Positions 1 through 64,000 of a stretch of DNA of 64,000 nucleotides are shown here, piece after piece (the first letter of the stretch is position 1; every line of letters starts with the position of its first letter). Source of the DNA: Diplonema papillatum (taxonomy: Eukaryota; Euglenozoa; Diplonemea; Diplonemida; Diplonemidae); contig JAPJBO010000630.1 in NCBI GenBank assembly GCA_030068145.1, positions 1 to 64,000 on the forward strand. The letters run 5' to 3'. Below the pieces are notes generated by a model. That model searched no databases and had not been told where the DNA came from. It saw nothing but the letters and a program-made list of their open reading frames with translations. Made by a program: the position numbers and the translations under genes.

Positions 1-41
1 GTCTATCACGGTCTATCAAGAGGGGATGGACCGGCTCAGTA
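1..41 (+). repeat. Dispersed repeat family D, right part
   Basis: Nearly identical to positions 16821-16860 (TATCACGGTC, then AGAGGGGATGGACCGG). Related, more diverged pieces lie near 21655-21700, 30003-30310, 48490-48520 and 56615-56665, in both orientations. The motif family includes short palindromic phrases. Positions 42-336 hold nothing I recognise. Confidence 0.7.
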
Positions 42-336
42 TCAGCCGAGGGGCTTCACCGGACGCTTAGAGTTTTCGTTACGTCACCGCTGTACAGTCA
101 CCAATCCGAGTACCCTGTTTTTTGCCCTGCTGCGTTCACGGACATGCTGTTCCTACTTGGCTGCGAGCTAACGAAACTCGGAGAGGGAAGCAAGCTCGCT
201 CTTGGCGCAACGCAACACGGACAGACAGTGACGGGGCAGAGAAGCCCCACGGCCACAATCAGTATGTGCCCTCCCAAATCGCCTCTCCGGTGCTGGTGTA
301 CGTGCAGTGTACGATCCAACGGGACGGGCCCCTCGA

Positions 337-1272
337 CTACGAAAGAGTGTGCTGAATGAACTGGACGTACTGCACTGGATACGAGCCAGACGACTGAGCA
401 CTCGGCTGCTGGATGACCTGCATGGCGGGAGGCTGTGAAGGAACAACGTAGACAGGCTGCGACAGCACGGTATTGTAAGCCCGCTGGATGAACTGTGGCT
501 GGGGCTGCGGGAGGCTCGCGATGACCTGTTGGGAGCCCGGGCTTGGGTTCGCTGGCAGCTGGTTGGCGACCGGGAACTGCGAGATGACCTGCCCTTGGGG
601 CAACGACTGCGGGTGGGTGATTATCAGGTTGCCTGCCGACATGGCTGAAAGGTCCTGTTGGACGACCGGTTGGGCCTGCAGCAAGACCTGCTGAGGGCGG
701 CTAGGGTCAGGGGCCGGCTGCATGAAGTAGATCATCTGCTGCTCGGGGCCTGCTACGGGAATTTGCGAGGGGGCCATACGGGGATCAGCAGGGTTTTGTA
801 TGAGGACGGGTGCCAGATGGTGCCGTGAGCCGGAATCGACCGGGGGATAAATCGCATCCCCGCTCGCGCAAAGCGACGGTCGGTAGTCTGCGGCATGGTT
901 TGCGTGTCTGACGGGCAACGGCTTCGCGAGGTGAGAGTGGCCGGCCTGAGTCGCGGCTACTCGTACATTTCGCGCCTGTGGCCAACCTTTCTGGCTGAGC
1001 TCCACGTTGAAAATGACGTTGATGCCACTCTTCGTGACGCCCGCTTCTTTCGCCTGCTCCCTGTGCAAGAACACGTCGCGCGCAAAACTCTTATGAAGCG
1101 CATCACACTTGACAAAGCCAAACCCGGTGCTGTGGTTGTATGACTTAATCGTGCCTGTGTACGACGTCCCCTGATCGACCGCAAGGCGAAACACATCCGC
1201 TCCAGGATCCTCTTGTCCGGCATCGTCGTCGTAGTCTGCCAGGGACAGATCCGCTGCAAATGGGCCGACCAT
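337..1272 (-). CDS. Cold-shock-domain protein with Gln/Pro-rich tail
   Basis: A single-stranded nucleic-acid-binding protein of about 311 residues. The cold-shock domain spans roughly residues 38-107 and shows RNP1 (GFGFVKC) and RNP2 (DVFLH), the aromatic and basic surface that contacts RNA or ssDNA. An acidic stretch (DYDDDAGQEDPGAD) precedes it. The last 190 residues are low-complexity and rich in Gln, Pro, Val and Ser, typical of a disordered tail. The first ATG of the open frame is at 1272. The frame extends a few codons upstream through GTG codons, so a 5' intron cannot be excluded. The likely role is RNA chaperoning or translational control. This is inferred from the domain only. No partial copies of this gene were seen nearby, unlike most of its neighbours. 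Confidence 0.85.
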   Translation of the reverse strand: MVGPFAADLSLADYDDDAGQEDPGADVFRLAVDQGTSYTGTIKSYNHSTGFGFVKCDALHKSFARDVFLHREQAKEAGVTKSGINVIFNVELSQKGWPQARNVRVAATQAGHSHLAKPLPVRHANHAADYRPSLCASGDAIYPPVDSGSRHHLAPVLIQNPADPRMAPSQIPVAGPEQQMIYFMQPAPDPSRPQQVLLQAQPVVQQDLSAMSAGNLIITHPQSLPQGQVISQFPVANQLPANPSPGSQQVIASLPQPQPQFIQRAYNTVLSQPVYVVPSQPPAMQVIQQPSAQSSGSYPVQYVQFIQHTLS

Positions 1273-1510
1273 GGGCACGTTCACGAAAAACGCTGACGCG
1301 GCGGGCTCAATATTGCCCGCCTTCTCTTTTCGTGGTTTCCGACGACGGAACCGTCAGAAAAGTTCTGTTCTTTCCTTTCCCCCCCCCCCCCCCCCCCCCT
1401 TCCCGGTCCGATCGCAGGCTGCATGGTTTCAGAAGGCCTCTTTTTTCTGCTCTCACGAGTTCGGTTGTTCGACTTCGTTTTGTGGTTGGTCGGCTTCCTT
1501 CGCCTTCGAC

Positions 1511-1648
1511 ACCAGTCTCAGAAGCTGGAGTTAAAGTTGGAGTTAGAAAAGCGGGTGTCACACCCGCTTCTCGGGCGTGCATTTACACCCGCTTTTTCGG
1601 GTGTGGCTCGGGCACACCCACTTTAACTCCAGCTTCTGAGGCTGGACC
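1511..1648. repeat. Fold-back (inverted-repeat) element
   Basis: The arms 1517-1537 and 1620-1640 are perfect 21-bp inverted repeats (core GAAGCTGGAGTTAAAG). Outer bases extend the pairing imperfectly. The loop contains further small palindromes built on GCGGGTGT and ACACCCGC. It looks like a small non-autonomous hairpin element. I saw no other copy in the window. Confidence 0.75.
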
Positions 1649-2974
1649 TCAGTAATACGTACGGTGGTCAGTGGTTGCACAACCCACGTGCTCCGGATTG
1701 TCAACGCTGAAAGCTGGTGGTTGTGCATTGGGTGGTTCTCAACGTGTAGCCTCGGGTACGAAAACATCGGTTAAAGGAATGGCCGGACACATGCGGGACA
1801 CAGGTTGAAGGGAGTGCGCAGCACTTCTCGAGAGCCCTCCTGGGGTCTGAATGCCAGCAGCCGCCCCGTTGCGCCGGCGCCAATGAAGGGCCAGCTTTGA
1901 GCTGCTACAAACGAGTGGAGCCCATGCCGAGCTTACCTATTCATCGAACCATCGTACAACGCCGCAGCGGGGCGAGCGTCACGAATGGCAGCTTTCGATG
2001 ATGCACTCGATTGATATCCGTGTATCGGGTCTCGGACAAACAGCGCAAACGCGAAAAGGGAGAGAACCGTCGCTGCGATGGCGCTGGAACGACATGCCCG
2101 GCGGCATGCTACACAAGCAGAACAAAACTATTGCCACCTCGCAGAAAAGCGCGCGAAGCGAATGCATTGAGCGATAGCAGCTGTGAGCCGTCACTTCCGG
2201 CATGCGAGGGCGTGGGCTAGGCGCACCCTAAACACGGAAGCCTCGTCGCCAGGCAGTACTGTGCACGCACAACGTTCCCACAATGCGGTCAGAATAGCCA
2301 CAACATGTACCCGCAATACATTGGCTATTGTGGCAAGAATCTTTCTCCTTTGCGGCCCACGAAAAACGGGCAATAATCAATGCCATAATTCATTGATTCC
2401 GTCGACACGAACTTTTTCCCACGTTTCATGCGACGAAGGACCTCAATTTCCCTGGGTCATGGAGGAAAACGATTCTATCCACAATGGCCACAATGTATTG
2501 TGGGTATATGTTGCGGCTACCGGTATTTTGACCGTGTTGACCTTGTAGAAAAGTTGTGGGAGCACAGTACTGCGCCAGGGACCCACTTCTAGCAAGCTGA
2601 TTGAGCGCCTTCGGCGCGTCAAGTTCGAATGCTTACGTTTCTGAGCGAACTCTTCATATCCACTCGCTCCAAGCGAGGTTCGAGGGATAAATCAAAAATT
2701 GAGAAGCGCAGGCCCCACCGCTTGCTTCGGCCTTTTTGTATTCCCCTTCGAATCACTTCGTTCCGTCTCTGACGTCCCTCTTTTGTTCTTCCTCATTCAT
2801 CTGTTTCATTTTCCCCGTGACTTCGACGGTGTTCAACGAGCAAAAAGCAAATACACCGCTTGTCTACTCCGAAGTCGAAACAGTATCAGTTCAGCCGGAA
2901 AACAGCGTTGCCAGCCGTTCCCAATTCCTGACCACCGAGCAGTGCCACTGGGAGAACAGTGACGCTCACATTCG
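1649..2974. other. No gene recognised
   Basis: Lower GC than the genes. Short open frames lack coding character or recognisable motifs. A small hairpin with GAGCGCCTTCGGCGC lies near 2604. Confidence 0.5.
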
Positions 2975-3040
2975 TATCCTGCCTGGCGGAGAGAGCTGAC
3001 AGCCCTGAAGTCGCATTCTGTGGTACATGGTGCAGTGCAA
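2975..3040 (-). pseudogene. Decayed copy of the PLAC8 gene 3' end
   Basis: The phrase GCCTGGCGGAGAGAGCTGAC, followed by a GCATT..GGTACAT block, recurs here and at about 3078-3165 in the end of the PLAC8 gene. This gives a truncated tandem copy just downstream of the gene. Confidence 0.55.
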
Positions 3041-3049
3041 AGGGGTCAT

Positions 3050-3601
3050 TCAGCTCATTGTATCTTGAAGCCCAATTGCCTGGCGGAGAGAGCTGACAGA
3101 CGGCCGAGCAGCAACGAAGGGGGCTATAGGGGAGCCTCGAAGGCGCATTTCGCGGTACATCTGACACAGCGCACACGGCATGCAGAAGCACGCGGCGACG
3201 CCGTCCGTCGGACATTCGTCTTTAATGAAGTACTTCTTGCGAACAGCGGCGCGGAGATCGATGGTCAGCAGAGGTGGGTACACAGGGCAGAGCAATATGA
3301 GACACACGGGCTCGCATGCCGTTTCCTCCGGCTTCTTGTGCTTGAGAGCACTCCAAAACCTGCCCAGCATACACGGGTGGCAGAACGTGACATCTATGCA
3401 CAGGGACAGCGAAATGTCGTCGCAGGAGACCAAGGGGTGGTACCAGTCCCGCGAGAACGGCGCCCCAGCCTCAGCGGCCTCCTCCTCGTCCATGGACGAC
3501 GCCTGCTCACTCTCGTCCGCGATTATCGGGCGCTCGAAGCCATCCGACCAGCGGACCGACGGCTTTCTGCTTTCGGTCGGGGTCACCGCTTCCTCCGACA
3601 T
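3050..3601 (-). CDS. PLAC8-family cysteine-rich protein
   Basis: 183 residues from the ATG at 3601 to the stop at 3050. After an acidic N-terminus of about 50 residues comes the PLAC8 signature. It has Trp-Tyr (RDWYHPL), then Cys-containing [19 protein letters not shown] (residues 62-80), a hydrophobic stretch around 98-114, and the terminal cysteine block [16 protein letters not shown] (137-152). PLAC8 proteins are small membrane-associated proteins, linked in plants and animals to metal tolerance, organ size or lipid traits. No enzymatic reaction is established. The ending after residue 152 is not conserved and may read into an intron. The start codon sits only about 20 bp from a long (CA)n tract, so the 5' leader of the mRNA probably contains a (TG)n run unless the start is spliced. 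Confidence 0.8.
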
Positions 3602-3618
3602 TCCACCCACACACCCCC

Positions 3619-4794
<1,176 letters not shown>

Positions 4795-5105
4795 GTGTTT
4801 CAGATGAATACCCCGCTTGATCAAGATGGACACCCCGCTTGATCAAGATGAATACCCCGCTTGATCAAGATGAATACCCCGCTTGATCAAGATGAATACC
4901 CTGCTTGATCAAAATGAATACCCCGCTTGATCAAGATCAAGATGAATACCCTGCTTGATCAAAATGAATACCCCGCTTGATCAAGATCAAGATGAATACC
5001 CTGCTTGATCAAAATGAATACCCCGCTTGATCAAGATCAAGATGAATACACCGCTTGATCAAGCTGAATACCCCGCTTGATCACCCGCTTGATCAAGATG
5101 GATAC
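4795..5105. repeat. 22-bp minisatellite with GCTTGATCAAG core
   Basis: About 13 units of GATGAATACCCCGCTTGATC plus two bases, with a longer variant carrying a duplicated GATCAA. The core TTGATCAA is palindromic. Confidence 0.95.
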
Positions 5106-7040
5106 CGTCAAAACCCAATTATTTCATCCATCTTAAACATGAGACTTATTGTAGAGCGCACTCTCATTTCCTGTGTGTGTCTTGACTTCCACCACCCGGA
5201 GGGGAACAGGCTGTACTCCTCGAACAGCAGCACCCAGGCCATTCTGGCTGAGTGCTTGACGCAATGCTACCGCGGATCTTGGTACCTTAGCCGGTTGGTG
5301 CGATGCGACCTGCTTGTGTCCAGGCTATCCCGCTGTCAGCGTTGCTGTTTGGTTGTGACAAAAAAGATTCGCCAAAGGAGGCAGTTGCTGGGTATCGCAG
5401 GTGTACTTGTAACGTGAGCTTTCCTATCCGCACGGCATGTGAGCGGTTTGATATCCAAGCGGGTGTTGTAGCAACCGCAGCTGTGCTCGCCAAGTCGTAG
5501 CATTTCCATGCTGTCGTCAAAAGGCAGCACCATTCTGAATTCAAGTGGTGCCCGCGCTGGTGCGGGCGCCGGCGATAGTGAGAGAAAGAGCCGAAAAGGT
5601 CGAGTGAGTCGCCATGTCGGCTACGATTGGCCGATTGTTGCAATCGGCGGCTGGCGGGGGCTGGCGTCGCTGTGCGCTACTACGGGGTGTCGTGCGGTCG
5701 GACAAGGCGATACTGGATGGTTGTCGATGCCGGCTGACACCTGCGGTTCTTCGGGTAAAAATACTCGACGTAGCTGCTTTGACGAGAAATATAGAGGTAG
5801 AGTCGCAAATACAATACAACTAACGCAACAAGAAGACGATTCTTTGTTTGCTGCAAGTGCATGTCTGGCGCACTGATCGGCAGCAGTGTTGGTGCCGATA
5901 ACAGAGCGGACGGGGTTGTGAAACTGCTACTCTCGATTCCAGCGTTGCATGCTGCCCTTGCTAATGTCACGTTCATTTCTGATGCCCTGATTCAATTTCA
6001 GCGCAGTGTTGGTGCCGAGAACAGAGCGGACGGGGCGCGACAGTGCTACTCTTGATTCCCGTTGCATGCTGCGGCTCTTGCTGGTATCAAGTGCAGATGC
6101 CCTGATGGGCACCGCACATGTGGCGTCCGAGAATCCATTCAGCGAGAAAAGGCCATGCAGAGAACAGTTAACAACGCAACGACCCAATGCCCCCTCTCCA
6201 GTGCCCTCCTTTCGGAGGGAGCCCCTGCGAGGGGGGGACAATTGGCCGCAAGCTAGAATGCAAAGGGTCGGGAGGCAAAGGGAAAACATCTAGGCGCCGA
6301 GCATTTCAACGGAAGCGCCCTCCATGATCCGTGAGTGACCAAACGGTCCACGAACCAGCTTTGCTTCTACGTATCGGATGCATTCAGTTGCTTGGTGGTT
6401 CGCCTCAAGTGAGCAATGCATGCGTGTATACTACACGGTTAGGGGTCATCTACTTATGTCGGAAGAAGAGCCGAGACTAAGCTGGTGTTCGTGCACGCGT
6501 AACAGCTACACGAAAAGCAAATAACCTCTGACGGCACAGCAGGTGCCTTCGATGCCTTGCATCCGTGCCTTCATGCATCTGATTGCGTTACCACAAAACT
6601 CCAAAAGAGCGAACAATAGCCACGTCACGCCTGCACCACCGGCGTCATTTTCTCGCGACAAAAAATGGGTTTGGCGACGCGGGTAGCATCGCGGATCTTG
6701 CCAGCTGGTCAAAGTCCGACGGTGCGTGTTTGTCGAGCTTGCCCTGAGGGCCCAACGTCGGTTAGTATTGTCCAGAGTGGGTGCCGCAGCACGGGAAGCA
6801 GGTCGACTTCACGACCCTTGCACGTCTGACGGCACGCCATCAGAATTGTGACCAGAGCGGGGTAAGGTCAGCGGGAATATCTGACAGCGCTCGCGCTCTC
6901 AGCTCAGACTCTAACCAGTTCACAACCAATCGAGTGGGACCGGTGGCAGTTAGCATCATTTCATCTAGTCAGTAAAAGACAAGCGCTCGATAAGATTCAA
7001 CTGCTCTTGCTCGACCTGAAGTAATGTATTGTTCGTATAT

Positions 7041-7042
<2 letters not shown>
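5106..7042. other. No gene recognised; short local duplications
   Basis: A fragment of repeat family 2 lies at about 5757-5822. A tandem duplication of about 125-130 bp covers 5878-6000 and 6001-6110, marked by CAGTGTTGGTGCCGA.AACAG in both halves. Open frames elsewhere show no motif I know. Confidence 0.55.

Positions 7043-7075
<33 letters not shown>
7043..7075. repeat. (GT)n microsatellite
   Basis: Sixteen GT units. A second, shorter GT-rich patch lies near 7122-7142. Confidence 0.95.
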
Positions 7076-7267
7076 GTAGACCTGTTTTTACGTGGTGCCT
7101 TCCTGTGCGAGAGGCGTCCACGCGTGTGTGTGTGCGTGTGTAAGCGTGGGTTTACTGGTGCCTACTTTTAATTGCACGTACAGCTAGAACATCGGCTTGC
7201 ACGACAGGCTCTTTTTGGTTGCGTGTTTTGCATCGCAGGTATCCTTTGCAGCACGTACGCTGACGGC

Positions 7268-7582
7268 AGGTAGGGCAAAATACTCGACGTAGCTGCTTTG
7301 ACTCCGAATGGAAGGGAGGAACTAGAGGTAGAGGGGAAAAATACTATACAAACACAATCTGATTTGTTCTTCGCTTACACCACCGTGTGTTGTTTTCTCA
7401 CTCAGGACTTTGGCCTGTTGTGTTTGTGTGATTTGTCGTGTAGGGGTAGACCCGCATGACCTCACGTCCGTTCAACACGTGGTTCGGTAGTTACAGCAAT
7501 TGGGATCCCTTCGGTTCTTTGGCTGGCAGCATCGTCGAGCATTTCCTTCCAAGCTGGAGCTTACGTAAAATAATTGCAAGTG
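7268..7582 (-). repeat. Interspersed family 2, long copy
   Basis: About 75-80% alike by eye to 55377-55636. A short piece is at 5757-5822. Read on the minus strand it contains a segment beginning GTAAGCGAAGAAC and ending CCCTCTACCTCTAG, about 70 nt, which looks like a complete small GT-AG intron. The outer edge starts with AATACTCGACGTAGCTGC, resembling the AATACTCGAGGGACTGCC end of family 1, so the two families share a design. Confidence 0.8.
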
Positions 7583-7744
7583 CTAGAATGAAGTGAAACC
7601 TCCCCCTCCCGCTAGAGGGGAAAACACAGTACAAAGCTGCAAACTAGGTTTTTTTTTGTGGGCTGCGCGCTTTTCTTTCCTTTGCGATTGGAATATTGTT
7701 GCGATAGTGGGGGGAGTCATCGGCATGCCGATGGGTACTGAAAG

Positions 7745-7950
7745 CTGAACTTCCCGTGAACATACTGAGTATAAGAACTTCCCACGTACACCCCCATGTA
7801 AACATGGTGCTTTCTGGCAATTATTTGCCTTTAGTACTTCCCGTGAACTTCTCAAGTACTTCCCAAGTACACCCCCATGTAAACATGGTGATTTCTGGCA
7901 ATTATTTCCATTTAGTACTTCCCGTGAACTTCTCAAGTACTTCCCGAAGA
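7745..7950. repeat. About 81-bp tandem repeat, 2.5 copies
   Basis: Units contain AGTACTTCCCGTGAACTTCT and CCATGTAAACATGG (a palindrome with a short loop). The open frame over it (7583-7936, minus) is repeat-derived. Confidence 0.85.
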
Positions 7951-8005
7951 CACCACACCCAAGTAAGGCAACCGGATCACACCATCATACAAAAACAATT
8001 TCACT

Positions 8006-8160
8006 CTAAAAAGAATAGGCGCGATGTTTGTTTGTACGTGCCGGGGGAGGATTAGCCTGTTAGTGAGTGATAGTGAGTAAATTAGATCGGTAGGCTAAAC
8101 TTCTCCCAAACACGCTGCCAGCGTTCTCTTTCGTGTTTACAATTAATTGTTATTACGAAA
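8006..8160 (-). repeat. Introner-like family B, copy 1 (inside IFT20 intron)
   Basis: Nearly identical to 48563-48719 and related to 23316-23452. It carries an internal inverted repeat (GGGAGAAG.TTAGCCTA against GGGGGAGGATTAGCCT) and the palindromic end ACAATTAATTGT. It lies about 35 nt inside the IFT20 intron, downstream of the GT at 8196. Confidence 0.8.
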
Positions 8161-8196
8161 AAAGCAGGCGCGCGTTAAAAAGAAAAGCACACACAC

Positions 8197-8535
8197 CTTG
8201 CGCAGGTAGTTGTGCTCGGCAGCGTAGCGGTCGAGCTCGATTTGCTTCTCCTTGATGCGGAGGCGCAGCTCGTCCTCCTTCCGCTTGCGCAGCTCGGCTT
8301 CGCCCTTCACCTTCAGCCTGAGCCCGATCGCGCGCAGCTTTTTCTGGTCGATCTGCTTCCCTTGCTGCTCGACGGAATTCACCACGTTGGTGACGGTGTT
8401 CTGGAAGATGGACAGCTTGTCCACGAACGAGACTGCCTGCTCCTGGAGGGCAACCGCCTCGTTAAACTTCTCGGGGTCGTAAATCCGGATCTGCTGGATG
8501 TCGTCGAAAATCACTGCCTTGTTGTCGTCCGCCAT
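8197..8535 (-). CDS. IFT20: Intraflagellar transport protein 20, exon 1
   Basis: IFT20 is a small coiled-coil subunit of the IFT-B complex. It also helps move ciliary membrane cargo from the Golgi. The 113 residues seen match the family through its length: the DPEKFNEAVALQEQ start, VDKLSIFQNTVTNVVNSVEQ in the middle, KKLRAIGLRLKVKGEAE, then the charged coil LRIKEKQIELDRYAAEHNYL. The ATG at 8535 is the natural start. The coding frame leaves the family exactly at an AAG/GTGTGT 5' splice site (exon end 8197, intron from 8196). The remaining 15-20 residues must lie on a later exon towards lower coordinates, which I could not locate. The gene shows that the organism builds a flagellum. Confidence 0.88.
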
Positions 8536-8627
8536 CGTAGCCGCGCAAAACTCGGCTTCTTTAATACTCTTGGGGGTTTCTTTTCTTTTTTGCTTTTTTC
8601 GCTCCGCCCCCTCTTTTTTTTTTTTTT

Positions 8628-8757
8628 TTTATTAGCACCTGCTTTGTAGGAAATGCTTGAGGAGACTGCCAGTTGCGATAGATCAAAGGAGGTAAATGTG
8701 CTGTAGCCTACACGAAACACAGGTAAATCTGGGTTTAGTGGCGGGCGTAAGCGTTCA
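8628..8757 (+). repeat. Family 1, right half, inverted orientation
   Basis: Carries AGCACCTGCTTTGTAGGAAA, TGAGGAGACTGCCAGTTGCG and GTGGCGGGCGTAAGCG, the reverse of most family 1 copies. It stops just after the GTAAGCGTTCAAC motif and abuts a family G copy. Confidence 0.85.
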
Positions 8758-8908
8758 ACAACAATCTTGCGGATCGTCCTTCGATGTATTGTGCAGGCTA
8801 AAAAGACGTCGTCAGCGCAGTGTTTTGGTGGTTGATCAGAATTCCTTCCCTGGATATACACGGGGTAAATACAAGTGGGAAAACGATCACCGGAACAAAC
8901 AAGTATGC
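8758..8908 (+). repeat. Dispersed family G, copy 1
   Basis: A block with CAATCTTGCGG, TATTGTGCAGGCTAAAAAGA and GTTAAATACAAGTGGGAAAA recurs at 22845-22985 at about 85-90% identity by eye. No coding capacity. Confidence 0.8.
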
Positions 8909-9297
8909 TAATACTGCAGGGGATAGTTGACTGGACCTCTTGAGTTTGTGCTAACCACGAACTGGGAGTCGGGAGAACCTACAAAGCCAAAAGCAGGACC
9001 GACCCCCCCGTTCGTGAGAAAAAGCAAAGAATAAAAACACCTTCTTTTTTCCATCTATCTGTCAAGAGCTGCAACTCAACTATTCCCGCTTTTCCCCTGG
9101 TCCGGATTGCTTGTTGCCGAGGCTGAGACGGGGCTTCCTTTGCTGTTGCAACCAGGGGAATTCTGCTTACTGGTCTGCCTGCGCCGAAGTCTGTGGCCAC
9201 TAGGCTTCGCAGTGTGTACGGTGTTGCCCTAGGACTCGTTTCCGGCAGCGCCTCAGTGGTCAACATATACACCCACAGGTCTTTCCGTGGTGCTAGT

Positions 9298-11604
9298 AGC
9301 TCTCCTGGCACGCTGGCACCAGGAGACACTTGGTCACCCAGTACTGCCGCACCTACACCAGCTCTCCTTGCACGCTGGCACCAGGAGACACTTGGTCACC
9401 CAGTACTGCCGCACCTACACCAGCTCTCCTTGCACGCTGGCACCAGGAGACACTTGGTCACCCAGTACTGCCGCACCTACGCCAGCTCTCCTGGCACGCT
9501 GGCACCAGGAGACACTTGGTCACCCAGTACTGCCGCACCTACACCAGCTCTCCTTGCACGCTGGCACCAGGAGACACTTGGTCACCCAGTACTGCCGCAC
9601 CTACGCCAGCTCTCCTGGCACGCTGGCACCAGGAGACACTTGGTCACCCAGTACTGCCGCACCTACACCAGCTCTCCTGGCACGCTGGCACCAGGAGACA
9701 CTTGGTCACCCAGTACTGCCGCACCTACGCCAGCTCTCCTGGCACGCTGGCACCAGGAGACACTTGGTCACCCAGTACTGCCGCACCTACACCAGCTCTC
9801 CTGGCACGCTGGCACCAGGAGACACTTGGTCACCCAGTACTGCCGCACCTACGCCAGCTCTCCTGGCACGCTGGCACCAGGAGACACTTGGTCACCCAGT
9901 ACTGCCGCACCTACACCAGCTCTCCTTGCACGCTGGCACCAGGAGACACTTGGTCACCCAGTACTGCCGCACCTACGCCAGCTCTCCTGGCACGCTGGCA
10001 CCAGGAGACACTTGGTCACCCAGTACTGCCGCACCTACACCAGCTCTCCTGGCACGCTGGCACCAGGAGACACTTGGTCACCCAGTACTGCCGCACCTAC
10101 GCCAGCTCTCCTGGCACGCTGGCACCAGGAGACACTTGGTCACCCAGTACTGCCGCACCTACACCAGCTCTCCTTGCACGCTGGCACCAGGAGACACTTG
10201 GTCACCCAGTACTGCCGCACCTACGCCAGCTCTCCTGGCACGCTGGCACCAGGAGACACTTGGTCACCCAGTACTGCCGCACCTACACCAGCTCTCCTGG
10301 CACGCTGGCACCAGGAGACACTTGGTCACCCAGTACTGCCGCACCTACACCAGCTCTCCTTGCACGCTGGCACCAGGAGACACTTGGTCACCCAGTACTG
10401 CCGCACCTACGCCAGCTCTCCTGGCACGCTGGCACCAGGAGACACTTGGTCACCCAGTACTGCCGCACCTACACCAGCTCTCCTTGCACGCTGGCACCAG
10501 GAGACACTTGGTCACCCAGTACTGCCGCACCTACGCCAGCTCTCCTGGCACGCTGGCACCAGGAGACACTTGGTCACCCAGTACTGCCGCACCTACACCA
10601 GCTCTCCTGGCACGCTGGCACCAGGAGACACTTGGTCACCCAGTACTGCCGCACCTACGCCAGCTCTCCTGGCACGCTGGCACCAGGAGACACTTGGTCA
10701 CCCAGTACTGCCGCACCTACGCCAGCTCTCCTGGCACGCTGGCACCAGGAGACACTTGGTCACCCAGTACTGCCGCACCTACACCAGCTCTCCTTGCACG
10801 CTGGCACCAGGAGACACTTGGTCACCCAGTACTGCCGCACCTACGCCAGCTCTCCTGGCACGCTGGCACCAGGAGACACTTGGTCACCCAGTACTGCCGC
10901 ACCTACACCAGCTCTCCTTGCACGCTGGCACCAGGAGACACTTGGTCACCCAGTACTGCCGCACCTACGCCAGCTCTCCTGGCACGCTGGCACCAGGAGA
11001 CACTTGGTCACCCAGTACTGCCGCACCTACACCAGCTCTCCTGGCACGCTGGCACCAGGAGACACTTGGTCACCCAGTACTGCCGCACCTACACCAGCTC
11101 TCCTGGCACGCTGGCACCAGGAGACACTTGGTCACCCAGTACTGCCGCACCTACGCCAGCTCTCCTGGCACGCTGGCACCAGGAGACACTTGGTCACCCA
11201 GTACTGCCGCACCTACACCAGCTCTCCTTGCACGCTGGCACCAGGAGACACTTGGTCACCCAGTACTGCCGCACCTACGCCAGCTCTCCTGGCACGCTGG
11301 CACCAGGAGACACTTGGTCACCCAGTACTGCCGCACCTACACCAGCTCTCCTGGCACGCTGGCACCAGGAGACACTTGGTCACCCAGTACTGCCGCACCT
11401 ACGCCAGCTCTCCTGGCACGCTGGCACCAGGAGACACTTGGTCACCCAGTACTGCCGCACCTACACCAGCTCTCCTTGCACGCTGGCACCAGGAGACACT
11501 TGGTCACCCAGTACTGCCGCACCTACGCCAGCTCTCCTGGCACGCTGGCACCAGGAGACACTTGGTCACCCAGTACTGCCGCACCCACGCCAGCTCTCCT
11601 GGCA
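9298..11604. repeat. 62-bp satellite array, about 37 units
   Basis: Units are almost identical and differ mainly at two sites (ACACC or ACGCC; TCCTTG or TCCTGG). Three types follow: A (ACACC, TTG), B (ACGCC, TGG) and C (ACACC, TGG). B alternates with A or C along most of the array, giving a 124-bp dimer with stretches of a 248-bp ABCB tetramer. The unit has no plus-strand stop in any frame, and 62 is not a multiple of 3. All three plus frames are therefore open over 2.3 kb with a 62-residue period. This is a property of the repeat, not evidence of a protein. Confidence 0.97.
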
Positions 11605-14600
11605 GGTGAAGAGCACATGCTTCGCACTCTAGCGCAGGTTGCAGAGCCGATTAGAGTTTCGTCAGGGCTGCGGCCGCTATTCCGACTCCCACGCAAGGTT
11701 CTTTCAGGGTCCCCACGGTTTGGCGACACGTTTTGCGGGCGTTTTATCAACCCACACCGGTGTGGATCAAACTTTCCTGGGGGTTCCGAATGTTTTTTGG
11801 TTCCCTGTGGGGTTGTGTCCTAGTCGGGCTGTTTTTTTTGTGGCTGCGGTTTGGGTTTTTGATGATTTTCCTCAAGGGATTGCCTGCGCACACAAACACG
11901 CGAGCACGAGGCCGGCGATGTGCACGCCTGTAATCGGTCTCGGCCCCGAATCAACCACACACCGGACCCCGCCTCGTTCGTCGGTGGGATTGCCCCACAC
12001 TACCCCGAGAGCGAGACCGATGAAACCGCCACGACGAGGCCTTGAAGATCGAAGGAGCGAAGACTCGACGAAGCAGCCTCGGAGAATACTCGGAACTGAG
12101 AAAACCTTCCGAAGCACTATGACAGACAGCGGCAGGTAACGTTCCAGGGGATCGGGGGTGGGCCGGCTTGGACGGGAGCCAGCGCGCCAGTGTCGGGCGC
12201 GGCAGTACTGGCAGTGTCCGCAGACTCTTCGTTATTCTGTCAGGGTGCCCCAACAGCAAAACGCTTTGCAGAGCTAATTGGCAGAACGCGTGCAGAACGC
12301 AAGAACTTGAACAACGACGAAACGAAGAGGGGGGGCAAGAACCTGCCGCAAAAACCGAAACGGAACAAAAGTACAGGGAGAAGGGTGACCATCGGCTCTG
12401 GCGCTTGGTTTCAGCACGAAGCACAAGCGGCAGGGTCGTGAGTGCTCGCTTGGTTTGATTACGAGGGTTCTACCCGCGCACAGAGCGGGCAGACGATACT
12501 CCGACGACAACAGACCTTCTTACTAGTAAGGTCTTACAGCAAAGGCACAGGCGCTGTGCACATGAGCATGTGAACAACGAAAAAGGATCGCCAGGTGCCT
12601 TCAAACCCCCCATCTTTATCAGAGGTGGCTCCACGAGGTGTCACGGAGGCTCGCCCCTGACTGTTTTCAATACAGGGGAGCCCGGTGTGTATCCTTGAGG
12701 TTGTTCGCAAGATCTGATTGGTTTGTAGGAGGGGGGGTTGAAAGTGCTTGGCATGCTCCTGTGCGCAACGCCGCACTGGATCCCTTGTATCCACAGACAC
12801 ATACGGCGGACGGCTGCACGGGGGCAGGCCCAAGCTTTGCGAGATCTAAGGTCTAGTGATGGCTGACTGCACATCAAAGCCGGGCTGCATCCTTGTTCTG
12901 CGCAGAGTGCTTGAGGGTGACCTGGCCAGCCACCTAATCACTACTGGCACTTGCAGTCTAAAGCCGGGCTGCATCCTTGTGTTGCTTGAGGGTGACCTGG
13001 CCAGCCACCTAATCACTACAGGCACTTGCAGCCTTGGAGAACTCCCCCCCTTGTGCTCCCTGCTTCGGATCCTGACTGATGAGCCTTCCGTTTTCGTCGT
13101 TTTCGAAGGAAGTCAACCGCGCGGCGTTGAAGAACGCTGGCCTACGGTGCAAGGCTTCCAGCCTTTGCCTCGTTTTGTTTGTGCGCACGTGTGTAGTTCC
13201 TGTTGATAGGTATAACACAATACGCTGCCAACCGTCTCTTTTTAATAATGACAAACGCGTCTGTTAATAACGACTCTGTTAATATCAGTGTTATCATAAA
13301 AAAAAGTCGGTTGGGGAAAATATGAGCTCGTCACACAACCGCGGCTGATACAAAATTAATGATGATGATGGGAAGAGTGAGTTGTTGTCGTGGAACGCAG
13401 TGCTGATCGTTTCTACGTAAAGCTGGATTCAGGATGCAAGTGAAAATGCCACGGTTTGCGACGACGAGCTCAACATTTCCCGAGTGATTCTTCGAATTGC
13501 CGAATACTAACAAATATTGCGAGGGGGCATGACGTGTCGCACAGCAGTAGCAGGGCCAAATACTGGCACTGTTTCTTGACAGCCAGACGTGTGTCAACTG
13601 TTCTGATTCGACACCCCCCTTAATTGGAGACTATAGAAACAGTCAGAAAAAAAATACGGGCTCGTCTCCGGTAAAGGATTGTTTACAAAGCCATTTGAGG
13701 TCATGCTAGATTAGTTAGCGTTGTCACTAGAGCGCTGATTGACTCACGTGGGGTCAGATCAGATTCCGGAAACAAAGCTAAAGTAAATATTAGAGTGAAG
13801 TTTGACTGAAACCCCGGGGGTTTAGAGTCTCCGGTTGACATTTTGAGGCGGCGTGGGGTCAGATTGGATTCCGGAAACAAAGCTAAAGTAAATCATAGAG
13901 TGAAGTCTGACTGAAACCCCGGGGGTTTAGGGTCTCCGGATGACTTTCGGCAAGAGGATTATTCTTTTTCGCAGCATGTTCTTCAGGTTACACGAGCCAA
14001 TGAGCCAAGAGTATCGGTGCGTACCTGCCTTGTTGATCATAGTCGGTTTCGGCCATTATCCACACCTTACACACGGTGGTAGGCCTTCTCAGCAGTAGTA
14101 GGTGACGGTCTGTCTTTTTGGTACCGTATAACTGTCCCTTTTCGTTCTTTTGGAAAGTAATGTAGTTTGCGCGAGTAGAGTACCCGGCAGAAAAGGAGCT
14201 GGCGTCTTCTGGCCTCACGCACTGCTGACTATATGGGGCTTTTGTTGACCCCTTGCTCCGGTACCTCATGCATCTCCATCAAAGTAAAAACGAACGTACG
14301 AAACCCCCCGACGAACCTTTTTGCTAGTAGTACACCTTTTGGTTCAGGGTCTCCGTTGACCATTGTGTCCGGGAATCGGGGTAGTGAAAGGCATGTAGAC
14401 ATAACTACGGCTAGCCAAGCTTTTGGAATAATGCGACCGACACCAAGAAAAGATTCGCTATGACTTAGTCTTGGGCCCTCTGCGCGCTGTATCGAGCGAT
14501 AGTTCGCTTGAAAACTTCCATTATCCAAGTCCGCGCCTGGCGACCTTCGATTTCCTTTGTTCGCAACGTGTTGTTGAAAAGGCGAAACGCCCCCCTTTTG

Positions 14601-14764
14601 GTCGATTGTTCAATCCAAAGTTCATCGGTTGGCGGCCTTCCCATCGGAACAGCCTCAACACCGCTGTTTTAGTGTCCCTGGAGCGTTCGACAGGATGACG
14701 GTTTGTCTTGAATGTCATCAATAATTAGCATCAAAATTGTTTGGATTCTGCAGTTCCGGTGCTT
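11605..14764. other. No gene recognised; tandem doublets and a family E copy
   Basis: An 84/76-bp doublet lies at 12877-13035 (AAGCCGGGCTGCATCCTTGT in both). A 104-bp doublet at 13749-13945 carries GATTCCGGAAACAAAGCTAA and the family C phrase. A family E copy (TTGTGCGCAC, TACGCTGCCAACCGTC) is at 13172-13262. An ACACCGGTGT palindrome lies near 11755. Open frames show no recognisable domain. Confidence 0.55.
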
Positions 14765-14987
14765 TGCTGAGAAATACCCGAGGGACTGCCTTGTGCATAT
14801 TTCGACGGAGGCTAGAGGGGGAGACTTTTTGTCGGCCGCTTACGCTTGTTGAACGCTTACGCCCGCCACTAAACCCAGATTTAGCTGTGTTTCGCGTGGG
14901 CTACAGCACATTCCCCTCCTGAGTTTCGCTTACCTCCTAGGTGATTTCGCAACTGACAGTCTCCTCAAGTATTTCCTAAGGTGCTTA
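14765..14987 (+). repeat. Family 1 element, split by a transposon
   Basis: Starts AAATACCCGAGGGACTGCC and runs to CCTAAGGTGCTTA. Its expected last bases (TTATACAAAAAG in other copies) reappear as TTACACAAGGAAAAG at 16438, on the far side of the inserted transposon. This is a clean nested insertion. Confidence 0.85.
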
Positions 14988-15059
14988 GGGTAGATAAACT
15001 CCAAACTTTGTTTCTTCGTTGCGCGCGTTCGAAACTTTTTGATCTTGGTTGGTTGGTCG

Positions 15060-15366
15060 GCCCGCCGCAACCCGCCGGAACCCTCTGAATGGCACTACCA
15101 ACCCGCCCGCCGGAACCCTCTGAATGGCATTTCCAACCCGCCGGAACCCGCCGGAACCCTCCGAATGGCACTTCCAACCCGCCGGAACCCGCCGGAACCC
15201 TCTGAATGGCACTTCCAACCCGCCGGAACCCGCCGGAACCCTCCGAATGGCATCGCCAACCCGCCGGAACCCGCCGGAACCCTCCGAATGGCACTTCCAA
15301 CCCGCCGGAACCCGCCGGAACCCTCCGAATGGCACTTCCAACCCGCCGGAACCCGCCGGAACCCTC
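15060..15366. repeat. 41-bp minisatellite, about 7 units
   Basis: Units of CCGCCGGAACCCGCCGGAAC followed by CCTCCGAATGGCACTTCCAA. The first units are shortened. The period is not a multiple of 3 and the unit has no stops, so frames on both strands are open. Confidence 0.95.
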
Positions 15367-16127
15367 TGGACGCGTGCCCCAAGCAGGAGGATCCAGAGCG
15401 GTGGGCATCTTTTGCGGAGGCTTTGGAACGGGAAAGCTTCAAGGATGAGTGGCGCCCCTCGTTGCGCAGAGACGGCAAAGAACACCTCCCGCCGGGGTTG
15501 AACCTCCTAAAGGGGTTCATCTTGGTCGAGAAAGGTGCAACCGCCAAGGCCGTCACGGTCACGTGTGGGGTAGGCGGGAAGCCTCGTGCGGTGTATGGTG
15601 GGAAGGACACCTGCATTGACAAGGTGAAAGCCTTGCGAAAGGAGGAATGCTACACGTGTGGTGATGCATTTCCTCCGGAGGGCTCCGTCCTGGCGAATGC
15701 TTGCTATGTCCGCAGGGCAGTGTCGTGCAAGGACCATGTCGAGTGGCTGCTTGCATCCCGGCGAGCCGAGCTCCGCGAGGCCGACATTTGCGGACACTGC
15801 GGTTCAAGGCAGAAGCTGCTCGACATCTCTGCTGAAAGCAAGGCCAGGTTTCAAAGCTTTCAGCCTCTGTGCGAAGCTTGCAAGGCCAAGGGTTGCGAAG
15901 AAATTCGGTATCGTGAACGCAACCAAGCCCTTCTTGCTAGCCGGTCAGCAGCTGCGAAAAAAGCAGAAAAGGTTGCGGTAAAAGCACCCCCAGCGCAAAA
16001 GACAGCAGCTGCTGTCCAAGGTCAAGAAGCGTCGCAAAGAGCTCGGTCGCTATCCGCACGCAGGTCGACTTCAAGGGCACCGAGTCTCACCCCCATAGCG
16101 ACCATGTTCCCCCCGAAGAACCCGTAA
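15165..16127 (+). CDS. Transposon-borne cysteine-rich protein
   Basis: The only plus-strand gene I trust. The frame is continuous from the minisatellite to the stop at 16127. In-frame ATGs are at 15165 and 15288, both inside minisatellite units, so the true start is uncertain. After the repeat-encoded Pro/Arg-rich leader comes a globular-looking region, with Cys pairs in KEECYTCGDAF, ADICGHCGSRQ and PLCEACKAKGC, consistent with zinc ribbons. A basic Ala/Lys-rich tail (SRSAAAKKAEKVAVKA) follows. I do not recognise the family. Its place inside a TIR element suggests a DNA-binding or structural protein of that element, or captured cargo. Confidence 0.65.
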   Translation: MALPTRRNPPEPSEWHFQPAGTRRNPPNGIANPPEPAGTLRMALPTRRNPPEPSEWHFQPAGTRRNPLDACPKQEDPERWASFAEALERESFKDEWRPSLRRDGKEHLPPGLNLLKGFILVEKGATAKAVTVTCGVGGKPRAVYGGKDTCIDKVKALRKEECYTCGDAFPPEGSVLANACYVRRAVSCKDHVEWLLASRRAELREADICGHCGSRQKLLDISAESKARFQSFQPLCEACKAKGCEEIRYRERNQALLASRSAAAKKAEKVAVKAPPAQKTAAAVQGQEASQRARSLSARRSTSRAPSLTPIATMFPPKNP

Positions 16128-16437
16128 GACCCAAACACCTTTCGGTCACTAGAGCTGGCGAGTTTGCGAGCGTATGGTTTTGTATTGTAACAAGCTAGTT
16201 TTACATTCTCGGTCCGCGCCCGAGGGTTTTTAGCGTTTTTTGTGTCCAGAAGCGTCACGGATGCCAGTGGCACACACAGGTTGGGCGTTTTCGCATGGCG
16301 GGGGCGCCTTGCAGCCTTCGTGTGCATGCTGCACATCCAATCTTTTCTTTGTGTCTTTTCTTTTCTCTTTTGCGCGCGTGCGTTCGCTCCGGCAGCAAGG
16401 CAAAAACTAAGAAACAAAGTCTGGAGTTTATCTACCC

Positions 16438-17282
16438 TTACACAAGGAAAAGAAAGGTGTGTGTCTGTGTGTGTGTGGGTCACAAGAATAGTCCCACGAC
16501 GGGGACAAGTAGACACAACTCTTCCCTTCTCTTCCATTGTCGCAACACTACCATCCGGACAAGCAGGCGAATGCACCAAGCCAGAACGGTTCCTGGTGCA
16601 CCCCGTTGCGTTTGTTTGATGTGCTTGTGTCCGGGCGACCTTTTTTAGGAGTGCAAATTCGCCTGCGGATCTGGGCTTTACGGTGAGCCGGTCCGTCCCT
16701 ATCTCTTGAAACTGCATCGAAGTGCCTGCCGCTGTTTATCACAGTGAATCACGGTCCACCATCAGGTCCATCCCTAGTCCCGGGAGCTGCATCGAATTGC
16801 CCGGTGCTGTATTCTTCGGTCTATCACGGTCTATCAAGAGGGGATGGACCGGCTCAGACTGGCTCACTTTACGGTCTCCGGGTGAGTCGGAAGGTTTTCC
16901 TGACTGTTTCGAGTTTGAAGGATCCGTGTTTTGCGTCCACGGTCGACAGTCAAGGCGGGTTCGTTCCTTGGGTGGGTATGGCTGGAACCTGCTAGCTCGT
17001 CTGCTGGGTGGTCTTTGCAGCTGCGTTTTCTATGTTTACCCACACTTTTGTACGTACATTCTCGTTCTTCTTATGGCATATTTATGAGGTATGCGTATGT
17101 TTAGTGCGTGACGTCCGCGGTGTGCGCTCTTGTTTCCTGTTGTGACCAGTCATTTTTTTTTTTTTTGTGTTCGTTTCGGGCGGCTCGGAAGGTTTGCTTC
17201 ACGGGGATCCGGAATTCGTCTCCATTCGCAATCGGCGCAGTTTGTTTGCTTGCGAGAGAGAGAGAGTATTTGGGCGGACCCC
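16438..17282. other. No gene; repeat families D and C
   Basis: Family D fills about 16690-16875, including two near-repeats of GCATCGAA.TGCC and the block shared with 1-41. Family C text is at 17025-17160 (ATGCGTATGTTTAGTG, GTGACCAGTCATT), matching the cyclase-gene intron at 47940-48310. A T-run follows. Confidence 0.6.
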
Positions 17283-18152
17283 ACACCGGATTCTTGAAGT
17301 GCCACGCAGCATACGCTTTGGTTTCGCCCACCAGATCGATCCTTGAAGTGCCACGCAGCATACGCTTTGGTTTCGCCCACCGGATCGATCCTTGAAGTGC
17401 CGCGCAGCATACGCTTTGGTTTCGCCCACCGGATCGATCCTTGAAGTGCCACGCAGCATACGCTTTGGTTTCGCCCACCGGATCGATCCTTGAAGTGCCG
17501 CGCAGCATACGCTTTGGTTTCGCCCACCGGATCGATCCTTGAAGTGCCACGCAGCATACGCTTTGGTTTCGCCCACCGGATCGATCCTTGAAGTGCCGCG
17601 CAGCATACGCTCTGTTTCGCCCACCGGATCGATCCTTGAAGTGCCGCGCAGCATACGCTCTGTTTCGCCCACCGGATCGATCCTTGAAGTGCCACGCAGC
17701 ATACGCTTTGGTTTCGCCCACCGGATCGATCCTTGAAGTGCCGCGCAGCATACGCTTTGGTTTCGCCCACCGGATCGATCCTTGAAGTGCCACGCAGCAT
17801 ACGCTTTGGTTTCGCCCACCGGATCGATCCTTGAAGTGCCGCGCAGCATACGCTCTGTTTCGCCCACCGGATCGATCCTTGAAGTGCCGCGCAGCATACG
17901 CTCTGTTTCGCCCACCGGATCGATCCTTGAAGTGCCGCGCAGCATACGCTCTGTTTTCGCCCACCGGATCGATCCTTGAAGTGCCGCTCAGCATACGCTC
18001 TGTTTTCGCCCACCGGATCGATCCTTGAAGTGCCGCGCAGCATACGCTCTGTTTCGCCCACCGGATCGATCCTTGAAGTGCCGCGCAGCATACGCTCTGT
18101 TTTCGCCCACCGGATCAATCCTTGAAGTGCCGCGCAGCACACGCTATTTTCT
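17283..18152. repeat. 48/49-bp satellite with GGATCGATCC palindrome, about 17 units
   Basis: Unit core: CTTGAAGTGCC(A/G)CGCAGCA followed by TACGCT and a variable T-rich end (TTGGTTTCG, CTGTTTCG or CTGTTTTCG). Variant types are clustered and repeat as blocks, indicating block duplication. Minus-strand open frames of 250-350 residues over it are artefacts of a stop-poor repeat. Confidence 0.97.
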
Positions 18153-19289
18153 TTCCCATTCGGGGGTGAAGGTCCGTTGCACAAAAAAAATCGTTGTTCG
18201 CACGTTAACACAGTATTCCCTCACCGCAGCGGCCTGTCAGACGTGTTCGCAAGGGGTGTTCCCGATGACTTCGGCGCTTGCTTCACTACACAAGCAAGTC
18301 GGGGCACAAGCGGAGGCTACTACTCGAAATAGCTGCACGCACCAGCAGCGAGGACCTTTTACAGCACTCGTAGTCTCCTTCGTGGGTGGTGCCTTCCGTG
18401 TGGTGTACAGCAGGGCTGCAAAGGGGAGTGGGTCTGGACTGCGGGGTAGTTTAACGAAAAAGAGGCCTAAGCACCGAGTCGGGTTTCCCGGCCTCGAACA
18501 GTGCAGGAAGGGGACGACAGAAAAGAGGGCCGCTGTCGCGAGTTCGCTTGCTAGCTTCCGAATTTGAAGAAGAGACCTACACCCACTTGAGTACAGAAGT
18601 TTAGAAGTAGAGGCTTAGCAGGAAGCGTAGCAACTTCTTGCTTACGAGCCTCGCAAAACAGAGAGAGAGAGACAAGGTAGAGTGCAGGGACCGTTTCTCC
18701 GGAGAGGTTCCGGTCTCCTCACTTCCTCCCGTACTTCGACGGTGGCACAAAGAAGAGTCCCGATGGGGGTGTCCCAGGGCCTACGCTCCGTTTTCGGCCT
18801 CAGAGAAAATACGTGTGGGCCACATGTGGGCGTTTAAGGTTCGACCAAAAAACCTTTCCCCCTATGTGCGGCGGGCAAAAGATATTGCCTCGCAAACAAA
18901 ATGTTTCCCCCGAAGAACAGACACCCCTGTATGTAGATTCGTCAAGCCTCGCAGATTCCCTCGGAAACTCCGTGAGACTTGGCGACACCTGGCTGTGCGG
19001 CGTTGGCGACTTGTGGGCCTAGACTCCCCTGCATGTGGATCAAACCTGTGGTAAGCACATGTGGGGGAAAAAATAAATCAAAGTCCACATGTGGACCCGG
19101 TGGATCCACACGGGGGGAAAACCCCCCAAAACAATTTAACGTGTGAAAATCCGCACATTCCACACGTGGAGCGTAAGCCCTGGGGTGTCCTCCAACAGCA
19201 CAAAAGAGGCGGAAGGAAAAGTAGGTCGCAGCAGCAAGTTGTCGGCACCGAAACTTCTCGGAACGAACAATTATTACGGCTCCCCCCCA
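18153..19289. other. No gene; CACATGTG palindromes and family H
   Basis: Family H (GAGAGAGAGACAAGGTAGAG, then GTGCAGGGACCGTTTCTCCG) is at 18658-18745 and matches 62997-63110. From 18815 to 19170 there is a cluster of CACATGTGG-type palindromes and near-palindromes. No convincing coding region. Confidence 0.5.
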
Positions 19290-19550
19290 TACTCGAGGGA
19301 CTCGACTGCCTTGTGCTCATTTCGAAGGAGGCTAGAGGGGGAGAAATGTGGAAACAATACAACTACTACAAAGTGGGTCGTTTTCGTTGAACGCTTACGC
19401 CCGCCACCAAACCCAGATTTTCCTGTGTTTCGTGCTGGGCTACAGCACATTTACCTCCTTTGAGATTGGAATAGTCCTTTGAGATTTCGCAACTGGCAGT
19501 CTCCTCAAGTATTTCCTGCAAAGCAGGTGCTTATACAAAAAAGAAAACAG
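19290..19550 (+). repeat. Family 1 element
   Basis: A full-length copy with a small internal duplication around TTTGAGATT. Ends are ATACTCGAGGGACTCGACTG and GCAGGTGCTTATACAAAAAA. Confidence 0.9.
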
Positions 19551-20075
19551 ACAGAAAAGCGGGCCAAGTGAAGCGTTCAGTTTGTCCGCCCACGAACCTC
19601 GCTCAACGAAGAACAGAGCTCGGACGCACTGCGACGTGGTGGAGAAGAATAGAGGCTTGGCCTCGACGGAAAGTAATCGACACGCCACCGCGCATCCGTC
19701 TCCGCTACGTGACACGTTTCTATCTGCGGGCCGAAGACCGCGAAGTAGCTGTCTCGTGAGCGTCGGATGGAGCACGGGAAGCTGTGCAGGATGCTGCAAA
19801 AGGAAATGGAACAGTAATCCAAGTTTTACCTGTGGTTTGGTTGGGAGGGGGGACTGCAGGAACGTGCTTGGAATGGCGATGTGCTGCAACACCGCACCGG
19901 TCCCATTCGCACCGCCGCGGACACGTAAGGCGGACCGTCATCGGCGCGGAACCTGAGCGTCTGCAGACGGGACAGCCGTGTGAGTCTGGTTTGTCTGGCG
20001 GTTTGTGTTCGTAGCTCGTCAGAGCACAGGCGAACTCATCCAGGGGAAAAGGCTCCTATCTGGGCCAACGAGTTA
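19551..20075. other. No gene recognised
   Basis: Open frames on both strands lack recognisable motifs. No repeats were identified. Confidence 0.45.
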
Positions 20076-20310
20076 AAATACTCGAGGGGCTGCCTTGTGC
20101 TTACTTCGAAGGAGGCTAGAGGGGGAGAAACAATACAACTACAAAATGGGTCTTTTTTGTTGAACGCTTACGCCCGCCACTAAACCCAGATTTTCCTGTG
20201 TTTCGTGTGGGCTACAGCACATTTACCTCCTTTGATCTTTTGCAACTGGCAGCCTCCTCAAGCATTTCCTACAAAGCAGGTGCTTATACAAAAAAAGAAC
20301 TCGCAGGTGC
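20076..20310 (+). repeat. Family 1 element, full length
   Basis: The best-preserved copy with 63618-63836. The inner ends ACTCGAGGGGCTGCC and GGCAGCCTCCTCAAG.ATTT are inverted repeats of each other. The last 17 bp (CAGGTGCTTATACAAAAA) are duplicated once more at 20306-20322. Confidence 0.92.
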
Positions 20311-22391
20311 TTATACAAAAAAAAAAAACTCGGAGCGCCCCATACTTGTGACTGCGACTCGCCAGAACGTAATGACTTGCTCTGTGGTTGTGGGGGGAGG
20401 GGGTTGCAGCACAATATTCCTCTTTATTGTGCCTCGAGCGTCGGTCTTCTTGCGGACTTGTTTGTTTAGCTCAAAGAAAATAAAGACAGGCACACAACAG
20501 TCGGGTCGTTTGTCCAGAACAAGCGTGCATCTACGTGGCTCAATTTCGTTTATTATTTCCTTCCCGTGTTGGGTGTTCATAATGCGACTCGGTCGTTCCA
20601 TATCTATCTACTATCCGGATTCTGCTTTGAATGATGTACACGTTCCCTTTGTCGTGCTCACAAGACAGCAAAAAACGCTTGAAATTAGGAGACTCTGAGG
20701 GCTGAGGCCGGGTGTCCTAATACACAAGGGTTTTCGTATGCCCAAAGTGACAGCAACAAACAACGAGACCGAAGGGTGAAGCGTTTGTCAAGGTTGTGGT
20801 TTTTCCCCCCGAGAGCCATGACAGGGCCGTCTCCCAATGTCGGTTGATTGCTTTGGCAGGTTCTCTCACCGGCGGAAGTTGCTTGGGATAGCCTTTTTAG
20901 CGTTTATTGTGGTTTAGAGGTTCGGTGTTTTAGGGTCTCCGGTTGACCATTGAGGCTGTGAGGCGGGTGGTATGAGGGTAGTAGGTATGGATATACACTT
21001 TAACTACGGCTAGCCATGTTTGTAAGTGTTGCGACCGAAAAGAACACACTGTTCAATGTAGATTGCAGCGTACTACACGCAACTCATCAAAAGAGGATGT
21101 GCCGTTAGTGCCACAAAATAGAAACTCCCAAAAATGATGGCACCACCGGTATTAGGAAGTTGATGAGGATCTCAGATTTGCAACTGGTTCCTCGAGTCTT
21201 TCCTACACGGTTGCTTCTTCGAAAGTAATGCGTAGTCTTGTTGAAAGAATAAGAAGAGATGCGGCCAACTCGTTTTCGCAGTGAAGCGACACAAGCAAAA
21301 GAGGAATACTGCCCGAAACGGAAAGGACCCCTTTCTCGTGTTGGCGCTGGAAAGATCGGGGGGAGGGGAGGTGTATCTATCGGTCCCGTCCTTCCTCTCC
21401 GAACGAAAGAAAGGAAAAAGCGAGCGCGATGCTCTGCGAGCAAGCCCCTCCTGGAGCCGTCAGTGTTGACACTCAACCTTTACAAACCGCCACGAGGGGC
21501 AGAACAACGAAAGCGACGTCAACGCGGTATTCCCAATGGTCCCCCTTTTGTACACCGCGAGCCAGCCCATCGCATCCTGACGGATCGTGATAAACTATAC
21601 TGCGGCGTTTCCACCTTTCCGGTGAGTACCTTTTCGTACGTACCGTCAAAGATAGTGGCTGGCAACTCTATGCAGCACCGGAGATAGAGATGGACCACTG
21701 ACCAGAATATCTGGAGCAATGGTTAGTCACTAGGCACTGGATCGCACCGTGTCGTGCTTCAGGGACGTGATGCTGCGGCAGGCAATGCGGTGCAGATCGA
21801 GGGCGGACCGGCCAGATTCGTTGACTCAGCGAGGGGGGGGGGGGGGGGGGCGGGGAAATTCGCGCAGCAGAGAGCGGAGACCAAGTGATGCGGAACGAAG
21901 AAATGCGTAGTTTATTTTTTTACTTGCTAGCTGTCGACAACTTGTTTTTGTGTTGAGGTGTCATTCAGATGTAAATCTAAAGCCGCCCACGTCAAATTCT
22001 GTTGAGCATTGAGTTCTTTTGTAAGTACATGAACCACATGGATTAGCATGCACTGTTAAGCAGCGGCTGCCAAAAAAACTTGCCGTGACACCTATGATCA
22101 AAGTAAAGTGAAAAAGAGACGCAAAGAGACCGACCCGGGCCCACCCACCCAGCGAGAAACCAGACCAGCGAGAGGCGGGCGCAGATAAGTGCCTGGAACG
22201 GCGTGCTGGATCCTACTAAGGAGGCGAACGGGTGTGATTTCGCCCGCTGCCGGTTGCCGGCCCACCTTCAAATATGTTACGCATGGCGAGCAGTAAAGCG
22301 CAGGTGCGATGAAGGCGGGGGCAAGCCCGCCGCCGTGGGGGCGGTTGGTGGTGGCCTTGGCTGGGGGTGCGGCCCACAGCTCATCTGAGCG
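20311..22391. other. No gene recognised
   Basis: Includes family C text at 20930-21040 (TTAGGGTCTCCGGTTGACCA and ACTACGGCTAGCCA, shared with 14343-14440) and a G-run at 21834-21850. A plus-strand frame at 22203-22388 (LDPTKEANGCDFARCRLPAH) has plausible composition but no homologue I can name. Confidence 0.45.
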
Positions 22392-22571
22392 CTAGACTGG
22401 GTTCTGGCTTACAGGCGTTCAGCCATAATCCATCCAGTGGTAGCATCACGGCACTGTCCGGTCGAACAACCGTAGATACCAGGGAGTAGAAACGGGAGTT
22501 CCTCTCGTACTACCCCGTATTGCTGTCGGAATGCGCTGGCCCGATGGGCTCTCTCTCCATCAGTAGGGTGA

Positions 22572-22607
<36 letters not shown>

Positions 22608-22630
22608 TGTTCCCTGCTAGTGGCCCCTGG
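22392..22630 (-). pseudogene. LSU rRNA 3'-end fragment, copy 1
   Basis: On the minus strand it reads as the 3' part of 25-28S rRNA. It has TAAACCGTCG-type GTTTAGACCGTCGTGAGACAG, then CCTACTGATGG, the sarcin-ricin loop AGTACGAGAGGAA, and the conserved terminal ATTATGGCTGAACGCC. It starts and stops abruptly, with no SSU, 5.8S or upstream LSU nearby, so it is a displaced fragment. It keeps the sarcin-ricin loop, which the other two copies have lost or altered. Confidence 0.85.
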
Positions 22631-22844
22631 GAGGACTTTCTTTGTGTTCCGAAGGGTGCCCTGCCAAACCCACTGGTCCTTGTTTGCAGGTCGGGTTGTG
22701 GGACACATTAGCACAACTCCGAACGTCTGCAACCAGTCGATCGGCATTGAGCCGCGGCAGAGGCGATCTCAATCGAAAGCACTGGCGCACTCTCCTCTTT
22801 GCTTTTCTTTTCTGGAAGCTCGGTTGCCCTCGTGGTTTAGTACT

Positions 22845-22985
22845 AACAATCTTGCGGGTTGCCCTTCAACGTATTGTGCAGGCTAAAAAGACGTAGGCAG
22901 CGTGTTTTGGTGGTTGATCCGAATTCCTTACCTGAATATACACAGGTTAAATACAAGTGGGAAAACGATCACCCGGCACGCACAA
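22845..22985 (+). repeat. Dispersed family G, copy 2
   Basis: Matches 8758-8908, including TATTGTGCAGGCTAAAAAGA and ACAAGTGGGAAAACGATCAC. Confidence 0.8.
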
Positions 22986-23120
22986 ACCTATGACTCGTAA
23001 ATCGTACAAGGAGGGTACGTGACTTTGGAGGGGGGAGAGACCTTTTCGTTGCTTCTGCAGTGACGCTCTCTGAAGCCTCCTTTAGCGTTGACCAGTGTTC
23101 GCGCTGAGGAAAAAAGCGGC

Positions 23121-23312
23121 TTAATTCAGCCGGAAAAAAACTGTCGACTGCTTTGGCCGGTGTGCGATGATGCACGAGGGAAACACGCAGTTAAACTCCC
23201 CGTCGTCAAACTCCGCGCAGCGCGGTAGCTTGCAAACGGGCACTGTGTCCCAGTTGACCTCATCCTCGAGGATATCAGTCCGAGTATTACGCAGTACGAG
23301 TGCAAGTGCCAT
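23121..23312 (-). CDS. Small exon of an unknown protein
   Basis: An open frame of 63 codons beginning ATGGCACTTGC and ending at a TAA. The product contains NWDTVPVCKLPRCAEFDDGE and FNCVFPSCIIAHRPKQ, with four cysteines in short pairs. It is not a family I recognise. It lies immediately after an AG supplied by family B (CACGTACAAACAG at 23317, then AAAATGG). It is therefore either a last exon or a gene whose leader is spliced to this site. Coding status rests on composition and the splice site only. Confidence 0.45.
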   Translation of the reverse strand: MALALVLRNTRTDILEDEVNWDTVPVCKLPRCAEFDDGEFNCVFPSCIIAHRPKQSTVFFRLN

Positions 23313-23315
23313 TTT

Positions 23316-23452
23316 CTGTTTGTACGTGCCGGGGGAGGACTAGCCTGTACGGGAGAAGATTGGCCTAGCGGTCTATTCACTCACTATCAATCACTAACAC
23401 GCTGCCAGCGTTCTCTTTCGTGTTTACAATGCATTGTTCCAACGAAACATTG
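23316..23452 (-). repeat. Introner-like family B, copy 2
   Basis: Same family as 8006-8160. On the minus strand its right end, GGCACGTACAAACAG, ends exactly at the AG preceding the exon at 23315. The left end carries the palindrome ACAATGCATTGT in place of ACAATTAATTGT. Confidence 0.75.
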
Positions 23453-24446
23453 ACCGGCTGATAATCAGCCGGATGATTTTTGGAAGGTCTGCCGATCAGA
23501 CTGGGTTTTGCGACAACATCTTCTTGCCCGGTTTGTGCGTCAAGCTGACTCCGCTCCATTGGGCGGCATAGCCAAGCTTACACTGTTGAAAATGATTTGA
23601 GAAAAAGGCTCGAAATTCAATCAGCCGGCAAGCCGGCTGATCGCGCGCACACTGGCGTTGACAGCTAAAAAAACTGACAAAGTCGAACCGGGCACCAGAA
23701 GCTGACCAGTCGATGGTCCGCGACTTCTCTTCTTCATGCTCCTCTGCCGCTTACTCTGTTTGCTCTACTTTCTTGGGGGAAAAACTTAGTTTAATGTTTA
23801 GGCAGGACACTGCCTCTCATGCATGTTTGATGCTAGCATCAAGTCTTCTTCGAAGAGAGGGGGGAGGGCGGGAAATAGTCTTTTTGGTCTTCGCAACTTA
23901 TGTCGTCATTTTGGCTCGTTGAATTGCTTGGCTCTCTCATTTTATTTCTATTGTCGTCGGGATTTCCGGCCGACGTCTCCCTTTTGTTCGGGGTGGTGAA
24001 GATGCACGCGCAGGCTGCAGCTGTGTTGGCGGGCTGTGCAGGCTTGACTCCTCTCGGTCCTGCATACATGGTCGTGGTCAGTTTACGACCCCGTATACAT
24101 GGCTAATGGCTGTAAACACATAGTGAGCAGGTTGTGAGCACATGGTTGTGAACACATGATTGTGAACAAGTGTGGACGCGTGGGTGTGAACAGGCCATGA
24201 ACACACGACACAGTTTAGGATATACGCTGAAGAACACACGATTGTGTAGTCAGTTGTGAACACATGATACAGGTTATGAACACCCGGTTGTGAACACACG
24301 TTTAGAACACACGGTGAAGAACACACGATTGTGTATTCGTGGTAGGCTGTGAGCCTAGGTTTTGAAATTTGTCTCCCTCGTGCAGGATAGGCAAGCCAAC
24401 CGACGAACCTCTTCCCGGAAGCGAAGACAATTCCGAAAGGCCAGTC
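23453..24446. other. No gene; family I copy and a GTGAACACA minisatellite
   Basis: Family I (TTTAATGTTTAGGCAGGACA, CTCATGCATG.TTGATGCTA) is at 23770-23860. Relatives are at 29640-29727, 62430-62550, 62950-63005 and 63470-63612. Degenerate GTGAACACA(T/C)GATT repeats fill 24105-24345. Several CAGCCGGC palindromes occur near 23450-23650. Confidence 0.65.
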
Positions 24447-26549
24447 TCACGTCAGCGCGAAACCTTGAGGCGGCGGCGTTATCGAACGACGCACACGGTT
24501 GACGGCATCCACGCTGCCCTTGTGCGGGAAGGCGTAAGCCGCAAGAGGTTGTGAGCAGGCGTCGGGCACACCGGCGAGCCTGGGCGACTGCTGATTGGCT
24601 GCCAGATGCGGGTAATCGTGGGCGGTGTGCTGAGGGGTGCTGTGTATGGCGTGCAGGCTAGTCTTCCCTCGGCTACGCGGCTTCGGAGGAGTCTGAGATG
24701 CGTGGGAGGTTCGAACGTGAAGTATAGGGTCGTATGGAGGTGACGCGGGAGAGGTGACGGGGCTAGCTAAACTGTGCCCGCTGTTGCCACTGCGAATCGA
24801 CACCAAGTCCACGGGATGCCGGCTCCCGCTGCTTTGCGTGTTGCTCGCCCCGACGCCGTGCCCCCTCGCCGCTTGGCTGTGCGGAGGCTGCTGCTGGTGC
24901 GCGTGCAGCGGGTCCTGCTGCTGCACCAAGAGACCGACCGGGATGCTCCTCTGAGGGTCCGTTTTCCCCAGGAAGCTCGTCGAGCGCTCCTTGCTCAGCG
25001 CCCGGGCGCAGTAGAGGAAACCGTTCTCCGGAACCTCGCTGAGCCGGAAGTTCTCGCTCCCTTCCCTGCTCAACCCGCTCGGGCTTCCCGGGGCGTCAGC
25101 GGAGTGCTGCTCCCTCCGTTCGGACGTCACGGAGCCGCTTCGCGAGGACCGTCTCCGGTTCGCGGCCTTCAGAGGGTTCCTCGTCAACCGCTTCCCGTGG
25201 GCCGCCTGCTCCCGCTGCACGTACGTGTGCTCGTGCATGCTCGCCCTGCTCAGGAACGGCGCGGCGAAGCCGTCGTCCACGGTGTACGCGGGGGAGTTGA
25301 CTTCGTGGCCGTGGCTCCGGGGGGAGCCTGCTTCTCTCTTCGAAGCGTGCCGACCGGGGCTGTCGAGGTCGCGGAGGGATTCGGCGGTCTGCATCGAGGC
25401 GAAGGGGAGGGCTATTTTTTCGATGTCCGACGGGTAGCTGCTGTAGTCGACGAACGGCGACGTTTTGCCCTTCCGGAACAGGGGCCGCATGCCCTGGGCC
25501 TCGAGCATCTTCTCCGAGATCTTGCCCTTCGCGTACGCGTGCTGCATCAACCAGTACCGCTTGGCCTGAGACGTCAGCCAGACCGCGTTGAGGAACCAGC
25601 CGACGATGCTCAGCCCGGGGATGATGAAAAAAAACGCCATCACCTTCCCCGTGAGCGACCGCGGGTGGTAATCCCCGAAGCCGATCGTGGTCAGCGTCAC
25701 GTAGCAGTACCAGAACCCTTCCCGGTAGTCCCACCCCTCCTGCCCCATGAACGCGGCCGCCCACGACAGCAGCCAGATGAACATGATCAAGCTGCCGACG
25801 AGGATCCCCCTCCAAGAGTAGTGGTGCGGAAGCTCCGGCTGCAGCTTGTAGTAAACGGTCACCGCTTCGACCATTTCCCCGCGGGTTAAAACCCCGTCGG
25901 GATCTGTGTCGGCTTCGTTCATCACGTACTGGACGACCAGCGGGTCCACTTTCTCGCCGCTCAGCGCGCACAAGAAGCACCCGAGCTCCTCCCTGTCGAT
26001 CGTGCCGCTCCCGTCGGCATCGAAGCGGTCGAAGACGTTGTTCGCCTCCATCACCGCCGCGTTCGACAGCAAGCCGTCGTCCGAAAGCCGGTCGTTCCCT
26101 TCCTCGCGGCCGCAGAACGTGGTGTACAGGGCTTTCGTGATGCAGATGCCGAGGGTCGACAGCTTTTTGACGACGTGGGCGACCAACCCGATGCCGAGGA
26201 TCGAGTATATCAGGGTGAACACGCGGCCGCTGTTCGTAACGGGGGCTATGTTGCCGTATCCGATCGTGGTCACCACGGTCAGGCTGAAAAACGTCGCGCC
26301 GGAGAACGTCCACTCCCTGTCGTCGAGGCTCCGGAAGTGGCACAGGGTGGAGTCCTGGAGGATCCGGCGCTGCGCCTGCGTCAGGTTCGCGAGCTGCAGG
26401 ATCACCTCGCCGTCTTGGATATCCTGCCGCTCCTGCAATGACTCCAGCCCCGACAGCACGCCGCCCCCCAGGGCTAAGTACATCGTCAGGATCACCAGGT
26501 ACTGCACCACGAGCAGCATCATCATCCGCAAGGTGCTATCGGTATCCAT
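24447..26549 (-). CDS. Two-pore K+ channel with EF-hands between the pores
   Basis: 700 residues from the ATG at 26549. The N-terminal segment (residues 9-30) is transmembrane helix 1. Pore 1 has the K+ selectivity motif TTIGYGN (94-100), followed by helix 2. A cytoplasmic linker carries two EF-hand loops: DADGSGTIDREE (177-188, canonical) and DTDPDGVLTRGE (214-225). Helix 3 is around 247-267, and pore 2 has TTIGFGD (287-293), followed by helix 4. The last 350 residues are disordered, rich in Ser, Pro, His and Arg, with many potential phosphosites. The channel should pass K+ across a membrane and respond to Ca2+. In plant TPK channels the EF-hands are C-terminal, so this arrangement is unusual. 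A paralogue lies at 32274-33848. Partial tandem copies of this gene's 5' end follow on the right. Confidence 0.92.
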   Translation of the reverse strand: MDTDSTLRMMMLLVVQYLVILTMYLALGGGVLSGLESLQERQDIQDGEVILQLANLTQAQRRILQDSTLCHFRSLDDREWTFSGATFFSLTVVTTIGYGNIAPVTNSGRVFTLIYSILGIGLVAHVVKKLSTLGICITKALYTTFCGREEGNDRLSDDGLLSNAAVMEANNVFDRFDADGSGTIDREELGCFLCALSGEKVDPLVVQYVMNEADTDPDGVLTRGEMVEAVTVYYKLQPELPHHYSWRGILVGSLIMFIWLLSWAAAFMGQEGWDYREGFWYCYVTLTTIGFGDYHPRSLTGKVMAFFFIIPGLSIVGWFLNAVWLTSQAKRYWLMQHAYAKGKISEKMLEAQGMRPLFRKGKTSPFVDYSSYPSDIEKIALPFASMQTAESLRDLDSPGRHASKREAGSPRSHGHEVNSPAYTVDDGFAAPFLSRASMHEHTYVQREQAAHGKRLTRNPLKAANRRRSSRSGSVTSERREQHSADAPGSPSGLSREGSENFRLSEVPENGFLYCARALSKERSTSFLGKTDPQRSIPVGLLVQQQDPLHAHQQQPPHSQAARGHGVGASNTQSSGSRHPVDLVSIRSGNSGHSLASPVTSPASPPYDPILHVRTSHASQTPPKPRSRGKTSLHAIHSTPQHTAHDYPHLAANQQSPRLAGVPDACSQPLAAYAFPHKGSVDAVNRVRRSITPPPQGFALT

Positions 26550-26878
26550 TTTGCTGGGTAATCCCCTCCCCCACCCCTCTTCCCCGCCCCCCGGGAGGGG
26601 GGTTGGGGGACGTTCCTCTCAACCCCTAATTTATACTCAGTGTGATAGGTTAGTCCACAAAAAGAGTAGACACGCGCTTTTCCGTCTTGGCTTTGTGTCC
26701 CTACTTGTTTTTGCCAAGAGCTGCGGCTCCACTATTCTCACCTTCAATGAATCATACTGTTTTCTGGTTTTTTGTCGGGGTATCCGACCAACCACCTGTC
26801 TGCCCTCATGATACGTTCAGGGGCATGCTGAAGGAACCGCCCACCTAGCCAGTTAGAGTGAAGAAAAAAAAAGACGCC

Positions 26879-27378
26879 GCGCCTGCGCGAGCTGCAGGAT
26901 CACCTCGCCGTCTTGGATATCCTGCCGCTCCTGCGATGACTCCAGCCCCGACAGCACCCCGCCCCCCAGGGCTAAGTACATCGTCAGGATCACCAGGTAC
27001 TGCACCACGAGCAGCATCATCATCCGCAAGGTGCTATCGGTATCCATTTTGCTGGGTAATCCCCTCCCCCATCCCTCTTCCCCGCCCCCCGGGAGGGGGG
27101 GTTGGGGGGCGTTCCTCTCAACCCCTAATTTATACTCAGTGTGATAGGTTAGTCCACAAAAAGAGTAGACACGCGCTTTTCCGTCTTGGCTTTGTGTCCC
27201 TACTTGTTTTTGCCAAGAGCTGCGGCTCCACTATTCTCACCTTCAATGAATCATACTGTTTTCTGGTTTTTTGTCGGGGTATCCGATCAACCACCTGTCT
27301 GCCCTCATGATACGTTCAGGAGCATGCTGAAGGAACCGCCCACCTAGCCAGTTAGAGTGAAGAAAAAAAAAGACGCCG
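26879..27378 (-). pseudogene. Tandem copy of the K+-channel 5' end, copy 1
   Basis: A 500-bp unit, over 97% identical to 26379-26878. It contains the first 53 or so codons with ATG at 27047, the 5' leader and upstream sequence. After codon 53 it runs into the AAGAAAAAAAAAGACG junction instead of the channel's pore. It could act as an alternative promoter and first exon, or be inert. Confidence 0.88.
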
Positions 27379-27625
27379 CGCCTGCGCGAGCTGAAGGATC
27401 ACCTCGCCGTCTTGGATGTCCTGCCGCTCCTGCGATGACTACAGCCCCGACAGCACCCCGCCCCCGAGGGCCACGTACACCGTCAGGATCACCAGGTGCT
27501 GCACCACCAGCAGCACCATCATCCGCAAAGTGCTATCGGCATCCATTTTGCTGGGTAATCCCCTCCCCCACAACAGCACCATCCATCCACAAGGTTGGGG
27601 GACGTTCCTCTCAACCCCTCGATAG
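27379..27625 (-). pseudogene. Tandem copy of the K+-channel 5' end, copy 2 (diverged)
   Basis: Keeps the start region with substitutions (MDADSTLRMMVLLVVQHLVI) and a stop after about 35 codons. The upstream part is shortened and joined to CCACAAGGTTGGGGGACG. It is more diverged than the copy next to the gene. Confidence 0.85.
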
Positions 27626-27734
27626 GATATGTTCCACAAACGAGCAGGGTTTGTGTGTGTATGTGTGCCGGTTGTATGGAAAATATGCTAACACTGCACT
27701 GCAGGGAACAGTATCCTAGAACTTCTCGTTGGGG

Positions 27735-27875
27735 TTCGAGTGGTCACCACGGTCAGGCTGAAAAACGTGGCGCCGGACGGAGAACATCCACTCCCTGTCG
27801 TCGAGGCTCCGGAAGTGACACAAGCAGCACCATCATCCGCAAAGTGCTGTCGATGTCCATTTTGCTGGGTATTCC
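27735..27875 (-). pseudogene. Tandem copy of the K+-channel 5' end, copy 3 (remnant)
   Basis: Two pieces of the gene are fused: codons around 70-95 (SPSGATFFSLTVVTT, cut at the pore) and the start-codon region. The middle is deleted. It is the most distant and most damaged copy. Confidence 0.75.
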
Positions 27876-30800
27876 CCCACCTCGTCAGTAAGAGTGCTCC
27901 GGTGCGTTCCATATTGCGGCATATCGCACGGACGTCGGCAAACGGCACAGGGACAAACAGGAGGATGCTTAGATCAGCAGAAGAAGCGAACTGAGGAAGA
28001 AAAGAGCATGACGAGGGGTTGCTTGACTTGAGTCCCCCAAAGCAGCCGCCGGCGCAGTTGCTCGAAAGAAGGCTAGGCGCGACGGGGTTTGCTTTACTTT
28101 TTTCGGGTTCGGAGTTGAGGTTCTTTCGTTCGTTCTTTTTTTTTTTTTTTTTTGAACAATCTTCCAGGAACGCCGTTGTTCGCGTAATCCGAGTGATTCG
28201 ACGAGAAAATACGCCGTGCGGCTGCGATAGATCCTACGCGCCACTGAATACCACCACCTGGTTGTTTTCCGTGGCACGCGTCACGACCCGAGGCTCCAGA
28301 GTTCCTTTTCTTGTGGCCGGGGCCATACAGAACCGTATGCAAACAGACCTCTTTCGGCGCTGTACTGTCCGTTCATGAGATGAAAAACCTGGCCGTGCAT
28401 TGCCGTGTACGTTCAGCCACCGCGCAACACAGGCCGAGAACGAATCGGAGCACACGCACAAGCTCAAGGCTTGCATGAACAAAAATGCGTGGGTTTTGAT
28501 TTATCCTAGGAAAACGGCGAAACAGAGAGGGAGTGGGATGGTGCGTCAGACCCTCTTCGAGAGAAAACTGAACGTGTACCGCGTCTGGCCAGCCTCCCCA
28601 TTACAGGTCGACTCTGTTCCTACCCAAAGTAGACCGCTCACCGGTGAGAGGGGGAGAAAAACCCCTCGAGAAAGAGCCTGACGCGAGAGAGGAAGTCTGT
28701 CAGTCGAAGAACCAACCTTCGAGCGTCCGGAGCAATTCTTCGGAGAATGGGATGACGAGCGGGTGGGAGAGCAAGGTGCGCCAGACACACACCGCATACG
28801 ATGCCGCACTTCGCGATGGGACTGCACAAAGGTGGAACAAAGCTGAGGCTCCGACGCGCAGTTATGTAGAATCTCCGGTGGTCAAAAAGGAGATCCCCTA
28901 TTGCCTTCCCTTACGAGGGTACGTCGGATGTGGGTGTTATTGTACCTGAGGCACTTTGGGATGTGGATGCCACAGCCGTGCACGTTCGATGGCGCGGGTG
29001 CCCACGGTACAAGTTTCGGGGTCCTCTCCGTTTCTCCAACTACCGACATCAATGCAGAATGACTGCACGAGGACACCGGAGCTAGTTCCGTATACTAAAA
29101 GAACTGGTTCGTTCCTCTCAGGGAAAGCTAAAACCGTAAGAGGAGCTCCGCCGGTATCAGCGAAACGACACCGTCCCCGATCATCTGCATCTTCCCCTCG
29201 ACCTGATCGCGAACGGTGAACAGATGACGGTTCTAAGTGGCCCGCTTCTGGGAAGCAGGCGGGCGTCTGTTGATTGCGCTAGCAACACCTAGAATACTCC
29301 AGCCCCCGCGAGACAGGGTTGTTGAGTGCCCCGCAACTGGTTCAGCCGAAAAAGGCTCGGATTGGGCAACGAAACAAAGCGGTTGGGGACGCGAACACAA
29401 GCCTGTCCGTGTCCACAACGAAAACGGATGCAGCTTCTTGCTGGTCCTCACGTGAGCCGCAAAAGCACAATGAAGGAACCAAAACGAAGCTGCGGAAGCG
29501 GTGAGCGGGTACAGGCGGGAAAAGAAAGTCCCCGCCCGCCCCAGATTGGCACTCTTTACTGTGTTGGCCGAGCAGCAATTCTCGTGCTGTAGTAGCGTCT
29601 GCAGAGAGGACAGCGATGCAGCGATGTGAGTCTGGTTCGTCGCATGTTTAGGCAGGACTGTTAGCCTTTTCATGCATGTTTGATGCTAACACACTCAAGT
29701 CTTCTTGGGAGAAGATGAGAGGGGGATTAGTACTGCAATTCACGGAGCGAAGTAACGCCATCATGCTACCAATGGAGGCGCGCCGGAGCAAGCAACGGAT
29801 CCCCAAAAGAGCACGGGCGGCCTACCCCCCCAAGAGCAGAGGGACGAGACAGACGAATTGGCGGGACTCAGGCACATTCATCCCCATGAGAGTTCGAGCG
29901 ACCTTTACCAGAAAAAGAAAGCGCCAGAGCTGGGAAACGTTTCTCTCATAAGAGTTTCAGTCCCCGCAGCGCGCGCTCTTGCTTATAACAACAAGGGGAG
30001 AATCCAAGCCGGTCCATCCCCTCCTGATAAATCATGATAGTTTGGATAGCTTGGGTTAGTTTCGGTTTGGATGCAAAGAATCTGTTGCGATAATCTGCAT
30101 CGCCGGTATCGCGGTATTCTGTCATGTATCATGCTTTCGCCTCTTCCGCTCTACTGTGATAGACCGAAGAGTACAGCTTCAGGTAATTCATTGCAGCTTC
30201 AATGGATAGAGATGGACCTGACTGTGGTGGACCGTGATTCGCTGTGGTGAACAGCAGCAGGCAATCAATGCACATTCCAAGAGAAAAAATACAGGGATAG
30301 ACCGGCTTAGAATCTCAGTTCGGGGAGAGGCAGGGGATTCAAGACTTGGGCAGAACGCTGCCGCTCCTGCATGGGCTCTTCCGCAGAAAGGGGTCAGTTG
30401 CAAGGCGCCACGCCCCACGAGTTCCGCATTTTTACTTGCAGCATCAGTCCCTCTCAAGTAAGAAGTACTCGGAGGCCCCCCGGCGCTTATTTCGACGGAG
30501 GCTAGAGAGGGGGAGACAACAGCACACCACCACGTTTCGGTCCTTTTTTTAAAGATGGCGCTCACGCCCTGGCACGAAACCCAGATGCTTACCTCCGGTT
30601 TGTGCGGGGTACGCACATTGCCTCCTTTGTGATTCGGCTTGCGGCGTTCTTGGGCATTCGCTACGAAGCAGGTGCTCATTCAAAAAGAAAGAAATGCCCC
30701 GCGGGTAATAGCAGTCCATACGAACATCGGAACTGTGGTATGCATAACAAGTGACCAGGCAACAACTGTAATGAACCTGCAGTAGACCAGGTGTTTTCAA

Positions 30801-31189
30801 ACTTTCAGTTCGCACTGAACCTGTTGAAGTTGTTGCGTCGTGTCTAGTATGGGGCCAAAGCTTTGTCCCGCATACGGCGCCTTGTGGAGTGGGATGGTGA
30901 AGGGTTGCAAGTTTTGATTCATCTTTCGGTGACACGGAAGTTGCAGCGCTGAGCGCTGACTTTCCTTCCAGCACCCCTGGGCTGCACTCCCTTCAGGGAG
31001 CTCCCAAAAGGATGTCATTCCTGGCGGACGTCTCGTCTTTCCGGACTTGCCATTGTTCGCGCAGATCGGGAACGAACTGCGGTTGTACGATTGAGCGAGC
31101 TTACATACTCTACAATATTGTAGTTGACACAGGCACGATACTTTTGCCTGCGGCTGCCGATGGTGGCTTGGGGCTTGTCGAGATTCGTG
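27876..31189. other. No gene recognised; repeats of families I, D and 1
   Basis: Family I is at 29640-29727. Family D pieces are at 30003-30040 and 30140-30310. A divergent family 1 copy is at 30465-30695 (TACTCGGAGGCCCC to GCAGGTGCTCATTCAAAAAG). A T-run is at 28136-28154. Open frames such as 29233-29673 show no domain I can name. Confidence 0.5.
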
Positions 31190-31620
31190 GGCCGAACTCC
31201 GTGAAGAACCGCAGGGCGGCGATCGCAACGTCGTCGAGCGCCGCGGGGTACTTGAAAAAAACCCCCGGGGTTTTTTCGGGCGGCGGGGTTTTGGGGCCGT
31301 GGGGTAGGGCAGTGGTTTGCACGTCCTTCACCGAAGTTTCCCGTGAAGGATGGCAAGTATCTGGTGTTTGATCCTCATAGCGTTTCTCGCGCCAACGCCC
31401 CGGAATGCGGTGTGTCCAAGAAAAGGAAAGCAGCCGTCGTCGGCGCCGGTGCCCCAAAGCAGCGAGCCGTCGTAGGCGGCGGAGCCCTCGGCGAGGGGAA
31501 GGAAGGCGTCGTCGTCGCGGCCCGCGCACAGCGGCCGGAGGCCGCGCAGCGCGCAGCTGCTGGTCGGTCAGCTTGCCGGCGGCGTCGAGCCTTCGCAAGA
31601 AGTAGTTGAAGTACGGCTAA
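31190..31620 (-). pseudogene. Partial copy of the second K+-channel 3' part, outer
   Basis: Matches the 32590-32850 coding region with insertions and deletions, then joins sequence equal to the gene's 3' flank. It shares the AAGTAGTTGAAGTA.GGCTAA junction with the next copy. Confidence 0.8.
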
Positions 31621-32040
31621 AGGTCACGTTTCTTCGTATCTTCCAACCCCCCGTTTTACCCAGGGTTAACACGGCGTCTTAAGAGCTTCCCCTTGTCGGG
31701 CGCCACAGAAGTGGCTAATTGTTCGAATCTTTCTTGAGTGGACAAGAAACCGCGTCTTGGTGTGCGTCCAAGTGTTCAACAACAACAACAACAACAACTG
31801 CACAACACAGCGTATGAATCCCCCGCCCCTACCCGACGAGCCTCACGGCTTCGAGGGGGGGTCCGCCTGCGTGGCGGAAGGGGGCGTTCGGAGCTTGTTG
31901 TTGTCGGGCTTGCCGGCCTTTTTGGACGAGGACGACGGTGGAGGAGCCCTCGGCGAGGAGCGGCCGGAGGCCGCGCAGCGCGCAGCTGCTGGTCGGTCAG
32001 CTTGCCGGCGGCGTCGAGCCTTCGCAAGAAGTAGTTGAAG
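31621..32040 (-). pseudogene. Partial copy of the second K+-channel 3' end, inner
   Basis: Carries the 3' flank with its CAA-repeat (31783-31797), the last codons (PPSATQADPPLKP equivalent) and a fused piece of the region near 32760-32850. The period to the true gene is about 427 bp. Confidence 0.82.
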
Positions 32041-32273
32041 TATGGCTAAAGGTCACGTTTCTTCGCATCTTCCAATCCCCGTTTTACCCAGGGTTAACAC
32101 GGCGTCTTAAGAGCTTCCCCTCGTCGGGCGCCACAGAAGTGGTTAATTGTTCGAATCTTTCTTGAGTGGACAAGAAACCGCGTCTTGGTGTGCGTCCACG
32201 TGTTCAACAACTACAACAACAACAACAACTGCACAACACAGCGTATGAATCCCCCGCCCCTACCCGACGAGCC

Positions 32274-33848
32274 TCACGGCTTCAAGGGGGGGTCCGCCTG
32301 CGTGGCAGAAGGGGGCGTTCGGAGCTTGCTGTTGTCGGGCTTGGAAGGCGGGCCGCGCTCGTCGTCGCGGTAGTACCGCTCGTGCAGGAGGGAGCTCGGC
32401 GGGGACCCGGTGAACGCCGCCGCGTGGTCGATGAGGCCCAGCTCGCACAGGTCCTCCTCCTCGTCCTCCGCCGAAGCTCCGGCGGCGGCCGGCGCGGGCG
32501 GCGGCGCGCCCTTCTTCGCCCGCCCGCCGGCCTTTTTGGAAGTGGACGACGCCGCCTTCTCGACCTTCTTCTCCGCCTGCCCGCCGAGCTCGGTGAAGAA
32601 CCGCAGGGCGGCGATCGCAACGTCGTCGAGCGCCGCGGGGTACTTGAAGAAACCCCCCGGGTTTTTTCGGGCGGCGGGGTTTGGGGGAGGTGGGGCAGGG
32701 CAGCCGTCGTCCCAAAGCAGCGAGCCGTCGTCGGCGGCGGAGGAGCCCTCGGCGAGGAGGCGGAAGGCGTCGTCGTCGCGGCCTGCGCACAGCGGCCGGA
32801 GGCCGCGCAGCGCGAGCTGCTGGTCGGTCAACTTGCCGGCGGCGTGGCGGCGCTGAAGCAGCCAGTAGTGCTTGGCTTGCGACGTCACGCGGATCGCGTT
32901 CAAAAACCACCCCACGACGCACAGTCCGGGGACGACGAAAAAAAACGCGAGCACCCGGCCCTCGTACGTCGTCGGGTGGTAGTCACCGAACCCGATGGTC
33001 GAAAGCGTCACGAAGCAGAACCAGAAGCTCTCCCGGTACCTCCAGCCCTCGCAGACCGAAAACAGCACGGCCCACGTCGACAGCCACACAAAAATCCCGC
33101 AGGCGTACGCGGCGATCGTCGCGCCGGACGTCTGCTGCGGGAGCTCGGGCAGCAACTTGTAGTAGATCCCCGCGACGCGGGCTGCGTTCGCGCGGGAGAA
33201 GACGGGGTTCCGCGCCGAACCGGTGTTCATGATGATGCAGTCCGCGACGAGCGGGTCCACATCGCGGCCTTGCAACGCGTCCAAGAACTTCTTCACGCAG
33301 TCCCGAGACAGCAGCGGCGGCTGGTCCGCGAAGAACTGGTCGTAAACGGAGTCGATGTGTTTGACGACGATCTCGGTCAACCGGCCGTCCTCGTCGACCT
33401 GGCCGACTTCGAGCAGGGGCGGGGGAGAGTGGTCGAAGGACTTCAACACCTGGCCGCAGGTGTCGGAGATCTCCTTGATCACGCGGGCGAGGATGGCGAT
33501 GCCGACGAGGGAATACGCCATCGTGAACAGCCGCCCTGAGTCGGTGGCGGGAGCGATGTTGCCGTACCCGATCGTCGTCACCGCGGTCAGGCTGAAAAAC
33601 GTGGCCCCGGCGACGGTCCATTCGGCGTCGTCGGTCGACCTGAACCGGCACAGGCCACCCTCTTCGAGGATCACGCGCTGCTCCGCCGACAGCTGCGCCC
33701 GGTTCAGCGCGACCTGCCCGCGCTCGATCCCCCTCCGCTCCCCGCGGGACTCGATCGACGCGAGCGTGGCGCCGCCGATGACCAAATACAGGAACACGAG
33801 GCCCATGCACCGAGCCACGTGGGCTGCTTCTTTCCGCAGCATTCCCAT
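32274..33848 (-). CDS. Two-pore K+ channel paralogue with decayed EF-hands
   Basis: 524 residues from the ATG at 33848. The frame extends upstream only through non-ATG codons. It has the same plan as the 24447-26549 channel: helix 1 (13-33), pore 1 TTIGYGN (91-97), linker, helix 3, pore 2 STIGFGD (283-289), helix 4 and a disordered Ala/Lys/Asp-rich tail. Pore 2 and the flanking helices are highly similar between the two. The linker aligns with the EF-hand pair, but the loops have lost their acidic ligands (QFFADQPPLLSRDC, NTGSARNPVFSRA), so Ca2+ binding is unlikely. The two genes are same-strand neighbours 5.7 kb apart, probably from a tandem duplication. A Pro-rich piece (APPPPNPAARKNPGG) coincides with a palindromic CCCCGGG/T-run patch. 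Confidence 0.9.
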   Translation of the reverse strand: MGMLRKEAAHVARCMGLVFLYLVIGGATLASIESRGERRGIERGQVALNRAQLSAEQRVILEEGGLCRFRSTDDAEWTVAGATFFSLTAVTTIGYGNIAPATDSGRLFTMAYSLVGIAILARVIKEISDTCGQVLKSFDHSPPPLLEVGQVDEDGRLTEIVVKHIDSVYDQFFADQPPLLSRDCVKKFLDALQGRDVDPLVADCIIMNTGSARNPVFSRANAARVAGIYYKLLPELPQQTSGATIAAYACGIFVWLSTWAVLFSVCEGWRYRESFWFCFVTLSTIGFGDYHPTTYEGRVLAFFFVVPGLCVVGWFLNAIRVTSQAKHYWLLQRRHAAGKLTDQQLALRGLRPLCAGRDDDAFRLLAEGSSAADDGSLLWDDGCPAPPPPNPAARKNPGGFFKYPAALDDVAIAALRFFTELGGQAEKKVEKAASSTSKKAGGRAKKGAPPPAPAAAGASAEDEEEDLCELGLIDHAAAFTGSPPSSLLHERYYRDDERGPPSKPDNSKLRTPPSATQADPPLKP

Positions 33849-35003
33849 CGTCGACCTTCCCCGCTCTCCCGAGCCCCTTTGTTTCCCTTCTCTCGAGCGA
33901 GAGATACCTAAAGAGATTTGCGTTACCGACAATCAACCAAGGTTGATGTAGAGTCTCAGATATCTTTCTTTTGGGGGGTAGTTCTGCTGTCAATCCGTCT
34001 TTCTCTTACGTGCAAGTGGTCAAAACTCGCGCAAAACAACAGTACACTACCATCACTCAAAGAAATGAGTGGAAACGTAGGCGAGATGGCAAACGAATTG
34101 GTGCGCCACTGGCACAAATGCAAGTCCAACCTGCAGAACGCCGTATTCGCATCATGCTGAAAGCCGGAATGCTATGATACTATGACATTACGACCATCTC
34201 CACAGCGAAACTGCCTACCGAACGCTACAACGCCCGGATGCCTCGCAACTATCAGGCGGTCCGTGTAAAATAGGTAGCCGTGGAGAAGGTGGACTGGGCA
34301 GCGCAAAACGTAGCGACTCCGTTCACTTCATGAAAGGTGGACGAGCGTATGTGATATAGAACGAGCTAGGGACTTGAAAGCCGGTGAGACAAACGACCGC
34401 CGCGTGAGCTCGCACCACCGGTTGTTTGGAGGCTGCTTGATTTCCGCGGAAAGCAGGCCGCTGAAAGGTTCGAATTTTGGACTCCCGCGCTCGGGCTGGC
34501 TCGGAGAAGAGCGGCCCTAAATGGGTAAATAAACCCATTTTGGATACACCACCACGATCTCCGCTCGTTGTTGGAACAACAGTATTGCTTCCGGTTGTGT
34601 ATCTTGCTGCAGTTCTTGAAGCGAAACCCCCGGGAGACTTACGGAGATCTACTTGGTTCGGAAAAAAATGGTACGAGGTCAGGCAAGCCTTGTGCGCTCG
34701 CTTCGTCTTCGCAACCGCGAATCTCTTAATCAGGGCTTTTCGCTTTCGTTAGCAGAGTGGAAGGAAGAAGATAGGGAGAGAGAGAAGCCCAAAAGGCGGC
34801 TCGAATCTCCCGCCAGGCCCTTTCGCCCGTGTGACTATCTTGTCTTCTTGTTTTGCCTGCCGGAGTCCCGTGGCTGGTTCATTCGTGGTCGGTTCCACTT
34901 AATTCCACCTCCAGGCGGAAAAGTCCGAAAGATGGACAAGAAAAGAAGCCACGCTGCAGACTACCTGGTGCAGGGTTCCGTCACATCAACGAGGGACCAG
35001 AAG
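33849..35003. other. No gene recognised
   Basis: Intergenic between the channel promoter side and the PIN-like gene's stop. No repeats from the main families and no motif in the short open frames. Confidence 0.5.
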
Positions 35004-36983
35004 TTACCCTCCCCGCGCTGAGGCCGGCCAAAGCAGCTCGTATCGACGCCGTGTCTTCTTGGACCACGACAGCATGGGGGGTACTAGCTTCGTGTTGATG
35101 ATGCCTTGCGCGAACTCTCGACTGGCGTCGCGGCGGGTCGTGACGGCCACGGCTTCCCGCTCGACGGTCGGGAGCTGATGGAGGCGGGCGCTGATGTCGG
35201 GATCTCGCAGGATGGGCGCCGCGTCGGTGACGAAGCTGACGTGCTCATCGAGGTTGTCGGAATGCAGGGTCATCGCACCTTCCGCCACGTCGGCATCGCC
35301 GCCTTCGGGGAACTCCGGATCGCCAGCAACGGGGAACATGAACCGAAGACCGAGACGGTCTGCCGCCACGCGGGCGGCGACGGACGACGAAACCAAGACC
35401 ACTGGCGTCGGGAGGTCAAGCTCTGAGTTGCAATACCTCGCTATGCACGCCGCGACACGGGCGTTGGCATCCAGGTGGGGGGGTGCAGAAGGCAGGCGAG
35501 CCAGCAGCTGCAGCTCGTCGGACGCCTTGAGGACGAAGACTGTGCCGCTGGCCGGGAGCGCGCCGACGGCCCGCAGCGCCGCGGCCGCGTGGGCCTGCAC
35601 GCATTGGTGGCAGCTCCCCGCCATCCGCCGAAGCTCCGCGACCGCGGTGTGCGTGACCACGACGCCGCCGCCCCACCGCGACAGCGCCGCCGACGCGAGC
35701 AGCGACGACGCCGTCATCACGTACACACCCCGCGCATCGGCCTGCCACCGCAGCCACCCACCGAACCCCAGCTTCTGCCGCTCCGCGCCGGCCGCTGCAG
35801 GATCCGCCGCCAGCCGCCGGGAGACTACCGCCAGGTCGACCTTCAACCGCGACACGTTCGCGCTCGTGCAGATCTTCCATACGACCTCCCATTCCACACT
35901 GCGCGTCCACCCTGACGAGCCAGACCGGAGAAGCTGGGACAGCATCAGCACCGCTTGGTTCGCGAGCCTGGGGGGGACATGCGAGATGGGCCTGATGCCA
36001 TCCAGCAGGTCCCGCATCGCGACTTCCAACGACTGCCGCGACGCGCCGCGCTGTTGGACGTCGTCGCCGGGCGCGCCGTGCGCCATCAGCGCGAACACGT
36101 GCTTGAGCATCTTCGGGCCGCGGTGGAAGAGGGCGGGGCTGAGGTTGAGGCGCCGGGCGGCCTCTTCCTGGACCAGGCGCCGCTCGTCCTCCGCCGGCAG
36201 CGAGCCGACGCGGCGCGGGCCCCCGGGCGGCGGCAGGGCTCCTAGCTGAAAGTCGAGTCGCACAATCTCGCTGAGGACGGCGGCCTTGTCCACCGAGCAA
36301 GGCAGCTGGCCAGGATGGGCGTCGACGATGCGCGCGACCGCTTCGACGTGTCCGAGCAACGCGTGCGCCCTGCACGCCGCGACCGCCCACGACAATTTCC
36401 GGGCCGCGGAGATGGTGTGGGACTGTTCGAGGACGTTCGATCCGTGGCTGAGCAGTTGGAGGGCGAGGTCCGGCCGTTGCGCGTCGATGAGTTTGTACGC
36501 CGCGTACTCGAGGGACCCAGCCAGGAGGGAGAGCCGCTGCCTCGTGAAAAAAGTGGATGCGGCGAGCGTCTGGAAGAAGCGGTAAAGCGCCTCGAAGACC
36601 CGCGTCGACAGCCAGTCGTCCCTCCGCGAAGTGAACGCCCGCAGTGCGTCGGAAAGCTTCTCCCTGAAGGCCTTCGAAAGCGGGACGCGGTTCGCGCCCA
36701 TCGTCTGCAGCTCGTCGGCGAGCCTTTCAATGCGGTCGACCAGCGTCCCCCGCTCGGCGTGGGCCGCGAAGCCGACGCAGTGCGTAACAGACGCGTCGAC
36801 CGCCGACGGCACCAGCCGGGGCACGGCCAGCGAGGCGGCGGAACCCGCGAACCCCGGAGGGCACCCCCCCGCGTGCAACAGCCGGGTACTGCCCCTCACC
36901 TGCGCCATGGCCGCTCGGCGCCGCCGCTGCTGCGCCGCCGCCGGCTTCGCTGTTCGGCGGGCGCCGCGGCTTACGGCCTCCAT
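35004..36983 (-). CDS. Helical-repeat protein with a C-terminal PIN-like domain
   Basis: 659 residues from the ATG at 36983. The first 40 residues are Arg/Ala-rich and could be an organelle-targeting presequence. Residues 105-250 are helical and resemble TPR or PPR-type repeats (AALR, LALQLLSHG, AVAACRAHALLGHVEAVARI). Residues 418-550 follow the PIN nuclease pattern: YVMTASSLL, VVVTHTAVAELRRM, DANARVAACIARY, then PVVLVSSSVAARVAADRLGL. The Glu of the second motif and the Asp of the third are present. The first Asp (usually in V-D-T) and the last Asp (in T-N-D) are not. The nuclease may be inactive or very divergent. An organellar RNA-processing role is a guess from architecture. The 5' end has been copied several times to the right. 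Confidence 0.7.
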   Translation of the reverse strand: MEAVSRGARRTAKPAAAQQRRRRAAMAQVRGSTRLLHAGGCPPGFAGSAASLAVPRLVPSAVDASVTHCVGFAAHAERGTLVDRIERLADELQTMGANRVPLSKAFREKLSDALRAFTSRRDDWLSTRVFEALYRFFQTLAASTFFTRQRLSLLAGSLEYAAYKLIDAQRPDLALQLLSHGSNVLEQSHTISAARKLSWAVAACRAHALLGHVEAVARIVDAHPGQLPCSVDKAAVLSEIVRLDFQLGALPPPGGPRRVGSLPAEDERRLVQEEAARRLNLSPALFHRGPKMLKHVFALMAHGAPGDDVQQRGASRQSLEVAMRDLLDGIRPISHVPPRLANQAVLMLSQLLRSGSSGWTRSVEWEVVWKICTSANVSRLKVDLAVVSRRLAADPAAAGAERQKLGFGGWLRWQADARGVYVMTASSLLASAALSRWGGGVVVTHTAVAELRRMAGSCHQCVQAHAAAALRAVGALPASGTVFVLKASDELQLLARLPSAPPHLDANARVAACIARYCNSELDLPTPVVLVSSSVAARVAADRLGLRFMFPVAGDPEFPEGGDADVAEGAMTLHSDNLDEHVSFVTDAAPILRDPDISARLHQLPTVEREAVAVTTRRDASREFAQGIINTKLVPPMLSWSKKTRRRYELLWPASARGG

Positions 36984-37129
36984 CTTGTCATCACTTCGAA
37001 CCGAGTGTTTCCGGCGTTGTTTTAGGTAGGGTAGTTTACGGCGTTGTATTGTGGTTTAGTTTTTCTTGGTTGTGTTCCTTTCTTCCTGTTCGAGAGAAAT
37101 CAGTTGCGTTAGATGCAAGTATCAAGTGT

Positions 37130-37640
37130 TCTTGAGGGAAAACACGAGTAAAAACGACAGCTCGTCGGCCAGCCTGTCAATGCAGTCGTCACCGTCCCCC
37201 GCTCGGCGCGCGGGCCGCGAAGCCGACGCAGTGCGTCACGGACGCGTCGACCACGGCGCCAGCCGGGGCACGGCCAGTGAGGCGGCAGAACCCGCGAACC
37301 CCGGAGGGCACCCCCCCCGCGTGCAACAGCCGGGTACTGCACCTCGCTTGCGCCATGGCCGCTCGGCGCCGCCGCTGCTGCGCCGCCGCCGGCTTCGCTG
37401 TTCGGCGGGCGCCGCGGCTTACGGCCTTCATCTTGCCATCACTTAGAACCGAGGGGGTGTGGCGACGACGACGGAATGCTTCGTCTTATTTTTGCGCTGT
37501 GTTTCCGGCGTCTTTTTAGTATGCTTTTTCTTGGTTGTGTTCCCTTCTTCCTGTTCGAGGGGGGAAATCAGTTGCCTTTACCTTGGATTTGTGTGCGATG
37601 CGCAAGCATCAAGTGTTCTTGGCGGAAGATACGAGTAAAA
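37130..37640 (-). pseudogene. Tandem copy of the PIN-like gene 5' end, copy 1
   Basis: Contains the start codon (ATG at 37431) and about 75 codons of the N-terminal region with a short deletion (SAWAAK region altered), plus the 5' flank. It begins ACGACAGCTCGTCGGCCAGC and ends CAAGCATCAAGTGTTCTTG. Confidence 0.88.
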
Positions 37641-38015
37641 ACGACAGCTCGTCGGCCAGCCTGTCAATGCGGTCCCCCCGCAAACCCGGCTGACGGCCTC
37701 CATCTTGTCATCACTTCGCACACACGGGGGCGATGTTGTGTGTTGCGTTTCTTCCTGTTCGAGGGGAGAAATCAGTTGCCTTGTATACATGTTCGATGTG
37801 CAAGCATCAAGTGTTGATACGAGTAAAAACGACAGCTCGTCGGCCAGCCTGTCAATGCGGTCCCCCCGCAAACCCGGCTAACGGCCTCCATCTTGTCATC
37901 ACTTCGCACACACGGGGGCGATGTTATGTGTTGCCTTTCTTCCTGTTCGAGGGGAGAAATCAGATCCCTTGCATGCATGTTTGACTAGCATTAAGTGTTC
38001 TGAAGGGAAGATAGG
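37641..38015 (-). pseudogene. Tandem copies 2 and 3 of the PIN-like 5' end, internally deleted
   Basis: Two nearly identical units of about 190 bp. Each keeps the outer pieces (AACGACAGCTCGTCGGCCAG and the ATG region GGCCTCCATCTTGTCATCAC) and the same flank. The middle of the coding piece is removed at the same point (CGGTCCCCCCGCAAACCCGG). The deletion therefore preceded their duplication. Confidence 0.88.
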
Positions 38016-38247
38016 AGTAAAAACGACAGCTCGTCGGCGAGCCCGTCCATGCGGCCGACCAGCGTCCCCCGCTCGGCTTGACGCATGACCGACGACGGCG
38101 CCAGCCGGGGCACGGCCGAGCAGAACCCCTGAACCCGCGGCCCACCGCCCCCGCGTTCAACAGTCGGGTGCTGCCCCTCGCCTGCGCCAAGGCCGCTCGG
38201 CGCCGCCGCTCCTCTGCGCCGCCGTCGGCTTCGCCGTTGTGGCGGGT
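38016..38247 (-). pseudogene. Tandem copy 4 of the PIN-like 5' end, diverged
   Basis: Again begins ACGACAGCTCGTCGGCGAGC and retains RGSTRLLNAG-type coding sequence with many changes. It runs directly into the rRNA fragment at 38250. Confidence 0.82.
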
Positions 38248-38249
38248 AT

Positions 38250-38548
38250 CGTATAGACCCTTGAAGACACAGGATCTGGATGTGAATTTGGAAGCTGCCG
38301 TTCGCCGAAGCTAGCTAGTCGTGGCCCGATAAATCCGATGTGCCTTGAGTAACTCACGCTTTCCTCTAGACTGGATTCTGGCTTGCGGCAAGGCGTTCAG
38401 CCATAATTCATCCAGTGGTAACATCACGGCACTGTCCGATCGAACAACCGTAGATACCAGGGACTACAAACGGCAGTTCCTCGTGTACGAACCCGATTTG
38501 CTGTCGGAATGCGCTGGCCCGATGGGCTCTCTCTCCATCAGTAGGGTA
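38250..38548 (-). pseudogene. LSU rRNA 3'-end fragment, copy 2
   Basis: Same region as 22392-22630 plus about 130 bp more of the 3' side, which is shared with 56276-56400. The sarcin-ricin loop is altered and an extra GCGGCA lies before GAACGCC. A further piece matching copy 1 (TATTAGTGGCCTCCAGGGAG) occurs at 38790-38812, after about 240 bp of unrelated sequence. Confidence 0.85.
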
Positions 38549-39490
38549 TACAACAGAAGTTTCGGCAAGTATCGGAACAATTTGTTTTCGTTCGGTCAAA
38601 AGAAGATGTACAACTACAGGAAGCACAAACGTGGGTGGCGGGGTGGTGGGGGCGTAAGAAATCGAAGAAGAAAAGAAGTAAGGCAGGTGTTCGGATGTAA
38701 CAAGCGCCCTATCAGAGGCAGCACCGCGCCGGGGAAAGGCAACTGCACAAATGCTCATCCCTTATGCACAACCAGGTCATAGGTACAAAGATGTCCTATT
38801 AGTGGCCTCCAGGGAGCCGTAGCCCTGTCTAGGCGTGCCAGGCATCCGCGAGGCCGTATGGATGGCCGAGGAGGATTTCTCCAGCAACCTCGCTGTGGTT
38901 AAAGACTCTTTTGGGAGAGACAAGCAAATGCCACTTGTGATGCAGCTTTCATTCCGGCTTCCGACAATTACTTAACACGTACGACCTTTGCCTGAAGCTC
39001 CTTCTTGTTGCGTTCTTCGCCCCGTCCCCTTCCCCCGCTTTCCCGTCAAGAAATCGGGAAAGTCTTGATAAAAGTTCAGTGTCTCTAATGAAAATAATGT
39101 AGAAATAGAGAAAAAGGAAGAAGAACCAGGCAAATTCGTCTCTATGGAACCGCCTCTCTAGGGTTAGCACGCAGTGTCGCGCTTCGATGTCCGAAGGTCT
39201 TGGCAGTTCGCCGCGCTGGGGGGGTGCGTGGGACGGAAGGATCCTCCGCAGCACGCCGCCTACAGCACATCTGCACCATTTGTGGTCTTACGGTGATTCT
39301 CGTGCATCCGACGTCACCAGTGCCGTCAAAATGAACCGGCACCCTTGGTGGATCTGATGACCGAGTACTACTTGGATACCTTAGGTGAGCTCTCTCGGTT
39401 CATCACGGCAGCTCGGAATTTCCAAACTGTCAACACCCAATTTTGACACAGCTCCCAATGCACTGGTTAGAAGGAAAATTTTAGATATCC
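38549..39490. other. No gene recognised
   Basis: Holds the detached rRNA piece at 38790-38812. Otherwise no motif or repeat family was identified. Confidence 0.5.
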
Positions 39491-39535
39491 GAAATGCAGA
39501 CGCGATCTAGGAGGAGTAGCGGGGCAACGAAGGGT

Positions 39536-40219
39536 GGTATGCGGCGTCATCTGGCTGTCGACGACCGGCGCAAAAGCTTGTGTTGTGCGCCGGTCGTAAT
39601 CTGGCCGTCGACGGCCGGCCAGCAGAAAAGCTACAGCCGGATGGTGTTGTGCGGCGTCATCTGGCTGCCAACAGGCCAGGGGAACTCGTTCGACGAGTGT
39701 TGTGCCGTGCGTCCGATCCGCTCGCGTCGTCTTCGGCTGCGAGGCGAGCGGGAGGATGTCCTGCGACGCGGCCGGGCCCCACCCAGGAGGCCAGGTTCCT
39801 CCCCGAGGAAGGCTCGGGCCCCGACGACGAGCTGTCGCCGATTTCCCGCTGCTCCGCCACCTGCCGGCTCCCCGGCGCGGTGTCCCGACTGGCGGTCCCG
39901 GACACGCCGGCTGCTGCTGAGCAACGAGCAAAGACGGGGACTGCGGCAGTCCCGCACAAGACTTGGGATCATGCCAAGGGGAAGTAAACAAAACGACGTC
40001 CGCGGGCGGCAGCAAAGAGAAACACGCGCCGGCCGCAAGTGAGGCCGGCGGAAAAGCTACAGGTGTTGTGCGGCGTCATCTGGCTGACTGGCGGTCCCGG
40101 ACCTGCCGGCTGCTGCTGAGCAACGAGCAAAGACGGGGACTGCGGCAGTCCCGCACGAGACTTGGGATCATGCCACGGGAAGTAAACAAAACGACGTCCG
40201 CAGGCTGCAGCAAAGAGTA
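39536..40219 (-). pseudogene. Older partial copies of the BILBO1-like gene 3' end
   Basis: At least two rearranged copies of the gene's last 90 codons and 3' flank, with internal deletions. GGATGGTGTTGTGCGGCGTC recurs, and CGGGACTGCGGCAGTCCCGC is an inner palindrome. More diverged than the two copies closer to the gene. Confidence 0.82.
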
Positions 40220-41097
40220 ACATGCGCCGGCCGCAAGTGAGGCCGGCGGAAAAGCTACAGCCGGATGGTGTTGTGCGGCGTCATCTGGCTGTCGATGGGC
40301 CAGGGGAACTCGTTCGACGAGATGCGCGCGAGTGTCGTGCCGTGCGTCCGGTCCGCTCGCGACGTCTTCGGCTGCGAGGTGAGCGGGAGGGTGTCCTGCG
40401 ACGCGGCCGGGCTCCACCCGAAGGAGGCCAGGTTCCTCCCCGAGGAAGGCTCCGGCCCCGACGACGAGCTGTCGCCGATTTCCCGCTGCTCCGCCACCTG
40501 CCGGCTCCCCGGCGCGGTGTCCCGACTGGCGGTCCCGGACACGCCGGCTGCTGCTGAGCAACGAGCAAAGACGGGGACTGCGGCAGTCCCGCACGAGACT
40601 TGGGATCATGCCAACGGGAAGTAAACAAAACGACGTCCGCAGGCTGCAGCAAAGAGTAACATGCGCCGGCCGCAAGTGAGGCCGGCGGAAAAGCTACAGC
40701 CGGATGGTGTTGTGCGGCGTCATCTGGCTGTCGATGGGCCAGGGGAACTCGTTCGACGAGATGCGCGCGAGTGTCGTGCCGTGCGTCCGGTCCGCTCGCG
40801 ACGTCTTCGGCTGCGAGGTGAGCGGGAGGGTGTCCTGCGACGCGGCCGGGCTCCACCCGAAGGAGGCCAGGTTCCTCCCCGAGGAAGGCTCCGGCCCCGA
40901 CGACGAGCTGTCGCCGATTTCCCGCTGCTCCGCCACCTGCCGGCTCCCCGGCGCGGTGTCCCGACTGGCGGTCCCGGACACGCCGGCTGCTGCTGAGCAA
41001 CGAGCAAAGACGGGGACTGCGGCAGTCCCGCACGAGACTTGGGATCATGCCAACGGGAAGTAAACAAAACGACGTCCGCAGGCTGCAGCAAAGAGTA
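40220..41097 (-). pseudogene. Two 439-bp copies of the BILBO1-like gene 3' end
   Basis: Units 40220-40658 and 40659-41097 are virtually identical. Both match 41098-41385 of the gene (stop codon, last 85 codons), plus a flank with CGGGACTGCGGCAGTCCCGC. Homology to the true gene breaks at GG(T/C)(A/T)CCCCGGC (41381), where the copies switch to the flank. Confidence 0.92.
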
Positions 41098-41132
41098 ACA
41101 TGCGCCGGCCGCAAGTGAGGCCGGCGGAAAAG

Positions 41133-44123
41133 CTACAGCCGGATGGTGTTGTGCGGCGTCATCTGGCTGTCGATGGGCCAGGGGAACTCGTTCGACGAGA
41201 TGCGCGCGAGTGTCGTGCCGTGCGTCCGGTCCGCTCGCGACGTCTTCGGCTGCGAGGTGAGCGGGAGGGTGTCCTGCGACGCGGCCGGGCTCCACCCGAA
41301 GGAGGCCAGGTTCCTCCCCGAGGAAGGCTCCGGCCCCGACGACGAGCTGTCGCCGATTTCCCGCTGCTCCGCCACCTGCCGGTACCCCGGCCTAGCCCCG
41401 CCGTCCCGCGGAGCTCGGTACCCATCCAGCCGCCCTTCAACGCTGTGTCCGCTCGAAGCCGCAGACCCGCTGCCAGTCGTGCCCGAGGCGCGCTGGTCGT
41501 GCGGGGCTGTGTCTCTGTACCCATCTTGGCGCAGCTGCGCGTCTCTCCCGCTCGCGCTGTTTCGGTTCGACGCCCCGGAGGTAGCGTCTGCGTTGGCGGA
41601 AACCCGCAGGTCGGGCCGCGGAGCTCGCAGGGCTTCGTTTGGCTGCGCGGGTCCCCCGCTCGACGGGTTTTGCGACGACCGCTGGCCGCCGGTACTGTCC
41701 GGCACGTGCGGGTGGCCCCGCGCAGCCAAGCCCGCCGGGCGGTGCGCCGCCCTTGCGTCGTTGCCGGGCATCCCCGCGTTCCCGCCCCCACAACTGCGCG
41801 TCGACGAGTCGTTGACGGCCCTGCCGCCGCCGTCGTCGCCGCCCGTTCGCACCGTCGAGCCATCGCCACTCGGCTGGTTACTCCTCCGCGGCGCTCGCGA
41901 CTCAAGGTGTCCCGGTCGGTCCGCATGCCGCGAAGGGTCGTGGGTTTGGTTGCGGTTGCTGCTGTGCTGGCGGTGGCCTTGCGAGTCGTCCCCCCGCAGC
42001 TTCGCTCCGGGTCTTCTCCGGGCCTCCGGAGACTGGGGGGGCACGCGCTCGTTGCTCAGGTCCCACAGCTTCTGGAGCTTCTCGGCGTTCTCGAGGTGGA
42101 GCTTGTACTTTTTCAGCAGCTCCTGCGTGTTCGAGTCGAGCGTCGGGTCCCACGCGGGCACCCCCCCCGGGCTGGGCTCGTCCTCCCCGACCAGAAGCCC
42201 CGGGGGGTAGTGATGGTGGTGCACCTCGCCGCCGGCCCCCCACCGTACTGGAGACGTGTGCAGCGGCGAGCCGCCGCGGCCCCTGCGGGGGCTGTCGGCC
42301 GGCGACGCCTCGCGTTCACGGACGTACCGGTCGACCTGCGAGTGCAGGCTGACGTCCGACTTCGACCGCACGCTGCAGGCCGCGCTGCGCGTCTCGACGG
42401 GGCGGCGGGCCCCCGGCTCGCAGACGACGGTGACCGCGGAGGCAAAGAGCTCCGGGGCGCCGGCGGAGCTCCTGCGCCGGTCCGCCCCGCCGCTCTGCGG
42501 CGGGCGGTGGCTGGCGCCGGAGGCCAGCGGGAAGTCAGCAGGCGTGTTGCTGGGCGTAGCCGTCCGCGGCGGGTTGAGCTTCGAGTCGAGCCCGGGCGGG
42601 GGCTGCGCGGCGTTGCCGGAGTGGGCGTACAACTCGCGGGCCCCGGAGAGGAAGTTGTCCGGCCGCGCCGCCGCGGCGGCCGCAGCCCTGGGGGGGTCGA
42701 GCTGCGGGTCGTCTACGGGAGGGGCGTGGGACTCGAGAAAGTTGTCCGGCCGCGCCGCCCGCAGCACGGGCGTTGCAGTCCTAGAGGGGTCGAGTTTCGA
42801 GTCGATCCCGGGAGGCTGCGCCGTGTTGCCGGAGTGCGCGTAGGACTCGAGAAAGTTGTCCGTCCGCGCCGCCCGCAGCACGGGCGTTGCAGTCCTAGAG
42901 GGGTCGAGTTTCGAGTCGATCCCGGGAGGCTGCGCCGTGTTGCCGGAGTGCGCGTAGGACTCGAGAAAGTTGTCCGGCCGCGCCGCTCGCAGTACGGGCG
43001 TCGGCTGCATCGCGGCGGTGCCCGCCGAACTGCTCGAGAGAGCAGGATCCCGCCCGGAATTGGCCTCTGGAGGAGCAGGAGGAAGAGGAAGAGGAGGGGG
43101 AACTGGGCTCACCCGGGCCGGCTTCGCCTGCTGGTCGGCTGCTTCGCCGCAGCCAAGCTCGCGAAGTTCGCGCGCTGCGGCCAGGGCCTGGTCGCGGGCG
43201 GCCTGCAGCCGGCCGATGAGCCCTTCCTCCCCCCGCCCGCCGTCCGCAAACCCGTCCCTCCGGTCCACCGCCGGCCTCGTCACGTTGACGGCCAAGTCCC
43301 CCCAGTTCAACCCGGCGCGCTTGCCGTCCGCCGGGGACCCCGCGAAGCGGTCCGGGTTGAATGCCTGCGGTGGGTCGCGCGTCCGTCCGAGGCTCCCGGA
43401 CTTCGACCGCGAGTACGAGCAGCGCTCGGGGAACGGCGCGAGCCGGGCGGTGTTCGTGATCTGCCGCAGGGCGGGCGGCGGCGGCGCCGGCGGCTGCTGG
43501 CAGCGCGCCCGGAAGTAGAGTGCGTCGACGAGCTGCTGGTGCGTCTCGGCGAGCGCTGAGAACTCGGCGAAGTTGAGGTCCGCCCGGCCGGCCGGCACCC
43601 CCGCCGCGTGCAGCAGCGTGTCGACCGCCACGAACGGCGGCGCGGCCAGCCTCGTCAGCGAGGCGTGCACGTCCTGCCTGGACACCCGGCCCGTGATCCG
43701 TGTATCGAGATACGCGAATACAGCGAGCACCTTCGCTCCGAAGGTCGGCGCGGGACCTGTGGCCGCAACCCTCGCCGGCCAGGCGAGCGGCCTCCAGTAC
43801 AGCACAGTATGCACCGCCTCCGGGACGATCCCCGAAGCATCGCTGTGCCAGATGTTCTCCGGTTGGAAGCACCACATCTGCTGCCCCGGCGTGACGCCAT
43901 CGTGCACCGACGCCACCACCCACTGGCTCCCGCGCAGCGCCTGCAGTGACTCAACTTGGAACACCACGTCCGGGTACCCCGCCGGCCGGAGGGACTGCGA
44001 CAGCACGTCGAAGTACGCCTGCGCGCTCTCGACCACTTCCCTCACCGACGGTCGGGCGGCGAACGGGAGCTGCACGTTGTGCTTCTTCCCGTACAGGTCG
44101 GACCCCACGTTAACGGTGAACAT
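41133..44123 (-). CDS. BILBO1-like N-terminal domain plus EF-hand protein
   Basis: 996 residues from the ATG at 44123. Residues 1-103 follow the N-terminal domain of the trypanosome flagellar-pocket-collar protein BILBO1: a short beta start (MFTVNVGSDLYGKK), PSVREVVESAQAYF, then CFQPENIWHSDASGIVPEA, the counterpart of the FQP..WH....IPPA ending. Residues 128-195 resemble an EF-hand pair with imperfect loops (YLDTRITGRVSRQDV; GVPAGRADLNFAEFSAL). This order matches BILBO1. The rest is long, disordered and Pro/Ser/Arg-rich. It has 38-residue repeats around 390-530 (RAARPDNFLESYAHSG) and one short coil (ELLKKYKLHLENAEKLQKLW). A cytoskeletal, flagellum-base role is inferred. Such domains may occur outside Euglenozoa, so this is not proof of lineage. 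Confidence 0.8.
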   Translation of the reverse strand: MFTVNVGSDLYGKKHNVQLPFAARPSVREVVESAQAYFDVLSQSLRPAGYPDVVFQVESLQALRGSQWVVASVHDGVTPGQQMWCFQPENIWHSDASGIVPEAVHTVLYWRPLAWPARVAATGPAPTFGAKVLAVFAYLDTRITGRVSRQDVHASLTRLAAPPFVAVDTLLHAAGVPAGRADLNFAEFSALAETHQQLVDALYFRARCQQPPAPPPPALRQITNTARLAPFPERCSYSRSKSGSLGRTRDPPQAFNPDRFAGSPADGKRAGLNWGDLAVNVTRPAVDRRDGFADGGRGEEGLIGRLQAARDQALAAARELRELGCGEAADQQAKPARVSPVPPPLPLPPAPPEANSGRDPALSSSSAGTAAMQPTPVLRAARPDNFLESYAHSGNTAQPPGIDSKLDPSRTATPVLRAARTDNFLESYAHSGNTAQPPGIDSKLDPSRTATPVLRAARPDNFLESHAPPVDDPQLDPPRAAAAAAARPDNFLSGARELYAHSGNAAQPPPGLDSKLNPPRTATPSNTPADFPLASGASHRPPQSGGADRRRSSAGAPELFASAVTVVCEPGARRPVETRSAACSVRSKSDVSLHSQVDRYVREREASPADSPRRGRGGSPLHTSPVRWGAGGEVHHHHYPPGLLVGEDEPSPGGVPAWDPTLDSNTQELLKKYKLHLENAEKLQKLWDLSNERVPPQSPEARRRPGAKLRGDDSQGHRQHSSNRNQTHDPSRHADRPGHLESRAPRRSNQPSGDGSTVRTGGDDGGGRAVNDSSTRSCGGGNAGMPGNDARAAHRPAGLAARGHPHVPDSTGGQRSSQNPSSGGPAQPNEALRAPRPDLRVSANADATSGASNRNSASGRDAQLRQDGYRDTAPHDQRASGTTGSGSAASSGHSVEGRLDGYRAPRDGGARPGYRQVAEQREIGDSSSSGPEPSSGRNLASFGWSPAASQDTLPLTSQPKTSRADRTHGTTLARISSNEFPWPIDSQMTPHNTIRL

Positions 44124-45125
44124 GCACGGCTACCTCCTGCTTCCCTTTGGGCGAGCCCAACTCGCGTCCCACTCCTACCCGCGGGGCTGGGGGGGAGAAG
44201 GCTGGCGGGCTTCGGTACTACGCTGCGGCGGCGTGTTCAGTCCAACATGTTCCGCTCCTTTTCTCTTTCGAGGAGCAGCAGGGGGAGGGACGGGTAGGGT
44301 TCGGGGCGTGCCGCCCGACCACTCTTTTTCCTTTTCACCTGGGAGGGCGTTTTTTCGGCGTGGTATATGGTAACAACTGGTCTCGGCTTCGTATTTTCCG
44401 GCGATGCCTCGCGCAGTCCGTTGCCTGTGACGGCGTTCTTTTGGTTGGTGTTTTAAAATTACTTACATTCGCTGCTGATCTGCTGATTGGCTCTGCGTGT
44501 GTCTTTTCTTTTCTAGCGGCGGCGGGACATTCCGCTACTGAGCTGGGTTTGCGATAGTCATAGATTCTGGGCATTTCTACCCCACGTCAATTGCCCAAGC
44601 ACTCGCTCTATAGCCATGCGGGTCGGCGGATTCGACTTCGTTGACTAAAACGTGTCCTCAGCCCTTTCACGGCAGCGCGTTGGCTTTCTGGCAAAGCCGT
44701 CGGAAGATCTTGTTTGTGCGCACTAGCGAACCTTTGGTAAGCCTCACGCAGTACGCTGCCAACCTTGTACTAATATTTAGTACAAACTATGCAATCGGCA
44801 ACACGAGAAGAAAGAAGCGGGGCGCGGAATGGTTGGTAGGTACGACAGACCCTCTGCCCGAACTGCGGGGCTGGGCCAGGTATTCGTGCGTGTAAATGAA
44901 AAAAAGGGTCACAGGTAGCCCGACAGGGCTGGCAACACCCGGGTATGTATGGGTGCATACTTCCGGTCACTTGGCTGGTCAGCCGCGTGCCAGGTCAAAT
45001 TAGTCAGGTTGCTGGAAGGATCAGGCTCGGACTGGTTAGTTGGCTGGGCGTTGTTTGACTTGACTGTGGCCAAGACCTTGCTGAGGGTGCGGTACTCTTC
45101 AAAAAGTCCAAGCCGTTAGTGGGAG
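44124..45125. other. No gene; family E copy at about 44700-44815
   Basis: The family E motif TTTGGTAAGCCTCACGCAGT, then ACGCTGCCAACC and TACTAATATTTAGTA, matches 53420-53480 in the LEA2-like gene intron. Confidence 0.55.
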
Positions 45126-45285
45126 GCGGGCAACTGCTCATGGACCAGTGCGGGTTGTACCGCAGCTGGCTCTAACTAGTGTCTCCTTGCTGCGAGGAGA
45201 ACTGTCACTCGCCGGAACGCCGGACAGCGGTCAGCGCTGTTTCGGGTGCCAAGCAGTCCAGGTTCAAGTCGCGGGCGGCTGCAGC
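45126..45285 (-). pseudogene. Remnant copy of the cyclase-type gene 3' end, outermost
   Basis: Degenerate match to 46190-46285 (ACTGTCACTCGC, GGTTCAAGTCGCGGGCGGC). It is the most decayed member of the ladder and is cut by a family 1 piece. Confidence 0.6.
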
Positions 45286-45337
45286 TCACACAAAACACAG
45301 GTAAATCTGGGCTTAGTGGCGGGCGTAAGCGTTGAAC
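45286..45337 (+). repeat. Family 1 fragment, inverted
   Basis: ACACAGGTAAATCTGGGC followed by GTGGCGGGCGTAAGCG and GTTGAACAATC. It sits at the end of a decayed gene copy. Confidence 0.85.
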
Positions 45338-45404
45338 AATCAATGTGCGCACGGCAAAGACCGGCGCACGGTGGGATTAGAGGCAGCAGTTAAAAGTTCG
45401 GTAA

Positions 45405-45735
45405 CAGCAAGTTCGGCGGCGAAGGTGAAGCAAAATTCGGGCGATGCTCAGCTCGAATGATGCTAAGTTCGGGCGAAGCTACGTTCTGGTGAAGCAAAGC
45501 TCGGCGTTGCTAAGTTCGGCGTTGGTGAAGCAAAGCTTGGCGTTGCTAAGTTCGGCGTTGGTGAAGCAAAGCTCGGCGTTGCTAAGTTCGGCGTTGGTGA
45601 AGCAAAGCTCGGCGTTGCTAAGTTCGGCGTTGGTGAAGCAAAGCTCGGCGTTGCTAAGTTCGGCGTTGGTGAAGCAAAGTTCAGGCGATGGCGATGCTAA
45701 CTTCTGGCGACGATAAGTTCGGGCGGGGCGGGCAT
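45405..45735. repeat. 36-bp minisatellite
   Basis: Five regular units of GCTAAGTTCGGCGTTGGTGA plus AGCAAAGCTCGGCGTT (45490-45690), with degenerate units on either side. Confidence 0.95.
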
Positions 45736-45737
45736 AG

Positions 45738-46030
45738 CTGGGCGAGTAGTCGCACTACTGCCATCCACCAGTGCGGGTTGTACGCGCAGCGCTGGTGCCG
45801 GTACAGGCGGCCTCGGCGAAGGCCAGGCGGCCTCGGCGAAGGCCAGGCGGCCGTCAACTGCGCCGGCAGCAACCGGAAGACCCGCTCGCAGACCGTCGCC
45901 GCCGCCGGCGCCGTCGGCCGGAATTTGGGTTTCGCCCTCAGGCCCCCGGGGAACAAATGCGCCAGAGAAGGCGTCCGGTGCCTCTCCCTTCAGTTGAACT
46001 GAGCCGGCCCGCAACGACGCAGAGGCTCGT
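45738..46030 (-). pseudogene. Copy 2 of the cyclase-type gene 3' end
   Basis: Matches the last exon (HWWMA, CAYNPHW region, LLPAQLT, FPGG). It has a short triplicated GGCCTCGGCGAAGGCCAGGC tract that the gene lacks. Confidence 0.85.
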
Positions 46031-46122
46031 CTGCAGGCAGTACGCGCCTGCTTGCATCATAGAGCAGACCTCAGTCTGCGGGAACCTCGTTTCGGTCGAA
46101 TTCAAGCCATCGTTTCGGTCGC

Positions 46123-46570
46123 ATGTTTTCCTTCCCTTCCTTCCGCTTGCTCTCTATGGTTCACTACCGCCTCGAGAAGAACTGTCACTCGCAGCAGGAA
46201 CGCTGTCAGCAATGTCTTCCTCCACGCCGGGGCCCAAGGAATCAAGGGTCAAGTCGTTGGCGGGCGGCAGGCAGCTGCGAGAGTAGCCGCAGTAGGCCAT
46301 CCACCAGTGCGGGTTGTACGCGCAGTGCTGGTGCTGGTACAGGTCGGCGGCCTCGGCGAAGAAGGCCAGGCGGCCCGTCAGCTGCGCCGGCAGCAACCGG
46401 AAGACCCGCTCGCAGACCGTCGCCGCCGCCTGACGGGACTTGGGCTTCGCCTTCAGGCCCCCGGGGAACAAATGCGCCAGAGAAGGCGTCCGGTGCCTCT
46501 CCCTCCAGTTGAACTGCGCCGGCTCCGCAACGACGCAGAGGCTCGTCTGCAGGCAGTACGCGCCTGCTTA
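46123..46570 (-). pseudogene. Copy 1 of the cyclase-type gene 3' end
   Basis: About 95% identical by eye to 46614-47060 of the gene. It includes the stop-codon side and the codons for FPGGLKAKPKSRQ, with a small deletion in the VAAATVCE region. Confidence 0.9.
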
Positions 46571-46646
46571 CATCATAGAGCAGACCTCAGTCTGCGGAAA
46601 CCTCGTTTCGGTCGCATGTTTTCCTTCCCTTCCTTCCGCTTGCTCT

Positions 46647-49036
46647 CTATGGTTCACTACCGCCTCGAGAAGAACTGTCACTCGCAGCAGCAACGCTGTC
46701 AGCAGTGTCTTCCTCCACGCCGGGGCCCAAGGAATCAAGGGTCAAGTCGTTGGCGGGCGGCAGGCAGCTGGGAGAGTAGCCGCAGTAGGCCATCCACCAG
46801 TGCGGGTTGTACGCGCAGCGCTGGTGCTGGTACAGGTCGGCGGCCTCGGCGAAGAAGGCCAGGCGGCCCGTCAGCTGCGCCGGCAGCAACCGGAAGACCC
46901 GCTCGCAGACCGTCGCCGCCGCCACCTGCCGGGACTTGGGCTTCGCCTTCAGGCCCCCGGGGAACAAATGCGCCAGAGAAGGCGTCCGGTGCCTCTCCCT
47001 CCAGTTGAACTGCGCCGGCTCCGCAATGACGCAGAGGCTCGTCTGCAAGCAGTACACCGCATGCTCCCGCTTCGCGAGCCAGTCCTGCACGATCTCGTGG
47101 GCAACCGCCGACAGTACAATGTCGCCCCCACACGCCGCGCCGCAGAGGAGGGATGCCCTCATGAGCCCCGCGCCATAGACGCCGTGCCTGTCTCGGAGGA
47201 CCCGACATGAATCGACCGCCATCCTGGCGCGCGGCCCGTAGAACAAAGCGGGGGGGCGTTGCGTGTCGGTGGAGGGATGCCGTCGATCCCCGTCGTCCGA
47301 GTCCCCGCCGTCCTGCTGGTCGACAGTGCCGGCTATGGGGACGAATCGGGCGGTGTCGTAAGGGGAGCGGCCGCCCGGCTTGAAGGAGTCCTTTGCCGCC
47401 TCGACGCACAGCGCGGCGTAGGCCGCGGCCCGGGCCTCGGGCGTGTCCTTCGGCGCGTCGCCGGCGGCCAGGCGCGGGCAGGCGTCGTCGGCGGCGGCGC
47501 CCCGCGGCCAGTTGACGTGCTGCAGGGCCACCTGCAGCTGCAGCGCGAAGGCAGCCGCGTGCGCCGCCGCCGCGAACTCGAGCACCGCCCGGCCCGGGCC
47601 CGCGCGGATCACCGACACCCCGCCGCCGTTCGTCGGTTGCAACGCCCCGTGGATCGAACGCTCGGTGTCTGCGTTTTTTTTAGAGAGCAAGTTCGCTTAG
47701 GGATCCGGGGTTTTACAGTCTCCGAGTGACCATAGTCGTAAAGGTTCCTTCAAGGTATAGTATGTTAGTGTGTGTATCGTATCTGCTGTAGTGGCAGCAC
47801 GTGTGCTTGTGTGTGTATCTTTGTTGCCTGTTGCCGACTATTCGACTTATTTTAGCGCGCGCACTTATTATTTTTAGAGTGAAGGTTAGCTTGCGGATCC
47901 TCGGTTTTAAGGTCTCCGGGTGACCGTCGTCGACAGTGTTCTTTTATGGTGGATTACTAGATATGCGTATGTTTAGTGTTAAGTTCCTCGTGCGGTGTCA
48001 TTGTAGTATATTGCTGCTTCTGCGACTTGTGCCGTGCGCACTCTCGTTGCTGTTGAGACTAGTCATTTTGTGTTTTCCGACGATCCCGTATATGGACGTG
48101 CACGCCGACACCCCGCCGCCGTTCGTCGGTTGCAACGCCTCGACGATCGAGCGCTCGGTGTCTGCGTTTTATGAAGCCGTCGTCGAAAAGGTTCTTTTAT
48201 GGTATATTTACTAGGTGTGCCCATGTTTGGTGCTCATGCGGTGTGGTTGGTAACAGTCTGGTGCAGCTTCTCTTGTGACCAGTCATTCTTTTGTTTTCTG
48301 ACGATCCCGTATGGTACTTAGTCGGTGTTTTTCGACCGTTGTACTTGTCCCTTTGCATGGCACAGTTCCCGCGGGTTGGTACCAATTTTCTTTCGGGGAA
48401 ATTGCAGGATCGGCACGGCGAACCCCCTTACCGTAGTAACCTCAAACTATCGAGGTACCCTTCTCCCCATAAATGCCTGAGGAGCTGTCTTCGACGGGGC
48501 ATGAGTAGGGGATGGACCGGTTTCGTGACGACTGCTGGTGGATCTAAGAGGGGGTGCGGCTAAAAAGAATAGGCGCGATGTTTGTTTGTACGTGCCGGGG
48601 GAGGATTAGCCTGTTAGTGAGTGATAGTGCGTGCATATGATCGGTAGGCTAATCTTCTCCCAAACACGCTGCCAGCGTTCTCTTTCGTGTTTACAATTAA
48701 TTGTTATTACGAAAAACATACCGGGGGCTGCTGTGGACTCTTCAGGGTAGGGGACCGCGTTGACGTCGGCAACGCAGCGGTGGAGCAGCTCGTGCCACAT
48801 GGCGGGCAGGTTCGCGTACTTCCGCGAAAGCTGGTCGAAATCGTCAAGGCAGCAGAACAGCACCGCGGAACAAGGGGGGTCGGCGGCGAGAGCAGGCACG
48901 GCGTCCAGCCGACCCAGCGCTGTCGCCACGCCCTCCGAATGCGTCATCTGCTGCCGAGCCAAAACTCTGCGCTTCGAAAGCACGTGCTTCTGCCACCGGA
49001 CGACTGCACGCAGGGCCGCACTGTCGGCGCGGTAGT
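46647..49036 (-). CDS. Class III cyclase-type domain protein (diverged), two exons seen
   Basis: Exon 48722-49036 follows an acceptor CCCCCGCAG. Exon 46647-47668 follows AAACGCAG. The intron 47669-48721 starts GTATGT, and the frame is kept across it (GCC CCC G/AC ACC). About 445 codons are in view; the 5' exons lie further right. The first exon has a signalling-helix-like lead, then VLFCCLDDFDQLSRKY and MWHELLHRC, which align with the start of adenylyl-cyclase domains of trypanosomatids. The second begins VSVIRAGPGRAVLEFAAAAH and FALQLQVALQHVNWP, matching the helix after the second metal site. Later come FYGPRARMAVDSC and GGDIVLSAVAHEIVQDW, as in YYG..N.AAR and GGQ. The usual second catalytic Asp (GDSF) reads GPGR, so activity is doubtful. 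Partial copies lie on the left, and a 60-bp piece of exon 2's start is inside the intron. Confidence 0.72.
47695..48320. repeat. Family C array in the cyclase-type intron, with a copied exon edge
   Basis: Two to three family C units (GTCTCCG(A/G)GTGACC, TTCTTTTATGGT, GACGATCCCGTAT). At 48105-48168 a copy of the first 50 bp of the next exon, preceded by AAACGCAG, is embedded (ACACCGAGCGCTCGATCG on the minus strand). It is a potential decoy or alternative acceptor. Confidence 0.75.
48563..48719 (-). repeat. Introner-like family B, copy 3, at a 5' splice site
   Basis: Nearly identical to 8006-8160. Its left end begins 0-2 bases inside the intron: CCCCCG/GTATGTTTTTCGTAA on the minus strand. Confidence 0.88.
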
Positions 49037-49785
49037 CTGCGGGGGATGGTTGCTGTTCGTGCTGGTTTTGAGGGATAAGGAAAAGGTAAGAAATCTTTTT
49101 CCGGTGGCCTCCGTTGGTCTGGTAGTTTGTGCTACGTCCATTCTTTTACACTCGTTCTCTTCTCTACTCACTACTGTACGTACACTCTTTCGCTCTTCTT
49201 CTTTCTTTGGCTGGCCTAAAAAGACTCCCTGCGACCGACACCACTTCGCAATGAATGTGGCCTGGGCCCCCCACGTGCTCGTAGTCTGCGGTGGGTGGGC
49301 GTTTTTTGTGTTCAGATCCCGGTGGCCAACGCTCGCACGGATCAACGCTCGCAGGGATTCCTACTTCTCCGGCGTTTTATTGTGCCGATCAAAGCATGTC
49401 GTCATGGGTACAATCAATGAAGCCGGAACCCGCAAGTGGAAATCAATGACAAGCCAGTGCACCAAAGCCAATAGTCAAGAGTCGAAGAATGTAGAGTCAA
49501 ACGTCAAAAAGCGTTTCGAATCAGAAATCAAATGCCAAAGGTCAAAGGCAAAGATGCAAAAGCCAAGTGCCAAGGTTCAACATCAAGTCATCAAGTGCAC
49601 AGGTCGGTTCACCAATGATGCGGACGTTCAGTGCCCGACTGGACTCGCCTGCCGATGCTTCGCGCTTTTGAAGCCCAATCGACAAGTCAAGAATCGAAAG
49701 TTAAACAAACGTCAAAGCGTTTCAAGTCAGAAATCGAACCAAAAGTCAAAGGTCAAGATGCAAACACCGAGTGTAAGAAATCTGT
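49037..49785. other. Intronic or intergenic; GTCAAAG-rich repeats
   Basis: From 49430 to 49770 degenerate units such as GTCAAAGGTCAAGATGCAAA occur in two blocks. Between them, 49610-49680 is a decayed copy of the last codons and stop of the gene at 49786-50550 (GATGCGGAC.TTCAGTGCCC). A second CCGCAG/ACTAC acceptor-like site is at about 49290. Confidence 0.65.
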
Positions 49786-50550
49786 TCACACACCGATGAT
49801 GCGGACTTCCAGTGCCCGGCTGGACTCGAGCAGGACCGCCTGCCGATGGTTCGCGCTCTGAAGCTGATCGTCTCGCTCTCCGGCCGCGTAAGCCACGTCG
49901 CTGAAGGCCGCCCACATCTTTTTGAGCGTCGACAAGCAGCCGGCCGCCTCCTCTGCTATCTCATACTCGTCGGACTCAGGCACCAGCCGCCCGTGCTCCA
50001 TCATCTCTCGCGTCTTGTGGTAGATCACCTCGCACGCCCGCGTCATGCTGTGCAGATGGCGGTACAGCGCGTGCATGTCTTTGTCGGCGGGCACGACGTT
50101 GTCCACTTGGAAGGTAATTAAATCGTCGGGATCTCGCTCGTTTTGGGCGGGCTTGTCAGGTGCGGGAGATGGGGGGCTGGCGGTCGGGAGCCATTCGGGG
50201 TTGTCGGCTGGCGCGGCGCACGCGGCGGGGGTGCTGGGCGCGGCCGCAACCGCGTCGTCTTCTTGCTGCTGGAGCTTCTCCATGGCCGCGTGGATGCGGT
50301 TCATCTCGTCGATGCCGGCGACGAGGTCTTGCACCTTGCCCACAGCCTTGCTGATCGCGGTCCGGGACGCCGCCGATTGCTTGTGCGCGACTTCGAACTC
50401 GTCATCCGACTCATCGTCTTCCGGCACCCCCTGCGGGGCGATCTGGACTCTGACCGACAGCCTCCTCCCCTTCACAGCAGCAACAGGGCGAAGCCCTCCA
50501 CCGACCTTCCCCTTGTGCTGCTTCTTCCTTTCGAGCCCGCGAACGGTCAT
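49786..50550 (-). CDS. Hypothetical protein, coiled-coil, parent of two partial copies
   Basis: 254 residues from the ATG at 50550 (MTVRGLERKK). The frame upstream of it uses no ATG. A basic start is followed by an acidic patch (EDDESDDEFEV), a predicted helix (AISKAVGKVQDLVAG, MNRIHAAMEKLQQQE), an Ala/Pro linker, and a second helical part (DMHALYRHLHSMTRACEVIY). I recognise no domain. The 3' end has a decayed copy at 49610-49680. The 5' end is copied twice on the right. Only this copy continues past QQQEDD into the rest of the protein. Confidence 0.65.
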   Translation of the reverse strand: MTVRGLERKKQHKGKVGGGLRPVAAVKGRRLSVRVQIAPQGVPEDDESDDEFEVAHKQSAASRTAISKAVGKVQDLVAGIDEMNRIHAAMEKLQQQEDDAVAAAPSTPAACAAPADNPEWLPTASPPSPAPDKPAQNERDPDDLITFQVDNVVPADKDMHALYRHLHSMTRACEVIYHKTREMMEHGRLVPESDEYEIAEEAAGCLSTLKKMWAAFSDVAYAAGERDDQLQSANHRQAVLLESSRALEVRIIGV

Positions 50551-50600
50551 GTTTTCGTGCTCTGTCTCCTTTCGGCACTCCTGCGACAAAGTTTTGAAAG

Positions 50601-50683
50601 AAATACTCGAGGGACTGCCTTGTGCTCATTCCCCGGGACTAGGGGGAGAGAAAACAGAACAACAGGTCATTCTTGTTGCTTAC
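50601..50683 (-). repeat. Family 1 half-element joined to an exon edge, copy 1
   Basis: From AAATACTCGAGGGACTGCC to TTGTTGCTTAC. On the minus strand it gives GTAAGCAACAAG at its start (50683) and CTCTCCCCCTAG at 50639, directly after the exon copy ending GAAGACGAC. Confidence 0.85.
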
Positions 50684-50980
50684 GTCGTCTTCTTGCTGCT
50701 GGAGCTTCTCCATGGCCGCGTGGATGCGGTTCATCTCGTCGATGCCGGCGACGAGGTCTTGCAGCTTGCCCACAGCCTTGCTGATCGCGGTCCGGGACGC
50801 CGCCGATTGCTTGTGCGCGACTTCGAGCTCGTCGTCCGACTCATCGTCTTCCGGCTCCCCCTGCGGGGCGATCTGGACTCTGACCGACAGCCTCCTCCCC
50901 TTCACAGCAGCAACAGGGCGAAGCCCTCCACCGACCTTCCCCTTGCGCTGCTTCTTCCTTTCGAGCCCGCGAACGCTCAT
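50684..50980 (-). pseudogene. Partial copy 2 of the 50-kb gene (first 99 codons)
   Basis: From MSVRGLERKK to QQQEDD, about 97% identical to the parent. It ends at a GAC/GTAAGC junction. It could serve as an alternative first exon. Confidence 0.88.
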
Positions 50981-51030
50981 GTTTTCGTGCTCTGTCTCCT
51001 TTCGGCACTCCTGCGACAAAGTTTTGAAAG

Positions 51031-51121
51031 AAATCCTCGAGGGACTGCCTTGTGCTCATTCCCCGGGACTAGGGGGAGAGAAAACAGTACAACTACAAAG
51101 TGGGTCATTCTTGTTGCTTAC
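51031..51121 (-). repeat. Family 1 half-element joined to an exon edge, copy 2
   Basis: Same junction as at 50683 (GTAAGC at 51121, CTAG at 51069), with the ACCCACTTTGTAGTTGTAC core of family 1 better preserved. Confidence 0.85.
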
Positions 51122-51418
51122 GTCGTCTTCTTGCTGCTGGAGCTTCTCCATGGCCGCGTGGATGCGGTTCATCTCGTCGATGCCGGCGACGAGGTCTTGC
51201 ACCTTGCCCACGGCCTTGCTGATCGCGGTCCGGGACGCCGCCGATTGCTTGTGCGCGACTTCGAGCTCGTCGTCCGACTCATCGTCTTCCGGCTCCCCCT
51301 GCGGGGCGATCTGGACTCTGACCGACAGCCTCCTCCCCTTCACAGCAGCAACAGGGAGAAACCCTCCACCGACCTTCCCCTTGCGCTGCTTCTTTCTTTC
51401 GAGCCCGCGAACGCTCAT
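51122..51418 (-). pseudogene. Partial copy 3 of the 50-kb gene (first 99 codons)
   Basis: Another 99-codon copy starting MSVRGLERKK at 51418, with its 5' flank changed beyond CTTTCGGCGCTCC. Its period with copy 2 is 438 bp. The tandem unit contains the family 1 half. Confidence 0.88.
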
Positions 51419-53132
51419 GTTTTCGTGCTCTGTCCCTTTCGGCGCTCCTTCGACAAAATAGACAGCCAGTGCGTCCCCGCTGGTCCCCAAAAAGAGGATC
51501 ACCTCCTACCGTCTTTGTATCTGCCAAGTGGTGATCGCAGCGTGTGAAGAATCCGTGGGATGATCCGATACAGCTCTTTTCAGGCAGGCAAACAGGCCGG
51601 GGAACATGCAGTGCAAATGAAGAAGCTCTGGCAGCAAAAGACTGACTCTGAGAACACTTGACCGTGGCAAATGGCGTTTACGCACTGGACTTTGGTTTGG
51701 GTGCGTACAGTATTCGTGCACTCGCCTTCGTTATCGAAGCACATACGACGTACGCCTGAGGAGACCTCAGTGCCGTGTGGCCAACCTGGGATATCACAGG
51801 CCAGGGGTTACAAGCAAAACGGGATACGATCTGGGCAGCAAACTCCGGGAAACGGACTGGAGTGTCTGAGCGAGAAAGGTTGCTTCATGGCGAAGGTACT
51901 GAGTCGGGCGTACTCCTATCCAAGCTGCGGAGTCGCGGAGTTGGCCTGTGGTTTCTCGGAGAAGGGGAAACGGAGCTTCACGTAACAAGCCTCCAACAGG
52001 GCAGACTCTCAAAGCGTTTCCATCCTGTGATGGACGAAAACGGAAACGTTTTCATAATCTGCACTGTCGGAAGCTTGGCATACGCATTGCGTTTTCCCCC
52101 ATGGGGAAAACTCATGAGTTTTATGACCTCCGAAATGGAGAATCTGAGGCGCGTTGGAAAGGTCTTTTCCAAGCTGAAAGTGCAGCGCACCAATGTCCTC
52201 GGTTCTGGCTTCTTCGACTCAACTGGCGAAAGGTTAAAGGCAGCGTTAGCCCTTTGGTGATTGCAGGATATGACAACTCTGCCCGGATAGAATGCGCTGT
52301 GTACACACCTCCTAATGATTGAGGCGAAGGGTGTGTGGTCGAGGGAGGCACTCAACGCGAATCGGAAACGGTTTTGCGGCGGGCAGCTGTGCTGCAGTGT
52401 CTCAGCTAGAAAGGCTGTCTTTCACGCAAGGGCAGCCTGCCCCACCCCCCCGTGCTCAGGGTTCGATATGAGGTGAAGGTACGTAGATGTCGGCTAGTAC
52501 GTGGTAAGCTCACAGCATTTGGTCTTAATCAACGTGTGCTGCCGCGTGGATGAAGGCATCTCTTGGTCGGAGAACTACGGGAGACACAACCATGTCGCTA
52601 GAAGAATCGAGTCTCGGTTGCGCAAGGCAGGCCCCAAGCCGCTTCGTGCAACCCACAAGGATGCCCCGTTCAGGTGTGCACTCACAGGGTCCCCGATCGC
52701 CGCTTAACCTTGGCGCAGCTGCTGCGGCCGCAGCAGAACCCCGCAACAAAGGCGCGCGCAACCGGAGTGTGCGCAGGTCATACCGCTGGCGTTGCTCAGG
52801 GTAGTCGAAGGCCTGACAATCACACTAATGCAAGAAATTTACTACCGCTGGCGTTTGATGACATCATGACATCAACCACGACCACTGCACACGGTCACGA
52901 CTAAATAACCGCGTGGCGCACCCGCCTCGCGAAACTTTGTGTTGGGAAATCCTACCCAGCCGTTGCAAGCAATGGGCAATCAACGGGATTCCTCGTCACG
53001 TCGATGGGCACGGACAAGCAGCGTCTTGATAGAGTTGGAACCTGCCGCGTGGTTGGGGGTAAGACAGGCCCGTCATAGCATCGGGTAGAAGCGAGACGCT
53101 CGTTTTTTTTTTTTTTCTCTCTTGAAAGTAAG
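51419..53132. other. No gene recognised
   Basis: No member of the main repeat families and no recognisable protein. An Ala-rich frame near 52525-52761 reflects a CTGCGGCCGCAGCAG palindrome. Confidence 0.45.
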
Positions 53133-55095
53133 CTAATACGGCACGGAATAGTTGATTGATGCGTTGAAGCCTTCCAGCACGATGTCGGCCATGTCGGCTG
53201 AACGAGCTGCACGAAGATGTCCCGCTGGCTGCACGTGTTGTTGACGACGGCGTCAAAGGTCCACCGATCCTGGGCACTGCACAGGTGGTGCACGGACACA
53301 GTGCTCGTCGCAAGGTTCAGGTCCACTGCGCTCTTCACCCCGGCATCGGTCTCCGTGTCTAGGACTTTGATGTTCTCGGCTCCGCCTTCGTCTTGTACTT
53401 TACCCTGGTTGCTCCTTCGTGGAACTCACATACTTTGGTAAGTTTCACGTAGGTACGCTGCCGCCTACTAATATTTGGTAACAACTATGACATTTGTTTG
53501 TGCGCACTTCCTCCAAACCTGTTTTGTTCATCTGACGGGAGTGAGGATAGTACGCTGCCATCGATCGGGTTTTGATCTTGACAAATTGCATTTGCTAGAC
53601 ACAAAAATACTCGAGGGGCTGCCTTGTGCTTACTACGAAGGAGGCTAGAGGGGGAGAAACCATACAACTACAAAGTGGTTTTGGTTGAACGCTTACGCCC
53701 GCCACTGTAACCCATGCACCTGTGTTTCGTGTGGGCTACAGCACATTTACCTCCTTTGAGCCTCCTCAAGTATTTCCTACAAAGCAGGTGCTTATACAAA
53801 AATACAATACAATTAAGAGATCCCATTTTCTTCTTTGAACTGCCAGTGAACCCCTCCCCCCGGGCGAATCACACCTTCGGTACAAGGACGTAGAGTGGCT
53901 GCGAGTGCCGACCTCATAGCTCATGTCGCCGGTCACTTCTACGGCGAAGCAACCGTGCGTCAGCAGTGTGCGCACGTTTCCCCCACCGGATGCCAGGGTG
54001 AGGTTGGTGCAAAAGAACTCGTCGGTCCAGGATCTGGCGCTTAGAGACGCACTCGGGTTGCCGGCAGGACAAGACGTCTCCCCCGGGAACAGGATCTGAT
54101 TGTCGGCGCCATAGGCAACGCCCCCGTTCTGATAGTCGATGAAGCTTACACGAAACGACCTGCAGCAAAGTTAGTTAAAGTATCGAGAGCGAGAGAGACA
54201 GCCAAAGGGTGTGGGCCTCCACCGTCAGAGGTGGGCTTGGCTAGATTCGGGGTGGCTCCCTGGGAGGGACAGGGACGGGGTTAGTCACGCCTTAGCAGTC
54301 CCAGGGCCTCTCCCCACCCACCTGTATGTGTTCTCGTGGTCACCGCTACCGCGCTGACCTTTCCCGAGAGAGAAAGAGAACACATGAATTCAACTTCGTA
54401 CTGCTGCGGCGGGCGTAAGTCGCTCCAGAGGCGCGGGCTTTACCACGCGGGCGGCCCAGAAATTGCCTTGAGTGTTTTGGTACTCTTTCTGCTAAGATCC
54501 CTCGTAGCTCGTGAAAGTTCTTTGAACCCCTTTGCACGGACAAGGCGCGGAGCTGTGCACACAAGATTGGCTGCTACCTTATTCGGAGCGCACTGGCGCC
54601 CTGATCCAGAAGAGACGCAGGTGGCTTCTCCTTATTTAGGCTGGACAACCGAGTCCAAATGACAACCGGAACAGCCGTGTCTCGAAAACGACAACTGGAG
54701 CACTGGGAGCCGAACGCTTCTTCCACGCACGCGACGCTCATCGATTTACGATTACGGTGTGGTGGGAAAGGTGCATACGCTCGCTTCAGGGACCCTCGGG
54801 TGCTCGTCGGGTTGTAAACACTGACCCACAACTGCACGGGCAACTCCAGATTCTCCGCAGGAGTGCTCTGCTTCGGAAGGCTGAGCAGCGTGAAGTCGTT
54901 CAGGTACACTTTGCAGCTCCGGATGTTGTACGTCCACACCAGGAAGCCAAACACGATGAGCAGGCAAACCAGCGTGAACGCGAGAACGCCGGCGGCCCGC
55001 TTCCACGTTACGCAGTTGTCTCGTGCTGCCGAGGGAGGAGGTGTACGTTGGGCTGCCGGGTCGTCTGTTGTCGGCCTCGAGTGGCTTGCCCGCAT
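53133..55095 (-). CDS. LEA2-like single-pass membrane protein, three exons
   Basis: Start ATG at 55095. Exon 1 (54779-55095) encodes a short cytosolic part, a transmembrane helix (residues 35-55, VLAFTLVCLLIVFGFLVW) and the opening of a LEA14/WHy-type beta domain (KVYLNDFTLLSL, LPVQLWVSVYNPTS). Intron 54160-54778 is GTATGC...CTGCAG, with phase kept (GC/G). Exon 2 (53913-54159) gives SFRVSFIDYQNGGVAYGADN. Exon 3 probably starts at 53404 after CAACCAG, in phase with a GAG/GTCGGC donor at 53912, and gives VQDEGGAENIKVLDTETDAG and later DIFVQLVQ. Near 53190 the plausible frame shifts by one to MADIVLEGFNASINYSVPY and stops at 53133. This could be an assembly indel, a missed junction or real decay. 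Such proteins sit in the ER or plasma membrane; the function is unknown. Confidence 0.6.
53420..53590. repeat. Family E, in the LEA2-like intron
   Basis: TTTGGTAAGTTTCACGTAGG, TACGCTGCC and TTTGTGCGCACTTCC blocks. The second half (GGGAGTGAGGATAGTACGCT) is repeated at 57624-57730. Confidence 0.8.
53602..53808 (+). repeat. Family 1 element inside the LEA2-like intron
   Basis: A near-complete copy, with a small deletion before the right end. It lies between exon 2 and exon 3 and shows the family entering an intron of a host gene. Confidence 0.88.
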
Positions 55096-55376
55096 CGTCA
55101 GGTTAGTTCCGGTCTGTGTGCAATGTGAGTTCTTTTCGTGGATGGCTGGAAAGCGAGCGAGGCAACCGTTTGTGTGCTCATCTTGTTGCCAAGCACACTC
55201 AGGCAACAAACTCCACGCCTGATGCCGCAACTCCTTAACCCGGGCGGCGGCGCTTTGGCATGAGCCAGGAACCTCAAGGGGAGCAGCGCATCATCCACGC
55301 TTCAAAGGCCCAGCAACAAACTCTCAAGTTCAGTTCCCGCTGTGCAGCATGCGCCTTCCTTCGCGGAATGCAAAAA

Positions 55377-55636
55377 AAACGCTCGACGTAGCTGCTTTGA
55401 CTCCGAATGGAAGGGAGGAAATATAGAGGCAGAGGGGCAAACACACTACAAACACAATCTGATTTGTTCTTCGCTTACACCACCGTGGGTTGCTTTCTCA
55501 CACAGGACTTTTGACCTGTTGTGTTTGTGTGTCGTGTCGTGTCGTGTCGAGGGGTAGACCCGCATGACCTCAGGCCCGTTCAAAACGTGGTTCGGTAGCT
55601 TTGTCGAGCACTTCCTTCCAAGCTCGCGCTTATGTA
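55377..55636 (-). repeat. Interspersed family 2, second copy
   Basis: Matches 7268-7582 with a GTCGT slippage run and lacks about 35 bp near the right end. On the minus strand it has GTAAGCGAAGAAC. Confidence 0.85.
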
Positions 55637-56275
55637 ACAGAAAAGCAAGAGAACCCCGCAGGGGTTTCGCCTCCGTTACGCCATGTGGCATGTTGCGCTT
55701 GCTGTACTACTCTCTGCCGCCTTAAAGCCACGCGACATCAAAGCTTTCGTGTGGCGCAATCTTGGTAACCCTCTGATTATGTAGCGCCCGGAGGCAACGT
55801 AAAGTCCACCGTGCAACGACGCGAGTGGATGACACACCTGATATCCTGCGGCGGAGTACAGGTAGCTGCCGTCGGCATTGTCTGCGGGGTTCAACGGTTC
55901 GCCCAACATTGTTTAAAGAACCACCGCCAGCCCCGCTCGGCCACCCCGTGGGGGGGGGGCGGAGTCGTATGCCGGTGGCTCCACCTTTTTTTGTCGTCTA
56001 GTTTGAGGGGAGGATCGAATAATAAGCACTTATTTGACACGCGCCGGGCTGTCAAAAAAATGACTACCACTATTTGACCCCGCCACTGTTCGGCACATCC
56101 TGCCTGCCCGGAGCTCTTTTTAGTATTCGACGAATCGAATCATAACACAGCGTGTTCTTGTTCGACCCGGCCCTTTACTTTCGTACCCGTCAGTGATAAT
56201 GTCGGGCGAAGTGGGTCGGTGTGTTTTCTTTGTGGTAAACGAGGCTCCTCAGTGCGTCGTCGGTCCATTCGGACT
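55637..56275. other. Possible small exon at 55838-55909; otherwise nothing
   Basis: A minus-strand frame MLGEPLNPADNADGSYLYSA ends at CAG/GTGTGT, a good 5' splice site. It may be a first exon, but evidence is slight. An inverted copy of 55205-55310 lies at 57085-57190. Confidence 0.35.
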
Positions 56276-56522
56276 CGTATAGACACCAGATCTAGATGTG
56301 AATCTGGAAGTTGCCGTTCGCTGAAGCTAGTCGTGGCCCGATAAATTCGAGGTGCCCTGAGTAACTCACGCATTCCTCTTGACTGAGTTCTGGCTTAGAG
56401 GCGTTCAGCCATAATCCATCCAGTGGTAGCATCACGGCACTGTCCGATCGAACAAGCGTGGATACCAGGGGACTAGAAACGTACTAACCCCGTATTGCTG
56501 TCGAAATGCGCTGGCCCGATGG
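56276..56522 (-). pseudogene. LSU rRNA 3'-end fragment, copy 3
   Basis: Shares the extra 3' part with copy 2 (TAGCTTCAGCGAACGGCAAC on the minus strand) and the ATTATGGCTGAACGCCTCTA end. The sarcin-ricin region is largely deleted. Confidence 0.85.
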
Positions 56523-57734
56523 TCCAGGCGATAGGGAACAACCCGATTTCCTAAGCAGCTCCAGGCGATAGGTTTATCAGGCCCACCCCGCCCGCAGTGC
56601 AACGCGGTGCGCTTCGACAGCGGCAGGCATACCAGGCAATTCGATGCAGTTCCAGGGAACAGGGGGCGAGCCTGCTTGGATTCTTGTAGAGCTAAAGTTC
56701 GCTATTGTGCGCACTTGCTTCGGTCTTGGGTTTTGATGTACCCCCGTGACAAAGCTGCAGTTCGTTTGACAGAAACGGCAGCCGAAGAAAAATACGTGTC
56801 GCAGCGGCAGCCGTCGCACGAGAGCGCTGTGGAAACGGCGCCCCCAATGGCCGGAAGAGGGAGTAGACCCTGAAGCGGAACTCGCGCTGCGGTCGGGGGA
56901 AGCAGAAGGGACAGACGGCGACAGGAGAGGACTAGAGAGAGGGCGACCTCCCGTGCAACGCACGGCTTCCCCGCGGCAGTTTTCAGTGCCTGGTCTGTTT
57001 CTTTTCCGGGCCGCCAGCACTGCACACGCCTGCTGACCAGAACGCTTGCGGCAACCACCGGTTGTAAATGTGTTGCATTCGTCTGTGGGCCTTCGAAGTG
57101 TGGGTGATGCCTCTCGCGCTGCTTTCCTTGAGGTTCCTGGCTCATGCCCAAGCGCCGCCGCCCGGGTTAAGGGGTTGCGGCATCAGGCGTGCCAGGGCCA
57201 GGGAGGCTGTTCGGAGGGGTCCCCACCCAATTTGTTGCACTCGTGTGATTATACCCTGAGCAACGCACTGTACCCACCGGTTGTGTTTCGCAAACATACT
57301 CAGACCGCAACTGACCATTACGTCCTACACTTTCCTTCACCATCGTTCCCAAATTGGCGAGCGGTGTTCCGATCTCCCTTTTCTAAACCCCTAACACGTG
57401 CATTGAATGCATGGCAGATACGTCACTATTGAGCCGGCACAGGACAATGTAGGTAGAGGCAAGCTGCAAGATTGTTGACACGAAAGATAAGCAAAGGCCG
57501 TAAACACTCAAGGCTCCCAAAAGGCGGGGTGGCTTGTGGGGGGGAATCTCCCTCTGAGAAGAAGGAGAGGCGGGGGAGGCGGGAAAAAATGCTAACGCCC
57601 AGAACTTATTTACACAGCTTCAAATTTGTTTGTGCGCACTTCCTTCAAACCTGTTTTGTTCATCTAACGGGAGTGAGGATAGTACGCTGCCATCGATCTC
57701 TTTTTTGTTCTTGACAAATTGCATTTGTCGACGG
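56523..57734. other. No gene; family D and E pieces
   Basis: Family D is at 56615-56665 and family E at 57624-57730. Positions 57085-57190 are an inverted copy of 55205-55310 (TTGAGGTTCCTGGCTCATGC). Confidence 0.5.
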
Positions 57735-57830
57735 CTCATCGGTTGGCAGGCGATCCTTGGATGGGTCGGTCTCATCAAGCAGGAGAAGCGCCAGCCGGCA
57801 GTTCTTGCGGGGACAAGGGCAAAGAGGAGG
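57735..57830 (-). pseudogene. Decayed copy of the IQ-protein gene 3' end
   Basis: Matches 58745-58860 of the gene (PLSPQELPAGASP and DASKD..TDEPS equivalents). It abuts a family E copy and lies 0.9 kb beyond the gene's stop. Confidence 0.75.
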
Positions 57831-58184
57831 CGTGGCGTGAGAGTGTGCTTGGTTCTGTTTTGCGAGGGAATGCCTTGGCGCTTCACTTGCTGAGTTCACC
57901 ATGAACTGCGCTACTGCGCTTCGCGTGCGTATAAGTCGATCTTTGAGTGCGTGAGCCCCTCCGAAGAAAGGTCCATCACACTAGTTCCAACCTACTTAGC
58001 CCGGGTCTCTGGGTCGCGTCCCCCTCCTTCTCTTGGTCGCCTGGTCTTGCGTCTTGTTGGTCCGTCCGGGCTGGGGGCTTCGCGCTTCCCCTTCGTCTTG
58101 CATCACCTCGTCTCCTGCGCTTCGCGGGCGCTTAACTTGATCGGGGTAACCCCCTGAGGCAGCCACTGATTTTGTGAGTGAACA

Positions 58185-58444
58185 GGCTACTGGGGGGGGC
58201 CAATTACAATTGAGTTCAATTGTAATATAACGATACACGGCGTGGAATTGGGGGGTCTCAGACCCCCCCCAAAAAACACTAGTCTAGTGTATTATAATTG
58301 AAGTGCAGCTTGCCTGTTAGAAACACGTTGTCGTCATGACTAAATGACACAGTGTGAGTACAATGCAAGCCCGAGCAAAACTCCCCGAAAGAAAAGTTCA
58401 ATTGTATTATACGGTTCAATAGCAATTAGCCCCCCCCAGTAGCC
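58185..58444. mobile_element. 260-bp inverted-repeat element (MITE-like)
   Basis: The ends GGCTACTGGGGGGGGC and its complement are followed by AT-rich arms with AATTG and TTCAATTGTA motifs, paired over about 45 bp with mismatches. CA flanks both ends (58183-58184 and 58445-58446), a possible 2-bp target duplication. Inner palindromes include GGGGGGTCTCAGACCCCCC. No coding capacity. Confidence 0.8.
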
Positions 58445-58695
58445 CAGGAAGTCACGGGGGACGGAGGGTGGGAACCCAGCTCCCCTGGACCTCGCGGATA
58501 CCGCGGACTGATAGGGATAGCAAGCAGCGAATACCAGGATGTGGGTGGGTGAGATTTTTTTGTGTTGCTAAAACCCCAATGACCTGCTGTTTGGTCGTTA
58601 CGCTGAAACGATGAATCGTAAGAATCGAGGGTTCGTCGGTCGCACAGAGGATCCTTGGAGTTGTTTCGCTGGAGCAGGCCAGGAGAAGCCCCGGC

Positions 58696-60750
58696 TTATA
58701 ACTCTGCGCCGACTGAAGGGTCGCCTCCGTCCTGTTTAGCACGAGGTTCAAGAGATGGTTCATCGGTCTGCAGATCCTTGGATGCGTCGGTCTCGCCAAG
58801 CAGATCAGGAGAAGCACCAGCCGGAAGTTCTTGCGGGGACAAAGGCAAAGAGGAGGCGCTGGCGGGAGTGTGTTTTGCGAGGGAATCGAGGGGCGGTTCA
58901 TCGGTCGGCAGAGGATCCTTGGAGTTATTTCGCTGAAGCAGACCAGGAGAAGCTCCGGCTGATAACTCGGAAGTGTCGACTTCGGGTTCTTCATGAGGTT
59001 CGAGAGATGGTTCATGGGTCTGCAGGGGATCTTTGGCTGTGCCGGCGCTGATGGAAGGGTCAGCTTCGGGGTTTGCATGAGGTTCGAGAGACGGTCCATC
59101 GGTCTGCAGGGAGTCCTTGGCTGTGTCAGCGCTGGTGGTGGGAATGTCAACTTCGGGTTTTGCACGAGGTTCGATAGATGGTTCATCGGTCTGCCGGGTA
59201 TCCTTGGCTGTGTCGGCGCTGATGGAAGTGTCAGCTTCGGGTTTTGCATGAGGTTCGAGAGACGGTCCATCGGTCCGCAGGGGATCGTTGGCTGTGTCGG
59301 CGCTGATGGAAGTGTCAGCTTCGGGTTTTGCATGAGGTTCGAGAGACGGTCCATCGGTCCGCAGGGGATCCTTGGCTGTGTCGGTGCTGATGGAAGTGTC
59401 AGCTTCGGGTTTTGCACGAGGTTCGAGAGACGGTCCATCGGTCCGCAGGGGATCCTTGGCTGTGTCGGTGCTGATGGAAGTGTCAGCTTCGGGCTTTGCA
59501 TGAGGTTCGAGAGACGGTCCATCGGTCCGCAGGGGATCCTTGGCTGTGTCTGCGCTGGTGGTGGAAGTGTCAACTTCGGGTCCTGCGTGACGTTCGAGAG
59601 ACGGTTCATCGCCCGGCCTCTCGCCGGCGCTCCGCTCCCCACCCCCCCGCAGCGCCCGCCTGCACAGGTGCCCGCGGGCCGCGGCCTGGATGCTGGCGGC
59701 AGCGGCCTCGCGCTCCTGCGCAACGGCCCGGGCCCCCAACTCCGCTTCGGCCGGCTCGCCGGCCGCGCGCAGCAGCGGCCGCCGCCGGCGCACCGCGCGG
59801 CCCCTGCTGGCGGCCTGGATCCGGCGGGCCGCGCGCTCCGCCGATGCCGATCGGCGCCGGCGGGCAACGCAGGACCCGCTGGATGGGCGGCTGAAGGCGG
59901 GGTCCTCGTCGGTCCCCGTCAGGACGCTCACCCGCGATCCGCTGGGGAACCGGAGGATGGTTTCGAACTCCGGCGCGGCGGCGGCGCCCGCCGGCGTGGC
60001 GTGGCCCGGGGCGACCCTTTCCAGCCCGCCCGCGAAGCTCTCGAGCAGCGCCGCGACCGGCTTCGAGTGGAACCCGCAGCTGTACACGACGACGACCACG
60101 TCGACGGTCTCGAACGCCGGGGGCTGCTGGGCCTGCTGGCGCGGTTTCCCGGCGGCGGGCGGCAGCTTCCCGAAGCGAGCGGTCGCGTGTCCGACGCCGA
60201 TGACCTGCAGCTGTGCGTCGAAAACGTGCCGGCGGGACGCCCTGCTCGGGTCGCCATCGCTGGCGAGGAAGTCGGTGACCGGGAGGCTTGCCGGGAAGAG
60301 CTTGTCCGAGGCCTCGGGGGGCACCGGGCTTGCAGCCTGGAACACCGCCTGCACGCACCGCTTTTCGACGCGGCCGTACCGCTTGGCGCGCTCGGTGAGC
60401 GAGCCGCCGTCGGCGCCGAACGAGTCTTCGACAGCCTTCTCGCGCCGCGCGTGGTAGTGGAACGCCAGGTCCGCCGCCTGCTGCCGCGCGGCCAGCGTCA
60501 GCCCGGCGCTGACGCCCGCGAACCCCCTCAGCGGCTTCGCCAGCGTCCGGACGTGCGCGGCGGCCTCGGCGCAGCACGACGGGCCTTCCGGACTGTAGAT
60601 CGTCGTCTTCTTCCCGCGGATGGTGACCTTCAGCTTGTGCGGCGACACGTACGACTCCGCCCGCGCGTCCAGTTCCTCCGCGAGAGTCTCGGGACGCTCC
60701 CGGCAGGCGCACAGCTTCTGGTACACCGCGTGTTCCACAGACGTCAACAT
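58696..60750 (-). CDS. IQ-motif protein with 28-residue repeats
   Basis: 684 residues from the ATG at 60750. An acceptor-like AG at 60784 precedes it, so the leader is spliced there. Residues 1-290 are an unrecognised globular region (VTIRGKKTTIYSPEG, FETVDVVVVVYSCGFHSKPV). Two IQ motifs (AARRIQAASRGRAVRRRR around 308-325; ASIQAAARGHLCRRA around 352-366) should bind calmodulin or a related light chain. The tail is an array of about seven units near DTAKDPLRTDGPSLEPHAKP, 84 bp each, decaying towards the C-terminus. The unit also leaves a second frame open, so 58452-59867 is a shadow. A short copy of the gene's end is at 57735-57830. The partner and role are unknown; Ca2+/calmodulin-dependent scaffolding is the natural guess. 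Confidence 0.78.
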   Translation of the reverse strand: MLTSVEHAVYQKLCACRERPETLAEELDARAESYVSPHKLKVTIRGKKTTIYSPEGPSCCAEAAAHVRTLAKPLRGFAGVSAGLTLAARQQAADLAFHYHARREKAVEDSFGADGGSLTERAKRYGRVEKRCVQAVFQAASPVPPEASDKLFPASLPVTDFLASDGDPSRASRRHVFDAQLQVIGVGHATARFGKLPPAAGKPRQQAQQPPAFETVDVVVVVYSCGFHSKPVAALLESFAGGLERVAPGHATPAGAAAAPEFETILRFPSGSRVSVLTGTDEDPAFSRPSSGSCVARRRRSASAERAARRIQAASRGRAVRRRRPLLRAAGEPAEAELGARAVAQEREAAAASIQAAARGHLCRRALRGGGERSAGERPGDEPSLERHAGPEVDTSTTSADTAKDPLRTDGPSLEPHAKPEADTSISTDTAKDPLRTDGPSLEPRAKPEADTSISTDTAKDPLRTDGPSLEPHAKPEADTSISADTANDPLRTDGPSLEPHAKPEADTSISADTAKDTRQTDEPSIEPRAKPEVDIPTTSADTAKDSLQTDGPSLEPHANPEADPSISAGTAKDPLQTHEPSLEPHEEPEVDTSELSAGASPGLLQRNNSKDPLPTDEPPLDSLAKHTPASASSLPLSPQELPAGASPDLLGETDASKDLQTDEPSLEPRAKQDGGDPSVGAEL

Positions 60751-60783
60751 CCGCTCTCCTTCACTGTCGCCGGCACCTGTTTT

Positions 60784-60850
60784 TCGTAGTAACAATGCAT
60801 TGTGAACACGAAAGAGAACGCTGCCAGCGTGTTTGGGAGAGAGGATCGAG
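60784..60850 (+). repeat. Introner-like family B, copy 4, inverted, at a 3' splice site
   Basis: On the plus strand TGTTTTTCGTAGTAACAATG and CACGAAAGAGAACGCTGCCA match the left end of copy 3 (minus). Relative to the gene it is reversed and supplies TACTACGAAAAACAG just before the first codons of the IQ-protein exon. Confidence 0.82.
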
Positions 60851-62574
60851 TGAAAGTTCGCTTGAAACTCCGGGGGTTTCAAAGTCTCCGGGTGGGGGCT
60901 TTGGAATGGGAAGACATCCTTTTTTTGCCCGGCAAGTTCAGGTGGTACTTTGGGGGGTTGTTGCGCGAGGTAACGCCGTTTACCCGCGCTTGACCTGATC
61001 TCTCAGCGTTGACATTCAGGGCACTGGGCAGAAGTCACATTCCACTCGCCACCGCTGTGACGAAGCGAAATGCTGTGGTTTAATTAACCAGTTGGATTCC
61101 TCTTGTTCGTAACAGTTCTAAGCTGACGAGTATCGGTGTTTTTTTGGATCTGCAGTCAGTGCTCCCGCTAACCTCACTTTTGGTGAGGAAATCCAAAACC
61201 TGTTTTGGGCTTGTTTTTTTTTGGTGCCCCCCCCCCCAATTTTTTTACCCCCGTGTTGTGCAGGTTATTAGCTTCGTTTTTGCCTTGGTTTCCCGACCAA
61301 CTTTCTTTTGCCGCTCTGAGACCGAGAAGCTTTTCTCCAGGGGGGGTCCGGGGGGCTTTGCCCCCCGGCGACTTCTCCGGCTGCTTCTGATCCTCGACTC
61401 TCTTTCTGGGCTCCAGCCCCCGTGGCAGCCCCAGACTTCTGCCCGCCAGCCCACGAGTAGACTGTGATGCAGTGCTTTGGCTACACGATACCACCAACGG
61501 GAAAAAGGTGAGGAATTCCTCGCCCTCTTTTTTCGAGCCTCTTTTTTTTTTTTTGGAGGAATTCCTCGCAGGGACTTATAAGGGGATTTCGGCCTAGAGC
61601 AATAGTCCATGTAGATGGACGGGTACCCGTCTTTTGCACCGGGGTGCCGAGCACGTGTTTGTCGACCCCCCAGACCCCCCCCCCCCCCCCCCCCAGTGGT
61701 GGTCCAGCCTGTCCAGCCACCCCAGCCAGCCCTGCAAAGTCGTTGAGGGCCCGAAAATTAGTGCCACCACTGTCCTCCACTGTGGATCGCTATGCACCAC
61801 CATGCGCTATCGTGTCACTGTGCACACCGCACTAGCGTGGACCACTGTGCATCACCGTGCATCACTGCGCACCGTGTATAGATTCCGAGCCAGATGTTCC
61901 AGAGGGTGGAGGGTGCAGCAGAGAGGTGGGAGAACCAGCAGTTGTCCGGCAAAGGGCGCGTGAGGGGGAAAACACAGCAGTTGGATTACAAGGAAGAGTT
62001 GGAGAGCCCCATCCTGAGTTGGGCGTGATAGAATCCACCACTGCGGTTGGAAGTTCGGCTGTGTCTCGCCGGGTTGGGCCGCTTGCTCGCCTCCATGACC
62101 CCCCCCCCCCTATGACCCCCCTGGGACCCCCTATGGACCCCCCCATGACCCCCCTATGGACTCCCTATGGGCCCCCCCATGACCCCCTATGACTGCTGTG
62201 GTAGCCTACCCACACCCGCCAGCCCGTGGGTTTTTTTTTTTTTTTTTTTTTGAGGATGGACGGGTGACCCGCCCATCTAGACCGGCGTATAAATCCCTGA
62301 TTCCTCGCACTTTTTCGTTAGCGGGAGCACTGCCTGCAGTAGGAAATCCCCGAGGCTGCCAGTTGCGAAATCTCAAAGGAAAATGTGCTGCAGCCCACAC
62401 AAATATGTGGTCGTTTTTGTCCTCCGTGTTTAAGACCAGATAACTTGAGGGGGAAACTTAAGCACGGAAAAACGCGATCGTATACACGGGAAAGTCTCAG
62501 TTTAATGCCCAGGCAGAACACCTGCCTCGCATGCATGATTCATGCAGGAGGGTATGACTAAGAAATATGACCCC
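60851..62574. other. No gene; homopolymers, palindromes, degenerate repeats
   Basis: A C-run is at 61674-61694. T-runs are near 61549 and 62232. GAGGAATTCCTC occurs twice near 61508 and 61556. A GGGGGGCTTTGCCCCCC hairpin is near 61350. A CACTGTGCA-type degenerate repeat fills 61755-61875. CCCCCTATGA repeats fill 62097-62195. A family 1 piece (inverted) is at 62335-62403 and family I at 62430-62550. Confidence 0.6.
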
Positions 62575-62940
62575 ACACCTTTCACGGGCTGGTTGCTCAC
62601 GCTGCTGAACTTCGGGAGCTCGGGCTGGGGAGCACCGGCTTCCCCACCAGGTTCGTCGGCGGGGGGCCGGCGGGCGTGCGACTTGTGGGCAGGCTGCGGA
62701 GCGTGGCGGGGGGCCTCGCCCGCCGCCGCTGCCCCTCCGGCCGCTGCTTGGTGACCGCCGCCGCGAGCTCCGCGCGCAGCCGCGCCTCCTCCGCGGCGAT
62801 GCCGGTCCGGGCTGCGCGCTCCGGCGCCGCCGCCGCGTCGCGCGCGGCCTTCAACGCGTGGAACGCGGCCAGCTCGGCTTTTTCGCGCCCCCGCCTCACG
62901 GCGAGCCTCGGCACCCGTAACGCACCCCCCGCCCGTGTTT
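62575..62940 (-). pseudogene. Copy 2 of the right-edge gene's exon end
   Basis: An Ala/Arg/Glu-rich helical stretch (REKAELAAFHALKAARDAAA), then a Pro-rich piece and PELPKFSSVSNQPVK, ending at AAAG/GTGTGG. The helical part and the end are in different frames, so this copy is damaged. Confidence 0.72.
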
Positions 62941-62996
62941 AAGACCGGTATTTTTTCGGGGGCAATCTTAGCTTAATGTATAGGCAGAAGACTGAT

Positions 62997-63110
62997 TGAG
63001 AGAGAGAGAGAGACGAGATCGAGTGCAGGGACCATCTCTCCGGGGAGCTTCCGGTCTCCTCACTTGTTCCCGTGCTGCTACGGCGGGCGTAAGTCGCTCC
63101 GGAGGCTACT
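62997..63110 (+). repeat. Dispersed family H
   Basis: GAGAGAGAGAGACGAGATCG, then GTGCAGGGACCATCTCTCCG and GGCGGGCGTAAGTCGCTCC. Relatives are at 18658-18745 and 54360-54425. Note the GTAAGT after GGCGGGC on the plus strand. Confidence 0.75.
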
Positions 63111-63156
63111 GATTGATGGGGGAGGGTAGGTACTACCGGCAAGAAAGAAAGCCCCC

Positions 63157-63470
63157 ACACCTTTCGCGGGCTGGTCGCTCACGGTGCTGAACTTCGGAAG
63201 TTCGGGCTCGGGAGCTTCGGCGTCCTGACCGGATTCGTCGGCGGGGGGCCGGCGGGCGTGCGGCTTGCGGGCAGGCTGCGGAGCGTGGCGGGGGGCCTCG
63301 CCCGCCGCCGCCGCTGCCGCTGCGGCGGCGCTTCTCCGCCCCGCGGCCCTCCCTCCGGCGCCGCGCGCGGCCTCCAGGCGTGGAACGCGGCCAGCTCGGC
63401 TTTTTTCGCGCCTCCGCATCGCCTCCGTCTCGCGGCGAGCCTCGGCACCCTTTAATGCATCCCCGCCCGT
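63157..63470 (-). pseudogene. Copy 1 of the right-edge gene's exon end
   Basis: Same layout as 62575-62940 and ends PELPKFSTVSDQPAK at AAAG/GTGTGG. The helical part is shortened. Beyond it GTGTTTAAGACCGG is shared by both copies at the outer joint. Confidence 0.75.
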
Positions 63471-63617
63471 GTTTAAGACCGGACTTCTTTGGGGGCGCGG
63501 TCATAAGTACGGAAATACGCGATCGTAGACACGGGAGAAAGTATTTCTTAATGTTTGGACAAAGCACTGCCTCTCTCATGCATGATTGACGCTCGCTCGT
63601 GTAAGTAGATACTAAGA

Positions 63618-63836
63618 AATACTCGAGGGACTGCCTTGTGCTCATTTCGAAGGAGGCTAGAGGGGGAGAAAACAATACAACTACAAAGTGGGTCTTTTTT
63701 GTTGAACGCTTACGCCCGCCACTAAACCCAGGGTTACCTGTGTTTCGTGTGGGCTACAGCACATTTACCTCCTTTGATCTATCGCAACTGGCAGTCACCT
63801 CAAGCATTTCCTACAAAGCAGGTGCTTATACAAAAA
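63618..63836 (+). repeat. Family 1 element, full length
   Basis: AAATACTCGAGGGACTGCC to GCTTATACAAAAAC, between two copies of the right-edge exon, just inside the intron after AAAAG/GTGTGG at 63851. Confidence 0.92.
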
Positions 63837-63839
63837 CAA

Positions 63840-64000
63840 AACCACACCTTTTGCGGGCTGGTTGCTCACGGTGCTGAACTTCGGGAGCTCGGGCTCGGGA
63901 GCCCCGGCTTCCCCACCAGGTTCGTCGGCGGGGGGCCGGCGGGCGTGCGGCTTGCGGGCAGGCTGCGGAGCGTGGCGGGGGCCTCGCCCGCCGCCGCCGC
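63840..64000 (-). CDS. 3' part of an exon continuing beyond the window
   Basis: The parent of the two copies to its left, or a third copy. It encodes EAGAPEPELPKFSTVSNQPA and ends at AAAAG/GTGTGG near 63852. Upstream it is Pro/Arg/Ala-rich. The product cannot be named from this piece. Confidence 0.5.

Follow-up and report, generated by a model that had tools for sequence, protein, structure and literature searches.

Ladders of truncated tandem copies at gene ends in a Diplonema papillatum contig: probable decaying partial gene duplicates

Small tandem duplications produce partial gene duplicates, and excerpts of three reports (PMC3449122, PMC6380325, PMC5460883) describe breakpoints that ignore gene boundaries and derived copies that are small, truncated and often degenerate. 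In Drosophila, the marker sites of small duplications fell below expectation in 5' UTRs and above expectation in 3' UTRs, and duplications were rarer at active elements (PMC6380325, in excerpt). According to excerpts of two further papers, breaks in Arabidopsis fall within promoters and immediately 3' of termination sites (PMC6237102), and in ATM-deficient mice double cutting at neighbouring hotspots gives rise to tandem duplications (PMC12918824). Literature titles and abstract openings contained no description of ladders like those reported below, which is weak evidence of absence. We analysed a 64,000-nucleotide stretch of D. papillatum contig JAPJBO010000630.1 (the window), for which the original prediction was that most genes carry a ladder of truncated tandem copies of one of their own ends.

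Structure of the ladders in the window

Self-BLAST showed direct-orientation tandem arrays crossing the end of a coding sequence, with units mostly of 430-570 bp (Table 1). The predicted ladders were present, all in direct orientation, at the 5' ends of K+ channel gene 1 (K1), the PIN-like gene and the 50-kb gene, and at the 3' ends of K+ channel gene 2 (K2), the BILBO1-like gene, the cyclase-type gene and the right-edge gene. Two others were not borne out: a scan of five ORFs in the interval 51.5-56.4 kb gave no PLAC8 match, and only an 84-bp minisatellite adjoined the IQ ORF. The genes and ORFs of the window without a ladder (4 of 11) were the CSD ORF (340-1353), IFT20 (8146-8535), the ORF at 54577-55290 and the IQ ORF. 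The names PIN-like, BILBO1-like and cyclase-type are those of the original prediction; none of the three genes had a Pfam match, and the BILBO1-like protein returned zero matches in a search for protein relatives. For K1, a 700-aa predicted protein from the same contig was present in the protein set.

Table 1. Ladder-bearing genes and their arrays (positions in the window)
Feature	Position	Strand	Evidence and details
K1 gene, two-pore, EF hand; 5'-ladder parent	24447..26549	-	PF07885, E 2.4e-31; EF-hand matches
K1 5' tandem array	26388..27619	-	about 2.5 copies, unit 498-499 bp; self-BLAST, period analysis
Older K1 5' fragments	27740..27877	-	88-92%, internal gap, extend deeper into gene; self-BLAST
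Older K2 3' fragments	31191..31585	-	91-93%; pieces 31445-31585 and 31191-31312; self-BLAST
K2 3' tandem pair	31530..32343	-	offset 429 bp, 96.6%; 31530-31912 vs 31959-32343; self-BLAST
K2 gene; 3'-ladder parent	32274..33848	-	PF07885, E 3.8e-31; 524-aa predicted protein
PIN-like gene; 5'-ladder parent	35004..36981	-	683-aa ORF, strong codon bias
PIN-like 5' ladder	36708..38246	-	offsets 450 and 188-203 bp, 74-84%; self-BLAST
BILBO1-like 3' ladder	39617..41391	-	unit 438-439 bp; self-BLAST
BILBO1-like gene; 3'-ladder parent	41133..44129	-	998-aa ORF, top codon score in window
Cyclase-type 3' ladder	45722..47065	-	offsets 537 and 1030 bp, 89.5% at 537; two extra copies; self-BLAST
Cyclase-type gene; 3'-ladder parent	46647..47696	-	codon-bias finder
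66-bp copy of cyclase-type 5' end	48105..48170	-	offset 493; vs 47612-47677
50-kb gene, orphan 254-aa protein; 5'-ladder parent	49786..50550	-	protein search matched only own contig's protein
50-kb gene 5' ladder	50253..51457	-	offsets 430 and 868 bp, three copies, 96.8% at 430; self-BLAST
Right-edge 3' ladder	62536..64000	-	copies 63155-63443 and 62573-62902 of 63842-64244
Right-edge gene; 3'-ladder parent	63842..64000, continuing to ~65235 of contig	-	codon score 254.8

At K1, the array had a period of 499 bp, 2.4 copies and 97% matches; self-BLAST aligned 26388-27126 with 26886-27619 (offset 498, 94.7%), and a third copy started at 27385. The BILBO1-like ladder comprised three copies of about 99% identity (99.4% at offset 438) and an older outermost copy of 90-92%. 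Dispersed elements sat between the copies of the right-edge ladder, and a SINE-like fragment lacking a poly(A) end was found in both unit junctions of the 50-kb gene (50597-50663 and 51027-51116). The main ladder lay at one end of each gene as predicted, but the rule was not strict, since copies of the other end were detected at three genes (the 66-bp cyclase-type copy, 37 bp at the right-edge gene and a weak 69% match at the 50-kb gene). The expected gradient of decay, judged by coding substitutions, held for nine of ten multi-copy ladders, in which copies farther out were no more similar than nearer ones; the right-edge gene was the exception.

The copies adjoined their parent in direct orientation, were truncated within the coding sequence and carried flanking non-coding DNA, as partial gene duplicates do. 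At least one frameshifting indel was present in 16 of 27 aligned copies, as in evolution without coding constraint; the 11 copies free of frameshifts included all three K1 copies and the two from the 50-kb gene. Minisatellites have units of tens of bases in many copies, whereas the offsets here were 429-574 bp with two to four copies. The K1 (26400-27400), BILBO1-like and cyclase-type genome queries, in a search that ignores very common words, matched their own locus only, which speaks against retrocopies, and an origin from mobile elements was rejected on queries that covered six of the seven ladders (all but the right-edge one); no poly(A) tract occurred at copy 3' ends in the junctions read. 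The PIN query also hit other loci, but solely by way of a neighbouring dispersed repeat; nearly all outside matches of the 50-kb query came from the SINE-like fragment, and for K2 six short matches to other loci were returned. The 50-kb gene alone had copies clearly bounded by splice sites, at the SINE-fragment junction, and the other junctions, inspected by eye, had no consistent donor or acceptor. Units were not strict multiples of three (for example, 430 and 499).

Recurrence in the genome and position relative to gene ends

Ladders recurred at other loci (L015, L021, L029, L031 and L032, with a more complex form in L025) and were spread over six or more contigs (C630, C450, C2100, C124, C31 and C1491). 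Fifteen Ion_trans_2 loci outside the window were sampled regardless of repeats, and four of these K+ channel-domain loci had gene-end arrays, simple in L029, L031 and L032 and complex in L025. The prediction that most genes carry a ladder held in the window (7 of 11 listed genes or ORFs) but not outside it, where strict ladders of the hand-made set were found at 5 of 41; their prevalence is local, confined to roughly 24-65 kb.

The position of arrays was assessed with a mechanical set, in which arrays were classed by their smallest offset, those crossing a coding end were called straddling, and those within coding sequence were counted apart. Among arrays with offsets of 250-700 bp, 13 of 19 non-internal arrays straddled a coding end (null 6.46, p = 0.0005), and one further array lay inside coding sequence. 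Much of this excess is carried by the seven arrays of the discovery window, which was itself selected for showing the ladder pattern. Outside the window, the same class was borderline (6/11, null 3.13, p = 0.054), and all arrays of 250-2000 bp showed no excess (7/16, null 5.96, p = 0.38). On the refuting condition set with the original prediction, ladders no commoner at gene ends than at other sites, the outcome was mixed: 250-700 bp units were clearly in excess overall and only borderline outside the window, where units up to 2 kb showed none. Arrays with offsets below 200 bp straddled less often than expected (2/43 non-internal, null 6.42, p = 0.025).

A strict set of contiguous arrays with offsets of 400-1200 bp was assembled with manual choices: extension took the right-edge array as far as the gene copy, a minisatellite was cut from the cyclase array, the L021 array was retained despite an additional 105-bp offset, and a 1.9-kb array in L020, away from listed genes, was omitted. 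In this set 12 of 13 arrays straddled and one lay inside coding sequence. Outside the window all five non-internal arrays straddled (pooled null 1.92, p = 0.0076), but the p-value was 0.09 when the null was drawn within their own loci (random stretches, 2/3, p = 0.32; gene-centred loci, 3/3, p = 0.22). An earlier loose set of 23 hand-picked arrays had omitted some non-genic pairs (a SINE pair at 19289/20078, 73959/75705, 76532/77874 and two in-gene repeat regions); its replacement by the mechanical set lowered the overall significance. All of these comparisons are subject to a detection bias, in that coding copies remain identifiable for longer than intergenic ones. They also depend on a gene list taken partly from a codon-bias finder whose reversed-sequence control was poor (30 segments vs 36 real), and ORF length and Pfam matches were therefore added to the listing.

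GC3 was higher in ladder genes than in others (medians 0.862 in 13 genes and 0.782 in 28, p = 0.0002), also outside the window (6 vs 25, p = 0.003) and at a borderline level in the K+ channel set (4 vs 11, p = 0.056). This agrees with break-focused duplication but is confounded. The finder missed a GC-poor DOMON gene, a source of bias in the gene list and in the GC3 values compared.

Origin of the ladders

The arrays are tandem, straddle coding ends, decay, comprise copies of several ages at one locus and recur at other loci. The observation of gene-end ladders was largely right, and so was the suggestion of repeated local duplication that captures one gene end, given rounds of differing age at one end and their recurrence elsewhere. 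With moderate confidence, we regard the ladders as decaying partial gene duplicates that arose by local tandem duplication with unequal exchange or slippage, duplication being commoner at gene ends. A head-to-tail tandem duplication, mostly of 400-610 bp, would have its breakpoints on both sides of a coding end, leaving the gene whole and adding a truncated copy of its end outside; since such breakpoints suffice for a one-ended copy, no special one-ended mechanism is needed. Arrays probably grew, and would have changed in size, through unequal exchange or slippage. Later rounds would insert young copies beside the constrained gene, and outer copies would decay by substitution, frameshift and internal deletion. 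Gene ends may undergo duplication more often than other sites do, perhaps through double-strand breaks (meiotic or transcription-linked) that, by analogy with the Arabidopsis and mouse findings above, would cluster in the open chromatin of promoters and terminators and focus duplication there. A stronger form of this proposal, in which frequent duplication targets both ends of genes rich in GC3, prefers lengths of about 400-600 bp and leaves a layered record at each end, is doubtful; if true, each gene's record would show the sites at which double-strand breaks occurred over time.

Random local tandem duplication followed by selection, with nothing special at gene ends, is a serious though less probable alternative. 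Selection would remove duplications within coding sequence and spare intergenic ones and those at gene ends; where a gene is touched, the conserved copy would keep the duplication visible for longer. Non-genic direct repeats do exist (offsets 315-1884 bp): beyond the window, nine of 16 non-internal arrays straddled no listed gene end and the test of all units was null. Small segmental duplications are frequent in Drosophila, as an excerpt of PMC6380325 states, and their deficit in 5' UTRs and at active elements there tells against targeting of gene ends, although 3' UTRs showed an excess. The excess of straddling 250-700 bp units (6.5 expected) argues in the other direction, and several straddling arrays are recent (BILBO1-like 99%, K2 97%, 50-kb gene 97%, L032 96%), so slow decay of coding copies cannot account for them. 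Assembly error, through duplicated haplotypes or faulty read overlaps, might be suspected from the 99% identity of the BILBO1-like copies, but outer copies diverge by as much as about 26% and have private indels, and the spread over at least six contigs also makes an artefact very improbable.

The original prediction had proposed that copies could supply promoters, exons or terminators. Function of this kind, as alternative promoters, first or last exons or terminators under selection, or as tandem exons that add repeats, is unlikely. The 50-kb gene copies end at a good splice donor (GAC|GTAAG) and two of them are free of indels over 298 nt, yet this donor lies at the SINE-like fragment junction and may be due to chance; the second cyclase-type copy has a 137-aa frame open to the stop, although with one frameshifting difference near the copy start. 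Against these stand the many frameshifted copies and a spread of substitutions over codon positions that is near even, with a weak third-position excess (76:73:109, summed over aligned copies). A regulatory role of the copies was unsupported. Within a single 1310-aa ORF, the L013 array is an in-frame DOMON repeat, which would fit functional copies and also the idea that ladders are remnants of in-gene coding repeats (domains or exons) excluded once a start or stop codon had moved; the repeated block of the 50-kb gene, judged by eye, could likewise be spliced in phase 0. This last origin is still less likely, because the units of K1, K2, the BILBO1-like and the cyclase-type genes include a start or stop codon and flanking non-coding DNA, and so were never purely coding repeats.

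Comparison with known systems

If gene ends are truly duplication hotspots, the ladders would let past breakage at promoters and terminators be read, with no recombination map required, and would be a steady local supply of truncated gene pieces. If the enrichment reflects survival and detection bias only, they still provide a clear example of tandem duplication at gene borders. In either case, annotation pipelines may miscount ladder copies as exons or short genes.

Like minisatellites and satellites, the ladders are head-to-tail arrays with changing copy number, but they have long units in two to four copies, whereas the arrays here with offsets below 200 bp lie mostly away from coding ends. 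Tandem duplication from paired meiotic breaks would place duplications where breaks cluster; the system described in the excerpt of PMC12918824 concerns mouse germ cells, chiefly those without ATM. The ladders resemble the partial gene duplicates left by small tandem duplications in that breakpoints are indifferent to gene boundaries and copies are small, truncated and often degenerate. They differ from them in that several decaying rounds are stacked at one gene end, in units mostly of 400-610 bp.

Truncated copies of gene ends in the window

Contig 630 (136,008 bp) is one of 2910 contigs in the 271-Mb assembly; the window spans its bases 1-64000 and carries genes for IFT20 and a pair of two-pore K+ channels (K1 and K2). 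All listed genes or ORFs from 340 through 65235 and on to ~92 kb of the contig lie on the minus strand, and plus-strand ones occur from ~93 kb onward. No Pfam match was found behind the names PIN-like, BILBO1-like and cyclase-type, which came with the original prediction.

Comparison of the window with itself bore out the predicted ladders of truncated direct copies of one gene end at 7 of the 11 listed genes or ORFs; those predicted for the PLAC8 and IQ genes were not confirmed. The main ladder occupied a single end in all seven, but in three a short or weak copy was present at the opposite end, and the copies are thus predominantly rather than strictly one-ended. In line with the predicted closer similarity of copies near the gene, coding identity did not rise with distance in 9 of 10 multi-copy ladders, the exception being that of the right-edge gene.

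The ladder units start within the coding sequence, cross the start or stop codon and end in flanking DNA. At the copy junctions of the 50-kb gene (50679-50683 and 51117-51121), a splice-donor-like GAC|GTAAG was seen by eye, and a SINE-like fragment containing a polypyrimidine-TAG stretch comes next. Judged from sequence, splicing of the repeated block in phase 0 would be possible, and the junctions might represent a newly made intron. When the 50-kb ladder was used as a genome query, many SINE-like fragments were matched (733 candidates, 40 scored). The segment at 22394-22524 resembled 38366-38547 and 56378-56522 in the window self-comparison; this family is dispersed in the genome, and one copy borders the PIN-like ladder at its outer end.

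Ladders, gene-end arrays and other repeats in the window and in loci outside it (L numbers)
Feature	Location	Gene end	Details
K1 ladder	window	5'	smallest offset 498 bp
PIN-like ladder	window	5'	smallest offset 450 bp; also 188-203-bp repeats
50-kb gene ladder	window	5'	smallest offset 430 bp
K2 ladder	window	3'	smallest offset 429 bp
BILBO1-like ladder	window	3'	smallest offset 438 bp
Cyclase-type ladder	window	3'	smallest offset 537 bp
Right-edge gene ladder	window	3'	smallest offset 574 bp
K+ channel array	L029	5'	500 bp, 82%
K+ channel array	L031	3'	400 bp, 92%
K+ channel array	L032	3'	599 bp, 96%
K+ channel array	L025	3'	with 116-bp sub-repeats
DOMON tandem repeat	L013 9044-10000 and L024 1-453		468 bp, in-frame; DOMON-ferric reductase ORF, 1310 aa
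SINE-like element	window 63614-63841, 20076-20300, 19289-19552, 8619-8764, 53605-53802		~228 bp, poly(A)/poly(T) end, dispersed
LSU rRNA (eukaryotic) matches	window 22394-22524, 60958-61092
Family of 22394-22524, further stretches	window 38265-38548, 56281-56522
Satellite	window 9298-11604		62-bp unit, ~37 copies, 97%
Array of 49-bp units	window 17289-18145
Reverse transcriptase ORFs (retroelements near the window)	L007-L008 = C630 100996-103776; L010 = C630 130056-134000		one with RNase H

Placement of arrays beyond the window

The survey covered a further 188 kb (70 kb of contig 630 and 13 stretches on other contigs), with 3 kb added to close an array at the end of one stretch. In a first look at hand-made sets that included the window arrays, a coding end was straddled by 9 of 10 long arrays (units of at least 400 bp), by none of 28 short-unit arrays and by one of four arrays of other sizes. 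The tenth long array was the DOMON domain repeat inside its ORF. A strict hand-made set, which preceded the mechanical one, gave 12/13 straddling arrays overall (p = 0.00015) and 5/5 non-internal arrays outside the window (p = 0.0076 pooled, p = 0.09 when placed within loci).

The mechanical set, from which minisatellites were excluded, required copies no shorter than 140 bp at an offset of 250-2000 bp. It comprised 28 arrays, three of them within coding sequences; 14 of the 25 non-internal arrays straddled a coding end against 9.58 expected by chance (p = 0.043), and outside the window 7 of 16 did so against 5.96 (p = 0.38). With the smallest offset limited to 250-700 bp, a cut chosen once the ladders had been seen, the counts were 13/19 against 6.46 (p = 0.0005) and, outside the window, 6/11 against 3.13 (p = 0.054). 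Arrays with offsets below 200 bp straddled less than expected (2/43 non-internal arrays against 6.42, lower tail p = 0.025; 2/32 outside the window, p = 0.12), and both straddling ones came from gene-centred loci, L025 and L032.

These loci belong to a sample of 15, all outside the window and of repeat content not known beforehand, taken from the best 22 of 79 Ion_trans_2 matches in the genome. Four carried a gene-end array; at the channel ORF ends of the other 11, no straddling long-unit repeat was found. At L025 2987-3591, a 141-bp piece over the start of a K+ channel exon ORF had a copy 464 bp upstream (95.7%), suggesting that similar copies may occur at exon borders too.

Because of the results with the mechanical and strict sets, recurrence of ladders outside the window is certain and enrichment at gene ends is likely, although the latter is unproven outside the discovery window. 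Possession of a ladder by most genes proved a local feature, since only 5 of 41 listed genes or ORFs outside had a strict one.

Decay and base composition

Over 27 aligned copies, the first, second and third codon positions had 76, 73 and 109 substitutions in total, with a stop-free frame picked for some genes, and 16 copies had at least one frameshifting indel. The slight excess at third positions is as expected for a gene under constraint paired with a copy free of it. No indel interrupted the compared part of the K1 and 50-kb gene copies, the latter being young.

Median GC3 was higher in ladder genes (0.862, n = 13) than in others (0.782, n = 28; p = 0.0002), also outside the window (6 versus 25, p = 0.003). 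As a codon-bias finder supplied several ladder genes, only the comparison within K+ channel loci escapes this bias (4 versus 11, p = 0.056). Such high values would accord with GC-biased conversion linked to recombination.

Origin of the ladders and known relatives

The simplest account of the ladders is local tandem duplication, in which breakpoints would flank the gene end on both sides, followed by unequal exchange and decay of the copies. For K1 and the BILBO1-like, PIN-like and 50-kb genes, the copies have one inner boundary in common, as expected if a first duplication was then amplified. Older copies, seen at K1, K2 and the right-edge gene, extend to different positions within the gene and contain internal deletions, and therefore indicate more than one round of duplication.

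The main rival is random duplication combined with survival and detection biases. Under local duplication, the location at gene ends might, by analogy, reflect break hotspots: an Arabidopsis study places such hotspots at promoters and directly after termination sites (PMC6237102), and a study on ATM-deficient mice reports tandem duplications where adjacent hotspots were doubly cut (PMC12918824). Against the hotspot reading, a Drosophila study (PMC6380325) gives small-duplication sites as below expectation in 5' UTRs and above it in both 3' UTRs and coding regions.

Partial gene duplicates are well known and common (PMC3449122), and in flies regulatory and coding parts are shuffled by tandem duplications (PMC5460883). 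Compared with known partial duplicates, the ladders described here differ in having several rounds stacked at a single end of a gene and in their recurrent 400-610-bp units, which make them a variant deserving a genome-wide count.
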